NCBI GenBank assembly: GCA_001972305.1
Contig: BDDD01001609.1
Span: 208,690 to 272,689, forward strand
Source of the DNA: Cephalotus follicularis
Lineage: Eukaryota > Streptophyta > Magnoliopsida > Oxalidales > Cephalotaceae
DNA length: 64,000 bases
Direction of reading: 5' to 3'
Each line of letters starts with the position of its first letter. Positions within the stretch are counted from its first letter, which is position 1. The notes under the pieces were generated by a model. That model worked only from the letters and a program-made list of their open reading frames with translations. It was not told the DNA's origin and did no database searches. Position numbers and translations under genes: made by a program. This document shows, in pieces, positions 1-64,000 of this stretch.

Positions 1-1063
1 TGTGACTACCACCAGCATTGGTGGTGTGTGCTTCGTTCGTCCTATTGGCGGCATTTGTTCTTGCCCGTCCCTAAAATTCATCGGACATCCACCTATTCAC
101 CATTTCATCCCACACTGGCCCTGGTATCCCTACAGGGCCATGCTGCATGCACTTATGGCTCATCTGCTGCACACCAGTGCCCCTCATTGCCTTCCTCCTA
201 TAGTTATGCATCCATTTTGGGTAATTCGCCTGCACGTAACTATAGAATGGAAGCCTGCTGTGTGCATTAGATGGAAGAAAGTGGAAATAGTCCTACAAAA
301 CATCAGTGTCAAACGAGTTTAAAAAAATGCTGAATAGACTATTAACTGCAACACTTTTACTCACTAATAGCTTCTCCCATAGTAGTTCCTTCTCTGAATC
401 AGGCCACTGTCTCCACGTGATCCATGGCTGTAGTATTCTGCTCTTAATGATGGACGTTATGGTGTTTTTCACGTCCATCTCCTCAAAACACTTGCAATTA
501 AACAAATATTAGCACCAACATCATAGGTTAGTTTTGAAAAAATGTACTTAAATTACTAGTTACTTACCCATTGGCACAGATATGCTGAATAGGCCTAGAA
601 TCAACACCCTGCGGGGGCAAATCCGCCCCCCTACTACCTCCCCTCATCCGTCATTGATGGGAACCTGATTCAAATACATGGTTATGTGTCACTCTAAAAA
701 AATATAACAAGACATAACAAAAAAGCTTCGACAATATGAAAAATAGTTTAATGTCAAATATCATGACATAACAAATTTCCTTACTAGCACTGTGAACATC
801 GGTATCCTGCTCCCGTCTATCTAACTCCATGGAGTCCGTCTCGAGATGCGTAGATCCGAAGGGTGCGGTGGAATCTCCAGGAATAGAGGAACGCGTGACT
901 CTGCGAGGCATATCTGCAAGAACTAACCGTATTTAAAAACAATACAAACTACATACAGTTGTCCTACTATACATTATCACATTACAATGTTGTGTCAAAT
1001 TAGAAGATTAAGAATACTATTGCAAACAGTATTTACCACATATGCTATACTATTAACTTACAG
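1..1063. other. Unassigned AT-rich sequence beside the CACTA remnant
   Basis: I see no convincing gene here. The open frames are short and show no family resemblance. A GC-rich hairpin (arms GCGGGGGC and CCGCCCCC) lies at about 611-630. Since the CACTA transposase ends at 1064, this stretch may be the 3' non-coding part of that transposon, but I could not find a terminal inverted repeat beginning CACTA in it. Confidence 0.4.
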
Positions 1064-2945
1064 TTAATCTATGCTATCAATATCCATGTCGTCTTCACTA
1101 TCGCAATCATACTCTATCACTCCATCCTCCTCATCCGTGTCAGAAACATTGTCTTCCCATTCATCTTCCTCATCGTCCGTATTGTCATGGTCTGACGTAT
1201 GATCTTTTATTCAAACATTTGGAGGCAATACTACCTCATCCCATTCCCCATATCCTCGAAGGGAATCTTCACTTTCAGGTCTTAAATTAGCCGCAAATGA
1301 TCGTAGTGGACCGGTGACGACATCTTCTTGCAATGTCCTATCCATACCCAAATCGTCGCCACCTTCTTCTTCTTCATAATCAGGAAGGCTGTAGGCATTT
1401 CTGGGTTTCGTTTTTATCACAGTCACCCACCCTTTGTACCTACGATCATTGGAAACATTGGGTGCGTAGAACACCTGCACAACTTGACTTGCAAGCATGA
1501 ACGGCTCGTATGTGGGGATTGCCTTTTCTGGGTTCAGACGAACAATCCCAAACTCATCCACTCTTGTACCTCTCTCTGAAGTGTCAACCCAATCACACTT
1601 GAATAAAACAACTTTGTTGTCTTTTCTGTAGAAATTGAACTCCAGAACATCGACCAAGGCTCCGTAGAAGTCACTACAACTATCATTCCAAGTGCTTCCC
1701 CTGATCATTACACCCAATTTTGAGTTGTTGAGGTCCTCGATGCATCTTTAGTGTGAAACTTACACCCATTGATGACATACCCCTTCGACGACCTCACTTT
1801 TGTTGCAGGTGCACTTGCTAAATGTCATAGACGGGCGTCAACTTTGTTGTCGTTCTTAACCTATTAAGTGTGCAATGTATACACATAACATAGAAATAAA
1901 CATCAACAATTAAAAATCATGAAACTTATATGATACTTGTAGACATATTCTGGCATTACTTACACAACTTTGAAACCATTTCACAAAGTGTGCATCCCGC
2001 TCTTCTTCGATTTGTTTGGGGGTAATGTTAGGGTTCAATTCTATGACTAGTTGTTCGTACTCACTACAACAAAGAATATAAGTGACATACATTCAAATTG
2101 TACAATTCGTATAAATAGAGTATAAACTAGGTACAATATATATGTGTACTTACTCAACCAGAGGGCTGACTTCATCGCGGTTTAGAAGGATGTACAAATA
2201 TGCAGCCTCGTATTCTTGGTCTATCATATGTCTGTTCTCTATTCTGCCCATTGCTTTACCAGGATGAGTAAATATGGATAGGAAATTTGTTACTAGCAAC
2301 GGCGCCCCCATCCCAGTTTCTCTCTGGTCTATTCAGCCTTGTTGGGACATCAGGTTCTTAATAATACGAACAAAACGTTGTCAACTCACGAACGATGTAC
2401 GCCTTGAAAATCTACCCTTCCACACGAGCCTTGTTCTTGACCATCTTCCTGAGATCAAACAGCTCTCTACAATTAAATATGTAATTAGAATGCATGACAA
2501 AGAGATGAACATTTCCAGAAAGAGAAACAACGAGTAACTGTACCTCTCAATGGGATACATCCATGTATTCTGAACCGGCCCACATACTTTCGCTTCATAA
2601 GCTAGGTGGACGAGAAGATGTTCCATCGAATCAAAAAATGATGGAGGAAATATCTTCTTCATTTTGCAAATTGTTTGCACAATGTTACTCTAGAGCAAGT
2701 CCATATTCTCAGCACTGTTGGATGTTTAGCATATATTCCGAAAAAAATCACTGACCTCGGCCAACACCTCCATGATATTTCTCGGCAGGAACTCAGAAAA
2801 TGCAATCGGAAGAAGCCTATGCATGAACACATGGAAATCATGGCTCTTCAATCCAGAAACCTTCACTCTGAAACATTCACACACCGACATAAGTTTGAGG
2901 CGTATCCATCTAGACACCTGATCTTTGTCATCCATTCACAAACCT
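1064..2945 (-). pseudogene. CACTA (En/Spm) TNP2-type transposase, C-terminal half, decayed
   Basis: This is a remnant of the transposase that cuts and pastes CACTA DNA transposons in the nucleus. Read on the minus strand, a DUF4218-like segment comes first (about 2935-2550): GLKSHDFHVFMHRLLPIA, then IFPPSFFDSMEHLLVHL. Linker pieces follow at about 2230-1910, with EYEQLVIE and DAHFVKWF. A DUF4216-like domain lies at 1717-1330, including VVLFKCDWVDTSERGTRVDE and a PFMLASQVVQVFY block. An acidic tail (DDEEDEWED and similar) ends at a TAA at 1064. A TGA at 1211 cuts off the tail, and several frame breaks lie between the domains, so it is dead. The N-terminal catalytic Tnp2 (Transposase_21) part is missing because the sequence gives way to a copia LTR fragment near 2957. 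The domain order DUF4218 then DUF4216 is the normal one for TNP2 proteins. Family assignment is from motif memory; exon borders are not resolved. Confidence 0.82.
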
Positions 2946-2956
2946 GTTTGACCCGT

Positions 2957-3177
2957 TCACTATTCAGTGTTCTGTTTGACCTAATCACTATTCATTGTTC
3001 CTTGCTTCGACGGTTGCACAAAGCGCTGACGCTTACTTCCTGAGCGTCGACGATTTAAGTTGTTTCTACAATTTCTTGTTGTTTTGCACATTCTATCTTT
3101 TTCTTGCACATAAAGAAACTTTGTTAAACACAAATATGTTATCATCAAAACCAGGATTGAGACATAAATGTCAACAC
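2957..3177 (-). mobile_element. Truncated copia LTR end (Sirevirus-like LTR family)
   Basis: About 120 bp at 3060-3177 match the inner end of the LTR at 40462-41605. Both share TTTTCTTGCACA, a block around CAAATATGT, AGGATTGAGACA, and the terminal GTCAACA. The fragment also carries one palindrome unit (AGCGTCGACG near 3042). It abuts the CACTA remnant on the left. To the right is the leader of the Tat antisense ORF. The left border is approximate. Confidence 0.6.
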
Positions 3178-3336
3178 CTTGCTCTTTCAATCTTCAAGCT
3201 CAGTAACTTCGCTTTCCTCTTTACTCAGATCTCTAGGTGAATAGCTTTCCTCAATTTCTGTTTACCTTTTGCTTGATAAAGATTTCCCATGTCCACTTTG
3301 TCTTTGTCTTTGTCTTCCTCTCTCTCTGAAAACACC

Positions 3337-3416
3337 ATGGCCAGGACCAAACAGACCAAGAGGCTTGTTAGACGCCCTGAGGTTGTTGCTAAGGCGTCCA
3401 CTGGCGTCACCGTTGT
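3337..3416 (+). pseudogene. Tat antisense extra ORF, 5' part; N-terminus identical to the histone H3 tip
   Basis: The reading frame starts at an ATG in a strong plant context (AACACCATGGCC). It begins MARTKQTKRLVRRPEVV and runs in frame to 3416, where a gypsy element has inserted. The frame resumes exactly at 21080 after removing the element and one TSD copy (...TGVTV then ARRPLN...), which confirms that this is the 5' end of the Transposase_28-type ORF. After removal of Met, residues 1-6 (ARTKQT) equal the histone H3 N-terminus. The remainder is basic and not histone-like. The upstream 160 bp is pyrimidine-rich (CTTTGTCTTTGTC) and may be its leader. The function of these ORFs is unknown. Confidence 0.75.
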
Positions 3417-3607
3417 TGTGATGACCCGAATTCCCTTTTTGTACTGTTCATGTATACTTTGAACTGTATTGTACTGTATTGAATTGTATTGAACCGTATT
3501 GCACTGTATTGAAGTGAGGTATTCCCATACCCATTGGTTATTGTATTGATTGTATGCATGTATAGTCGGGATTTTGCGCTGAGTTTCAGAGAATTGGCCG
3601 GATCGAC

Positions 3608-3615
3608 TATATAAG
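3608..3615 (+). promoter_or_regulatory. LTR TATA box
   Basis: TATATAAG lies in GATCGACTATATAAGTCAA and is identical at 18771-18778 in the 3' LTR. Its placement about 190 bp into the LTR fits the U3/R border of the element's promoter. Confidence 0.6.
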
Positions 3616-4094
3616 TCAATCCTTAACCCATTTTCTCACATTCCTCATTTATTTCTCTCTCCCAGTCGGCAACCTCCCTCTCCCTCTTGCAGTTCCAGAT
3701 TTGCTGATCCAATGGCACATAACGATTGCAAGTCTCTTTCTTGCGGATTGAACAACATAGCAGCTGATTCTTGGGGATTTTCAGCCGATTAATTGATTGG
3801 AAACTCAATTGTTGAAACTTCGGTTATAGGTAGGACTTCTCTACTTGTATTTCCTATTGCTTAATTGCATGATTGATTGAATTGTATGATTGATTAAATG
3901 ATTGTATTGTATAGAATTGAAAAACTAGGGTTTTTATTGATATCCTCGATCTAACTCATCTAGAAGGATTAAATTGAAATTAGAAGGTTGTAACAAGTTT
4001 TACTAACCTTAAATGATTGATTTTAATGTTTGTTTTCAAAGATTGGCTTTAAATTGAATTTTGACTTGAAATTGCCCACTTTTTCTGCACAAAA

Positions 4095-4420
4095 ATCGAC
4101 GCTGCCCAGCAAAGACATCGACCCCAGCCCATGGACGTCGATGTCTTTCGCTTTAGAATGCTGTATCATTGATTCCGTATCAAAGACATCGACGTCTTTG
4201 CCTTGAGATGTCTTCTCCCCAGGAAAGACATCAATGCTGAATATCGATAGGCATTCCCAGGCTACTTTTATTGAATTGCGTCGACGTCTTTGTTCAAAGA
4301 CATCGACGTCCTTTGGCCAGATCTCTATACGAATAGAGAAAGACATCGATGTCCTTCTACGGTTTTAAAGGAATGCCTTGATATGCATCGATGTCTTTGG
4401 CCAAGGACATTGACGCCTTT
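4095..4420. repeat. TCGA-core palindrome cluster, AAAGACATCGACGTCTTT type (5' LTR)
   Basis: About ten degenerate units lie in about 330 bp. Examples are AAGACATCGACCCC, ATCGATGTCTTTGGCC, CAAAGACATCGACGTC and GCGTCGACGTCTTTG. The consensus AAAGACRTCGACGTCTTT is a palindrome around TCGA. The cluster lies downstream of the TATA box, so it would be transcribed in R/U5. The 3' LTR copy is at 19270-19645. Confidence 0.8.
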
Positions 4421-6044
4421 CAGGCTGAATGGAACTTTTAACTGTTTTAAAGCTTTGTTTCAACTCTTTTTCACATTGCCACTTGACCGGACCCTCACTT
4501 GAGGTATTCAAGCGTTTGAAACAAACTTTTCCATGGTTTTCAAAGATTGAATTGATAAATTGATAGGGTGATAGCTTGAGCCATAGGCGACGATCCAGTG
4601 ACTTTCACCAACCAGATAGATACTTCTCCTTATCTCGTTGCTTCAATTGTCACCATCTATTGGCTACTAACCTGTTGATTGATTGATTGATTGATTGAGC
4701 CATAAGTGTTGTGAGTCTAAGTTCAGAATGTTGGTCGCTCATTCCCATTTCTCCATTAGACATCACCACTTATCGGCATTTGTACTAACAGATTGATTGA
4801 TTGTATTGTATGAATCCTATAGAGAGACCTTATGATTCGTATCAGCATATTAGGTTGTCGGCTCTGTCCACCTATTTCGTTGATTGTCTCATTTATTGTA
4901 TTGACTTCTCCCTTACAGTCGAATTTATCGATTGATGCTTCCGGAGATTTGTAGCTCCTTAATGGTTTAGTAGCTCCCCCATGGCTGAAGCACATCGGTA
5001 TTGTTACTGACTGACGATTGATGCTCCTGGAGGGTTGTAGCTCCCTAACGGTTTAGTAGCTCCCCCATGGTTGTAGCTCATCGATACTGTATTGACCCAG
5101 CCGTGGGCTGGAAGACCTATGTGTCCCAAACCTTATCAGTTTGAGACAAATGGGTAGATCTCCCACCCTTTTCGAAGGATTACCTTCCGTGTGATTGATC
5201 ATTGCTACTGATTGACATTGTACTGACCCGAGGTCGCATGCTCTATAGGATATGATTGTTTGATTGGGTGTTTGATACACCACCATTGAGTGTCTGTAAT
5301 TGATTGATTGTTATAGATCCTATCCATATGCTCTGTTATGGGCCAGTGTCATATGGATAGTCAGATCGCCAATTGTATTAATGCATTTTCCATATCATGC
5401 ATCAATATTGTACACCTCATATTTATATTGCATAGATTGTCACCGATATTGCACATTGTACATGCATACATGCTGCATGGGGTTTCTGCTTAGCCTTGTG
5501 GCTAACCCCATCCTTCGGGGTGGGGTTGTGTTGTACTTTTGTGTGCGTCATAGGTAGGGCAGCATGTAGCAGCGGACAGAAGGATTGAAGATTCGGTGCG
5601 TCCGCATTACCCTTTGAAGTGACAGAGCTTGGATTGTAGATTGTACCGATGAGACTGATGACGAGTAATGTTTTGTAATGAAATGACTGGTATAGTATTG
5701 TAACAGAATTTGTATTGTATGGTATTGCATAGATGGATTATTGTATTGTATCTTCCGCATATTATAAAATTTTAAGTTTTCTGTATTTTTATATTGCTAG
5801 TATCGACCATTGTATTGTATATTGGATTGAGAGTAATGCCACATGTCCGTCCTCCGGGTGCGAGGCATGAGAGACATTTGTTGGCCTGCTAGCGAAGTAT
5901 ATTAATGCGTTGATTGAGATAGATTGAATGGATTTGCATGATATAGGTTCTTATCTATTCATGCTATTGTTCATTTTGGATAAGAGATTAATATTGGAAT
6001 TGAAAGAGATTGTGTATGATCATCCCATTGTTTTCTTCTTATAG

Positions 6045-7022
6045 CGATGGATAATAGAGGAAGGCGTGGCTGACGGGGTGGAAGGAATGCTCATGCCCTT
6101 GCTCCTACCCCTGCTCCTATTGATGATGAATCGGCTCATGGTAATGTCTTCCTGGAGTATGATCCTAATGCTCCTCCAGCAGAGGCTGACCCTGAGGTAT
6201 GGAGGCAGTTGTGTGCCACTATGGCACAAATGCATACTCTGATGGGGCGCCTGCATGCTCGAGTGGAACTTGGACCAAGGAGGAATAGAGTCTGCACCAG
6301 GCCTACTCCTTCTTCTTGACAGAGTGGCAGTGACAGTGGCAGTGCTAAATCGCAGAAGACAAATAGTAGTCCCTCTCTTGGTTCTCATGGTAGCAGCCAG
6401 GGTAGCGGGAACTCATCTCGTTCTTGGAGGAGAGGCAGATCGAGGAACATACGTCGAGGAGATTGACCTTCAGCACCTAGTCCAGGTACACCCTTCAGAT
6501 TTTCTGGGAGTGGTAATCAGAGTGCTACGGTTCCTTTTGTGCATTGTCAGAAGACCAACCATACTTCTGATGATTGTAGATGGTTTTTAGGCCTTTGCTT
6601 GGTTTGTGGTGGTTCCAACCATATTGCCAGAGATTGTTCACAGAATTCCTGTCCTAGAGGATCGGATCAGACACAGCGGTCACCGTCCCCACAGGGATCG
6701 ACTACCAGTGTACCGTCTTCTTCCAGTGGGACTTCGCAGTCCAGAGGGAAACAACCTATGTGTTCTGCTCCGACAGTTCAGGCTAGAGTTTTTGCTATGG
6801 AACCGAGTGCTGCAACAGGGTTTGATGTTGTGATCAAAGGTACCATTCGACTCTTTCTGCTTCCAGCACGGGTCCTTATTGATCCGAGTTCATCTTATTC
6901 ATTCATTGCATTGTATTTTGTCTCCCATGTTGGTTTGAGACCCGAGTACCTTCCTTTCTTGATGGAGGTATCCATACCTCTCGGTGAGTCAGCGACTACC
7001 GATCGAGTATGTAGAGATTGTG
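6045..7022 (+). pseudogene. Tekay-like gag and start of protease, internally deleted
   Basis: The frame begins at the ATG near 6048 (MDNRGRRG then a stop) and carries an acidic, Pro-rich N-terminus ending ATMAQMHTLMGRL. It then jumps to a Ser/Arg-rich linker, so most of the capsid domain (Retrotrans_gag) is missing. A nucleocapsid zinc-knuckle segment follows (CLVCGGSNHIARDC, CX2CX4HX4C intact). Protease begins at about 6785. Its active site reads LIDPSSSYSF where the family has D-S/P-G-A, so the catalytic Gly is lost. Stops interrupt the N-terminal half. The frame is cut at 7022 by the LTR 7023-15481 and resumes at 15487. In a working element Gag would package the RNA and protease would cut the polyprotein. 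Confidence 0.75.
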
Positions 7023-7216
7023 TGTAATGTCTGGGATTTTCATATGTTGTAATTTCACGATGTAAATGTACTTTTAATGTGAAAATTAATAAAATGATGG
7101 ATTTTCTGACTTTGATGATGTTTTTCAAACTCTAATGATACTGATTTTGGAATAGGAATGTTAAAGAAATCTTAAAAGAGTAATTTGAAGTAAAACGGTG
7201 CAGTTTTGGGGAAAAA

Positions 7217-7370
7217 CGCGTCGACGCCTTTTGAACACATAGATGCCTTTGAAACAAAGAGACGCACGTGAATGCATGTGCATACACGTCGACGCCTGTG
7301 AAGAGCGTCGACACCTTTCAGGTAAAACGCTATAAGCATCGACGCCTTCATGAAAACATCGACGCTTGAT
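7217..7370. repeat. TCGA-core palindrome cluster, GGCGTCGACGCC type, block 1
   Basis: Units include CGCGTCGACGCCTTTTG, ACACGTCGACGCCTG, GAGCGTCGACACC and AGCATCGACGCC. The block starts about 195 bp from the LTR start. At the matching place in the related LTRs of 43462-53525 the units are of the CAGTCGACTG type. Confidence 0.78.
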
Positions 7371-8107
7371 AGACACGTTCTTCTGCTGACAGAATAACGT
7401 GCAAGAGGACAACTTAAGGTCACTTTGCAGGCACCTTGGGGCACGGACAATACATGTTGAGCATGTTGGCATGTTACTAGGCATGCAGGTGCTAGAAGAG
7501 AAGAGATGGCATGACACTTGGGTGTGCATGCAGGCTGAGAGATAGTCTTCATCACCTGCTCCTGCAAAGGAAAAGAGACATAGCTGGGAAAGAGAGAAAA
7601 ATGGGAAAATGTAATTAGTGAGATGGATGCAACGGACAAGTGAAGGAAGGGGAGAGTTTCCATGGAATAAATGCTCCTCTTCTCCCCACTGGTTCGTCTA
7701 AAAACACCTGAGTGTGAACAAGGAGAGAGGTTCCACCATTATTGAGCATTTTAGAGCTTGGAACTTGAAGCTTGTGGGCTAGCAGCAATGGGACGATCCT
7801 TGGAGCTGCTGTGGCCGGTTCTAGGACTTAAAGAGGTGGACTTTCTAGTTCATAACTTGGAACAAAGAGGTAGGGGGAGCCATAATCGTAATTGAGCTTA
7901 ATATTCATGCCAGGACAATGGTTTTTGTGCATAGTTCCATAGTTATTGAACTATTTTTGATCACCGGATCAATGCCATGTTATGCTGGGTATGTGATATG
8001 TATTTGCATGTTGGGTTTCTGACTTGATTACATATTGTCTTGCATGTATATGGACCATGTTGATTACTGTTTGTCACGTCGTGAGGAGGAAGATGACTGG
8101 TGCTCGA

Positions 8108-8360
8108 AACACGTCGACGCCTTTGAGGAACATCGACGCCTTTGGGTTATCTGCTTGGATATTGATGTATTATATGTTGATGCCTAAGGTTTCTACCTTA
8201 ACGCGTCGACGCCTTAGGCAAAACGCTGATGCTTAAGGTTCCATACCTTGAGAGTCGATGCGTATAAAGTTGGACATCGACGTCTTCGAACAGTGGAAAG
8301 CGCTGACACTAAGGACTTGAGCATTGACGCTTACAGGACAAAGACATCGACGCCTTCTTG
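8108..8360. repeat. TCGA-core palindrome cluster, GGCGTCGACGCC type, block 2
   Basis: Units include ACACGTCGACGCCTTTGA, ACATCGACGCCTTTGG, ACGCGTCGACGCCTTAGG, GACATCGACGTCTTCG and ACATCGACGCC. It lies about 1.1 kb into the LTR, the same offset as the CAGTCGACTG block of the related LTRs (44760-45040 and 52135-52400). Confidence 0.78.
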
Positions 8361-8717
8361 TACTGTTTGGAAGTTTTCTTACTTAATGATTCGAAACGAT
8401 CCCGATTCCAATTATGATGGATTAGAGCATTTGTATGCATTGCATATGTACTGTTTACTGCCTGTATGATAATCGTTTATGAATTGCTATGATTTCTAAA
8501 TTGTTAAATTGATTTTGAAATACACACATGAGTTTGAAAACTACTATGTTTGTGTACGAAATATAAAATGAGTATTGTTATATTTTTGAACATACTGGGA
8601 AAGTAATTTTCGCTACTAAAACAGTTTAAAGTAATTTCTATCTGTTGGAAATAAATATTTCAAATGTTTACGACTTTCGAAAATAGTTTGAAATAAACTG
8701 TCTGTGGTTGATCTAAC

Positions 8718-9914
8718 TGATGGAAACGGATAAACCGAATCCGGAGCCATAAATGGACTATGGTGTGTAGGGTGTAGAACAAAACAAAAACATACAATCA
8801 TGGCAGCGGAAGAACACCCAATAAAGCAAAACAAGTCCATTATGGCACGTCCACAGACCACATGGATCACCACAACATCAACAAAATTGAATTGGTGTCA
8901 CCATAGCAAACAATGGTGACACACAAGCATGGCAAGAAGAGAAGGACCAAGAGATATACCAGCGGGAGAAGGCTCCTTCTTTCTTTGCTGCTACACGCTT
9001 GAGTAGATTCCCTCTTTGATGTTCTCCAAGTCTCTGGAACAACAAGCAATCCAAACAGCAATAACAAAGTGCATGAATTTTCTCTCTCTCACTTAGCTTA
9101 GAAAAAGTAAATTGATATTGACCAATGAAGTCAATGATCAATCCACCCTAGATAAGCTCTTGCTTGGTGTATCACAGATGAAAGGAACACACACAATCTG
9201 CAGAGTGAAATCCGAGCTCTCTTGCCCAGCAAAAACCCAACTTTTTCACTTCTTTTTCCCTTTTTTCATTAACTGTAGAAAATGCCTATTACTAGCCCCT
9301 GATTTCTCTCTCCCACTCTCCCATTTGCTTAAGATCATGGTCCTCACTCCTAGGGAGTCTGTAGCCATGATCCCCACGTTCCCATAACATGCAAGAACAG
9401 GTGATGGATGCTGGATATGAGAGAGAAAACGTGCCCACGAAGTGATCTCATACACAGGTTGCATGTTCTGCTCAAAGACGTGGACGCCTTTCAAAAGACA
9501 TCGACGTCCATGCAATGTGGCACTAAAAACATCGATACTTTCGAAAAGACATCGACGTCTTTAAAAACGTTAGGCATCGACGTCTTTCTAAAAGACATCG
9601 ACGTCTTTGTCTGGCTAGTGAAGCATTAAGAGTCTAACTCTTTTAGTGATCTCATGTACCCTTCCAATATTGGTTAAGTAAGATCAAACATATGTGTTTC
9701 CACAAAATGCAAAATCCACATAACCGATATTTGACACCAAGACTTAATATGTCTAACATATTAAAGATCTAATCATTATAAGGCAGGGACCCTTTAAAAT
9801 CTTGGTTAAAACAAGAGGTGTTCATAAATTACCGAAATACCCCTTGGGTCCGGTTTAGCTATTCTAAATGGTCATTGACCAATTTAAATGCTATTGGAAT
9901 AATATCCAAATATT
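8718..9914 (-). repeat. Partial 3' LTR of copia 8718-14531
   Basis: It aligns with 12928-14093 from TGATGGAAACGG to AATATCCAAATATT, where similarity stops. It contains a palindrome cluster at about 9475-9612 (AAAGACATCGACGTCTTT type). Purine-rich GAAAAAGG stretches and TCTCTCTC runs occur in both copies. Confidence 0.8.
9475..9612. repeat. TCGA-core palindrome cluster in copia 3' LTR
   Basis: Units include AAAAGACATCGACGTCCATG, AAAACATCGATACTTTCG, AAAAGACATCGACGTCTTTA, GGCATCGACGTCTTTC and AAAGACATCGACGTCTTTG. The 5' LTR counterpart is at 13684-13820 with a few substitutions. Confidence 0.8.
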
Positions 9915-10095
9915 ATCCAGATGGAAAAATTAATCTAATTAATTTTCCCACACCTCATGAACCCCAGATTTTCTAAGTCGTCGGTTCACGTGCACTATAA
10001 TCCCTTATCATGCTTGGCCCCGATTGAGGTCTAGGGTAAGGATATGTGTCAACCCTAGATAGTACCTCAATGGCTAAAATATCTGATCATTACTA
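9915..10095. other. Unassigned 180 bp at the copia deletion junction
   Basis: It lies between the broken 3' LTR and the truncated integrase frame. It has no match to the 5' LTR and no coding similarity that I can see. It may be internal 3' sequence or filler left by the deletion that removed RT and RNase H. Confidence 0.35.
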
Positions 10096-10983
10096 GGACC
10101 TTTGGTAAACTCTCGCTGACAGGTATTCTCCACCTCGGTCCGACCAAAGTATTTTAATGGATTTACCTATTTGTTTTTCTACTTCAAGTCTGAACTCCTT
10201 AAATTTCTCAAAGGATTCTGACTTATGTTTCATCAGAAACACATAACCATACCTAGATAAATCGTCGGTAAAAGTTATGAAGTATATATAACCACCTCGC
10301 GCACTGACTGTCATAGGACCACATACGTCAGTATGGACTAAGCCCAGTAAGTCCATAGCCCTTTCTCCTTGACCAGAGAAGGGTGATTTGGTCATCTTTC
10401 CCAATAAACAGGATTCACAAGTTGGATAGGATTCTAAGTCTTGGATATCTAGGAGATCATCCTTAACCAACTATGATAGTCTAGCATCACTAAGATGACC
10501 AAGTCTGCAATGCCAGGTATATGTTTTATTTAACTCAGTTTCTCTTTGTCTTTTCTTATTAATTTGCTCTATGGATAGGACTTTGGATTGTGTAGTATTT
10601 AAGACAAATAATCCATTGTCGATAAAACCATTGCCGACACAAACATTGTCAGAATAAACAAAACATCGAATGTCTTGGAATCTGAGCTCCAAGCCCAAAT
10701 TACATAAGTATGAAACATTTATAATATTCCTTACAATGTTTGAACTGAAATAACAAGGATCAAGTGTCAATACATGACCATTACATAAAGTAATATCATA
10801 AATCCCTACAGCTTCAGCGATGATCCTAGATCCATCCCCAAGCCGTAAGTGCAAGTCTCCAGCTCTAAGCTTTCTAACTTTTCTTAGTCCCTGCAACGAA
10901 TTGCAAAGGTTAGTTCCACATCCAGTATCCAATAACCATGAAGAACTACTATTCAAAGCTAGATTTAGTTCAATCATGAACAT
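10093..10983 (-). pseudogene. Copia protease and integrase (N-terminal half)
   Basis: The aspartic protease motif WLLDTGCGTN is intact, followed by the usual protease fold region (LRLGDGSRI). The GAG_pre-integrase segment has the zinc-binding His pair (HCRLGH) and Cys pair (CESC). The integrase core follows with the first Asp (VHTDVCGP) and second Asp (WSDRGGEYLS). The catalytic Glu and all downstream domains are missing because the frame ends a few residues after GGEYLS. One in-frame stop (near 10470) separates the His and Cys parts. Minus strand, directly downstream of gag. Confidence 0.85.
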
Positions 10984-11889
10984 ACCTTATGTACTTGCAC
11001 AATGCAAAACATCAGAAGAGACTCCAGCACCAGTAACTCGACAATCCTTTTTTCAGTGTCCGGTCTTACCACACTGAAAACTAGCACCTTCAGCCGCTAA
11101 CTTCTTCAAATGATCTTTGGCAACACCCTCACTAGCTCCAAGCTTCCCCTTCTTCTTCTTTTGCTTCTTCTTACCCTTGCCTTTTGTGTTGACAAGCATG
11201 AGTACGCCCTTCCCTTTACAGGAAGACGAGGCACTGCCCTTTCCTTGGGCAGACCTAGAAGGAAGAAGTAGGGAGTGGGTCTTTGACTTTCCAGAGTCAA
11301 AATCAGCCTCAGCTGTCCTCAACATAGCAATCAGCTCAGATAGAGTTACCTCTATCTTGTTCATGTGAAAATTCACCAAGAACTGTGAGAACGACTTAGG
11401 AAGGGACGTCAAAATAAGATCTACATATAGATCATGGTCCATGACAAACCCTAATTGAGCCAGCTGCTCAATCATGTCTATCATTTTCAATCCATGCTCA
11501 TGGACTGAAGCTCCATCTTGCATCTCAGCTTTAAAGAGTTTGCGAGATAGATTGAACCTTTGAGTCCTAGACTCAGCTCCATACATCTCCTGGAGATGGA
11601 GTAGTATAGCAGACAAGGTCTCAATCTTTTCATTCTGATGCTGAAGCTCAGGTGTCATCCCAAGAAGGGCAAGACATCTAGCCTGCTCGTCATCCTCTAG
11701 CCACTTGGCTAGTCGCTCGCTCTCTTCGGGCGTCGGATCTTCACCCAGTGAAGGAGGCCCCCCAGTCATTACATAGGCCATTTTATTGGCCGTAAGAACG
11801 ATCTTGAGGTTGCGGTGCCAATCGTTGAAGTTGGGCCCCTCAAGTTTGTTTGTCTCTAAAATGCGGGACATAGCAGATTGAAAAGTCAT
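10984..11889 (-). pseudogene. Copia gag with damaged zinc knuckle
   Basis: A 278-residue frame starts MTFQSAMSRILETNKLEGPN. It shows the copia gag pattern: an N-terminal domain (NFNDWHRNLKIVL), a UBN2-like middle (TLSAILLHLQEMYGAES, FHMNKIEVTLSEL) and a Lys-rich tail (GKGKKKQKKKKGK). The CCHC knuckle reads SFQCGKTGH-stop-KKDC: the first Cys is Ser and the usual Trp codon is a TGA stop. Beyond the stop the frame runs into protease. Gag would form the virus-like particle. The start follows the leader and primer site at 12916-12926 in the usual order. Confidence 0.85.
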
Positions 11890-11919
11890 TTTATAGCAAC
11901 CTAGATAAGGAAATATTAA

Positions 11920-12915
11920 GTTGAGGCAGCATCTATTCCAATTTTAATATATGACAACCATAACACTTGGTCTTTAGTCCTTATGGTTCCTCCCACTATT
12001 CTAATCGTATCCCATACCCCCATATGGAATTTGAGAAGTCCAACTTCCTAGTGGGGATTGGAATCCATCGCAATCATATTATAGCCTCAGCTAGGACATG
12101 ACAAACTATAATATATCCAATGGGTAGGCTTTCTTGCAAATTTGTATCCAATACATAAACTAGGTCAATATCCTTTTCGGGCCATCCATTGTGCATAAGA
12201 TCTATATTATATCCAATATAATAAAACCCCAAATAAAACAAATGCCATAAATAATAACCAATTACTCAATTTGATTCAAGGATTGTTAATTGATCAAACT
12301 CCCACTAAATCAAGCAATGGTTTTTGATTTTCTAAGTGCCAAAATGTATAAAATCCAATTTTATTAAAAACAGTTTTTTGTTTTACAAAAACACGTCGAC
12401 GCTTATCTAAAAGCATCGACGTATTTTCTGGGAATACATGAACAAGATGTCGATGTTCATCCAGAACATCGACGCGTTTCCTGGAAATGATGAACGAGGC
12501 ATCGACGTCTTTCAATAACGTCGACGCGTTTCCTGGAAACATGAACAAGACATCGACGTCTATAAATAACGTCGACGTGTTTCCTGAAAACATGAATAAG
12601 ACATCGACGTCCATCAAGAACATCGACGTCTTTAACCCCCTGGGCTATTTCTGCATTTCGAAAAATGCAGGAGACAATGGTTTAGACTTTGGCATTCCAT
12701 TCTGGCAATCCAAAATGCACTATACATGTTCCAAACACAACTCTAAACACATTAAAACAACATTCCCAGGACAAAAACACAATGAAATCCAATTTCATGC
12801 AATTTTCACTAAGGCACTTTGAAAATCTAGTTTGATCATCAAACACATCCATGAATTAAACCATTAATCAGTACATCATCTAAAGCATAAATTCAATCAA
12901 GGATGATGTGGGACT
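11920..12915 (-). other. Copia 5' leader between primer site and gag
   Basis: This is non-coding, about 1 kb. The gag-proximal half (11930-12260) resembles 33540-33920, the leader of another copia element. A dense palindrome cluster lies at 12390-12632 (separate entry). Confidence 0.6.
12390..12632. repeat. TCGA-core palindrome cluster in copia leader
   Basis: Eleven or so units, among them ACACGTCGACGCTTATC, AGCATCGACGTATTTTC, GCATCGACGTCTTTC, AACGTCGACGCGTTTCC, GACATCGACGTCTAT, AACGTCGACGTGTTTCC and AACATCGACGTCTTTA. They alternate with GGAAACATGAACAAG-like spacers. The block is outside the LTR but would be in the 5' untranslated RNA. Confidence 0.8.
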
Positions 12916-12926
12916 CTCTGATACCA
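12916..12926 (-). other. Primer binding site (initiator tRNA-Met type)
   Basis: The minus strand reads TGGTATCAGAG one base from the LTR end, complementary to the 3' end of plant initiator tRNA-Met. Confidence 0.85.
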
Positions 12927-12927
12927 C

Positions 12928-14531
12928 TGATGGAAACGGATAAACCGAATCCGGAGCCGTAAATGGACTATGGTGTGTACGGTGTAGAACAAAACAAAAA
13001 TATACAATCATGGTAGCGGAAGAACACCCAATAAAACAAAACCAGTCCATTATGGCACGTCCACATACCACATGGATCACCGCAACATCAACAAAATTGA
13101 ATTGGTGTCACCATAGTAAACAATGGTGACACACAAGCATGGCAAGAAGAGAAGGACCAAGAGATATGCCAGCGGATGAAGGCTCCTTCTTTCTTTGCCG
13201 CTACACGCTTGAGTAGATTCCCTCTTTGATGTTCTCCAAGTCTTTGGAACAACAAGCAATCCAAGCAGCAATAACAAAGTGCATGAAGTTTCTCTCTCTC
13301 ACTTAGCTTACAAAAATAAATTGATATTGACCAATGAAGTCAATGATCAATCCACCCTAGATAAGCTCTTGCTTGGTGTATCACAGATGAAAGGAACACA
13401 CACAATCTACAGAGTGAAATCCGAGCTCTCTTGCCCAGCAAAAACACAACTTTTTCACTTCTTTTTCCCTTTTTTCATTTTTTGCAGAAAATGCCTATTA
13501 CTAGCCTCTGCTTTCTCTCTCCCACTCTCCCATTTACTTAAGATCATGGTCCTCACTCCTAAGGAGTCTGTAGCGATGATCCCCATGTTCCCATAACATG
13601 CAAGAACAGGAGATGGATGCTGGATATGAGAGAGAAAATGTGCCCACGAAGTGAGCTCGTGCACAGGTTGCACGTTCTGCTCAAAGACGTCGATGCCTTC
13701 CAAAAGACATCGACGTCCATGCAATGTGGCACTAAAAACATCGATACTTTCTAAATGACATCAACGTCTTTAAAAACGTTAAGCATCGACGTCTTTCTAA
13801 AAGACATCGACGTCTTTGTCTGGCTAGTGAAACATTAAGAGTCTAATATTGGTTAAGAAAGATCAAACATATGTGTTTCCACAAAATAAAAAATCCACAT
13901 AACCGATATTTGACACCAAGACTTAATATGTCTAACATATTAAAGATCTAATCATTATAAGGCAGGGACCCTTTAAAATCTTGGTTAAAACAAGAGGTGT
14001 TCATAAATTACCGAAATACCCCTTGGGTCCGGTTTAGCCATTCTAAATGGTCCTTGACCAATTTAAATGCTATTAGAATAATATCCAAATATTGCGACTA
14101 TCCAAATAGTGTCTCCTACGCGGGTCCTGTTCAGTGTACACGCTCCCAGCGCGCACCCCGTATTTGCCCTAGTGTCTAACACAGATGGTAGTGAGAGAAT
14201 CCATCCTCCAATTCCATGAGCAGGCAATATACGCGCAAGTGTATCCGGTTCACTAATGCCCACAAAGTGAACCTATGACTTGGAACTAATTTGACATATG
14301 GAATAAGGTAACCAGTCTCACAGCCTCCATGCCAGGGATCCAACCTTATGTCAGGGCATCACTAGTATAAGTAGGTAATTAAAAAACTACTTCAATTATG
14401 TGATAAAATACAAGTGATATAGCCATAACAAATTTAGCACGCATCATATATAAGGAATACGATTGTTTCATACAATATTAGATATAAAATGACAGTCCAT
14501 CCAATGGCTTATCGGGTCACTATATCTAACA
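12928..14531 (-). repeat. 5' LTR of copia 8718-14531
   Basis: A 1.6 kb LTR ending at the TSD CTAAC. Its outer 440 bp resembles the outer end of the LTRs at 24472-25408 and 28586-31084: GTGAACCTATGACTTGGAAC, GGCATCACTAGTATAAGTAG and the ATATCTAACA terminus. A palindrome cluster lies at 13684-13820. Confidence 0.85.
13684..13820. repeat. TCGA-core palindrome cluster in copia 5' LTR
   Basis: Counterpart of 9475-9612. Units include AAAGACGTCGATGCCTTCC, AAAGACATCGACGTCCATG, AAAACATCGATACTTTC, AGCATCGACGTCTTTC and AAAGACATCGACGTCTTTG. Confidence 0.8.
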
Positions 14532-15486
14532 CTAACGATCATTACTGTACCGCTTACTGCACTGTTTACTATGACTATTCACTGTTTACTCTGTGAATTT
14601 ACTGTGTTTGTGCTTGAGTCACTAGTTGCGTGGCGGGGACTACCAGAGTTGGCTAGTGGTAGGGTTGACCAAGGGGCCAGGTGTTGGCTGGGTAACTCAC
14701 TGTACTGTACCGTTGTCTTGCTTGGTTTCCTGGAGAAGGGATCTAAGTGGGGGTGTAACGTGGGGCGAGGAGTTGGCGGCGTTGCACATACTGCCTGCCT
14801 GTTTGTTAGTCCCTTTGTGGGCTTACTGTACCGCCTGCTAGTCCTTCTCAGACATTACTGTGCCTGTTGATGTATCCCTGGCCGGGTTACTACTGTACTG
14901 TATTGCATACATATATTTTCATATATATGTCCCTACTATTATTTTACTCTACTGCTAACTTATATATATTTATATATATATATATATAAACTGGTATTTT
15001 CTACTGCACTGCATCATCTACGCATACATTTCATGACATGCATGTAATGTTGATCCCAAACTACTTTTATGACTTAGCCGAGTGAGGACAATGGCTAACC
15101 CCCTACTTTACAGATTGATGCAGTTAACCAGCTTGGGAATCAACATGGATGAAGTACAAATTTTTAATAATGTTTTACCAGGGGTTATGTCCCCTTTGGG
15201 TGTTGTGTACTGTATTTTTCAGTTTCTAGACTTTTGATGTTATTGGATAATGTATTATGGATCACGCTCCATTTTGTGGGCTTTTAATTATGACAGACTT
15301 GTATTGGGTAGCGTGCAGTATGGGATGCACGTTACGTGTTTTTTCAGCTTATGAGTTTAATGCTTCTGCAACTGACATCTTGTTTGAAAAGTTTAAATTT
15401 TACGGTTTTTGCATGAGCTGAATCTCAATGTTAATTGCCTTTACACCCTTTATGTGTGTTTATCGAAAGCGGGGTGTGACATTGTG

Positions 15487-15900
15487 TTATTGAGATTAAT
15501 GATCGTTGTTTGTTAGCCGATCTTATTATTCTTCCTATGGATAGCCTAGATGTGATTCTGGGCATGGATTACTTGTCTACTAGCTTTGCTAAGGTGGATT
15601 GTCATCGAAAGGTAGTGGTTTTCAGTCCTTGGGACGACCACCTTTTCGATTCCTTGGCACCTTAGAGCCATTGTTTGTTCCGATGATCTCGGCTTCGCAT
15701 GCGGACAGATTGTTACGACAGGGATGCCAGGGGTTTCTGGCACATTTACTCGATACAGATAGATGGCGACCAAAAATGGAAGATGTACCCGTGGTTTGTG
15801 AGTTTGGAGATGTTTTTCCTCGGGACTTGACTTCACTACCACCGGACAGAGAGATAGAATTTGTAATCGACCTGATACCAGGAACTACACCGATTTCCTG
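15487..15900 (+). pseudogene. Tekay-like protease C-terminus and linker to RT
   Basis: The frame resumes after the LTR insertion: VIEINDRCLLADLIILPM, then LDVILGMDYLS (the conserved D-V-I-L-G-M-D-W-L block near the protease end). A stop after DSLAP and a frame change follow. The linker has VVCEFGDVFPRDLTSLPPDR and [13 protein letters not shown], the standard lead-in to gypsy RT, ending at a TGA. Confidence 0.75.
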
Positions 15901-17219
15901 AGCACCGTACCAAAATGGCACCGTTAGAATTGAAAGAGTTAAAGATACAGTTACAGAATCTTCTAGACAAAGGTTTTATAAGACCTAGTGCTTCACCCTG
16001 AGGAGCACCTATTCTTTTTGTCAAGAAGAAAGATGGATCGCTTTGTATGTGTATTAACTATCGACAGCTCAATAAAGTTACAGTGAAGAATAAGTACCCT
16101 CTACCATATATTGATGTGCTGTTCGACCAGCTTGGAGGAGCGACAGTGTTTTCTAAGCTTGACTTGAGATCGGGCTACCACTAGCTGAAAGTTAGACTGG
16201 AGGATATTCTGAAGACTGCTGTTAGATCAATATATGGCCATTATGAGTTTCTAGTTATGCCTTTTGGTGTGACTAATGCTCTCGCAGCTTTCATGGACCT
16301 GATGAACCAAGTGTTAAGACAGTATTTGGATCAGTTTATTGTGGTCTTCATTGACGACCTCTTGGTCTATTCCAGGACCAATGAGGAGCATGCCCAGCAC
16401 CTTTACATTGTATTGTAGAGATTGAGGGATCATCGATTGTATGCCAAATTCAACAAGTGCGAAATTTGGTTACCGAAGGTTGCCTTTCTTGGGCATATTG
16501 TTTCTGGTGACGGTTTATTAGTGGATCCATCGAAAGTAGAGGCAGTGAGAGATTGGAAGCGACCGACGAATGGTTTCGAAGTTCGCAGCTTCTTGGGTGT
16601 AGCAGAGTATTATCGTCGGTTTGTTGAGGGATTTTCTTGAATTGCTACACCATTGACCAAATTGACACTGAAGAACGCTACCTTTGAATGGAATAGTGAT
16701 TGTGAAAGAAGTTTTCAAGAGTTGAAAGATAGATTGTTTTCCTCTCCTGTTATAGCCTTACCAGACGGGAATGAAGACTTTGTTGTATACATCGATGCTT
16801 CTGGAAAGGGGCTTGGTTGCTTTCTTATGCAATATGGCAAAGTGATAGCTTATGCATCGAGAAAGATCAAACCACATGAAGAAAACTACCCAGTGCACGA
16901 CTTCGTTTTTGGCGGCCATTGTCTTTGCTCTTGGAAAAATGGTGCCACTATCTTTATGGGACCAAGTTCACGGTTTTTACCGACCATAAGAGTTTGAGAT
17001 ATCTCTTTTCACAGAAGGAATTGAACATGGGACAGAGAAGGTGGTTTGAACTTCTTAATGATTATGATTGTGACATCGAATATCATCCGGGAAAAGTAAA
17101 TGTTGTTGCAGATACATTGAGTCACAAGCTGTCTTGTATGACTCTTTCTCATATACAGGCACGACCTGCATTGCTTGACCAGGTTAGAGATGCTCAAAGA
17201 GTAGACATGGAATTGTAAA
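15901..17219 (+). pseudogene. Tekay-like reverse transcriptase and RNase H, broken
   Basis: RT copies the element's RNA to DNA and RNase H removes the template. RT motifs appear in order: [40 protein letters not shown], then LDLRSGYH followed by a stop. Next come [16 protein letters not shown] and the catalytic [11 protein letters not shown] (F-I-D-D variant of YxDD). [17 protein letters not shown] and [11 protein letters not shown] follow, then a stop. RNase H begins [20 protein letters not shown] and reaches [18 protein letters not shown] frameshift near 16915 breaks it, and the rest is in another frame ([14 protein letters not shown]). At least four in-frame stops are visible. Confidence 0.85.
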
Positions 17220-18532
17220 AAGCGGCTACTGTTGTTGATGGGGGTTTAAAACCTGATTTCTCTCTATATATAGATGGGTTATTGAGATACAGGAATATGA
17301 TTTACATTCCAACCAATAGCGAGTTGAAGGAGGAGCTTCTTTCTCAAGCTCATAAATCTCGTCTCTCTATCCATCTGGGGAGTACGAAGATGTATCATGA
17401 CCTGAAACTTAACTATTGGTGGTTTGGCATGAAAAGAGAGATTGCAGAGTTCGTACGGAGATGCCTTACTTATCAGCAAGTTAAGGTAGAGCACCAGAGA
17501 CCGGCAGGTTTACTTCAGTCTCTACTCATCCCAGAGTGGAAATGGGAGCACATCACCATGGTTTTCATGTCTGTTTTACCTCTGACACACGACATAAATG
17601 ATGCTACATGGGTTATGGTCGATCGACTTACGAAGTCGGTCCATTTTCTACCGATTTGGATGACTTATTCTAGAGAATTGTTGTCCAAGTTGTTCATGAA
17701 AGAGATTGCTAAAGCACATGGAGCTCCTGTTAGCATTGTTTCATACCGAGACTTTTGCTTCACTTCCGAGTTTTAGAGGAAGTTACAGGCAGCTATGGTA
17801 CAGAATTGAGTTTCAGCACTGCTTTTCATCCCCAAACGAATGGTTTGTTCGAAAGGACCCTTCAGACATTGGAGGACATGCTTCGAGCATGTGCTCTCAA
17901 CTTTGGAGGTAATTAGGCTGACTTCTTGTATTCGATTGAGTTCTCGTATAACAATAGTTATCACGAGAGCATACAGATGGCTCCTTATGATGCCCATTAT
18001 GGTAGGAAGTGCCGATCGCCAGTTTGTTGGTGAGAGGAGCATTCTGGGACCAGAGATAGTACAGATTACCTCAGAGAAAGTGAAATTGATTAAAGACCGA
18101 TTGATTGTGGCACAGAGTAGACAGAAAAGCTATGCGGATGTTCACCGCAGAGGCTTGGAACTCAGTGTTGGTGACCATGTTTTCCTCAAAGTGTCACCCA
18201 CTAAAGGAGTAATGAGATTTGGGAAGAAAGGTAAGCTTTCTCCTCGATTTTTTTTGGACCTTTTGAGGTATTAGATCGGATTGTCCGACTTGCTTATAGG
18301 CTTGCTTGGCCTCCAGCTTTGTCGGGAGTGCATGAGGTGTTCCATGTCTCTCCGTTGAGGAGATATGTTTGAGACTCCTATACAGATTGTTGACCGACAT
18401 ATCAGAGTATTGAGGAAAAAGAACATTCTTTTGGTTAGTGTTCTATGGCAGTATCATGGTTCAGTGGAGCGCACCTGGGAGCGTGAGGACGATATGAGAG
18501 AGAGATATTCCTTCCTGTTTGATTGATGGATC
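17220..18532 (+). pseudogene. Tekay-like integrase and chromodomain with lost catalytic residues
   Basis: Integrase inserts the DNA copy into the genome. The N-terminal zinc domain is recognisable (HKSRLSIHLGSTKMYHD, YWWFGMKREIAEFVRRC), but its second Cys is Tyr (CLTYQQ). In the core the first catalytic Asp is Val (ITMVFMSVLP for TMDFI). The second is Tyr (IVSYRDFCFTSEF for DRG/DRD). A stop follows at 17774. Later pieces include the C-terminal DHVFLKVSPTKGVMRFGKKG block. A chromodomain-like tail near 18385-18527 has VDRHIRVLRKKNILLVSVLW, then WEREDDMRERY. Chromodomains in this lineage are thought to guide insertion into heterochromatin. Confidence 0.82.
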
Positions 18533-18579
18533 GACTGACTGTTGAATCTGGGGACCATATTGTTTTAAGGAGGGGAGAA

Positions 18580-21079
18580 TGTGACGACCCGAATTCCCTT
18601 TTTGTACTGTTCAGGTATACTTTGCATCATATTGTACTGTATTGAATTGTATTGAACCATATTGCACTGTATTGAAGTGAGGTATTCCCATACCTATTGG
18701 TTATTGTATTGATTGTATGCATGTATAGTCGAGATTTTGGGCTGAGTTTCAGAGAATTGGCCTGATCGACTATATAAGTCAATCCTTAACCCATTTTCTC
18801 ACATTCCTCATTGCTTCTCTCTCTCTTTCTCTCTCTCACAGCCGGCAGCCTCCCTTTCCCTCTTGCAGTTCCAGATTTGCTGCTCCAACGGCGCATAACG
18901 ATTGCAAGTCTCTTTCTTGCGGATTGAACAACATAGCAGCTGATTCTTGGGGATTTTCAGTCCATTAATTGATTAGAAACTCAACTGTTGAAGCTTCGGT
19001 TATAGGTAGGACTTCTCTACTTGTATTGCCTATTGCTTAATTGCATGATTGATTGAATTGTATGATTGATTGAATGATTGTATTGTATAGAATTGAAAAA
19101 CTAGAATTTTCATTGATATCCTCGATCTAACTGATCTAGAAGGACTAAATTGAAATTAGAAGGTTGTAACAAGTTTTACTAACCTTAAAGGATTGATTTT
19201 AACCCTTAGTTTTCAAAGAATGGCTTTAAATTGGATTTTGACTTGAGATTGACCATTTTTTCTGCACAAAAATCGAGCCTGCCCAACAAAGACATCGACC
19301 CCAGCCCATGGACCTCGATGTCTTTCGCTTTAGAATGCTGTATCATTGATTCCGCAACAAAGACATTGACGTCTTTCAAAGACATCAACGTCTTTGCCTT
19401 GAGATGTTTTCTCCTCAGGAAAGACATCGATCCTGAACATCGATGCGCATTCCCAGGCTACTTTTATTGAATCGCGTCGACGTCTTTGTTCAAAGACATC
19501 GACGTCATTTGGCCAGATCTCTATACAAATAGAGAAATACATCGATGTCTTTCAAAGACGTCGATGTCCTTCTACAATTTTAAAGGAATGCCCTAATAAG
19601 CATCGATATCTTTGGCCAAGGGCATCGACGCCTTTCGGGCTAAATGGAACTTTTAACTGTTTTAAAGCTTTGTTTCAACTCTTTTTCACATTGCCGCTTG
19701 ATCGGAACCTCACTTGAGGTATTCAAGTGTTTGAAACACAGTTTTCCATGGTTTCAAAAGATTGAATTGATAAATTGATAGGGTGATAGCTTGAGCCATA
19801 GGCGACGATCCAGTGACTTTCACCAACCGGATATATACTTCTCCTTATCTCCTTGCTTCGATTGTCACCATTTATTGGCTACTAAGCGGTTGATTGATTG
19901 ATTGAGCCATAAGTGTTGTAAGTCTAAGTTCAGAACGTTGGACGCTCATTCCCATTTCTCCATTAGACATCACCACTTATCGGTATTTGTACTGACAAAT
20001 TGATTGATTGTATTGTATGAATCCTATAGAGTGACCTTATGATTCGTATCGGCATATTAGGTCATCGGCTCTATCCACCTATTTCGTTGATCGTCTCATT
20101 TATTGTATTGATTGCTCCCTTACAGTCGAATTTACTGATTGATGCTCCTGGAGGGTTGTAGCTCCCTAACGGTTTAGTAGCTCCCCCATGGCTGTAGCAC
20201 ATCGGTATTGTTACTGACTGATGATTGATGCTCTCGGAGGGTTGTATCTCCCTAACGGTTTAGTAGCTCCCCCATGGTTGTAGCTCATCGATACTGTATT
20301 GACCCAGCCATAGGCTGGAAGGCCTATGAGTCTCAAACCTGATCAGTTTGAGACAAATGGGTAGATCTGCCACCCTTTTCGAAGGACTACCTTCCGTGTG
20401 ATTGATCATTGCTACTGATTGACATTGCACTGACCCGAGGTCGTATGCTCTATAGGATATGATTGTTTGATTGGGTGTTTGATACACCACCATTGAGTGT
20501 CTGCCATTGATTGATTGTTATAGATCCTATCAGTATGCTCTGTTATGGGCCAGTGTCATATGGATAGTCAGATCGCCAATTGTATTAATGCATTTTTCAT
20601 ATCATGCATCAATATTGTACACCGCACATTGATATTGTATAGATTGTCACCGATATTTCACATTGTACATGCATACATGCTGCATGGGGTTTCTGCTTAG
20701 CCTTTTGGCTAACCCCATCCTTCGGGGTGGGGTTGTGTTGTACTTTTGTGTGCGGCATAGGTAGGGCAGCAGCTAGCAGCGGATAGACGGATTGAAGATT
20801 CGGTGCGACCGCATGACCCTTTGAAGTGACAGAGCTTGGATTGTAGGTTGTACCGATGAGACTCATGATGAGTAATGTTTTGTAATGAAATGACTGGCAT
20901 AGTATTGTAACAGAATTTGTATTGTATGGTATTGCATGGATGAATTATTGCATTGTATCTTCCGCATATTATAAAGTTTTAAGTTTTTCGCATTTTTATA
21001 TTGCTAGTCTCGACCATCGTATTGTTTATTGGATTGAGAGTAATGCCACATGTCCGTCCTCCGGGCATGGGGTGTTACA
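18580..21079 (+). repeat. 3' LTR of the Tekay-like element 3417-21079
   Basis: 2500 bp, starting TGTGACGACCCGAATTCCC right after the polypurine tract AAGGAGGGGAGAA and ending GTGTTACA. The TATA box is at 18771-18778. The palindrome cluster at 19270-19645 has two more units than the 5' LTR. Confidence 0.88.
19270..19645. repeat. TCGA-core palindrome cluster, AAAGACATCGACGTCTTT type (3' LTR)
   Basis: It matches 4095-4420 but has extra units near 19376-19395 and 19545-19565 (TCTTTCAAAGACATCAACG and TCTTTCAAAGACGTCGATG). The unit number therefore changed after the LTRs were made identical by insertion. Confidence 0.8.
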
Positions 21080-21817
21080 GTTGCTAGACGTCCCCTCAAC
21101 ATGGAGGTGGGGATGGAGGATTCTGCTGCCGGGAACCCCAACGTCGCGGCCACAGAGGCCGGGGTCCAAGCCTTTAGGGATGACTTTGGAAAAACAACGA
21201 TGGATTTAAAGAGACTGGCGGAGCTAGTTAGAGAATACCCCATCCTCGGCAGCTTGGACCTGGAGATCCCCTCCTATTCCAGGACGGCCACAGAGAGTAA
21301 GTCGGGCTACTTTGTGCTGTTCCAAGATGCGCTAGTGCACGAGTTGTGGCTTCCCCTGGCTCCCTTTTCTAAGGCCGTCCTTGAGCATTACCAAATCCAT
21401 CCCTCAATGCTCCAAGCGCAGTCCTGGGGATTTATTATTGGATTTCTAGCGAGGTTCCTGGAGTGCGGGGTGATTGCCATGGTGAACCTGTTCAACGAAT
21501 TCCATCTCCTAAATGCCTCCCCCACCAAACGTGGCTATTACTTCAAAGCCCGTGCAAAGATTGTCAGGCTACTGGCCAAGAACACCAGTAGAGTCAAACA
21601 TTGGAGGGAGAAATATTTCATGATCAAGAACCTCCCAGACTTTGTCCCTTGCCCCTAGAGTGACTCCCTGGACACGGTAGGCCTGAACCAGAGAACTACA
21701 TTGTCCGCGGCTGAGAAAACTGACCTGGGGAAGCTTCTGGTCCTTGCTTCTGAGGAAGTGGTAATCGTGGTCTCTGAGAGCCACTTGCAATGGGCTAAGC
21801 ATGATCCCAGGGCGTAG
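21080..21817 (+). pseudogene. Tat antisense extra ORF, Transposase_28-like domain
   Basis: It continues the frame begun at 3337. After an acidic segment it shows the pattern of the putative gypsy-type transposon domain (Pfam Transposase_28): GYFVLFQDALVHELWLPLAP, FSKAVLEHYQIHPSMLQAQ, WGFIIGFLARFLECGV and RGYYFKARAKIVRLL, closing with KHWREKYFMIKNLPDF. A TAG at 21656 interrupts. The frame stays coding-like beyond it (LDTVGLNQRTTLSAAEKTD, LGKLLVLASEEVVIVV) to a TAG at 21815. Such ORFs lie antisense beside integrase in Tat elements. Their biochemical role is unknown and the Pfam name does not prove transposase activity. A possible intron runs from about 21885 to 22017. Confidence 0.75.
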
Positions 21818-22017
21818 GGCCAACCCTGGTCCAACTGTGGGGATCCCCTTGGAGATTGAGAGAGAGGGGGACCAAGATATCTGAGGTGAACTTGCATCCT
21901 CGGGTACCGTTGAAGGGGAGAGTCGTACTTTGCTTTCCTCTGGAGTCTTGTATTAATTTTTACTTTCTTATCTGTTCTTGATGTGTCACTAACTATTTCC
22001 TTATGATTTCCTGCAGA

Positions 22018-22756
22018 GATGACAAACCAAGAATCCACCATGGATGTTGTCAGGTCTGCCCGGGAGAAGGTCAGGGCGCTGAACCCTGATGAGTATAGGC
22101 AAGAGGCAGCACAGAAGAAAGAGGCCCTTATGAAAAAGAAAGCACCCAAGAGGACAACTGCTGGGGCTCCAAAGGGGGGTGCCGAGGTGGCCACTGAAAA
22201 GGCCAGGGCATAGGAGCGTGCCAGGAAGAAAGCCGAGGAGGCCAAAGCTAGGGCTGGGGAGAGAGCCCGAAAAAGTGCCGAGGAGGCAAGGGCCAAGGTC
22301 GAGGGGGCCGAAGAAGCCATGACCAGAGCTGAGGCCAATGAATTAGGGGCTAGGACCGTGGATCCTCAGGTCGAGGTTGCCATGGTGGCAGGGGCCAATG
22401 TGGCCGTTGGGGCCAGGACTGAGGAGAGAAAGGCTGAGATTGCCCTGGGCAAGCGGGTTACTACTGACGTACTCGATCACCCGCCAAGGAGACAGAGGAT
22501 GGAGGAGAGAGATTCTCCGCAGGACGAACCTACCGAGGAGGGTTCCCAAGACCCTGGCCTCATATACCCCTCCAAGGAGATGGAGCAGATCGACAGGATC
22601 CTTAAAAAACTTGGCAGGACTGGGGTAAAGCTAAAGACGCTAGGGGTCGCTGCTACACTGGGCAAAGCTGGTCTCTTCCCCCACGAAGTGTAATTGAGAG
22701 AGGATTTGGACGCTTGCCACCTTTGGACTCACCTATTACAGAGTTACTTCAGGGTT
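22018..22756 (+). pseudogene. Tat antisense extra ORF, Ala/Glu/Arg-rich helical middle exon
   Basis: It follows a good 3' splice site (TGATTTCCTGCAG, ending 22017). The frame begins MTNQESTMDVVRSAREKV and is rich in Ala, Glu, Lys and Arg (KKAEEAKARAGERARKSAEE), suggesting long charged helices. A TAG at 22211 (from CAG-like) and a TAA at 22691 are premature. The frame runs on to about 22756, where AGGGTTAGT looks like a donor. The last third is acidic and Pro-rich (DSPQDEPTEEGSQDPG). It has no recognised domain beyond its place in the Transposase_28-type ORF. Confidence 0.65.
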
Positions 22757-22828
22757 AGTTATCTTTTTCTAACCTCTTGATATCAAAGGATCTTGTACTT
22801 TCCTTTAACTGTGCATTCCTCTTTTCAG

Positions 22829-23809
22829 CTCATGAACGATGCCCATTTTGTAAAGGAGAGGACCGACCAGGAGAAGGCCCTTATTGAGCAAATTCAGGCT
22901 GAGAATGCTGAGCTCAAGAGGAAGGAGATCGTGCTACGGGCTCAGCTTGATAATGTGATCGGGGTCCAGGAGGGTATCACTACTGAGAAGGATAAAGCCC
23001 GTCTGGGACTGGAGAGGGAGAAGAGGATAAGGCAGGCTGCCGTCGAGAAGTTCGCTTTTCTTGAGGAAAAGGTGAAGGCCTACGGCGACAGGCTTGTGGA
23101 GTATAAAGACCTTGAGGGGGTCCAGACCAAAGCTGCCTTGGAGAGGGCTGTTCTTGACTTCAAGGCTTTCTTGGAGTTTCAGGAGGCTCAAGATAGGGCC
23201 GTGGAGAACTACAGGACTTCCATGGAGTTTCAAGATGCCATGGCCAGGGCTATGGAGAACTACAGGACTTCCATGGAGTTTCAAGATGCCATGGCCAGGG
23301 CTGTTGAGAACTTTAGGGCTTCAGAGGATTTCAACAAAGAGGTCTTCAGTCCTTTTTCGCCGGGGGTTTTACTCCTGTCGAAACATGGTCGAATTTCATC
23401 CTGAACTTCCACTGGAGTCTATCATTTGTGGGCCTCAGGTGACCGAGTATGACTTCATCCCTGACTGGGTCTATGATGCTGAGGAGAGGGCTTTCCAAGC
23501 CTTTGATGAGGGTCGGGATCCAGCTTGGGATCCTGAGTGGTCGCCTGAGGGACGTGACATGGTCATGTTCCTTGATGCTACCGAGGAGCCTGATGCTGAA
23601 CCCTCGGATGTGGAACCCCTCTCTACAATTCTTGCTCAGAATCCTGCCCTGGATCCCTCGATAGTGGAACCTTCACATGGGCTCGTGGCCGTGAATGCTC
23701 CTCTTGGGATCTTAGCTGAAGATCCTCCTCCTTTGCATGCTGACGCAACTCCTGAAAATCCTCCTCCTCCTTCGGCAGTTCATGACATCCCATCAGGGGA
23801 TGAGGATTA
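22829..23809 (+). pseudogene. Tat antisense extra ORF, coiled-coil and acidic C-terminal exon
   Basis: It opens at a 3' splice site (CATTCCTCTTTTCAG) with LMNDAHFVKERTDQEKALIE. About 150 residues of strongly charged heptad-like sequence follow (IQAENAELKRKEIVLRAQL, EREKRIRQAAVEKFAFLEEK), most likely a coiled coil. A 51-bp in-frame tandem duplication (MENYRTSMEFQDAMARA) occupies 23201-23251 and 23252-23302, with partial copies on either side. A frameshift near 23355 moves the reading frame. The tail then runs NMVEFHPELPLESI, a tryptophan/aspartate segment (DPAWDPEWSPEGRD), and a Pro/Glu-rich end at 23808. Its C-terminus faces the integrase C-terminus tail to tail (23991 on the minus strand). 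Confidence 0.68.
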
Positions 23810-23990
23810 GAGTAGATCTTTTGTTTGACTTGAAACTTTTTTCTTTTAGCAATGTAAACTTTATATTGATCAATGAAAATAGAGTATTTTGGCACCTCTT
23901 TATTTTTTGCTTTAGAACAATGATATTGAACACAATTTTTGAAAAAAATTCAACTTTATTGCTTCAGAATTTTGTACATCTTACACAAAA

Positions 23991-26244
23991 TCATTGATAG
24001 TATTTTCTCAAATGCTCGGCATTCCAAGATTTGGCAATCTCCCTTCCCCCTAGAGTTTCAAGTTTGAATGTTCTTGGGCGGAGCAGTCTCTTGATCTTGT
24101 ATGGTCCTTCCCAGGTAGGGGTTAGTTTTCCTCTGGTACCGGTTGGATCTGCAATAGTTGAGTTGCGTATGACTAGATCTCCTTGCCTTAGTGGTCGGGG
24201 GCTGACCCTTTTGTTATAGTAACGGCTCACCCTTTGTTGGTAGGCAACAACTCTGATGGCGGACTTATCTCTGAGCTCTTATACTAAGTCTAGGAGGCAT
24301 CTAAGTCCTTCTTTATTGTTCTTTTCAGTGAAGTGCACAACCCTTGGTGATTGTACACCAATCTCTACCGGTATCATAGCTTCAGCTCCAAAATAAAGGC
24401 TGTATGGGGACTCACCAGTTGTTGTCCGAGGAGTGGTCTATATGCCCATAGTACACTTGGTAGCTCTTCTGTGATGGAATCGGATATACCGACTCCGGTG
24501 CCAAAGTGGACATAGGGTGTAAAAGTGTATAACAAAATTTAAACAAACAATCATGCAGCGGAATATCACCCTATAAAACAAAACATATCCACAAAGGCAC
24601 ATCCACAGATCCCATGGATCACCACAACATCAACAGAATTGAATTGGTGTCACCATTGCAAACAATGATGACACATAAACATGGCATAAGCAAGAAGGAC
24701 CAAGAATTTATACCAGAGGGTTTTGGCTCCTTCGTTCTTTGCCGGTACAAGCTTGAGTAGAATCCCTTTGATCTTCTCCAAGCCTCAGGTACAGCAAGTG
24801 ATCCAACCAGCAAACTCCAAGAATTAAAACTCACTCACTCACTTAGCTTAGAAAAGGAGTATTGATTATGATTAATGTAATCAGTAATCAATCCACCCTA
24901 GATAAGCCTTGCTTGGTGTTTATCTGTTAAGAGAACACTCACTTGCAGAGAGAAATTCGTAGCCCAATTTTGCCCAGCCAAATACCACACACATTCTTTT
25001 CTTTTTATAAAATTTCTGCAAAAAAAGCTTATTATACCAGCCACTAATCCACTCTCCCATTCTCCCATGTTCTCAGAATCATGGCCTTCACTCCCTTGGA
25101 GTCTGAAGCCATGATTCCCACGTTTCCAAAACGTGTAAGAACGGGGGCAGAAAGCTGGAAACGAGGGAGAGATCGTGCCCACGATTTTAGCTCGCACAGC
25201 CTGCATGCCAAGTATCCAACCTTATGTCAGGGCATCACTAGTATAAGTAGGTAATAATTAAACTACTTCAATTATGTGATAAAATACAAGTGACATAGCC
25301 ATAACATAATTAGCACATATCATATATAAAAGAATAAGATTGTTCTATACAAGATAAGATACAATGTGACAACCCATCTAATGGCTTGTCGGGTCACTAT
25401 ATCTAACACTCTGTCCATCTTCCTTTGCTGTCTTCAAGGTGCTTCTTCAAGCCTGAGATGATTTCTCTGTTGATCACATCGGCTTGTCCATTTCTCTGAG
25501 GGTAGGCTACTGAAGCAAGCCTATGCTCTATTCTCCACTATTTGCAAAAGTCACGGAATGCTTGGCAATCAAACTGTGTACCATTGTCTGAGGCTATTGT
25601 CCTCGGGACTCAAAATCTACAGATGATGGACTTCCATACATTGCTTTCCGTGTTCTTTTCTGTGATCGTGACCAGGGGTTCTGCTTCTACCCACTTGGTA
25701 AAATAATCCACTGCTACAATGAGAAACTTCCTCTAGCCTGTCGCCACGGGTAGTGGTTCGACGAAGTCCATTCCCCATTGTGCAAAGGGCTAGGGGGCCA
25801 TGACAGACGTCAGAGGTTGAGAAGGTCTTCTGCTTATGTTTTCGTTCCTCTGGCACTTGTTACATTTTCTTACCAAGTCTATAGCATCTTGATGCAAGGT
25901 CGGCCAGTAGTAGCCCTTCCTTAATAGTTTGTGGGACAAGGCTCTGCCCCCGTGTGGTTGCCACAAACTCCTTCATGGACCTCCCTTAGAGCATAATCGG
26001 CCTCTAAGGGAGTCAAGCACCTCAGCCAAGGAAAAGAGAAAGACATTTTGTAGAGGATCCCATCTCGGAGCTGAAATCTGTTTGCTCTGTACACAAGTTT
26101 CCTCTCCTCCGGGGGGTCCTCGGGAAAAATCCCATTCCTCAACCAATTGATAAAGGGAGTCATCCAATTTGGATCCTGTGATATGTCTATGTCCATCACA
26201 TCTACTTTGGAAATGGTGGGCTTGTCCAGGTAGTCTACTAGCAC
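23991..26244 (-). pseudogene. Tat integrase, interrupted by a solo LTR
   Basis: On the minus strand the zinc-binding N-terminal region includes YRANRFQLRDGILYKMSF, PLEADYALREVHEGVCGNH and CHKCQ-like decayed sequence. The core has the first Asp (WGMDFVEPLP), KFLIVAVDYFTKWVEAEPL, and the second Asp (TIASDNGTQFD). At the third catalytic position, PQRNGQADVINREI has Asp where integrases have Glu. The solo LTR 24472-25408 then splits the frame. The C-terminal end is at 24230-23991 (SPRPLRQGDLVIRN, LTPTWEGPYKIKRLLRP). Stops are frequent (for example at 25749 and 25608), so it is inactive. Confidence 0.85.
24472..25408 (-). mobile_element. Solo copia LTR in Tat integrase
   Basis: It starts TGATGGAATCGGATATACCG and ends ATATCTAACA, with near-TSDs TTCTG (24467-24471) and CTCTG (25409-25413). 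It is related along its length to the LTRs of 8718-14531 but shorter (937 bp) and without a palindrome cluster. Orientation is by analogy with that element. Confidence 0.8.
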
Positions 26245-26751
26245 GGTTTGATTTTTCTCTAGCTCCTCTGCCGTGGCTAATTTTGATAACTGGTCTGCTC
26301 GGACATTTTCTGCTCAGGGTACTTTCAAAATTCTTATAACTTCGAAGGCAGACTTCAAGCTCTAGAAAAGGGATAAGTACTTGACCATTGAGTCTTCTCG
26401 GGCTTCATACTCTCCACTTGCTAGGCCAACCACTAGCTGAGAATCACTGGAGGCCTCTATCATTTGTACCTCCAAGTGCTTTGCAATTGTCAGCCCAGCT
26501 ATCAGAGCTTCCCACTCAGCTTAGTTGTTTGTAGCTTTAAATCCGAACCTCAGAGCATACTCCAAAGTCCACCCATCTAGACTTGTTAATACCATCCAGG
26601 CTCCGCTGCCAGTGATGCAAGAGGAGCCATCCACGGACAACTTCCATAACCCCATCTCACTCTCGGAGGGGTTCCTCCATACACTCTGTAGATGTATTAT
26701 CTCCAACGAAGTCAGCCAAGACCTGTGATTTGATGGTTGGTCTGGCTTCAA
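26245..26751 (-). pseudogene. Tat second (archaeal-type) RNase H
   Basis: The extra RNase H of Tat elements sits between the ordinary RNase H and integrase. Visible are the first Asp (LWKLSVDGSSCITGSGAW), a stop then AEWEALIAGL with the Glu, IEASSDSQLVVG with the third Asp, and ENVRADQLSKLA with the last Asp of the fold. Three in-frame stops break it (near 26522, 26363 and 26318). It abuts the integrase frame directly. Assignment rests on the DGS...E...SDSQL...AD pattern. Confidence 0.78.
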
Positions 26752-28144
26752 ACTTCACATCATACTTGACTAGTTCGACTGACCACTTGATTAATCTTCT
26801 TGAGGTGTCAGGTTTTGCAATAACTTGCTTGAGTGGTTTGTCAGTCAGAACCTTGATTATATGGGCTTGAAAATATGGCCTCAATTTTCTGGCCGCTATG
26901 ATCAGAGCATAGGCGAACTTCTCTAACTCTGGGTACCTCCCATCAGCATCATTCAAAGCCATGCTCAAATAGTACACTGGATTTTGAACTTTCTCCTCCT
27001 CCCTGACTAGCACTGCACTCACTACGCCCGAGGTGGCCGCAAGGTACAAATACAAGTCTTCACCTTCCTTAGGTTTTGAGATTAGAGGAGGGGAAACCAG
27101 GTATTCCTTCAACTTTTCGAAGGCTTCTTGGCACTCGCCTGACTAGAAAAATCCCTTAGGATCTCTGAGCACCTTAAAGAATGGGAGGCACTTCTCTGCT
27201 AATTTCGAAACAAACCTGCTCAGGGCTGCTATCTTTCCATTCAGCTTTTGAACATCCCTGATGGTCTGGGGATGCCTCATACTCTGAATTGCTGAGATCT
27301 TCTCTGGGTTGGCCTTTATTCCTCTGCTTGAGACCATGAACCCGAGGAAGTTGCCAGAGGTGAACCCAAAAGTGCACTTGGATGGGTTGAGTTTCATGTT
27401 GTATCTTCTCAGTTTTTTAAATGTTTCCTCCAAGTCTTTAATGTGGGAGCTCCTGGCTGGGGTCTTGAAGAGCATGTCGTCGATATAGACCTCCATGGTT
27501 CTCCCAATCTGAGGCTCAAAAATTTTGTTGACCACTCGTTAGTACGTGGCCCCTGCATTCTTCAGTCCAAAGGGCATGACCTTGTAACAATACATCCCCC
27601 AGTCCGTGATGAAAGCTGTCTTGTTCTCGTCAGGACCGTACATAGGGATCCGGTTGTATCCAGAGTAGGCATCCAAAAAGCTTAACCTTCTGTAGCATAA
27701 GGTCGCATCCACCAACTGATCTATCTTTGGGAGAAGGAAGTGATCCATGGGACAATCTTTGTTAAGGCCCGTGAAGTCAATGCACATCCTCCACTTGCCA
27801 TTTGCTTTTTTGACCAGGAGTGGGTTCTCCAGCCAGTGTGAGTAATGCACTTCCCTTATGAACCATGCCTGAAATTGTTTGCTCACCTCCTCGTCTATTG
27901 CTTGCTGCCTCTTAGGAGCAAAGTTCCTCTTCTTTTGCCTGGTCGGAGGCCTCGTTGGATCCACACTTAGCTTGTGAACCATTACGTTTGGGCTGATCCC
28001 AGGGACCTCCTCTGCCAACCAGGCAAATACATCTCTGTTATTTTGGAGGAATGTTATTAATTCCCCCTTCTCCACATCTCCAAGCTGTGAGCCAACTTGG
28101 AACACTCTTTCAGTGTTGCCCTCTTCCAGGGGCACTTGGATCAC
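26657..28144 (-). pseudogene. Tat reverse transcriptase and retroviral-type RNase H
   Basis: RT motifs in order on the minus strand: DVFAWLAEEVPGISP, NPLLVKKANGKWRMCIDFTG, LNKDCPMDHFLLPKIDQLVD, LSFLDAYSGYNRI, YCYKVMPFGLKNAGATY, then a stop (27538). The catalytic VYIDDMLFKT is intact. CTFGFTSGNFLGFMVSSRGI, then a second stop at 27142. The RNase H/connection part has LYLYLAATSGVVSAVLVREE, NPVYYLSMALNDADGRYPEL and KWSVELVKYDVKFEARP. The sequence FAWxxEDMPGI-like start and LNKACPKDxFPLP block are typical of Tat RT. The two stops inactivate it, though the remaining frame is long. Confidence 0.88.
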
Positions 28145-28150
28145 GTCGTC

Positions 28151-28585
28151 AACAGGCTATGAACGCTCAGGTTCCACATCTCCTCTGAGCTCCACATTTG
28201 CAATAGGAAGTACCTTTTCTTCTTTTTATCCATAATGGAAGTTTTGTAGCACTACCTCGCCGCCTGTTGATCTCCTCTGACTTCCCCCTCACCAAACCTC
28301 GTAGGGAACTTCATCAATAAATGTCTCGTGGACACTATCGCCTCCATTAAATTCAGATCTGGTCGCCTTATTATGGCATTGTAAGGGCTTAGTGTGTCCA
28401 CTACCATGAACGTCATCTCCACCTAGGTCTGGCATGGGGCTGTGCCTGTAACCACGGACAGGTCGATGGATCCCATAGGATGGACCATATCCCCTGCGAA
28501 GCCAACCACTGGGGTCTTCACAGGCTTTAGCTGGTCGGTCGATATCCTCAGCTGATCGAATGCGTGTTTGTACATGATATCGGCT
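28151..28585 (-). pseudogene. Tat protease, C-terminal part
   Basis: Downstream of the LTR insertion the minus strand reads ADIMYKHAFDQLRISTDQL, then GFAGDMVHPMGSIDLSVVTG, then a stop, [20 protein letters not shown] and [20 protein letters not shown]. This is the usual Tat protease (SSADIL ... GF-G ... YNAIlGRP). The active-site Asp lies on the other side of the insertion (IDSESS, about 31100). Two stops follow before the RT frame. Confidence 0.78.
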
Positions 28586-31084
28586 TGTTGGAAACCTGGC
28601 AAGGGTTCCCGGTCAATTTAGTCCTAGGACGCTAGTGTGTATAACTTTAATTTTTCAAAAAAACCAAGACAGGAAGTGAAGGTTCACATTGACATCTTAG
28701 TACCAGATAGAAAAGCCTAGGATCTCCGTTTAATGTTCAATCGAACAATTATGAAATCAAGCATGCATATAAAACTAAACCGAAACCATATCGGTATATA
28801 TAAAAGGATAAGGGAAGCGACCATACCAACGTTGGAGGCTCCACCACTTTGCCGCTACAAGCTCACAGTAGCAACAGTCGGTCAGCGGTAACATCACCGG
28901 ATTTCAGGCAGTCCACGTTAGGTTCGATCTTGACACCACCGGACTCCGAAAAATCTACTCTACCCATTGCTGGCGGAGACACCAGGAAACGTGCCGGAAC
29001 ACGACGAACAGTGGCGGTGACTCAGTGAGTCTCAGTCAACTCTCCATTGATCGGCCTTGACATATGTGGACGCCAGGACCCCGATCTTCACGTTGGTGGC
29101 CGAGACTCTACAAGACTCGGCCTGGAACGCAGTGAACAGTAGGCGGTGAGTGAACTCGCCGGCCAAAATAGGGTTGTCGCGACATCGCACCGCCACAACC
29201 AGCACCTACAAACCACGGTCTACACAACCCAACACAAGACTTGCCGTGACTCAGGCCAGAAAGCCAAGTCACAGCACACAGCCACTGAGTCTACAAGGTC
29301 AACTCAGATGCGCAAAAACGGGCCAAAAACGCACCGAGAAAAGCTAGACTAAGGTCAAAATGTATAGAGCCATTGATTGGCTCCACCCACTGTGATCACC
29401 GGTGGTGGAAGAGGAGCCGGGAGCAAGCGGTGGGAGAAAATGCATCTGCCGCCAGTGAGAGAAAGAAAAGAGAAAGAGGAAGAAAACGAGGAGGAGAAGG
29501 GAGGAGGCATACTGTGGACCAACAGATGCTTCATCCCGGCCACCAGCGCGAAGCGCCGGTCTTCTTCGCCCGCCGTGCGCACTCTTTGCGCGTTAAACGC
29601 GTTGAACTCCCTCGCCAAAATCGCATCCGTTCGTTTTGGCATGTCTTAAACCGAAGGAATTAGAAAATTCCTTTTTTTAGGTCCCAATTAGCATAAAAGA
29701 AAAAATATCTCATTATGCCAAATTTCTTCTTTCTCCTTTTATTATTTAAATCTCTTTCAATTTAATTTGTTTCTCTCCCAATTAATTAAAGACTCTCGCT
29801 TTAATAAATTTGATTTAATAAAATTAAATCATGCTCCAGAATTTAATCTCTATATATTAAAAAGGCAAATTACAAAGAGAGGAACAAACCACAAATGTCT
29901 AATTAATATATACTAGTTAAAAACTAGTTTTACCAACAAACGAGCATGTGTGCAGCATGCGTCACTTTTACAATAATCGGGCAGGACCCGAAAGCAGGTC
30001 AATATCCAGTGTGATGATAAATTCCCAGAGCACCCCGTCATCTGGTACGATTACTTTAATTATCACCAACAACTAGAATAGCCCAGATGTGATTTCCAGT
30101 TACCCCCCGGATCCGTATATTACCACGTGTATCAATCAGGGACCGAATAGCTAGTCGCTTTGTCCAATCATCGGCATATGTGTAGTGTTTCCCTCGCCAT
30201 ACGTAGCTTCGATCAACGGTCTAGGGTTTGGATGAATGTCACCCATAGATTTAGCCATGATACTAAATATCTATGATTGCATTGAGACTATGACAGACCT
30301 CCCACGGAAACTACCCCTTCTCCGGTCCGTCTATAACCTGATCAGGATTTTAAGTGTACAACGTACATAGATAAATAAAGCTGGTCACCTTCTGCCCGGG
30401 TGTGATGATTCCTTATTGCGTGCTCGATCATACATCTCAATGCAGCTTCCATAAGACCCAAAGACAACCCTTTTGCCAGCACGTGGCTAGTGCTGGGGAA
30501 GGCAAAAATCAAAGTCAAGCAGTCCCCACATAATGCATGCTAGCCGCTCAGGTCAAAGAAACATCGTAGGCGTGGACCTACTAGTCACCATAGACTATAC
30601 ACCACTGATACCATAGGAACCCCTATTGACATGGGTATAGACTATCCAAATAGGGATTCTATCAGTTCTCCATCATGAAACCATGCAGGCACCCCACATT
30701 AGCTTTAGGATAATACCGAATGGTCCATGAGATGATCCATCCTCCCTCCTTGGGAGCAAGCGTAGTATGGCAAGTCTTTATCACAATTCTACAATGGCCC
30801 AAAGATTGTGAACCTATGACTTGAAACAAGTTTAGTCACAGGGAATAAGGATCTCAATCTCATGGCCTCCATGGCGAGAGATCCAACCCTTTGATGTGAC
30901 AGGGCAATATATAGCATACAGTTAATTAAGAATAATTATTCTGTTCCTTTTGGTTGGTTGGGATGAGCCATATATTCTTGCCAATATAAATAAATTTGCA
31001 CATAGAACATAACTAGAACTAAGAACGTTGAATCAGAGTGTACATGTAGCCTCTCGTGGCTTGCAGGGACACCTAATTCCAACA
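28586..31084 (-). mobile_element. Long copia-type LTR (2.5 kb), probably solo, in Tat protease
   Basis: Its ends are matching 8-bp inverted repeats TGTTGGAA and TTCCAACA. Flanks are CGGCT (28581-28585) and CGGTC (31085-31089). Read on the minus strand these are AGCCG and GACCG. Both derive by single G-to-A changes from GGCCG, which the intact protease frame (S-S-A-D) would need. The outer end matches the LTR at 12928-14531 in layout (GTGAACCTATGACTTG, CCTCCATGGCGAGAGATCC). No internal coding region is seen. The same LTR is inserted at the same base at 63608. Confidence 0.75.
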
Positions 31085-32642
31085 CGGTCGAGCTCTCGCT
31101 ATCAATGAGAATCTTCTCTGCTGGGGACCTCATCTTTTTAGGACATTGTATGGGGACCTTATCCTTCTCCACCGCAAGTATTCTGGTGCGTGTGTCCAGG
31201 AGGGGGGCAAAGTTGTTGTAGGATGGGATAGGTGCTCCTCCCCTGTGTGAGTCCTCTCTCCTGGAGAGTTTATGCCCGAGTTCTTCTTTGGACAGTTCTG
31301 ACCTTTCCTTCATCTTCTCTTTCTTCCCGGGAGCATTTCGTGAATTCTCCCCTTTCTCCTTTTGATGGCCCGACCAGGGTGTTTTTTGTTTCCTAGCCTC
31401 CATCTCTTCCTCGGTGTTGACATACTTTTCTGCTCTCCTCAGCAGGTCTGGCATATCCACCGCGGGTTTCTTCAAAAGGGACAAAGTGAAGGACGAGTTA
31501 TTCCTCAGCACACTATTCAATGCTGCCATGGCGAAAGATGGCTCCAGGTCTTTCACTGTGAGAGACTCCCTGTTGAATCTGGTAAGGTAATCTCTTGGTG
31601 ACTCATCTCTTCCCTGTACCACATTGATCAAATGGTTAGAGTTCCTCCTCTGCGTAGTACTGTTGAGGAACTTGGTTACGAACAGTTCCGTAAACTTATC
31701 GAAATTCTCCACCGAACCCTTAGCCAGGGTGAAATATTACGACTGGGCTGCACCAGTCAATGTTGCCGGGAATACACAGAAAAGTGTGGCGACCGAGGCT
31801 TTGTGCACAAACATGGTTTGAATATAGCTGCGCACATGTTGGATGGGATCCGTGGACCCATCATATTTGTCGAAACTTGGGAGCCGGAATCCGCTGAGAA
31901 TGCGCTCCGCCATGATCTCGGATGCGAAGGGGTGGGCGCTAATGTTGCGCACCTCAGACAGACGTCCCCTCTGCTGTTCCGCTCCTCGGAACCTTCTCTC
32001 CATCTCAACAAGCCTTCTATTCATTGCTTGCTCCACACCCTCAATGTTCCTAACCCTACTAAAGTCTCGTGACTCCTTGGCCAGTGTGGTTGTGCGGTCT
32101 ACTCTGTTCCCCTGGACTGTTCCTACTCTGCGTGGAGCATTGGATCGCGCTCGTGCATCCTTTTCCCCCTTGGCTTCCCCTTGGGGATCCACCTCCATGG
32201 ACTGGTGCTCAGGATGCACTCTTCTGGGATCGTTAGGCTGATCCCGGACAGTTGAGGACTCTGCCCTCTGAGATGCATTGATCTCAGGTCTCCTCCCCAG
32301 GGGAATATTGTCCCCTGACCGCCTCGGGGGGAGTCTCTCTCCCCTCGACGGGTTTCACCTTGCACATTTGGGGTGTCCAATATCCACCATTGGCCTGTCG
32401 AGACCGCTTTGTCATTGGCCGTTTGTTTGGGCAGGTCCAGCCTAGCCCTGGTTGGCTAGATTGGTTGCCAATAAGTTTGTGAGGCACTCCATTCCCTGGA
32501 GGAGCTGATTGAGTTGCTCCTTGGTGACGGGAGCTTGTTCCGGAGCCACAATTTGATCGGCTTCAGGAGGAGGAGGTGGGATCTCCTGTTGTCGGCTACT
32601 GGTGGCTCTAGACTAGTTGTTGATGTTCTTTCTTTGAGGCAT
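31085..32642 (-). pseudogene. Tat gag, with internal deletion joining it to the protease active site
   Basis: The ATG at 32642 follows the primer site. MPQRKNINN then stops at once, and three stops lie in the first 80 codons. The central gag domain is clear: LPSFDKYDGSTDPIQHVRSY, a TAA in place of the family's Trp, then FDKFTELFVTKFLNSTTQRR, LINVVQGRDESPRDYLTRF and SLLKKPAVDMPDLLRRAEKY. A Lys/Glu-rich tail follows (KKEKMKERSELSKEELG). At MRSPAEK the sequence jumps straight to ILIDSESST (protease active site, DSE for DSG/DGG). The second copy at 62228-63607 has about 430 bp more between these points, including the zinc knuckle. Confidence 0.85.
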
Positions 32643-32669
32643 GATTCTTGATGGATTTTTGCTACGTTT

Positions 32670-32687
32670 CCAACAGACGGCGCCAAC
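32670..32687 (-). other. Tat primer binding site
   Basis: The minus strand reads TGGCGCCGTCTGTTGG two bases from the LTR end (CATCAACA). The TGGCGCCGT start is typical of Tat/Athila elements and fits a tRNA whose 3' end is ACGGCGCCA. Confidence 0.7.
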
Positions 32688-33116
32688 TGTTGATGTAGAA
32701 AACCTTCCTTCAACAGTATCCTTCATGGAGGGATTTGATTTGTTAATGGAAATGCTGGAATCTATGTACGAGAAGAAGCTTTGGTGACTGATAATCCCTG
32801 TGCAAGTGAAACAAACACGTTGAAGGTCCAGGAGGTTGTTCTCCCGGGGACACTCCGACGCTCAAGTTAGGCAATGCACATAGAGTTTTAGGTTCTTTTG
32901 AGAGTAAAAATGGCTGACCTGTATAAAGTCCCTGGTTTTAGTATTTATAGGCCTTGGATGTAACTGCTGAGCGTGAAATTCAGAGTTGACGGTTGCCCCT
33001 AAGGAAAATACTCGATGATCCCAGGCATTTCCCTTGATCTTCGCCGGATTTAGTGCCCTTCCCCTTTAGGACGTTGTGCCGTGTACGTATGTGCCCTTTG
33101 TTGTGGACTCGCATCA
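32688..33116 (-). repeat. 5' LTR of the Tat element
   Basis: On the minus strand it runs from TGATGCGAGTCCACAACAAA to CATCAACA. A TATA box (CCTATAAATAC) lies at about 32941-32951. The far boundary (33116) is inferred from the TG...CA ends and the change to purine-rich sequence; no second LTR is available to confirm it. Confidence 0.6.
32941..32951 (-). promoter_or_regulatory. Tat LTR TATA box
   Basis: The minus strand reads CCTATAAATAC inside the LTR, about 165-175 bases from its start, a suitable place for the element promoter. Confidence 0.55.
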
Positions 33117-33298
33117 CCCGAAAAAATCGGTGACAATACCTGGAAAGTGCAGCGGCGGTGGTGAAGAAAGAGAGCAGCGGCGGTGAGACCGGATCAGTGA
33201 TGAGAGAGATATCAAGGAGAGAAAGAGCAGAGAGCGGCCGAAGGAAGAGAGAGTGAGAAAAAGAGAGAAAGAAAAGATAGGAAGTAAAAAAAAGGAAA
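33117..33298. other. Purine-rich, low-complexity stretch
   Basis: GA-rich runs dominate 33170-33298 (GGAGAGAAAGAGCAGAGAG and similar). No reading frame or family match is visible. It may be the inner part of the CACTA-like end that follows. Confidence 0.35.
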
Positions 33299-33496
33299 GT
33301 GTCGGGTATAGGTATAGGGTACGGCGAGGGCATTAAGTGCCATCACAGTGTGTTTTTAACATGGAGAGGGCATGGCGAGGGCACAAGTTCTCTCGCCATG
33401 CCGGTGTTAAAAAAAAAACCGCAGCAACGGCGAGGGGATTACATTGCCCTCGCCATTTGCCCTCGCCGTTGCCCTTTTTTTTTTTTTTTTGTAGTG
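33299..33496. mobile_element. CACTA-like transposon terminus with subterminal repeats
   Basis: The stretch ends TTTTTTTTGTAGTG, which is CACTACAAAAAAAA on the other strand, the classic CACTA terminal repeat. Within the last 200 bp a 9-bp motif GGCGAGGGC or its complement occurs five to six times (33322, 33372, 33429, 33449, 33463 approximately), as expected of transposase-binding subterminal repeats. The three bases after the end are TTT. The opposite terminus was not found. Confidence 0.6.
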
Positions 33497-34160
33497 TTTG
33501 TCATTGCGATTTCTGCAGATATAAAATAAAGACAATATTCAGATAAATTCAATTTCAATGTTTATAACCATAAAGATTTGGTCTTTAATCTTTTAGGTGT
33601 TTTTCCTCTTAGGTTCCCACTATTTTACGCGAATCCCATAACCTTCGAATATTATGGGAGACGAGAAATAACAATCCAAGTCTTATGGATCTCATTTCCG
33701 ACTGGGGATCAGTGTCCTACACCATATTCAATATAACCTTGATTGGGGCCAAAACGCTATACTGAATCTTGTAGTTAGGCAAACTTTTTCCAACCATACA
33801 ATAGCATGATTCCTGATCATCGCTTTTGCCTTTAGTCTACACATGACCTTGACGGGGGCCAAAACGTCATATGCATTCTAGTCAAGTTTAACCTACCATC
33901 CAACACACAATGAATCAATGAATGTGAATCTTCACGGGAGCCAAAACATTCACATGCAAAATTCATTTGTATGTACATCTCATGTTCAACTCATATAGAT
34001 GTTCCTCGAAAAGGTAAGCCTTGATAGGGGCCAAAACACTCACAATTTCTAAGAGCATCTATATCAGTTGTAATGGCAGAAGGTAACGACCGAACACTCT
34101 TTGGTGCCCGTTTCGATTTAACTTGATATCATGGTATAATTGAGGAATAATAATATAAAT

Positions 34161-34203
34161 CTCATTATTATTATTATTATCATCATCATTATTATTATTA
34201 TTA
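34161..34203. repeat. (ATT)n/(ATC)n microsatellite
   Basis: An uninterrupted triplet run, ATT with three ATC units in the middle, inside the copia leader. Confidence 0.9.
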
Positions 34204-34819
34204 GTCAAACCTTTATTAATCAAATTACAAATACATGACATAATATGGAGAGGCCGTTGGAACCTCTAAGGGGGAGGCCGTTGGAACCTCAAGAACAGAA
34301 TTTAGACATGCATCACATACATACTATAAACTAATGCAGGTCATGGACTTTTACTACTGCAACTTGTTTGACTCTCAAACAAGCTGCTGGACTCATTCTT
34401 AGGTATGTTATTACAATCATACATTCATTCCCATACATGCATGGGTCTTGTAATATCTTCGTTCTCCTCCAACTTGCTTCCGCTGCGACGCTCACTCTTC
34501 TTTTACATAAACCAACTATAAACTGCAGAAACCTTGAAATAAATGAAGGGGAGTTAGAAGGAGGTGAAGAAGAATTGTAGATACAAATTAAGAGAGAGAA
34601 GAGAGACATGCAAGTCTCAAAATTACAACCCAAAAATAATGAAAAATAAAAACATACATTCAACACTTGAATAAAATAAGACAAACTAGGTCAAGCCAAT
34701 AGCCATACCATCATGCATATTCAATCTCATTGAATCAACAAATAAACTTGATAGATATATTTCTAAAAATATAGACAATTTATTGGGTAATTGAAGAAAA
34801 CTCTTTTCCGTATTTTAAC

Positions 34820-35150
34820 GCCAGAGCATCGATGCTTTAAGACAAAGCGTCGAAGTTAACGCGTCAAGCGTCGACGGTTCCTTAAGCGTCGATGCTTTTG
34901 TCGACTTATGGCGCTGTATTATACGCGTAAACGTTGACGCGTTTTCTCAAAAGCGTCGAACTTTTACTGCGAAGGTGTCGATGCTTTTCTCAAAAGCGTC
35001 GACGCTTTAGATCCTAGCGTATCAACGCTTTAGCGTGTAGGAGTCGACGCTTTTCTCAAAACATCGACGCTTATGCGTCTGGTGCGATTTTCTGCAGTGG
35101 TATCGCGTGTAAACGTCGATGCTTTTCTCAAAGGCATTGACGCTTCTGCG
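34820..35150. repeat. TCGA-core palindrome cluster, AGCGTCGACGCT type (copia leader)
   Basis: Units include GAGCATCGATGCTTT, AAGCGTCGACGGTTCC, AAGCGTCGATGCTTTTG, AAAAGCGTCGACGCTTTAG, GGAGTCGACGCTTTTCTC and ACATCGACGCTTATG. It is in the 5' leader, the same place as the cluster 12390-12632 of another copia element, but with a different motif type. Confidence 0.8.
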
Positions 35151-35478
35151 ACTAGAGGGAATCGCAAATTTGCATCCCATGCTTCTGTTTCACGGATTAA
35201 ACCCAAACAATTCAAGCATATCATCAACAAACATGTTTCTAACTATATATATCTGCATCAAATCTAGCTCTAATACCATTTTGTTGGAACCTTATAGCGA
35301 TTTAGTAATAAAATATCTAGATGCATAAAACCCTAATATATATTGTGTGATCATCTCATGAATATCAAGCCATATTTTTCGTTTCTAAGATCTTTTGAGC
35401 ATACATATATAGTTAGATATAAAACAATAGGGAGGAGCAGGCGGAATTAGTCACATAAATGGAGCGGTTCCTTCCTTC

Positions 35479-36445
35479 TGTCACACCCGTCCCAACCGAG
35501 GCAGATGTGACAATCACGTGACAAGCCTCCTTTTGGAAACCTCCACGTGATAGCTGAAAAACCTGTTTTGAAACTTCTAAAAAAAAATCGTAAAGCAGAT
35601 ATTTGTACAAAAACTTAAAATTTTTTCCAACTTTTAAATTTTTACGAAAATCAGGCATTTAGTATCTGTTAATCGGACTATGCCCCCTGTAAAGAAAAAC
35701 ACATTTTATAAACGAGCTCAGCCCTCAGCAAAACACTCCCGAAGGAGGAATCAAGAGTTTAAACTAATAAACATGCATGGGTTGGGCTCTGCCTCAACCA
35801 TATCAACAAGCATGAATCATAAATATATTGGGCTCTGCCCTTTCAAAACAAAACCATAAGGAAAAACATTTATTTAAAAACTTAATTAATGCATAATTAA
35901 AATGCTGATGTAGTGAAACTATGCATGTGTTGAAAACCCTGGTAGCATGTCATACCCTCGTGGTCCATCCATTATTGGATCCGACTTAGCAGCTGCTTAC
36001 CATCATCTGAAATAGAAAATTGGGAGGGGGTTAGTCCAAATGACTAAGTGAGTTGGGACAAGTCATTCCATGTTACATCCATGAAGAATCGGATGTGCTG
36101 AATGAAAACGATATAGCAAAGATCAAAATATATGAGGCAATAAATAAAGTGAATTAAAGAATATCAACAAGACTCAATTAAAAAGAAAATCATAATTCAA
36201 AAATGAAAGTGCTCTGAATAAACCTCAAACTTAAACTGGTACAACACGAGTACAATAGAGTCACAATAAGAATAGAGTGCAAATCAATATCAAGAATATA
36301 AAGAAATCAAAGACATGATCATCAATCATAAATACAAATATGTGCCCATGAAAATCATAAAAACCGGGGTTGCTGGTATAACTATACTATCATCATCATA
36401 TCTCATGTCTCTGTCATATCTAATGGTATTACTGCTCTAGACAGG
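35479..36445 (-). repeat. Gypsy LTR, 3' part, related to the LTRs of 55905-62135
   Basis: On the plus strand it begins TGTCACACCCGTCCCAACC. It runs parallel to the complement of 58964-58000: shared blocks include GGGTTAGTCCAAATGACTAA, AACCGGGG, and ATCATATCTCATGTCTCTG. Similarity stops near 36445. Confidence 0.7.
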
Positions 36446-37396
36446 CGCTCGTTTAAGGGATCCATGCCTTCAAGGCAAAAGGCATGCGTATCAATGTAGC
36501 CCTGCATGGGAAGGAGCCATGCTAAAACTGTATGAATGGACATGTCAAAGGAAGGATAGAAACATAGTATATAAAATGAGGAGAGTAAAGGAAAAATGTA
36601 AATGATGTCCCAGGACAGTGAGCCAAACTGGGGAGAATTCCGCCGAGCAGGTGAACCTAAGGGGTGAACTCCGCGAGGCTGGTGATCCTTGGGCGAATCC
36701 GCCAACGGTGAACCTAAAGGTGAATTCCGCCAAAGCTAGTGATCCAAAAGGTGAAGCACAGAGCAGGTGAGCAAAGGGAGAATTTCGCTCAGCAGGTGAA
36801 CCTGGAGGAGAATTTCGCAGGCTGGTGAGCCTAAAGGTGAACCTTGTACACTGACCAGACCATAGGATGACTGGACTAAACTCCTCTGTATGTGATATGT
36901 ATGGTTTGAGTAGAGCAGTCCGAGGACAACGAATGATAAAGGTTATGTTATGGTTTGTGATCTGCATTCATGGTAGGCATGCATATTTATTATGGTTTTC
37001 TTCTATGCTTGTATTGCTTGTTCCTCTGGTATGTGCCCGTATATGAGGTAACCTACGCAACCCTCAGGGTTACTGACCCATTCCTTTGAATGGGCCAGGT
37101 ACAGGATCAGGCAGTGGTGGCACGTCACAGCAGCGACAAGGATAAAGAGTGCAGTAAGTTCCTCCTCCTCGGCAGTAAGCTTTATGGTTAGATTCTTGAA
37201 GAATAATCATGTATTTTTTTCTGGTGTATAGCAGGATAATTTATATGTTTTGAACAGGGTCTATATATCTACACATTAAATGAAGGATTGTATTTATGAA
37301 TTATTTTAAGTTTAAATTTTCTTATGGATTAATGATTATTTTACGAAATGCCACGTGTCGAGTCATGGGGCTCATCCCACGGTTTGGGGCGTGACA
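36446..37396 (+). repeat. Second LTR-like segment with a local tandem repeat
   Basis: The right end ACGGTTTGGGGCGTGACA is a typical gypsy LTR terminus. 37020-37150 resembles an LTR R/U5 region (GGTTACTGACCCATTCC, CACGTCACAGCAGCGACAAGG). At 36640-36860 imperfect units of about 30 bp (GGTGAACCTAAAGGTGAATTCCGCC-like) repeat six or more times. No TSD links it with 35479 (CCTTC versus CGATC), so this may be a chimera of two LTRs or one rearranged LTR. Confidence 0.5.
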
Positions 37397-38750
37397 CGAT
37401 CAATGAGAATTTTTTGGACGAGCAGCTTATGCGTGTCCAGAGCGCACCATGGTACGCAGACATCGTTGATTATCTTGTTACGGCAAATGTACCATCCAAG
37501 TGGTGTTCTCAAGATAAGTATAGGTTTCTCTCGTAAGCGAAAATTTTTTCTGGGATGACCTTTATCTCTTTAAAGCATGACCTGACCAAATAATGCGACG
37601 ATGTGTTCCTGATCATGAGTGTCGATATATTCTTTCCTTTTGTCATGATCAGGCATGTGGTGACCATGTTGGCCCAACAAAGACAGTAGCCAAGGTTTTA
37701 CAATGTGGTTTCTATTGGCCGATAATTTTTAAGGATGCTTTTTAGTACTGTAAGGCTTGTCCATCATGTCAATCTCTAGGTCGTGTTACTAAGAGAAATA
37801 TGATGCCCTTAACTCCGATTTTGACTGTGGAGATTTTTGATGTTTAGGGCATTGATTCATGGGTCCTTTTCCCAATTCATTTGGAAATTTATATATCCTT
37901 CTGGCTGTAGACTATGTTTTGAAGTGGATCGAGGCAATACCTTGTCGAGCCAATCACAACTCGGTGATTGTAAAGTTTCTCAAGGAACATTTCTTTTCTC
38001 ATTTTTATACCCCACGTGCCATCATTAGTGATAAGGGTACCCACTTTTGTAATCGTTCTTTCGAATCGCTCATGAAAAGATATGGGATTACTCACAAGCT
38101 AGCTATGCCTTACCATCCACAAACTAGTGGGCAAGTTGAAGTGTCTAATTGCCAAATCAAGCAAATCTTAGAGAAGACAATCATCCCCAGTAGAAAGGAT
38201 TGGTCCACCCATCTTGTGGACACTTTATGGGCTTATCGAACTGCTTTCAAGACTAACCTTGGTCAATCCCCTTACCGACTTGTGTATGGTAAACCATGTC
38301 ATCTTCTGGTGGAATTGGAAAATCGAGCCTTTTGGGCTATCAAGCAATTCAATGTTGATCGTTCCACTGTTGGTAGTCATCGTGCTCTTCAGCTATCTGA
38401 CTTGGAAGAAATTCGTAATGATGCTTATGACAATGCGAAGATATCCAAAGAAAAGACCAAGGTCTTTCATGATACACGTATTCTAAGCAAACATTTCGAA
38501 GTAGGAGACAAGGTTCTTTTATATAATTCACGTTTACATATGTTCCCTGGTAAACTTCGATCCCGTTGGGATGGCCCTTATATTGTTAAAACCGTTTACT
38601 CACATGGTGCTTTTGAGATTTGTAAGCCAGGTACTGAGGAGGCGTTCAAGGTGAATGGGCAATGATTGAAGAAATTTTTAGAGTTTCCAGCTGTGTCGAT
38701 AGAGGAGGCCATGGACATTCATGAGCCTCCTTATTTTGAGCCTTCATGAT
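37397..38750 (+). pseudogene. Athila-like gypsy integrase
   Basis: The zinc-domain region is in several frames: NENFLDEQLMRVQSAPWYAD, IVDYLVTANVPSKW, then FCHDQACGDH-like and CKACPSCQSLGRVTKRNMMP. A one-base loss near 37853 shifts the frame. From 37859 a clean 268-codon frame holds the core with all three catalytic residues: the Asp in [15 protein letters not shown], the Asp in [11 protein letters not shown], and the Glu in [32 protein letters not shown] and the C-terminal [20 protein letters not shown] follow. A TGA at 38663 precedes LKKFLEFPAVSIEEAMD. PWYADIVNYL and SRWxGPF are hallmarks of Athila-type pol. Everything upstream (gag to RNase H) is missing; the left edge is the LTR end at 37396. 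Confidence 0.88.
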
Positions 38751-39918
38751 CAAATTCGGTAAACCCTACCCCTTTTGTTCTTTGTTTTATTGCATTGTTT
38801 CTTATATTTTCTTGATCATGTCTTGTTCTTTTATTTTTTAGGGGTGTTAGACCAAAGTTCATTTTAATTTTGAAAGTAGGAATAAATGTTGATATGCTTA
38901 GAAATAATAGAAAAACCCATAGAAGAAATAATACAAATTTTGTTTTCAAGGAAAAGGAAAAGAATGCATCTCAAGGTAGGAGTTTGTGCATGAAAATAAA
39001 ATGAATAAAAAGACCAATCTTGTGTGTTTTCAAGGTTTCATAAAATTTTAGTAAGGAGGAAGACATGGAATTGATGTTCTTACAAATATATAAAAAAAAG
39101 AGAAGGGAAAATAGTGTATATTTTACCTCTTTGAATTCAGTCTTAGTCTGTAGTCTAATTGATTCGAGTTATTAAGCCTTATGGGTGTTTTACACCTAGT
39201 TCCTTAAAGCCAATTGGTTTGAGAGTAACTGGTCGAAAACTCAATACATGGGTCTTTTAAGTTTAAAAGGCTAAGACATTGCACGAATTTAATTTGGTAA
39301 AGTTTTTGTTGTTGCATGTGTGTTTTGTAAATTCTTAAGCTACTTAGTACTTTGGGTGTCTGGTGTTTGCTCCATCCATGACAATTCAGATGGAAAGGTA
39401 GTGGAGGAATGAGTTTGAATAAAGCAAAAGAAAAAGAGAAAGAAAGAAAATATGTGTAAGTGCTAAACTTCTTTGTTTGACTCCGAATTAGGATTTTATG
39501 TTGCTAAGAATGCATATCTTGATTGGTATATATGGTGTGGAATAACAGAAAAATTTGGTAAAGCTCCTTAATTGAAATGTGTTTTAATTCTAGAACATGA
39601 AACGAGATAATAAAATTCAAGTATGGGGGTTGCCTATGAATTTTTTTAGTAGAGATACACTTTGCTTATTTTCAAAGTTTTGATGAACTGAATTTTGTGT
39701 GTTTATTCTCCGGAAAACACTCACGAGACAAAACTCATCCACTAGGGCTTCCTAGGGGTTTAATGGCTTGTTGCATCTGCTAAATGCAATCGTGATTCCT
39801 ACGAAAGTGAGTTAGGTTGTTATTTATGTTTTATGTTTTAGTTTTTGTGTTTGTTTTCTTGTTTTAGCTTTCCATTTTGTTTGCTTGAGGACAAGCAAAG
39901 TTCAAGTATGAGGGTATT
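38751..39918 (+). other. Athila 3' non-coding spacer, no env-like ORF
   Basis: 1.2 kb AT-rich sequence without a supportable frame. Many Athila elements carry an env-like ORF after pol; I see none here. It ends with TGCTTGAGGACAAGCAAAG and CAAGTATGAGGG, the usual polypurine-tract neighbourhood of Athila 3' LTRs. Confidence 0.6.
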
Positions 39919-40461
39919 TGTTTTGCATAAAAATGTGTTGTTTTTAATGATTTATTTGTGATATTTTTATGCTTGGAATAAACTACTTTGGTTGTGTTAT
40001 GTTGATTTTTAGGTACTAGACCAAAAAGACCAAAGTGCGTGAAGAATGAGCTAAATTGGTGAAAAATCTGCATAAAAAAGAGCTAAGCGTCGACGCCTAG
40101 ACTTTAAGCGTCGACGCCTAACTCCAAAGCACTGACGGGTACAATATAAGTGTCGATGCTTTGCACTCCAGGATGAACATATCTGCAGTTTCATGATTTT
40201 TGTCAACACCAATCCGTTTGGCGTCAACGTGCTGGGATTTCAATGTTTAGGCGTCAACGCCATAATCAAGACGTCAACGCCAAAAATGCACAAATCAAAC
40301 AGTAGCTTAAACGTTAACGTGCAACAATCAAGATTTCAACGCTCTCCTTCTTTCACGAGTTAAGCGTCGACGCCTTGCTTGTAAGCGTCGACGCTTAACA
40401 CTTAAATCAGCCAAAGAACGCACGATACAAGTCAACGCTTAGCGCCTTCAACATTCAAAGC
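39919..40461 (+). repeat. Athila 3' LTR, truncated by the copia insertion
   Basis: It begins about TGTTTTGCATAAAAATGTG after the purine-rich tract and is cut by the copia LTR at 40462. It carries a palindrome cluster at 40085-40445. No second LTR is present to fix the start exactly. Confidence 0.6.
40085..40445. repeat. TCGA-core palindrome cluster, AGCGTCGACGCC type (Athila LTR)
   Basis: Units include TAAGCGTCGACGCCTAGAC, TTAAGCGTCGACGCCTAAC, AAGTGTCGATGCTTTG, TTAAGCGTCGACGCCTTG, GTAAGCGTCGACGCTTAAC and derived GGCGTCAACGCC forms. Confidence 0.8.
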
Positions 40462-41605
40462 TGAAAACCCTATATGGCAACCCTTATAGTAAATGGTTTG
40501 CGGAAAAACAAATTAAACTATGAACATAAACAATCACACAAGAACCATAAAACAATTACAAGTAATAAAGAGAGAAAGAGTTAGAGAGATGCAAACACGG
40601 TTTATAGTGGTTCGACTTAACTCTTACCTACGTCCACTTTTCCCAAGGTAGCTCCTTGAGATTCCACTAAAAATCACTAGTACCCTTTGATTTTTGGTTA
40701 CGGGTGCAAATCAAAGAAACCACCTTACACCTTGATTTTGGGTTACGGGTGCGAATCAAAGAAACACCTAACAAGAGTTTGCTCCCCACCAGGTTCACTC
40801 CCCGTGATAATCCTTCTAAGGGTTCATTCCCCTTGATTATCTCATTAAGGGTTCACTCCTCCTTTTTACAATGAAATATTTGGTTTTTGTGTTTACAAAT
40901 AACCTCTCAAAGATTTGATAGGAAAATGATAAAGTTCTTGAAGAGCTTTGATGAATTTGGAAGTTGTTTTTGCTCTTGATGATCTTCTCTCTTGTTTGAT
41001 GAAGTTGTTCAAGTTTTACTTGTTCATCTTTGATCTTATGTTTTTAGCTGAATTTGAATTGTTAGAGCTACAAATTTTGCCTTGGGAAGTGCTCATTTGG
41101 TCTTGAGACTTGTTACTTCTGCATTGGGAATTGTTACTTTTGTCTTGAGAATTATTGTTTCAGTCTTGGGACTTGTTACTTGAAACGGCGCTCAAAAAGT
41201 GGTCCAGTAAATTTCTGCCCGCGCGCAAAGCATCGACGCTTTTGCTCTAAGCGTCGCCACTTATGTTACCGTTAGAAGTTTGAATTTGAAATTCACTGCT
41301 TGAAGCGCTGAAGCTTTAGAAATGATGTCGACGGTTTGGCACAGATCGCTGACGCTTTTTCTTGAGCGTCACCGCTTTGAATGAATCAATTGACAATAAA
41401 AGTCTCTAGAATAAACCACGGATATGAGCTTCTTAAGCGTTGACACCTTGGTCCAAACCGCTGACGCTTTCTTGTGACCATCGGCGCTTTGTCCTGATTC
41501 TACACTTCTTTATTTTGTTTATCTTTTCTTGCACAGAAAGTAACAATGTTAAATGCAAATATGTAATCGTTAAAATTCAGGATTGAGACAAAAAGTCAAC
41601 AATCT
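40462..41605 (-). repeat. 3' LTR of the Sirevirus-like copia element
   Basis: The first 340 bp match 53950-54288 (ACGGTTTATAGTGGTTCG, CTTGATTTTGGGTTACGGG). The inner end matches the fragment at 2957-3177. It includes the palindrome cluster at 41228-41490. Confidence 0.82.
41228..41490. repeat. TCGA-core palindrome cluster, AGCGTCGACGCT type, degenerate (copia LTR)
   Basis: Units include AAAGCATCGACGCTTTTGC, TAAGCGTCGCCACTT, GATGTCGACGGTTTGG, CGCTGACGCTTTTTC, GAGCGTCACCGCTTTG and CATCGGCGCTTTG. It is more decayed than the other clusters. Confidence 0.65.
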
Positions 41606-42180
41606 CCCCATTTTTGATGATTATAAAAATTTTCTACATTAAGGGAATAAATTTATAACAGTTAAAACAAAGTACCTTTGAAAGATAAATTCCCTTTAGA
41701 TACCAACTGAAAGTCTTTAGATAAACTCCCCCTTAATATGACAAACTCTTTTTAAGCTTCCTTTTAACTTAAAGTCTAATTCTCCCCATAAGACTAAATT
41801 TCAAATTCAAAACAAAAATTTATGCATATAATTCTATTTATAGCTTCCTCTTAACATAAACTTCCCCTTAACATAAGTTGTCAATTTCTCCTTAAGCATA
41901 AACATTCTCCCCCTTTTTTGTTAGCATCAAAAAGAGTATTTCAACAATTTTGATACCGAATAGACAATTTTAAAAGGATACCAATTGAAAGAAAATTTTA
42001 AAAGAATACCAATTGTAAGTGAATCCATTGAAAGTTAAAACAATGTCAATGAAAAGGATCAAGTGTAAAGAATTTCTAATAAGGGTATAATGATATTATC
42101 AACTTCATATCATTACCTCCCCCTCAACATATGTTGCTTTCTCCCCAACATATGTACTTGAATATTTTGATTTTAGCTTC
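41606..42180 (-). other. Multiple polypurine tracts ahead of the copia 3' LTR
   Basis: On the minus strand GGGGGAG- or GGGGAGA-type runs recur at about 41610, 41725, 41785, 41870, 41905, 42118 and 42140. Repeated polypurine tracts in this place are a described feature of Sireviruses. No coding frame is seen. Confidence 0.6.
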
Positions 42181-43461
42181 AAGTACACCTGCAAAACAGA
42201 GTTTAAACTTTTTGTACCCAAGTGAATTTAGGTCCTTGTAGGTTAGTACAAAAGTTCCTTTGGGAACCCAAACTTTCTTAGTTTTATCAAAAAACAAAAT
42301 TCTTATAATGAAAGCATGAAGTAAAAACATGTCCTAGTCTACCACAATAGTTACAAACAATTTTGGGCTCATTTTTCTTAACAAAGAAATTATTAAAGTG
42401 TTTGACATTATTCATTTGTTCATAGCCTAGACCAGCTTTGTCAAATACACATCTTTGTAATCCTAGAAGATTATCCAATTTAGCATTACTACTTGAAAAC
42501 TTAGAAAAAGTTTTCTTCAAGGCATCAATTTCAAGTTTTAACTTTTCATTTTCTTCCTTTGAATCATTTGACAATTTCAACGAAACATTTAAAATTTCAA
42601 TCTCATTTATATAGTTGCTATTCTCATTCTTTAGATTTTCAATTTCATTTAACATTGAAATAGTATCTTTCTTTAGAGATTTATTTTTCAAGCAAATATT
42701 TTTATATTCATGAAATAAATTTTCATAAGAATCTTGTAACTCTTCAAACGAAAAATTTACCTCATCTTCTTCCTCCTCCTCAATTTCCATGAAAGCAATG
42801 TGGGCTACTTCTTTATTACTTTCTTCTTCGGAGCTCGATGAGTCACTATCATCTCATGTAGCTACAAAAGCATTCTTCTTCTTGGATTGCTCTTTGTTGA
42901 ATTTTTCTTTCTTCTTAATATTTGGGCAATCACTCTTGAAATGACCCGGCTTTTTGCACTCATAGCACGTTGGTTCTTCCTTTTTGCTCGAATCTTCATC
43001 TTGAGGGAACTTCTTTTTGAAAACATTTTTACCCTTTTGACTTTTGAGGAACTTCTTAAATTGAGAAGTGATAAGAGCCATATCACCATCTTCATTACTT
43101 TCACTATCTTCTTTCCAAGCCTTTAAAGCAATTGTCTTCTTCTTTTTGGTCTCCACGTGCCCATGATTTTTCATCGTTGTCTCATGTGTCATCAAGGAAC
43201 CAAGGAGCTGCTCAAGTGTAAGAGTTATGAGATCCTTAGCTTCCCCAATCACCGTTACCTTTGGAGTCCAACTTTTCGGCAAGCACCTTAAAATCTTCCT
43301 AACAAGTTCTTGGTTATGATAAGACTTTCAAAGATTTTTAAGAGAATTTATAATAGTAGTAAAGCAAGTAAACATATCACTAATACATTCATCATTATGT
43401 ATCATAAACAATTCATATTCATGTACAAGCATGCTAATTTTAGATTCCTTTACTTGGTTTG
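42181..43461 (-). pseudogene. Sirevirus-like gag, C-terminal part
   Basis: The frame continues from 53526 across the gypsy insertion: NQVKESKISMLVHEYELF, then NSLKNL and a stop, ELVRKILRCLPKSWTPKVT, LEQLLGSLMTHE. A nucleocapsid knuckle CYECKKPGHFKSDC (CX2CX4HX4C) follows, then an acidic segment interrupted by a stop at 42855. A long coiled-coil-like stretch comes next (SFEELQDSYENLFHEYKNI, EKLKLEIDALKKTFSK), then a second CCHC knuckle CNYCGRLGHVFTSC. After KKVWVPKGTF the pol frame does not follow. Gag with a coiled coil and two knuckles fits Sirevirus-type elements. Confidence 0.83.
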
Positions 43462-44759
43462 TGTCACACCCCGTTTAAGAGAAACGACATTAAAGCAGTA
43501 AAGGCAATTAACACACAAAATACAGCTCATGTAAAATCCATAAAATTTAAAACTTTAAACAGACTATCAGTTGCAGACGCATTTAAAATCCATAAGCTGT
43601 AAAAAACTGTAGCGTGCATCCCATACTACATGCTACTCATTAGCCCAACATTGTTAATCGCCCACAACGGAGCGTGAGTTACAGTACAAGATTAAAATCC
43701 ATCAGTAAACAAAACCATAACAACGGTATATCAGTCCCTTAACCAAAACCAGGTTTATTACAAGACAGGAGAATAAGTAAAACTAAGAACAATATAACAC
43801 TTGTTCTTCATCCACGCTAGTCCCACAGGTCCACTGCATCAATCTGTAAAGTAGGGGGTTAGCCTTTGTCCTCACTCGGCTAAGCCATAAAAGCAGTTCG
43901 GGATTAAAATTAAATGCATGTCATGATATGAATGCATGAATGATGCAGTGCAGTAGAATTCCAGTTTATATATATACGAAAATATATATATTAAACAGTA
44001 CAGTAAATATCAGTGGTACATATATAAGAAAATGTATGTATGCAGAAACAGTACAGTAGTAACCCGAACAGGGTCACATCAACAAGCACAGTAATGTCCG
44101 AGAAGGACCAACAGGCAGTGCAGGATGTCCACACAGGACTACAACAGGCAGGATGTCCACATAGGACCACAACATGCAGTATGTGTAGCGCCGCCAACTC
44201 CTGGCCCCACGCTACACTCCCACTCCGGCCCCTACATCAGGCAACCGAGCGAGGCAACAGTACAGGATAGTGAGTTACCCAGCCATACTCCTGGCCCCTA
44301 GGTCAACCCTACACTAGTCGGCGCTGGTAGTCTCCGCCATGCAACCAGTGGCTCAAGCACAAACACACAGCAATTCACAGAGCAAAGAGTGAATTCAAGC
44401 AGTAACAGTACAGTAAACAGGACAGTAGTGATCCTTTAGATCCACAACAGGCAGTTGTTTTCCAAAATGTTTCCAAAAGTGACAACATTTGAAAATAGGC
44501 ATTTTCAGTAGAAAATACTTTTAAACAGTACAGTAGTGGTAATCGTTTTCCAAAGGTATTTGGAAATACGATATCAATATTTGTTTTGTACTCAAACTAG
44601 TAGTTTCAATTCACATATGCATTTCCAAAGTAATAACACATTAGAAATCATAATTCGAGTACAAACAGGCAGTAAAACAGTACATATGCAATGCATACAA
44701 ATGCTCAATGCATCCTAGCAGGAATCGAGATCGTTTCGTATCGTTTTAGGCAAACAGCA

Positions 44760-45040
44760 GTCCAACCAGTCGGCTGGAATCCTCACCAGTTGACTGTTCT
44801 GGGTCGAGCAGTATGAGTAGTCGACTGGTTCCTTCTACCAGTCTACTGTCCATTAGGCAGTCAGTTGTTGTTCTTCAACAGTCGACTGTTTACAGTACAC
44901 CACACGAGAACATTCCCAGATTACCATCTTCTGGGCAGTACGAAGTATGAACAGTCGACTGCTTTCCATTGGAAGTCGACTGGTCTCATTGAGTAGTCGA
45001 CTGTATTCCTTCGACAGTCGGCTGCTCTGCGAGCCAGTGG
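44760..45040. repeat. CCAGTCGACTGG palindrome cluster, inner block (3' LTR)
   Basis: Ten or so units in 280 bp: CCAGTCGGCTGGAA, GTAGTCGACTGGTTCC, CCAGTCTACTGTCC, ACAGTCGACTGTTT, GAAGTCGACTGGTC, GTAGTCGACTGTATT, ACAGTCGGCTGCTC. The counterpart in the other LTR is 52135-52400. Confidence 0.85.
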
Positions 45041-45839
45041 CATACAAATCTATCTAACTACTCCAACGAATCATGGTAAGCAGATAAATCAAGCTTAGGG
45101 ATAGGAATATAACCACAGAGTTTCATATCATCCATATGACAACACGTTCAACATACATTTCAACATGCAACCAAATCCATGTTAAGGTTCAACATGCATA
45201 CACTTGATCACATTTGATTCACAGTAACAAGCATAACAGCTCCCAAAAACAGTGGCAATTACGTCCTAAAACCAGTAACTACAAATCACATAACCAGGCA
45301 TTTCAATTCATGGAACATGCAGTAAGTTTAAACTCAAAATGTCATTTCAACTTCCCCTACCTTTGATTCCAAGTTAGGAATCTATAAGTCCACCCTTTGC
45401 GTTTCAAATCAGTGACGTTCTGAGCTCCCCAGAAGCTCCAACTCCAAGTCCAGCAGCTCCAAGGATAGCTCCCACCTTGAGCTCCAAGCTTCAACAATGG
45501 GCAACACTCCTCTTCCCTCTTTTCTTTGTGGTTTCTCTCTACTATCTCTGTGATTCTCAACTTAACAGTACCAGGACGAGAGGGATGATTGAGACGTTTT
45601 TATGCAGAGCTTTTCCTCTTTTTCTTCCTCCCCTCCTCACATGGCACTAAATGCCACACTCTCCCACTCACATACAAGCACACACACACAAGGCCAATTT
45701 CTCTGCCCTATGAAGTCTGCATGATCCACAGGTGTCTCTTCCTTTCATCCTTTTGGCTGCATGAAGCACAGGTGGCCTCAAACTTCCAATGTCAGTTGTA
45801 ACATGTGATTTCTATCACATCCAATAAACAGAGCATGAT

Positions 45840-45990
45840 CCAATCGACTACCTTTCCCTGGCAGTCGGTTGTTCGCCTGGCAGTCTATTGCCAGGTGTCA
45901 CAATAGTTGGCCAGTCGACTGGTTCATCCTACCAGTCGACTGCCCCTCTATGCAGCCATCCAGTCGGCTGGTCCTACATACCAGTCGACC
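45840..45990. repeat. CCAGTCGACTGG palindrome cluster, outer block (3' LTR)
   Basis: Units include CAATCGACTACC, GCAGTCGGTTGTTC, CCAGTCGACTGGTTC, CCAGTCGACTGCCCC, CCAGTCGGCTGGTCC and CCAGTCGACCGCCCC. The counterpart is 53200-53355. Confidence 0.83.
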
Positions 45991-46211
45991 GCCCCAGTAT
46001 AATTACCAAGCAATCACACTTCTAAGTATATAACCGATTAAAATCAACATCACCATAATTTGGAAAAAATCATCAACTACGAAAAAATCCATCATATTAT
46101 TAATTCCACAATTAAGGTACAATTACATTGTGAAATTACAGTACATAAAAATTACGGGCGTTACATCCACCCCTCCTTCAAAAGAATTTCGTCCTCGAAA
46201 TTTAAAACAAT

Positions 46212-47498
46212 CTAAAACAAATGCGGGTAGCATTCTCGGATATCCTCCTCACGCTCCCAAGTTGCTTCATCAGGTCGGTGGAACTGCCACTGAACCTTGA
46301 CCATGGAGATGGTTCGGTTCCTCAAAATCTGCGTCTTCCGATCAAGAATCCGCACATGCAACTCTTCGCAAGATAGGTTATCTTACACCGGAACAGTATC
46401 ATGATCCAGGACATGTGACGGGTCCGGAATATATCTCCTCAGCATAGATACATGGAAGACGTCGTGCACGTTTGACAGTGCGGGAGGTAAAGCAAGCTGG
46501 TAGGCTACCTCTCCCGCTCTCTCCAAAATCTCGAAAGGACCAATGTAGCGAGGAGCTAATTTTCCCTTTCTTCCAAACCTTTGCACGCCCTTCCATGGTG
46601 AGACCTTTAGGAACACATGATCACCGACACCGAAGGTCAAAGGCCTCCTCTTGACACTGTCCGTATAGCTCTTCTGCCGGCTCTGGGCAGCAAGCAGCTT
46701 CTTCTTAATCGATCTGATCTTCTCTGAAGTTTCCTCCACTAACTCAGTCCCGAGTAAAGGTCGCTCCCCGACCTCATCCCAACACACAGGAGATCTGCAC
46801 TTCCTCCCATACAGTGCCTCAAACGGTGCCATGCCGATACTGGAGTGATAGCTGTTATTATAAGAGAACTCTATAAGAGGAATGTGATCCTCCCAAGTAC
46901 CAGTAAAATCAATAATACAGGCCCGCAACATATCCTCCAAGGTCTGGATGGTACGCTCAGACTGCCCATCGGTATGAGGGTGGAAGGTAGTACTCAAGTT
47001 TAGTTTCGTCCCGAAAGCTGTCTGAAATCTCTTCCAGAAGTTGGAAGTGAAGATGGCACCTCTATCACATACAATGCTGACAGGAACACCGTGTAGCCTC
47101 ACTATCTCCTTTACATACAAACGAGCTAGCTTGCTCGCAGAATCAGTAACATGTGTAGGAAGAAAGTGCGCTGATTTGGTGAGTCTGTCCACGACAACCC
47201 ACACGGCGTTGTGACGGTTCCGAGTCAGAGGAAAACCCGAAATGAAATCCATCGTAACATGTTCCCACTTCCACACTGGAATGGGAAAAGGTTGTAGCAA
47301 ACCTGCCGGTCTCTGGTGCTCGGCCTCAACTGTCTGGCAAGTCAAACACCTTGCCACATACTCGGCGATCTCCCGCTTCATGCTAAGCCACCAGTAGCAC
47401 TTCTTCATATCTTGATACATTTTTGTGCTAGCCGGATGAATACTGTACAGAGATTTATGAGCCCCACGAAGTAGTTCATCCTTCAGTCTTGGATGCAC
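46212..47498 (-). pseudogene. Tekay integrase and chromodomain
   Basis: A 371-codon open frame. Zinc domain: LLRGAHKSLYSIHPASTKMY, then ARCLTCQTVEAEHQRPAG (HHCC complete). Catalytic core: Asp in VTMDFISGFPLT, Asp in VSIVCDRGAIFTSNFW, Glu in HPHTDGQSERTIQTLEDML, all intact. The C-terminal GPF/Y module reads LAPRYIGPFEILERAG, with NVHDVFHVSMLRRY. A TAA at 46383 ends the frame. In the same frame a chromodomain-like tail continues (VRILDRKTQILRNRTISMVK, WEREEDIRECYPHLF) to a TAG at 46212, so the TAA is probably a late nonsense change. Chromodomains help direct chromovirus insertion to heterochromatin. Confidence 0.92.
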
Positions 47499-48961
47499 TC
47501 AAAAATCGGATCCCGAGTCCAGGTTCTCTAGAATCCGCTGTAACTCCGGATCATGTGGTTGTGCATCCCTGATGTGATGCAGTAACACAGGTTGTACTCG
47601 CATATCGGCTAGAAAGACCCCCGGTGACTGATTAAACGGAGACCATTCTTGGAAGTCTTCTAACATCTTCCATTGCGACACCATCGCACTAGCAAGTATA
47701 GCCTTGCGGCTCAAGGCATCAACGACTACATTCGCCTTCCCCGGGTGATACTGGACACTACAATCATAGTCATTGAAGAATTCTACCCACCTGTGCTGTC
47801 TCATATGCAGTGTGTCCTGACAAAACAGGTACCTCAAACTCTTGTGATCGGTAAAGATCTCAAACTGCGCCCCATAAAGGTAGTGCCTCCACTTCTGAAG
47901 GGCGAAGATAATAGCTGCTAGTTCAAGATCATGAGTTGGGTAATTTTCTTCATACGGCTTAAGCTTCCTCGAGGCATATGCAATCACTCTACCTCGCTGC
48001 ATCAACACACAGCCCAAGCCCTTACCCGATGCATCACTGTAGACTGCAAAGCCTTCATTACCCTCAGGTAATGCCAAGACAGGAGCGGAAACCAACCGAT
48101 CCTTCAGTTCACAAAAACTAGCCTCACAGTCTTCGTCCCAGACAAAAGGAGTCTTCTTCTGGGTCAGTCTAGTCAAGGGTTCGGCTATCCTTGAAAAATT
48201 CTGGATAAACCTCTGGTAATATCCCGCCAAACCAAGGAAACTGCGTACCTCCGTCATGTTCTTCGATTGTGGCCAGTCCTGCACCACCTCAGTCTTTGAT
48301 GGATCCACCGTCAAACCTGCTCCAGATACGATGTGACCGAGAAAGATCACACGATCAAGCCAGAACTCATACTTGCCGAACTTAGCATACAACCGGTGTT
48401 CTCTGAGAACCTGCAATACCATCCTTAGATGCGAGTGTGCTCCTCCTCACTCCTCGAGTATACTAGTATATCATCAATAAACACCACAACAAACTGGTCC
48501 AGGTATGGCTGGAATACGTCATTCATCAATGACATAAAACTTTCGGTGCATTGGTAACACCAAACGGCATCACCAGGAACTCGTAGTGACCATACCGTGT
48601 CTGGAAGGCAATCTTCTTGATGTCTCCTTCCCTTACTCTCAGCTGGTGATAACCCAATCTCAAATCGAGCTTGGAAAACACCCTCGATCCCTACAACTGA
48701 TCAAACAAATCCTCTATGTGGGGTAAAGGATACTTGTTCTTGATAGTTGCCTTGTTCAAGATTTTGTAGTCGATGCAGAGCCTCATCGACCCATCCTTCT
48801 TCTTGACAAACAGTACAGGTGCACCCCACGAAGAAACACTGGGTCTAACAAAACCCTTATCAATCAGGTCTTGTAACTATAGCTTCAGCTCTCGCAGTTC
48901 AGCAGGAGCCATTCGATAGGGTGATTTAGAGATAGGAGCCGTTCCAGGAACAAGATCAATA
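47499..48961 (-). pseudogene. Tekay reverse transcriptase and RNase H
   Basis: RT on the minus strand: VIDLVPGTAPISKSPYRMAP, stop, [40 protein letters not shown], stop, [16 protein letters not shown] and [18 protein letters not shown] one-base frameshift follows near 48540. The catalytic [14 protein letters not shown] (F-I-D-D) is intact near 48450-48485. From 48422 a clean 307-codon frame covers the thumb ([33 protein letters not shown]) and RNase [41 protein letters not shown] with the Glu, and [14 protein letters not shown] with the Asp. The last-Asp region reads VDALSRKA. Confidence 0.9.
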
Positions 48962-48966
48962 ACGAA

Positions 48967-50721
48967 CTACATACTCCTCTTCGGTGGCAAGGATCCCAAA
49001 TCATCAGGGAACATATCCGGAAATTCGCACACAACTGGAATTTCCTCCAAACTCAAGCCTTTCTCCTTCCTACGATCAATCACATACGCCAGGTATCCCT
49101 CGCATCCTTTCTCCAGGTATCTCGATGCTCGAATAAAAGATATGATCGGTGTCGAGAACCCCTTGTCTCCCTTGAACTGAAAAGTCATTCCGTCGGGCAG
49201 TCAAAAATCCACAGTCTTATGGTAGCAATCCATACGAGCATAGTGTGCTGATAGCCAATCCATCCCAAATATAACGTCGAAGTCACGGATAGGCAACACA
49301 ATCAAATCTGCATACAAGGAAATACCTGCCATAGACATCTCACAACCTCTATATACCGAGTCAGTATACATGGAAGTCCCAGTCGGTGTACTCACATCAA
49401 GTATGTATGACATGCAGTCAGGGGTAACATCTAAACAAGATGCAAAACGTGCAGATATGAAAGAATGTGATGGTCCAGAATCCATCAGTACTCTAGCAGA
49501 ATAACCATATATATACAGAGTACCTCCAACAACAGAAGTCGATCCTGGAACCTCTGTCTGAGCAAGTACAAAAATTCTACCTTTTGCGATGCCCTTGCCG
49601 GTATCCCTCCTCTGTGACGGTCCCGCCGCCGTGCCGCTACTACTCCCCGATCCAGTAGGCGCTGTAGCAGAACTCTTTGGACAATCTTTCACTGAATGAC
49701 CAGGTGCCCCGCACCTCAAACACCAGCCATTGAACCTCCAGCATTCTTTCTGTTGGTGACCGGTACGACCACAGTAATAGCAACCTCCGGATCTAGCATT
49801 ACTCCCTTGGCTAGGAGTACCCTGTGAAGCTGTCTGCTGAGACTTGTTCTTCGACGACTTCGTCGGAGAACCACCATCTTGCCATTTCGACGATGCCGGT
49901 CGGGACTGTGTAGGACTCTGTTTACTCTCTTTTGTGCGAGCTCTCTCAGCCCGGTCCTCACTGGATATCGTCTCCAACAGTCTAGCTTTCTGAACAAAAG
50001 TCCTCAGCTCCATGGCTCTAATCCTCGACCGAAGATCCGGTCGCAAACCACTCAGGAATCTCCGTATCTTCTTCGCTTCATCAGCTACCAGATAAGGTGA
50101 ATATCTGGCTAGCTCCATGAACCTTGCTTGATACTCAGCCACCGTCATCTCACCCTGTCGCAACTCCAAGAGCTCAGTCTCTCGTCGCTCTTGCTCAATA
50201 TGCGGAACATAAGTCTCCAAGAACTCCGTCTGGAATCTGTCCCAAGTACTGTCCAGTCTCTGTGTTTCCCATTTTGCCCTAACCATCTCCCACCAATGAG
50301 TGGCCTCACCCCATAGGCGGTACACAGCAAACTTCAGCTTCTGAGTATCAGTACAGTCCATCACTTCAAAGATCTTTTCCAGATCCTGCAGTCATCTCTC
50401 AGCAATAGTAGCATCAAGTTCCCCACAGAAACTGGGTGGATTCAGTCTCATGAACTTTTCAATATCTCTCCCGAATTGGTTACCATCATCCCCCGGGCAG
50501 TGGTCGGGAGCTCCATGTTGCGGTCGAGCCTGCGCGTGGTACTGGCGCATCTCCTCCGCATTAGCCCGATTAAAGGCCGTCTACTGCTGAAAATAGTCTA
50601 CGATCCAAGCCATCGGATCTCTGTCATCTTGGGGAAAATTCATTCCTTGCTGATTATTCGCTTCATCAGGGGCATCGGCTCCAACAGATCTAGCCAAGGC
50701 ACGTATTCTCCTTCGGTCCAT
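48967..50721 (-). pseudogene. Tekay gag and protease
   Basis: The start ATG at 50721 (MDRRRIRALARSVGADAP) lies just inside the primer site. A TAG after VDYFQQ (50580) and a TGA in AER-LQDLEKIF (about 50391) are premature. From 50364 a 387-codon frame holds the capsid domain (YRLWGEATHWWEMVRAKW, TFLETYVPHIEQERR-like block, GLRPDLRSRIRAMELRTF). Two zinc knuckles follow: CYYCGRTGHQQKEC and CLRCGAPGHSVKDC. Protease follows with active site ARVLMDSGPSHSFIS and the FDVIFGMDWLSAHYA block. After a stop at 49201 the linker to RT (YLEKGCEGYLAYVID, VVCEFPDMFPDDLGSLPP) ends at 48967. Two knuckles in one gag are worth noting. Confidence 0.9.
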
Positions 50722-50820
50722 TAGTTCCTATAAAAAGATTGGCAGTCAGTCACGACTTTTAGGAAAACAGTTCATTAATTCCTGAGGAAAATATCCTAGC
50801 TAAGCATATATATGGAATAT

Positions 50821-50832
50821 GCTCTGATACCA
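50821..50832 (-). other. Primer binding site of gypsy 43462-53525
   Basis: The minus strand reads TGGTATCAGAGC four bases from the LTR end (GTGTGACA), matching initiator tRNA-Met. Confidence 0.88.
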
Positions 50833-52134
50833 CTGTTGTCACACACCGTTTAAGAGAAACGACATTAAACCAGTAAAGGCAATTAACACACAAAACACAG
50901 CTCATGTAAAATCCATAAAATTTAAAACTTTAAACAAACTGTCAGTTGCGGAAGCATTTAAAATCCATAAGCTGTAAAAAACCGTAGCGTGCATCCCATA
51001 CTACACGCTACTCATTAGCCCAACATTGTTAATCGCCCACAACGGAACGTGAGTTACGGTACAAGATTAAAATCCATCAGTAAACAAAACCATAACAACG
51101 GTACATCAGTCCCTTAACCAAAACCAGGTTTATTACAAGACAGGAGAATGAGTAAAACTAAGAACAATATAACACTTGTTCTTCATCCACGCTAGTCCCA
51201 CAGGTCCACTGCATCAATCTGTAAAGTAGGGGGTTAGCCTTTGTCCTCACTCGGCTAAGCCATAAAAGCAGTTCGGGATTAAAATTAAATGCATGTCATG
51301 ATATGAATGCATGAATGATGCAGTGCAGTAGAATTCCAGTTTTTATATATACGAAAATATATATATTAAACAGTACGGTAAATATCAGTGGTAGATATAT
51401 AAGAAAATGTATGTATGCAGAAACAGTACAGTAGTAACCCGGCCAGGGTCACATCAACAAGCACAGTAATGTCCGAGAAGGGCCAACAGGCAGTGCAGGA
51501 TGTCCACACAGGACTACAACAGGCAGGATGTCCACATAGGACCACAACAGGCAGTATGTGTAGCGCCGCCAACTCCTAGCCCCACGCTACACTCCCACTC
51601 CGGCCCCTATATCAGGCAACCGAGCGAGGAAACAGTACAGGACAGTGAGTTACCCAGCCATACTCCTAGCCCCTAGGTCAACCCTCCACTAATCGGCGCT
51701 GGCAGTCTCCGCCATGCAACTAGTGGCTCAAGCACAAACACACAGCAATTCACAGAGCAAACAGTGAATTCAAGCAGTAACAGTACAGCAAACAGGACAG
51801 TAGTGATCGTTTAGATCCACAACAGGCAGTTGTTTTCCAAAAGTGACAACATTTGAAAATAGGCATTTTCAGTAGAAAATACTTTTAAACAGTACAGTAG
51901 TGGTAATCGTTTTCCAAAGATATTTGAAAATACGACATCAATATTTGTTTTGTACTCAAACAAGTAGTTTCAATTCACATATGCATTTCCAAAGTAATAA
52001 CACATTAGAAATCATAATTCGAGTACAAACAGTATAAGCAGGCAGTAAAACAGTACATATGCAATACATACAAATGCTCAATGCATCCTAGCAGGAATCG
52101 GGATCATTTCGTATCGTTTTAGGCAAACAGCAGT

Positions 52135-52400
52135 CCAACCAGTCGGCTGGAATCCTCACCAGTCGACTGTTCTGGGTCGAGCAGTATGAGTAGTCGACTG
52201 GTTCCTTCTACCAGTCGACTGTCCATTAGGCAGTCGGCTGTTGTTCTTCAACAGTCGACTATTTACAGTACACCACACGTGAACATTCCCATATTACCAT
52301 TTTCTGGGCAGTACGAAGTATGAACAGTCGGCTGCTTTCCATTGGAAGTCGACTGGTCTCATTGAGTAGTCGACTGTCTTCCTTCGACAGTCGGCTGCTC
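52135..52400. repeat. CCAGTCGACTGG palindrome cluster, inner block (5' LTR)
   Basis: Units CCAGTCGGCTGG, CCAGTCGACTGTTC, GTAGTCGACTGGTTCC, CCAGTCGACTGTCC, GCAGTCGGCTGTTG, ACAGTCGACTATTT, GAAGTCGACTGGTC and ACAGTCGGCTGCTC. Confidence 0.85.
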
Positions 52401-53199
52401 TGCGAGCCAGTGGCATACAAATCGATCTAACTACTCCAACGAATCATGGTAAGCAGATAAATCAAGCTCAGGGATAGGAATATAACCACAGGTTTTCATA
52501 TCATCCATATGACAACACCTTCAACATACATTTCAACATGCAACCAAATCCATGTTAAGGTTCAACATGCATACACGTGATCATATTTGATTCACAGTAA
52601 CAAGCATAACAGCTCCCGAAAACAGTAGCAATTACGTCCTAAAACCAGTAACTACAACTCACATAACCAGGCATTTCAATTCATGGAACATGCAGTAAGT
52701 TTAAACTCAAAATGCCATTTCAACTTCTCCTACCTTTGATTCCAAGTTAGGAAGTCCACCCTTTGCGTTTCAAATCAGTGAAGTTCTGAGCTCCCCAGAA
52801 GCTCCAAGTCCAGCATCTCCAAGGACAGCTCCCACCTTGAGCTCCAAGCTTCAACAATGGACAACACTCCTCTTCCCTCTTTTCTTTGTGGTTTCTCTCT
52901 ACTATCTCTGTGATTCTCAACTTAACAGTACCAGGACGAGAGGGATGATTGAGACGTTTTTATGCAGAGTTTTTCCTCTTTTTCTTCCTCCCCTCCTCAC
53001 ATGGCACTAAATGCCACACTCTCCCACTCACATACAAGCACACTCACACAAGGCCAATTTCTCTGCCCTATGAAGTCTGCATGATCCACAGGTGTCTCTT
53101 CCTTTCATCCTTTCGGCTGCATGAAGCACAGGTGGCCTCAAACTTCCAATGTTAGTTGTAACATGTGATTTCTGTCACATGCAATAAACAGAGCATGAT

Positions 53200-53355
53200 C
53201 CAGTCGACTGCCTTTCGCTAGCAGTCGGCTGTTCGCCTGGCAGTATGTTGCCAGGTGTCACGACAGTTGGCCAGTCGACTGGTTCATCCTACCAGTCGAC
53301 TGCCCCTATATGCAGCCATCCAGTCGGTTGGTCCTACATACCAGTCGACTACCCC
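53200..53355. repeat. CCAGTCGACTGG palindrome cluster, outer block (5' LTR)
   Basis: Units CCAGTCGACTGCC, GCAGTCGGCTGTTC, CCAGTCGACTGGTTC, CCAGTCGACTGCCCC, CCAGTCGGTTGGTCC and CCAGTCGACTACCCC. Confidence 0.83.
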
Positions 53356-53525
53356 AGTATAATTACCAAGCAATCACACTTCTAAGTATATAACCGATTA
53401 AAATCAACATCGCCACAATTTAGAAAACATCATCAATTATGGAAAAATCCATCATATTATTAATTCCACAATTAAGGTACAATTACATTGTGAAATTACA
53501 GTACATGAAAATTACGGGCGTTACA

Positions 53526-53894
53526 GTTTGTGCCTTCATATATAATTTCTAATAAGTCCCACATTTGTTTAGCCGAATCACATGAGGAAATACGATTAAA
53601 CTCATTTGGACCAACGACACAAAATAAAACATGTTTAGCCTTTGAATTTAATTGAAGCATTCTAAAATCAGTGTCAATAAATTCATCTTCGGGTTTTAAA
53701 GAAACTACACCTTCTACCGTTCTCATGGGAAGTCTAGGACCATTAACAATAATATGCCACAATTGATAGTCTAGGGATTGTAAGAATATTGTCATTCTAG
53801 TGTTCTAAAAACTATAATTATTTCTGTCAAAGAATGGGAGTCTAGATATGGATGAACCTTCTAATCCTACATTTAGATTCATAGAAGTTGTCAT
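53526..53894 (-). pseudogene. Sirevirus-like gag, N-terminal part
   Basis: The ATG at 53894 begins MTTSMNLNVGLEGSSISRL, then PFFDRNNYSF, a stop in place of the conserved Trp, and NTRMTIFLQSLDYQLWHIIV. The UBN2-like pattern follows (CDSAKQMWDLLEIIYEGTN). The gypsy insertion at 53525 lies inside the codons EGT-N, and the frame resumes at 43461. It is preceded by the primer site and the 5' LTR, as expected. Confidence 0.85.
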
Positions 53895-53934
53895 GGATCT
53901 TTATATCTCTAATAATTAAGAATTATGAGATAAC

Positions 53935-53947
53935 CTCTCTGATACCA
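53935..53947 (-). other. Primer binding site of the Sirevirus-like copia element
   Basis: The minus strand reads TGGTATCAGAGAG two bases from the LTR end TTTCA, initiator tRNA-Met type. Confidence 0.85.
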
Positions 53948-53949
53948 AC

Positions 53950-54288
53950 TGAAAGTCCTATATGGTAACCTTTATAGTAAATGGTTTGTGGAAAAAAAAA
54001 ATAAACTATGAACATAAACAATCACATAAGAACCATAAAATAATTACAAGTAATAAAGAGAGAAAGAGTTAGAGATATGCAAGCACGGTTTATAGTGGTT
54101 CGGCTTAACTCTTGCCTAGGTCCACTTTTTCCAAGGTAGCTCATTGAGATTCCACTAGAAACCATTAGTACCCTTTGATTTTGGGTTACGGATGCAAATC
54201 AAAGAAAACACCTTACACCTTGATTTTGGGTAACGGGTGCAAATCAAAGAAACATCTAACAAGGGTTTGCTCCCCACCAGGTTTACTC
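53950..54288 (-). repeat. 5' LTR of the Sirevirus-like copia element, truncated
   Basis: It matches the first 340 bp of 40462-41605 and is cut by the LTR that starts at 54289. The palindrome-bearing half of this LTR copy is therefore lost or lies outside the window. Confidence 0.8.
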
Positions 54289-55904
54289 TGTTAGAGATAA
54301 AGTGCTGCGAGCCAGTGTCGAGCTTGTATTCACTTTATCTTGTATAAACGATTTATAAATTCAATAAAGACGTTTATGTTTTATCAATGGCTATGACTTC
54401 GTTTCATTAATACATGTTTTATTAATTGTAAATGAATGTCCTGGAATATAGTTAGAGAACCAAGTTCATGATGATATCATGATGTGAGACTTGGAATCTC
54501 GGTGTACTTTATTTTGAATCTTCCTGCTCATAGGATTGACACTCAGGGCATGATCAATCTGGATAGACCAACACGTACTATCGGATCGGTAAGTAGAGGG
54601 TGACTGATCTCAAACTCACTCGCATGGATGATGCTATGACAACTACGTGGGTGCTCATTTAATGAGTTCACTGAAGGTAATTGTTGATAGAATATCTGTA
54701 TGGAGTTTTACTTACATGTCAGACATAATTCTAGTTTTACGGCAGTGCATGTGGTCCTTGGACATGAGCCGTCACTGGATGTCTTGTGCATAGGGTGCTG
54801 TATGCAGGCATTAGTTGGACATAGTTCGCTTATGTATGGAGGCACGTGAACTGGCAACAATGAATCCATTGCTTCTAGTAAAAGAAGATTATGCTCACGA
54901 TGATTTTCGTTAGCAATTAAATGCCTGGCCAGGCTAGCCACGATAGTAAGAGCGTGATATCATTGGTTGAAAATTATAGGGGCACCTCTAATATTATTAA
55001 GGCTAATGAAAGCTAGTCACGAGGCTAAAAATTAAATTATTGGGGTCTGACATAATTCGTACCCTATATTTAATTAGAGTATTGTCAATGGAATGACTAT
55101 AAGTACATGTACCTGTAAATAGTGGTTCGCAAATGATTCATATTACCTGGGGATCGTTATGCATTGCTAGATCTCGATGTCGACCAGTAAGGTGCCCGAT
55201 ATTAAATTGATAAATTAATTTTGGAAGAAAAAGAATTAAAAGTGTTTTAATTAGATATATTCAATAGAATAAATTTTTTTATGAGATAATAAATATTTAA
55301 TTGAATAAATTGTGAGCGTCACAATTTAATCCTACGGTCAACGTAATAGTGAACCCATAGGGTCACACACAATACGGGCAGATATTTCCAACACATGATG
55401 AGAGAAAAATAATTGGGATGTTATTTCCTAATTATATTTAATGAGATTATATATAAATATATATAATGATAATATATATATAATATATATAAGAATTATA
55501 TATATATCATTAATTAATGAGATTAATTATCTTTAATGAGATTAAGGAAAGTAGAAGTCAAAAGGAGAGAAAGACTATCTAAGGAAGAATCCTGAATGCA
55601 TTAGAAAACCCTAAACATGATAGGATAAGAATTTGTGTTCTAATATGATTGTCTAACAGCAAGTATATATAGAACACCCCCTTCCTATTAAGAGTTGTTG
55701 TTGGACGTTTTTGTGCTCTCTCTTGGTGTCTTTTGTCCTCTCTCTCATATACAATCAAGAGTTGAAGGTTTGAGAAACCTGGTGTTAGAAATTGAAGGTT
55801 TGTGTGGATACCTTGGAGGCTTTCTATTCTTTGAAGCTAGAACTGCTTAATACGTTCAACAAGTATGTGTGCTTTTGGAAGCAAAAAGACTCATTGGAAG
55901 AAGG
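54289..55904 (+). repeat. Another LTR, interrupted at 55905
   Basis: It starts TGTTAGAGATAAAGTGCTGC. It shows LTR-like layout: an AT-rich middle (TATATATAAT runs 55440-55510), then a TATA box AGTATATATAGAACACC at 55661-55677 followed by a CT-rich leader (GTGCTCTCTCTTGGTGTC). The next element begins at 55905. No primer site or second LTR is in view, so the family is only guessed to be copia. Confidence 0.55.
55661..55670 (+). promoter_or_regulatory. TATA box of the LTR 54289-55904
   Basis: AGTATATATAGAA precedes a pyrimidine-rich segment by about 30 bp, as in many plant LTR promoters. Confidence 0.5.
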
Positions 55905-56036
55905 TGTGACACCCCGTGTCACTTTTACGTGATTGACGTGCAAATTACGTGAACGTAATTTTATTGTTAGCATTATTATAGTAGTAGTATTATCAATTAT
56001 TATTATTACTTATTATTATTATAATTATTAGTATTA

Positions 56037-56047
56037 TATATATATAA
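56037..56047 (+). promoter_or_regulatory. TATA box of the non-coding element
   Basis: TATATATATAAAAAG lies about 130 bp into the LTR. In the 3' LTR the same place reads TATATATAAAAAAAAG (about 60285-60300). Confidence 0.5.
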
Positions 56048-57417
56048 AAAGAGTGAAGTGCCCGGCGTTTCCTGGAAAATGCCAGGCACTTCAAATGGAA
56101 AAATTAAAAAGACTAAGGCATGGGCGCATAGCGCTCGTGCCATTGACGAACCAGAGGGAGAGAGCAAGAGAAGACGAGCGGGAGAATGAGAAGGGAAGTG
56201 AATGGGAGAATGGGAATGAAATGGAGAAAAAGAAAGCGAGATCACGGGTGCGGGCGTTTTGCGCCAGAGAAGAGAAAGGGAGAGCAATGCAGGGAAGAGT
56301 GAAGGAGAAAGAAGAGAAGTGGAGAAAAGAGACTGGCAGCGACAGTTCTGCTGTCGGCTGACGCCATCATCGCCGTTTTGCGCCAAGTGTGAAGGTGAGT
56401 CCTCAATGCCTTTTTTTTCTTCCTCTCTGTTGTCTTCTTCCTTCTTCCTCCATGGACGTCGAACCTTGGAGCTTCGGTTTCGGTGACATCCTTCCTCCAC
56501 CGAAAACGTTATGGGTGAAAATGAGCTTCTCATTTCTATTTTCCATTTGTTTCCACAGGCAAATTGGTGGGTTTTGAAGGTTGAGTAATCTCAGTGGGTT
56601 TGGCGCAGTGGAATCTCGGTGACGCAAGGAGAAGCTGTTGCTATGTCACTGGCAGATTTTGAGAAGCTGGAAGAAATCAGCGAATAAAACTTGGTAGAAC
56701 TGGAAATGCATTGATTCGACAGTGAGGGAGTGGTAAGTTGACAGTAACGGCAATGGAGTTTTTATTTTGAATTAATGCTTATGTTCATAAATCTTCTGGT
56801 TATATTGTGAGATTCAAGTAGCTTATACGTGCATTATATGCATTCGATATTGTATATGGATAGACAATGTGTTTATGGATATTGTTATAACATTGTAGAT
56901 GCGAATCCTGCTTTAGATCTAGATCATCGAGGAGCTAATCCGTGGAGGTTACTGGCATTGATACAGTGAGTGAGACATTCCCTTCCTTTATTTTATTGTC
57001 TTGAGATTCTTGTTTCTATATGTGCCCTATTCATTTGTGTTATATGATGATTCGATTAGGATTTGAATCCCATGTGTCTTACGTGAGTATGATTCTTGAT
57101 AGACTCTGGGTGACTAAGTCACCTTCCTATTTTTCTTTATGTTTCGTTGATCTCGTATTTTGTATTCTGATGCTGGGTACTGTATGAGTTGTGACATATG
57201 ATACCTACCGGTCCAAGGTGAGGTGTATGTTTGATGCTCAATTCTCCTTAGCATACTCATTGGTCTATGATGGGATGTTATGTGGGATCTGCCCCGGGGT
57301 TCCATACCTGGATCTGTGGCATACTATTGTCTATGATGGTACACTGAGTGTGAGTGTAGCAGAGGTGCTCCATTACTCACCTGTCGGACCGTGTTTGGTT
57401 ATCTGATTGCGCATGAT

Positions 57418-57770
57418 TTCTCGACGAGGGCCAGGGTCCGTGCATTGATATGCCGGCCCCTTGTGCGAGACACGAATGATATGGATCAGCCTCTCGGCGA
57501 GGGCTAGGGTCCGTGTGGTGATACGCCGGCCCCTCGTGCGAGGGATGATGACTACAACGAGTTTCTCGGTGAGGACCAGGGTCCGAGAGTTGAGATACGC
57601 CGGCCCCTCGTGCGAGATATGAGGTATGCAGTTTCTCGGACAGGGGCTAGGTTCCGTGCAGAGGTATGTCGGTCCCTCGGACAAGGTTGAGATACGTGCA
57701 CGTAAATTCTCGGATGAGGGCTAGGGTCCGTGCGATGATACGTCGGCCCCTCGGACGAGGCAGAGAGGAT
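57418..57770. repeat. Tandem array of five 66-74 bp GC-rich units
   Basis: Each unit runs TTCTCGGCGAGGGCTAGGGT, CCGTGCGGTGATACG, then CCGGCCCCTCGTGCGAG and a variable AT-rich tail. GAGGGC and GCCGGCCCCTC arms within a unit can pair imperfectly, and CTCG/CGAG marks both edges. The 3' LTR has the same five units at 61640-61985. Confidence 0.82.
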
Positions 57771-57895
57771 ATATAGTCTCTGTGGTTGGGTTGAGACATG
57801 GGATATTGCACCGGTGCATGAGGAGGATATGATGATGATGATATGAGATATGAGGAGGATGATGTGATGATGATATGATATAGATGTGGCAAAAT

Positions 57896-58012
57896 AGAGC
57901 AGTATGACATAGTAGAGCAATATGGGAGAGCAGAGCAGTATGATAGAGCAGAGCAGTATGATAGAGTAGACCAGTATGGCAGAGCAGAGCAGTATGACAG
58001 AGTAGAGCAGTA
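57896..58012. repeat. Tandem array of about 21-bp units
   Basis: About five to six copies of GAGCAGAGCAGTATGACAGA. The 3' LTR of the same element is broken off just at the first unit (near 62130), which suggests that the array was the breakpoint. Confidence 0.8.
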
Positions 58013-58964
58013 ATGTCATTAGATATGACAGAGACATGAGATATGATGATGATAGTATAGTTATACCAACATCCCCGGTTTTTATGATTTTCATGGGCAC
58101 ATATTTGTATTTATGATTGATGATCATGTCTTTGATTTGTTTATATTCTTGATATTGATTTGCACTCTGTTCTTATTGTGACTCTATTGTACTCGTGTAG
58201 TACCAGTTTAAGTTTGAGGTTTGTTCAGAGCACTTTCATTTTTGAATTATGATTTTCTTTTTAATTGAGTCCTCTTGATATTCTTTGATTCACCTTATTT
58301 ATTGCCTCATATATTTTGATATTTGCTATATCGTTTTCATTCAGCACATCCGATTCTTCATGGATGTAACAGGGAATGACTTGTCCCAACTCACTTAGTC
58401 ATTTGGACTAACCCCCTCCCAGTTTTCTATTTCAGATGATGGTGAACAGTTGCTAAGTCGGATCCAATAATGGATGGACCACGAGGGCATGACATGCTAC
58501 CAGGGTTTTCAACACACGCATAGTTTCACTACATCAACATTTTAATTATGCATTAATTATGTTTTTAAATAAATGTTTTTCCTTATGGTTTTGTTTTGAA
58601 AGGGCAGAGCCCAATATATTTATGATTCATGCTTGTTGATACGGTGAGGCAGAGCCCAACCCATGCATGTTTATTAGTTTAAACTCTTGATTCCTCCTTC
58701 GGGAGTGTGTTTTGCTGAGGGCTGAGCCCTTTTATAAAATGTGTTTTTCTTTACAGGGGGCATAGTCCGATAAACGGATACTACATGCCCAATTTTCGTA
58801 AAAATTTAAGAGTCAGAAAATTTTTCAAGTTTTTGTAAAAAGATCTGCTTTACGATTTTTTTTTAGAAGTTTCAAAACAGGTTTTTAAGTTATCACGTGG
58901 ATGTTTCCAAAAGGAGGCTTGTCACGTGATTGTCACATCTGTCTGGGTTGGGACGGGTGTGACA

Positions 58965-60158
58965 TTTTGGTATCAGAGCGATGTTTTAGATTCTCTAGAG
59001 TTTTAAAGTGAATGTTTTCATAATTTTGAAGAAAAAAGAAAATGATTTTAAACTCATGCATATCATGCATTGCATTTGGGATTTCACATCAGAAATTATA
59101 TGCTTGTGTCATGTGTTTGGTAGCATGCCTCGTGGTCAAGGAGATGGCTCCCATTGTGGACAAAGATAGTGAGATCTTTTAAGGTTATCAGGTAGACGGC
59201 TCATATAGAATTAGAGTAAGATGTAAGGATAAGGATTCTAAGACAGGAGGGATTCTAGGATGTTATCTTCATTTTGGGTAGCAGCCGAGTTATCCGCGAG
59301 GACGATACCTTTCCCAATCGCTTTATTAATAAATGCGTTTGAACCAGAGTTCTAACGAGCTATAGCCAAGCTATTCTAGATTTTATGAGCTTTTAGAGCA
59401 CGATGTACATAACAAAGCACCTTAAATGCGTTAGAGGAACTATTTTAGAGTTCTTGCATACGTTTTAGAACAGCATTACAACGATGAATCGTTGATAGTG
59501 ACGAATTGTTAGAAGAGGTTTAAGCAACTATTATTGTACGTTTTTGTTTGAGCACTTGGTAGAAACGTTAGTGGAATACAGTAAAGGATTTAGCCTATAG
59601 GGCTACGTTTAAAAGACATCATCTATTGTGAACGAATGTTGGCCTTACGTAGATCTTAATAGACAGGGATTCGAACCACAAGTAGAGATGAGTGGAAATG
59701 ATTAAAGACTACGATTACGCTAACGAATACCCCAGGGCAATGTAGACACGGTTACTAATTCTATGAGTAAGAAGTTTTCTATGTCTCTTGCTCATCTTCG
59801 GATGAATATCCATTGTGTTAGAGGGGTCAGAACATTACACGTGAACATGTCAGCTTTATGCATGGAGCATGTCGCGATGAACTTCATTATATGATCGATG
59901 CGGACATAGCGAAGGTCTGATACGATATAAGTCACACTAGATACTCTAGTACGTTTGTTAGTCTTAGATTTGTCATAATTGAAAAGTGAAAGTATCAGTT
60001 AAGATCTATGATAGACAAAGTCAAGTTCTTTTAAGAGGAATCATGTGGTAGAAATTCTTCTTGGGAGAGTAAGAATGAGTTGAGAAGTCAGAATCTAGAT
60101 TTCTTTCCCCTCTGATGTGAGTAAATTTTGAGGACAAAATTTTTAAAGGAGGGGAGAT
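58965..60158 (+). other. Non-coding internal region of the LARD-like element
   Basis: It starts with the primer site TGGTATCAGAGC (58968-58979). No open frame above about 70 codons and no gag/pol motif is visible. It ends GAGGACAAAATTTTTAAAGG and a purine tract, the same ending as complete gypsy elements. Confidence 0.78.
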
Positions 60159-62135
60159 TGTGACACCCCGTGTCACTTTTACGTGATTGACGTGCAAATT
60201 ACGTGAACGTAATTTTATTGTTAGCATTATTATAGTATTATTATTAATTATTATTATTACTTATTATTATTATAATTATTAGTATTATATATAAAAAAAA
60301 GAGTGAAGTGCCCGGGGTTTTCTGGAAAACGCAAGGCACTTCAAATGGAAAAATTAAAAAGACTAAGGCACGGGCACATAGCGCTCGTGCCATTGACGAA
60401 ACAGAGGGAGAGATCAAGAGAAGACGAGCGAGAGAATGAGAAGGGAAGAGAATGGGAGAATGGGCAAGAAATGGAGAAAAAGAAAGAGAGAGCACGGGTG
60501 CAGACGTTTTGCGCCAGAGAAGAGAAAGGGAGCGCAATGCAGGGAAGAGTGAAGGAGAAAGAAGAGAAGTGGAGAAAAGAGACTGGCAGCGGCAGTTCTG
60601 CTGTCGGCCGACGCCATCATCGCCGTTTTGCACCAAGTGTGAAGGTGAGTCCTCAATGCCTTTTTTTTCTTCCTCTCTGTTGTCTTCTTCCTTCTTCCTC
60701 CATGGACGCCGAACCTTGGAGCTTCAGTTTCGGTGACATCCTTCCTCCACCGAAAACGTTATGGGTGAAAATGAGCTTCTCATTTCAATTTTCCATTTGT
60801 TTCCACAGGCAAATTGGTGGGTTTTGAAGGTTGAGTAATCTCAGTGGGTTTGGCGTAGTGGAATCTCGGTGACGCAAGGAGGAGCCGTTGTTGTGTCAGT
60901 GGCAGATTTTGAGAAGCTGGAAGAAATCAGTGAATGAAGCTTGGTAGAACTGGCAATGCGTTGATTCGGCAGTGAGGGAGTGGTAAGTTGACAGTAACGG
61001 CAATGGAGTTTTTATTTTGAATTAATGCTTAAAGTAGCTTATACGTGCATTATATGCATTCGATATTGTATATGGATAGACAATGTGTTTATGGATATTG
61101 TTATAACATTGTAGATGCGAATCCTGTTTTTGATCCGGATCATCGAGGAGCTAATTCGCGGAGGTTACTGGCATTGATACAGTGAGTGGGACATTCCCTT
61201 ACTTTATTTTATTGTCTTGAGATTCTTGTTTATATGTGTGCCCTATTCATTTGTGTTATATGATGATTCGATCGGGATTTGAATCCCGTGTGTCTTATGT
61301 GTGTATGATTCTTGATATGTTATGTGATAGACTCTAGGTGACTAAGTCACCTTCCTGTTTTTCTTTATGTTTCGTTGATCTTGTATTTTGTATTCTGATG
61401 CTGGGTACTGTATGAGTTGTGACAATGATACCTACCGGTCCAAGGTGAGGTGTATGTTCGACGCTCAATTCTCCTTAGCATACCCATTGGTTTATGATGG
61501 GATGTTATGTGGGATCTGCCCCCGGGTTCCATACCTGGATCTGCGACATACTATTGTCTATGATGGTATGCTGAGTGTGAGTGCAGCAGAGCTGCTCCAT
61601 TACTCACCTGTCGGACCGTGTTTGGTTATCTGATTGCACATGATTTCTCGGCGAGGGCCAAGGTCCGTGCATTGATATGTCGACCCCTCGTGCGAGACAC
61701 GAATGATATGGATTAGCCTCTGGGCGAGGGCTAGGGTCCGTGCGGTGATACGTCGGTCCCTCGTGCGAAGGATGATGACTACAGCGAGTTTCTCGGCGAG
61801 GGCCAGGGTCCATGCGTTGAGATACGCCAGCCCCTCGTGCGAGATATGAGGTATGCAGTTTCTCGAATGAGGGCTAGGTTCTGTACAGAGGTATGCCGGC
61901 CCCTCGGACAAGGTTGAGATACGTGCACGTAAATTCTTGGACGAGGGCTAAGGTCCGTGCGATGATATGTCGGCCCCTCGGATAAGCAGAGAGGATATAT
62001 AGTATGTGTGGTTGGGTTGAGACATGAGATATTGCACCTGTGCATGAGGAGGATATGATGATGATGATATGAGATATGAGGAGGATGATGTGATGATGAT
62101 ATGATATAGATAATGCAAAATAGAGCAGTATGCAT
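60159..62135 (+). repeat. 3' LTR of the non-coding element, truncated
   Basis: It matches 55905-57905 closely, with a few indels (for example about 45 bp missing near 61032). The repeat array is at 61640-61985. It is cut at the AGAGCAGTATG repeat. Confidence 0.85.
61640..61985. repeat. GC-rich tandem array, 3' LTR copy
   Basis: Five units matching 57418-57770 with scattered changes (for example CCGGCCCC to CGACCCC). Confidence 0.8.
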
Positions 62136-62227
62136 TTAGTTAGTTCGTATGTGATGTGGAGAAAATTCTACTTAAAGCATGGCGCCACGTGCCCTCAGGA
62201 GAAGGCGCCAGATGTCTTCCTAAGGCC
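62136..62227. other. Junction segment of unknown origin
   Basis: About 90 bp between the broken 3' LTR and the Tat gag copy. GGCGCCACGTGCC and AAGGCGCCAGATG give a weak inverted GGCGCC pair. No match elsewhere in the window was seen. Confidence 0.35.
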
Positions 62228-63607
62228 TGGGCATGAATAGAAGGCTTGTTGAGATGGAGAGAAGGTTCCGAGGAGCGGAACAGCAGAGGGGACGTCTGCC
62301 CGAGGTGCGTAACATTAGGGCCCACCCCTTCGCATCCGAGATCATGGCGGAGCGCATTCCCAGCGGATTCCAGCTCCCAAGTCTCGACAAATATGATGGG
62401 TCCACGGATCCCATCCAACATGTGCGCAACTATATTCAAACCATGTTTGTGCACAAAGCCTCGGTCGCCACACTTTTCTGTGTATTCCCGGCAACATTGA
62501 CTGGTGCAGCCCAGTCGTAATATTTCACCCTGGCTAAGGGTTCGGTGGAGAATTTTGATAAGTTTACGGAACTGTTCGTAACCAAGTTCCTCAATAGTAC
62601 TACACAGAGGAGGAACTCTAACCATTTGATCAATGTGGTACAGGGAAGAGATGAGTCACCGAGAGATTACCTTACCAGATTCAACAGGGAGTCTCTCACA
62701 GTGAAAGACCTGGAGCCATCTTTCGCCATGACAGCATTGAATAGTGTGCTGCGGAACAACTCGTCCTTCACTTTCTCCCTTTTGAAGAAACCCACGGTGG
62801 ATATGGCAGACATGCTGAGGAGAGCATAAAAGTATGTCAACACCGAGGAAGAGATGGCGGCTAGGAAACTAAAAACACCCTGGTCGGGCCATCAAAAGGT
62901 GAAAGGGGAGAATTCACAAAATGCTCCCGGGAAGAAAGAGAAGAGGAAGGAAAGGTCAGAACTGTCCAAAGAAGAACTCAGGCACAAACTCTCCAGGAGA
63001 GAGGAATCACACAGGGGAGGAGCACCTATCCCATCCTACAACAACTTTGTCCCCCTCCTGGACACACGCACCAGAATACTTGCGGTGGAGAAGGATAAGG
63101 TCCCCATACAATGTCCTAAAAAGATGAGGTCCCCAGCAGAGAAGAGGGACGTAGAAAAATACTGTCGCTACCATCGTGACCATGGGCACGATACCGATGA
63201 GTGCAGGGAATTAAAGAATTAGATTGAGGACCTGATTCGAAAGGGGCACCTACGCAAGTATGTGGACAGGGATGCTCCTCGGGGAAGAAGAGAGCAAAAG
63301 AGAGAAGAGGCACCTCAGCAACAAGAGGAGCAGCAGCGACAGCCCAGGGGTGTTATCTACACCGTCTCTGGGAGNTCTGGTGGCGACCATAAGAATGCTA
63401 GAAAAGCCTATGGGAGGCAATCCCTTGCTGTGCAGCAAATTCATCAAAGCAAAATACTGAGAACAGATGGAGATGAGGAGGTGATATCCTTCGAGGAGGC
63501 GGACTATGAGGGAGTACGTCTCCCTCACAATGATCCAGTGGTGGTAATTTTTCAAGTGGCACTTTTCACTATGAAAAGGATTCTCATTGATAGCGAGAGC
63601 TCGACCG
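62228..63607 (+). pseudogene. Second Tat gag and protease start, inverted copy
   Basis: It parallels the minus-strand gag 32015-31085 with few differences. It starts MNRRLVEMERRFRGAEQQRG and reaches the same TAA (62518-62520) in place of Trp. Next come FDKFTELFVTKFLNSTTQRR and LRRA, then a TAA (62827), and KKEKRKERSELSKEELR. It keeps the part missing from the first copy: the zinc-knuckle-like YCRYHRDHGHDTDECRELKN (CX3HX4HX4C form usual in Tat), a TAG, a Gln-rich segment (QQQEEQQRQPRG) and EEVISFEEADYEGVRLPHND. It ends at the protease active site RILIDSESST (Gly replaced by Glu). One unknown base (63375) interrupts it. Confidence 0.87.
63375..63375. other. Ambiguous base (N)
   Basis: A single undetermined base in GGGAGNTCTGG, inside the Tat gag copy. 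It hides one residue (serine then X in the frame). Confidence 0.95.
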
Positions 63608-64000
63608 TGTTGGAATTAGGTGTCCCTGCAAGCCATGAGAGGCTACATGTACACTCTGATTCAACGTTCTTAGTTCCAGTTATGTTCTATGAGCAAATTT
63701 ATTTATATTGGCAAGAATATATGGCTCATCCCAACCAACCAAAAGGAACAGAATAATTATTCTTAATTAACTGTATGCTATATATTGCCCTGTCACATCA
63801 AAGGGTTGGATCTCTCGCTAGGGAGGCCATGAGATTGAGATCCTTATTCCCTGTGACTAAACTTGTTCCAAGTCATAGGTTCACAATCTCTGGGCCATTG
63901 TAGAACTGTGATAAAGACTTGCCACACTACGCTTGCTCCCAAGGAGGGAGGATGGATCATCTCATGGACCATTCGGTATTATCCTAAAGCTAATGTGGGG
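63608..64000 (+). mobile_element. Start of the copia-type LTR, same insertion as 28586-31084
   Basis: TGTTGGAATTAGGTGTCCC begins right after TSD-like GACCG (63603-63607). It parallels the complement of 31084-30690 to the window end (CCAACCAACCAAAAGGAACAG, TATGCTATATATTGCCCTGT). It continues beyond the window. Confidence 0.85.

Follow-up and report, generated by a model that had tools for sequence, protein, structure and literature searches.

Helically spaced arrays of TCGA-centred palindromes in gypsy and copia retrotransposons of Cephalotus follicularis

Introduction

Two questions about retrotransposons are open: by what means they recruit host transcription, and why their LTRs keep palindromic motifs that attract silencing. 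Both are raised by a 64,000-nucleotide stretch of the Cephalotus follicularis genome (the window), for which an initial annotation listed fourteen clusters of TCGA-centred palindromes in gypsy and copia elements. All fourteen were found at the places given, and the pattern proved more extensive than first described. Three options had been offered for them: a shared host-factor site, a hairpin or small-RNA trigger, and exchange of a module between families.

Results

Array-bearing elements

The array-bearing set comprises two Ty3 elements (A and B), a solo LTR (C) related to B, an Athila-like element (D), a Sirevirus-like copia element (E), another copia element (copia-1) and one further element (F). 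In all of these the arrays lie in LTRs or leaders (Table 1), and the LTR clusters start ~100-700 bp into the LTR.

Table 1. Positions of the TCGA arrays in the window
Feature	Position	Strand	Basis
TCGA array, 5' LTR of Ty3 element A (Tekay-like), 9 sites	4080..4420	+	sites and gaps, LTR pair
TCGA array, 3' LTR of element A, 11 sites	19255..19660	+	sites, LTR pair
First array of solo LTR C, three doublets	7190..7385	+	LTR alignment, sites
Second array of solo LTR C	8090..8385	+	LTR alignment, sites
Array, 3' LTR of copia-1	9460..9640	-	LTR pair, sites
Array of five doublets, copia-1 leader, between primer-binding site (12926) and gag (11056-11943)	12370..12650	-	
Array, 5' LTR of copia-1	13660..13850	-	LTR pair, sites
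Array, leader of element F, behind primer-binding-site match at 35278	34810..35140	-	superfamily unproven
Array, ~160 bp inside 3' LTR of Athila-like element D	40070..40410	+	
Degenerate array, 3' LTR of Sirevirus-like element E	41215..41500	-	sites at loosest threshold
Second CCAGTCGACTGG array, 3' LTR of Ty3 chromovirus B	44740..45060	-	
First CCAGTCGACTGG array, 3' LTR of element B	45830..46025	-	
Second array, 5' LTR of element B	52110..52430	-	LTR pair, sites
First array, 5' LTR of element B, three doublets	53190..53395	-	

The two LTRs of A (3417-5858 and 18580-21065) are 91.5% identical and those of copia-1 (8716-9914 and 12926-14093) 93%. The polymerase regions of A and B share 67.5% identity; a chromodomain was detected in B, and the chromodomain match of A is weak, under the Pfam cut-off. 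The clusters at 7217 and 8108, assigned initially to the LTR family at 44-53 kb, are indeed in a homologous LTR, which is a solo copy (7023-8716 plus 14534-15481, TSD TTGTG) with a different palindrome. The integrase of D is at 37856-38662; we take this element to be of Athila type by eye, from its pre-LTR sequence, and its LTR start is presumed in the same way. The 3' LTR of E extends from 41601 to 40465, with ends set by eye, and three AGGGGGAG polypurine copies were found in this element, the only one in which they were looked for. Its cluster, reported as a Sirevirus-like LTR cluster at 41228, lies in the LTR as claimed and is a run of degenerate sites, not one site. The supposed copia leader at 34820 is a leader by its primer-binding-site match, and a search for copia coding sequence in F found none.

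The second B cluster is downstream of one TATA candidate, TATA calls being ambiguous. The copia-1 leader has a 51-bp tandem period. A related copia LTR at 24472-25410 is without the 640-bp block that holds the array, which is either dispensable in that subfamily or lost from that copy. No extra conservation of the arrays was found between LTR pairs, the differences in A, B and copia-1 being 7.3, 4.6 and 5.2% inside versus 6.3, 3.1 and 4.0% outside.

Composition and abundance of the sites

There are 41 TCGA-centred near-palindromes with at least 4 of 6 flanking pairs in the window, compared to a mean of 8.35 (maximum 15) in 60 dinucleotide shuffles, and 15 with at least 5 of 6 pairs, compared to 1.27 (maximum 5). 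The density is therefore above that expected from composition. Among the remaining 15 cores in the same test, only ATAT and TATA topped their shuffle maximum. When all 16 cores were scanned for groups of at least three near-palindromes per 250 bp, six TCGA clusters and six ATAT/TATA clusters came out, and no others. The clusters hold 96 of the 242 TCGA in the window within 3.9 kb. All 43 window copies of the half-site TCGAYGYYTTT lie inside clusters, against an expectation of 0.2; the half-site consensus is GAYGYYTTT or GACTGGT.

The claim that the core is always TCGA is nearly correct: TCAA and TTGA cores with identical flanks are also present, and many sites are quasi-palindromes. One R/Y mismatch is seen in 29 of the 49 window sites with CR-TCGA-YG flanks, the other 20 being symmetric there, and in 66 of 150 sites of a wider set. 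Counting both of its LTRs as well as the leader, copia-1 has 14 sites with just one R/Y mismatch, and 13 of them show one and the same oriented variant. Because this orientation is almost uniform, CpG decay after insertion was judged unlikely as the sole source of the asymmetric form. RNA wobble was rejected as its cause, since the sense-strand mismatch is G.U at 17 sites and A.C at 12, with copia-1 and C in opposite directions.

The CpG observed/expected ratio is 1.2-2.1 in the clusters of A, C, copia-1, D, E and F and 0.2-0.9 outside them in the same LTRs or leaders; in the B clusters it is 0.6-0.9. The G+C content of the clusters (0.40-0.53) mostly does not reach the usual CpG-island level. 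The CBFHV element, RYCGAC, is bound by CBF/DREB proteins, and GTCGAC and ATCGAC of the arrays include it. The present sites, by contrast, are dyads of 12-18 bp arranged in spaced pairs, and a degenerate motif of 6 bp does not account for that. Searches with Rfam and ARAGORN gave no matches, and none of the relatives sought in viral_contigs, by the two-site pattern and by the B integrase, was found.

The clusters extend beyond these few copies. Genome-wide, AAAGACNNNNNNGTCTTT occurs 59,091 times and its reversed control 444 times; a separate count gave 47,365 against 211 for the reversed control. A cluster is present in 10 of 20 hand-chosen 10-kb stretches.

Helical spacing

Neighbouring sites are separated by 19-22 bp. 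With one copy taken per LTR pair (10 of the 14 clusters), gaps of 18-22 bp account for 45/77, 38/66, 32/60 and 22/47 window gaps at four site thresholds, shares that no random placement reached in 4000 trials keeping the sites at least 16 bp apart. The longer window gaps follow a 10.5-bp phase (p ≤0.0005; p 0.003-0.024 with like gaps merged within families). In the 20 hand-chosen stretches the modal gap is 21 bp (31 of 113) and the phase has p 0.0012 at threshold 14, with off-phase gaps near 37, 45 and 67 bp. Across loci, once family redundancy is removed, the long-gap phase is weaker (p 0.02, 17 contexts). The 19-22 bp gap itself is found in all 17 array contexts, which are without shared flanks, and the CCAGTCGACTGG type of B has 20-22 bp gaps at other loci too.

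Counts that are blind to the motif gave the same period. TCGA-TCGA distances peak at 21 bp (35 pairs) and 42 bp (16), and minor maxima at odd turns lie near 30-31, 50-52, 70-73 and 91-92 bp; the cos-phase is 0.246 versus a maximum of 0.094 in 400 jitters, and 0.239 versus 0.178 in the window. GTCG, CGAC and TCGA rank 1-3 for this spacing among all 256 4-mers. Both the distances and this ranking come from pooled counts to which high-copy families contribute at full number. It should be mentioned that head-to-tail repeats of a 16-20 bp unit alone would give many gaps of ~20 bp.

The longer gaps tend toward 10.4-bp steps. With neighbours two turns apart and longer gaps near whole turns of ~10.4 bp, most sites would fall on the same face of the DNA. 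The spacing rule of neighbouring sites and the helical steps of longer gaps are new here; no published account of TCGA arrays with helical spacing was found within an open-access subset of the literature.

Non-homologous contexts and a change of palindrome

The comparison of non-homologous stretches used one LTR of each family, with C included only up to 8716, and found no identity longer than 19 contiguous bases. Two identical 19-mers are common to gypsy A and copia-1, and a 27-bp palindrome-spacer-palindrome of 89% identity is found in both F and the copia-1 leader. No shared flanks or spacers were detectable among the 17 contexts. Since identity in these stretches ends at 19 contiguous bases, a single recombination tract running past the palindromes was rejected; the proposed module exchange is not supported as one tract and may at most have involved single ~20-bp units.

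LTRs B and C are homologous and have two clusters at corresponding places, with different palindromes. The first cluster consists of three doublets in each, spanning 141 and 138 bp. Base-for-base coincidence of the sites was sought and is absent, the agreement being limited to the overall plan. Flank specificity would have switched in concert, with core, cluster positions and spacing retained.

Arm pairing and RNA folding

Covariation of the arms site by site is absent, pairing being 0.578 over 150 sites versus 0.588 in within-cluster shuffles. One of 9 arm positions (position 2) exceeded its shuffles in a first test and 0 of 7 in a second. Four of the 14 clusters were folded as RNA, with z values of -10.4, -7.3, -8.8 and -3.0 against dinucleotide shuffles; for one B cluster, 1 of 100 shuffles was as good. 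Helical spacing and inverted half-sites lacking per-site covariation speak for recognition of the DNA by a protein rather than for selection of an RNA hairpin.

Discussion

We propose, with a probability of roughly 60%, that the clusters are cis-regulatory arrays of helically phased dyads, whose likeliest reader would be a homodimeric DNA-binding protein controlling element transcription. Each site can be modelled as two inverted half-sites joined at TCGA, with a full site of about WARRCRTCGAYGYYTW, or CCAGTCGACTGG in one lineage, and neighbours are two helical turns apart. The reader is probably a dimer or a dimer of dimers, the putative homodimer occupying adjacent sites in the latter form. 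Control of transcription may be exerted at the LTR and, for part of the elements, at the leader as well. In this model a number of gypsy and copia families would either have evolved convergently towards sites for one factor or factor family, which we infer to be host-encoded, or have acquired such sites repeatedly. Of the three options offered initially, the host-factor site is the best supported, through the helical spacing and the inverted half-sites without per-site covariation.

It is rather unlikely that the unit is of common descent, with template switching or gene conversion having carried array pieces of ~20 bp from one family to another, where they multiplied as minisatellites, with or without function. 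The shared 19-mers, the 27-bp match, the nearly uniform variant of copia-1 and the tandem period in its leader would fit such a descent, but the 19-base limit and the 17 contexts without common spacers or flanks do not. Moreover, neutral tandem growth predicts neither a uniform helical spacing across contexts nor odd-turn gaps, and the spacing in B is the same though the sequence differs. We also regard as unlikely that the palindromes act as RNA, with neighbouring sites forming transcript hairpins that feed small-RNA silencing or serve the element. Each of the four folded clusters beats its shuffles, palindrome clusters are small-RNA hot spots in maize Sireviruses according to excerpts of two studies (PMC5311732, PMC10760457), gaps at multiples of 21 could reflect 21-nt processing, and arm position 2 stood out in one test. 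However, strong folding is expected of any palindromic array whatever its role, compensation across all arm positions is missing, the mismatches are not consistently of the G.U kind, and the odd-turn peaks are not multiples of 21. A hairpin or small-RNA trigger may be a by-product and was apparently not the object of selection.

A reader encoded by the elements themselves, co-evolving with its motif as VANC does for VANDAL transposons, is quite improbable. It would account for a constant core with family-specific variants, the concerted change between B and C, and the non-coding location of the arrays; VANC targets behave likewise in the excerpted report (PMC5735166). Against it, Pfam detected no additional DNA-binding domain in any of the ORFs scanned, which were 30 of 69 plus six shorter ones in elements that are degraded, and one site common to several lineages fits a host factor better. 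The elevated CpG ratio of the non-B clusters is what chance, a composition artefact or meaningless CpG-rich repeats could offer; this explanation can practically be dismissed, being already contradicted by the reversed controls, the dinucleotide shuffles and the position-specific spacing.

The nearest known system to the proposed protein-read arrays is the palindromic repeated motif (RM) of Sirevirus LTRs, from which core, host lineages and phasing differ. In the available excerpt of Bousios et al. (2010, PMC2829016), RM boxes are CpG-rich, many-copy dyads in the early LTR and the internal non-coding region, with a core common to elements of otherwise dissimilar sequence; TCGA is the centre of 2 of the 13 boxes listed (Vitis CGGTCGACCG and Tnd-1 ACAATCGATTGT), and RM is described as Sirevirus-specific and missing from classic copia elements. 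The arrays here are likewise many-copy when set against the RM minimum of at least 8 boxes per element in that excerpt, with site numbers by threshold of 9-11 in A, 10-16 in B, 12 in C, 16 in copia-1 (LTR plus leader) and 12 in F, whereas D (7) and E (4-9) are borderline. As far as the excerpt goes, they differ in that the core is RTCGAY instead of CGG-CCG, that Ty3 elements (B with its chromodomain, and next to the Athila-like integrase) carry them besides copia, that internal arrays are in leaders and not before the envelope gene, and that the helical 21-bp doublets have no counterpart mentioned there.

In maize, palindromes of the CACCGGACNNNGTCCGGTG type are common to copia and Helitron elements and fold strongly (excerpt of Martin et al. 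2023, PMC10760457). They resemble the present arrays in the strong folding and in that one palindrome spans two TE superfamilies of a single genome; unlike them, CACCGGACNNNGTCCGGTG is without a TCGA core, maize Ty3 is generally without an obvious structured peak, and no spacing rule is stated in that excerpt. VANC targets, in the excerpted text of Hosaka et al. (2017, PMC5735166), are short arrays of a non-coding, protein-read motif that varies between related elements, as it does between LTRs B and C, and one such motif also occurs in AT9TSD1, a TE unrelated to VANDAL. In contrast to the dyads here, VANC motifs are described there as non-palindromic 8-9-mers of DNA transposons, read by a transposon-encoded protein.

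A wider reading, held tentatively and at somewhat less than even odds, is that about a million copies (a rough extrapolation from 200 kb) of one helically phased dyad site, in numerous unrelated families of gypsy and copia LTR retrotransposons within one plant genome, constitute a regulatory code on which the elements converged, with one host factor family as reader and a concerted specificity switch in at least one lineage. A single genome brings together several independent families that share one readable site and a defined spacing, and its LTRs B and C offer a natural change of specificity. This should put the factor within reach of DNA pull-down or DAP-seq and open the convergence to testing.

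Helical spacing of the TCGA sites

The new finding is the helical spacing of sites within the arrays, which are groups of short TCGA-centred palindromes or near-palindromes, and the strongest of the spacing tests is the one that uses no motif. The stretches sampled elsewhere in this one genome were 20 hand-chosen 10-kb pieces of large contigs (200 kb, with 2,575 N). When plain TCGA-TCGA distances in these 200 kb were pooled, with high-copy families counted in full, 35 pairs lay at 21 bp. In bins 5 bp wide, added up by hand from the distance histogram, pairs at even helical turns (40-44, 61-65, 82-86 and 103-107 bp) numbered 36, 33, 29 and 17, and those at odd turns (29-33, 50-54, 71-75 and 92-96 bp) 22, 26, 23 and 23. 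Bins between turns held 12, 13, 12 and 11 pairs (24-28, 34-38, 45-49 and 55-59 bp) and 19, 15, 12 and 16 pairs (66-70, 76-80, 87-91 and 97-101 bp). The phase, or fit of the gaps to a helical turn, lay above 400 of 400 jitters in the stretches and likewise in the window. In equally pooled counts, GTCG, CGAC and TCGA ranked first to third of all 256 4-mers by doublets, and again first to third by phase among the 176 4-mers with at least 200 pairs.

In the window, one or more 18-22 bp gaps were found in all eight contexts (A, B, C, copia-1 LTR, copia-1 leader, D, E and F; see table) at two looser thresholds, and in 7/8 at the strictest, E being the exception. The number of such gaps was matched by none of 4000 random placements. 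The copia-1 leader consists of five doublets with gaps of 20, 34, 19, 33, 19, 32, 19, 32 and 19 bp; longer gaps in the window lie mostly near 31, 42, 51 and 72 bp. Phase at 10.5 bp gave p values of 0.0005 or less, and 0.003, 0.006 and 0.024 at three thresholds after similar gaps were merged per family. Gaps of 21 bp are the most frequent in the stretches (phase p 0.015, 0.0012 and 0.0014, with merging within clusters only).

With sites masked and flanks and spacers compared, 33 clusters of the window and stretches fell into 17 contexts without detectable homology; the arrays of LTR C account for two of these, and the copia-1 LTR and leader for two more. A gap of 19-22 bp is present in the richest cluster of all 17 (phase p 0.02). 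The initial annotation had considered exchange of a regulatory module between families. As transfer of one tract, this was not borne out: with one LTR or leader compared per family, the longest identities between non-homologous sequences were two 19-mers, both between A and copia-1 and each sitting on a palindrome. The one hint of common descent beyond a single site is a 27-bp match (89%) between F and the copia-1 leader, comprising two palindromes and their spacer.

Elements of the window

Element anatomy was based on self-comparison, Pfam, and primer-binding-site and polypurine matches, which gave nested LTR elements.

Features of the window
Feature	Type	Coordinates	Strand	Details
Element A	Ty3	LTRs 3417-5858 / 18580-21065	+	LTRs 91.5% identical (self-comparison)
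C	solo LTR	7023-8716 + 14534-15481		TSD TTGTG; within A's protease region
copia-1	copia	LTRs 8716-9914 / 12926-14533; gag 11056-11943	-	nested in C
Element F	unassigned element	primer-binding-site match 35278, then leader
Element D	Athila-like	integrase 37856-38662; LTR start near 39920
Element E	Sirevirus-like copia	3' LTR 41601-40465		three AGGGGGAG copies precede LTR
Element B	Ty3	LTRs 43462-46165 / 50837-53525	-	LTRs 95.4% identical; gag-protease, RNase H, integrase, chromodomain

The polymerase regions of A and B are 67.5% identical by self-comparison, and the chromodomain match of A (E 0.011) is under Pfam's cut-off. For the gag-protease ORF at 49204-50391, 29 of the 30 best-listed protein matches are from Cephalotus follicularis, most at 70-91% identity, and the window is therefore probably Cephalotus DNA. 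The LTR start of D was placed by a pre-LTR sequence that we take to mark it. Element E (41601-43462 and 53525-54288), into which B is inserted, contains gag pieces; the scanned ORFs that lie between the pieces of its LTRs gave no pol domain, and E may be a non-autonomous element with gag alone. A 2-kb direct repeat (55905-57906 / 60159-62132, 92%) with GC-rich 73-bp tandem repeats (57419-57617 and 61640-61990) may represent an LTR family that lacks TCGA arrays. An ORF with DUF4216, often found in CACTA-type transposons, lies at the left end (1214-1747).

Abundance of palindromes and half-sites

The clusters of TCGA palindromes described in the initial annotation were confirmed, with 41 near-palindromes in the window vs 8.35 in shuffles. 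The half-site TCGAYGYYTTT occurs 43 times in the window, 43/43 within clusters, with 0.2 expected (A 8+8, C 4, copia-1 LTRs 7+6, copia-1 leader 3, F 6, E 1). None occurs in the clusters of B and D, whose half-sites are GACTGGT and GACGCYTA-like, respectively. All clusters except B's are CpG-rich but not G+C-rich. In the copia-1 leader array (12370-12650), CpG observed/expected is 2.03 vs 0.22 in the remaining leader.

The motif also extends beyond the window copies. In the 1.577-Gb assembly (9746 contigs; the window is 208690-272689 of contig C1609), AAGACATCGACGTCTT has 47,365 matches vs 211 for the reversed control, and AAAGACNNNNNNGTCTTT has 59,091 sites vs 444. RTCGAY is central in all but five of the about 100 AAAGACNNNNNNGTCTTT matches listed, every one of which lies on contig 1. 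At least 4/6 flanking pairs were found at 17.1% of 620 TCGA in the stretches; for the 15 remaining cores the individual values were 3-9%. Ten of the 20 stretches contain at least one TCGA cluster (12 in total); other cores gave ATAT 8, TATA 7, AATT 3, TTAA 2, GATC 1 and the remaining ten 0. The B-type palindrome at up to 2 mismatches gave 52 vs 3, and a 16-bp consensus at no fewer than 14/16 gave 164 sites in the stretches vs 3 when reversed; its density of ~0.8 per kb extrapolates to roughly 1.3 million per genome.

At array-bearing loci outside the window, 20 ORFs were scanned, with domains assigned per locus rather than per array-bearing element. A copia-type domain was found at L032, and Ty3-type pieces (gag, protease, integrase or polymerase) at L034, L041 and L045-L049. 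Arrays L044:806-1090 and L050:2448-2664 are in loci matching PF04195 ('putative gypsy type transposon'), over Pfam's cut-off in L050 and under it in L044, and perhaps represent an additional gypsy lineage with arrays.

Protein site or RNA stem

If the palindromes were kept as RNA stems, a change in either arm should be accompanied by a compensating change in its partner. Arm matching was 0.506 vs 0.493 in a within-family shuffle of 96 sites, with arm position 2 alone surpassing its shuffles and no overall compensation, and 0.578 vs 0.588 in 150 sites. RNA folding was strong in the four clusters tried, but this is a consequence of any palindromic array, and 21-nt processing does not fit the odd-turn gaps. 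Maintenance as stems is disfavoured, and we conclude that each palindrome comprises two half-sites for a putative symmetric protein. Arm constraint in the 150-site set is weak past purine/pyrimidine at arm positions 1, 3 and 4.

Array turnover and known systems

Alignment of the B and C LTRs is good at either end and poor in the middle. In both, the first array starts 180-200 bp into the LTR and spans 138-141 bp with three doublets, and the second ends near the same conserved block; the palindrome is CCAGTCGACTGG in one and GCGTCGACGCC in the other. The flanks have changed, and core, plan and spacing are retained, as would be expected if a putative reader had changed or given way to a relative. 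A copia-1-related LTR (24472-25410, 75-76% identity), which has a short junction repeat, is without the 640-bp array block, so loss or gain of an array is possible.

In the open-access literature searched, Sirevirus RM boxes are the closest known relative, from which the TCGA arrays differ in the defining core and lineage (PMC2829016); a TCGA array is therefore not classed as an RM box. One maize palindrome is common to copia and Helitrons, Ty3 generally being without such a peak (PMC10760457), small RNAs concentrate at maize palindromes (PMC5311732), and the likeness to VANC arrays (PMC5735166, PMC10398659) is a functional analogy only. A TCGA array probably works like a Sirevirus RM box.
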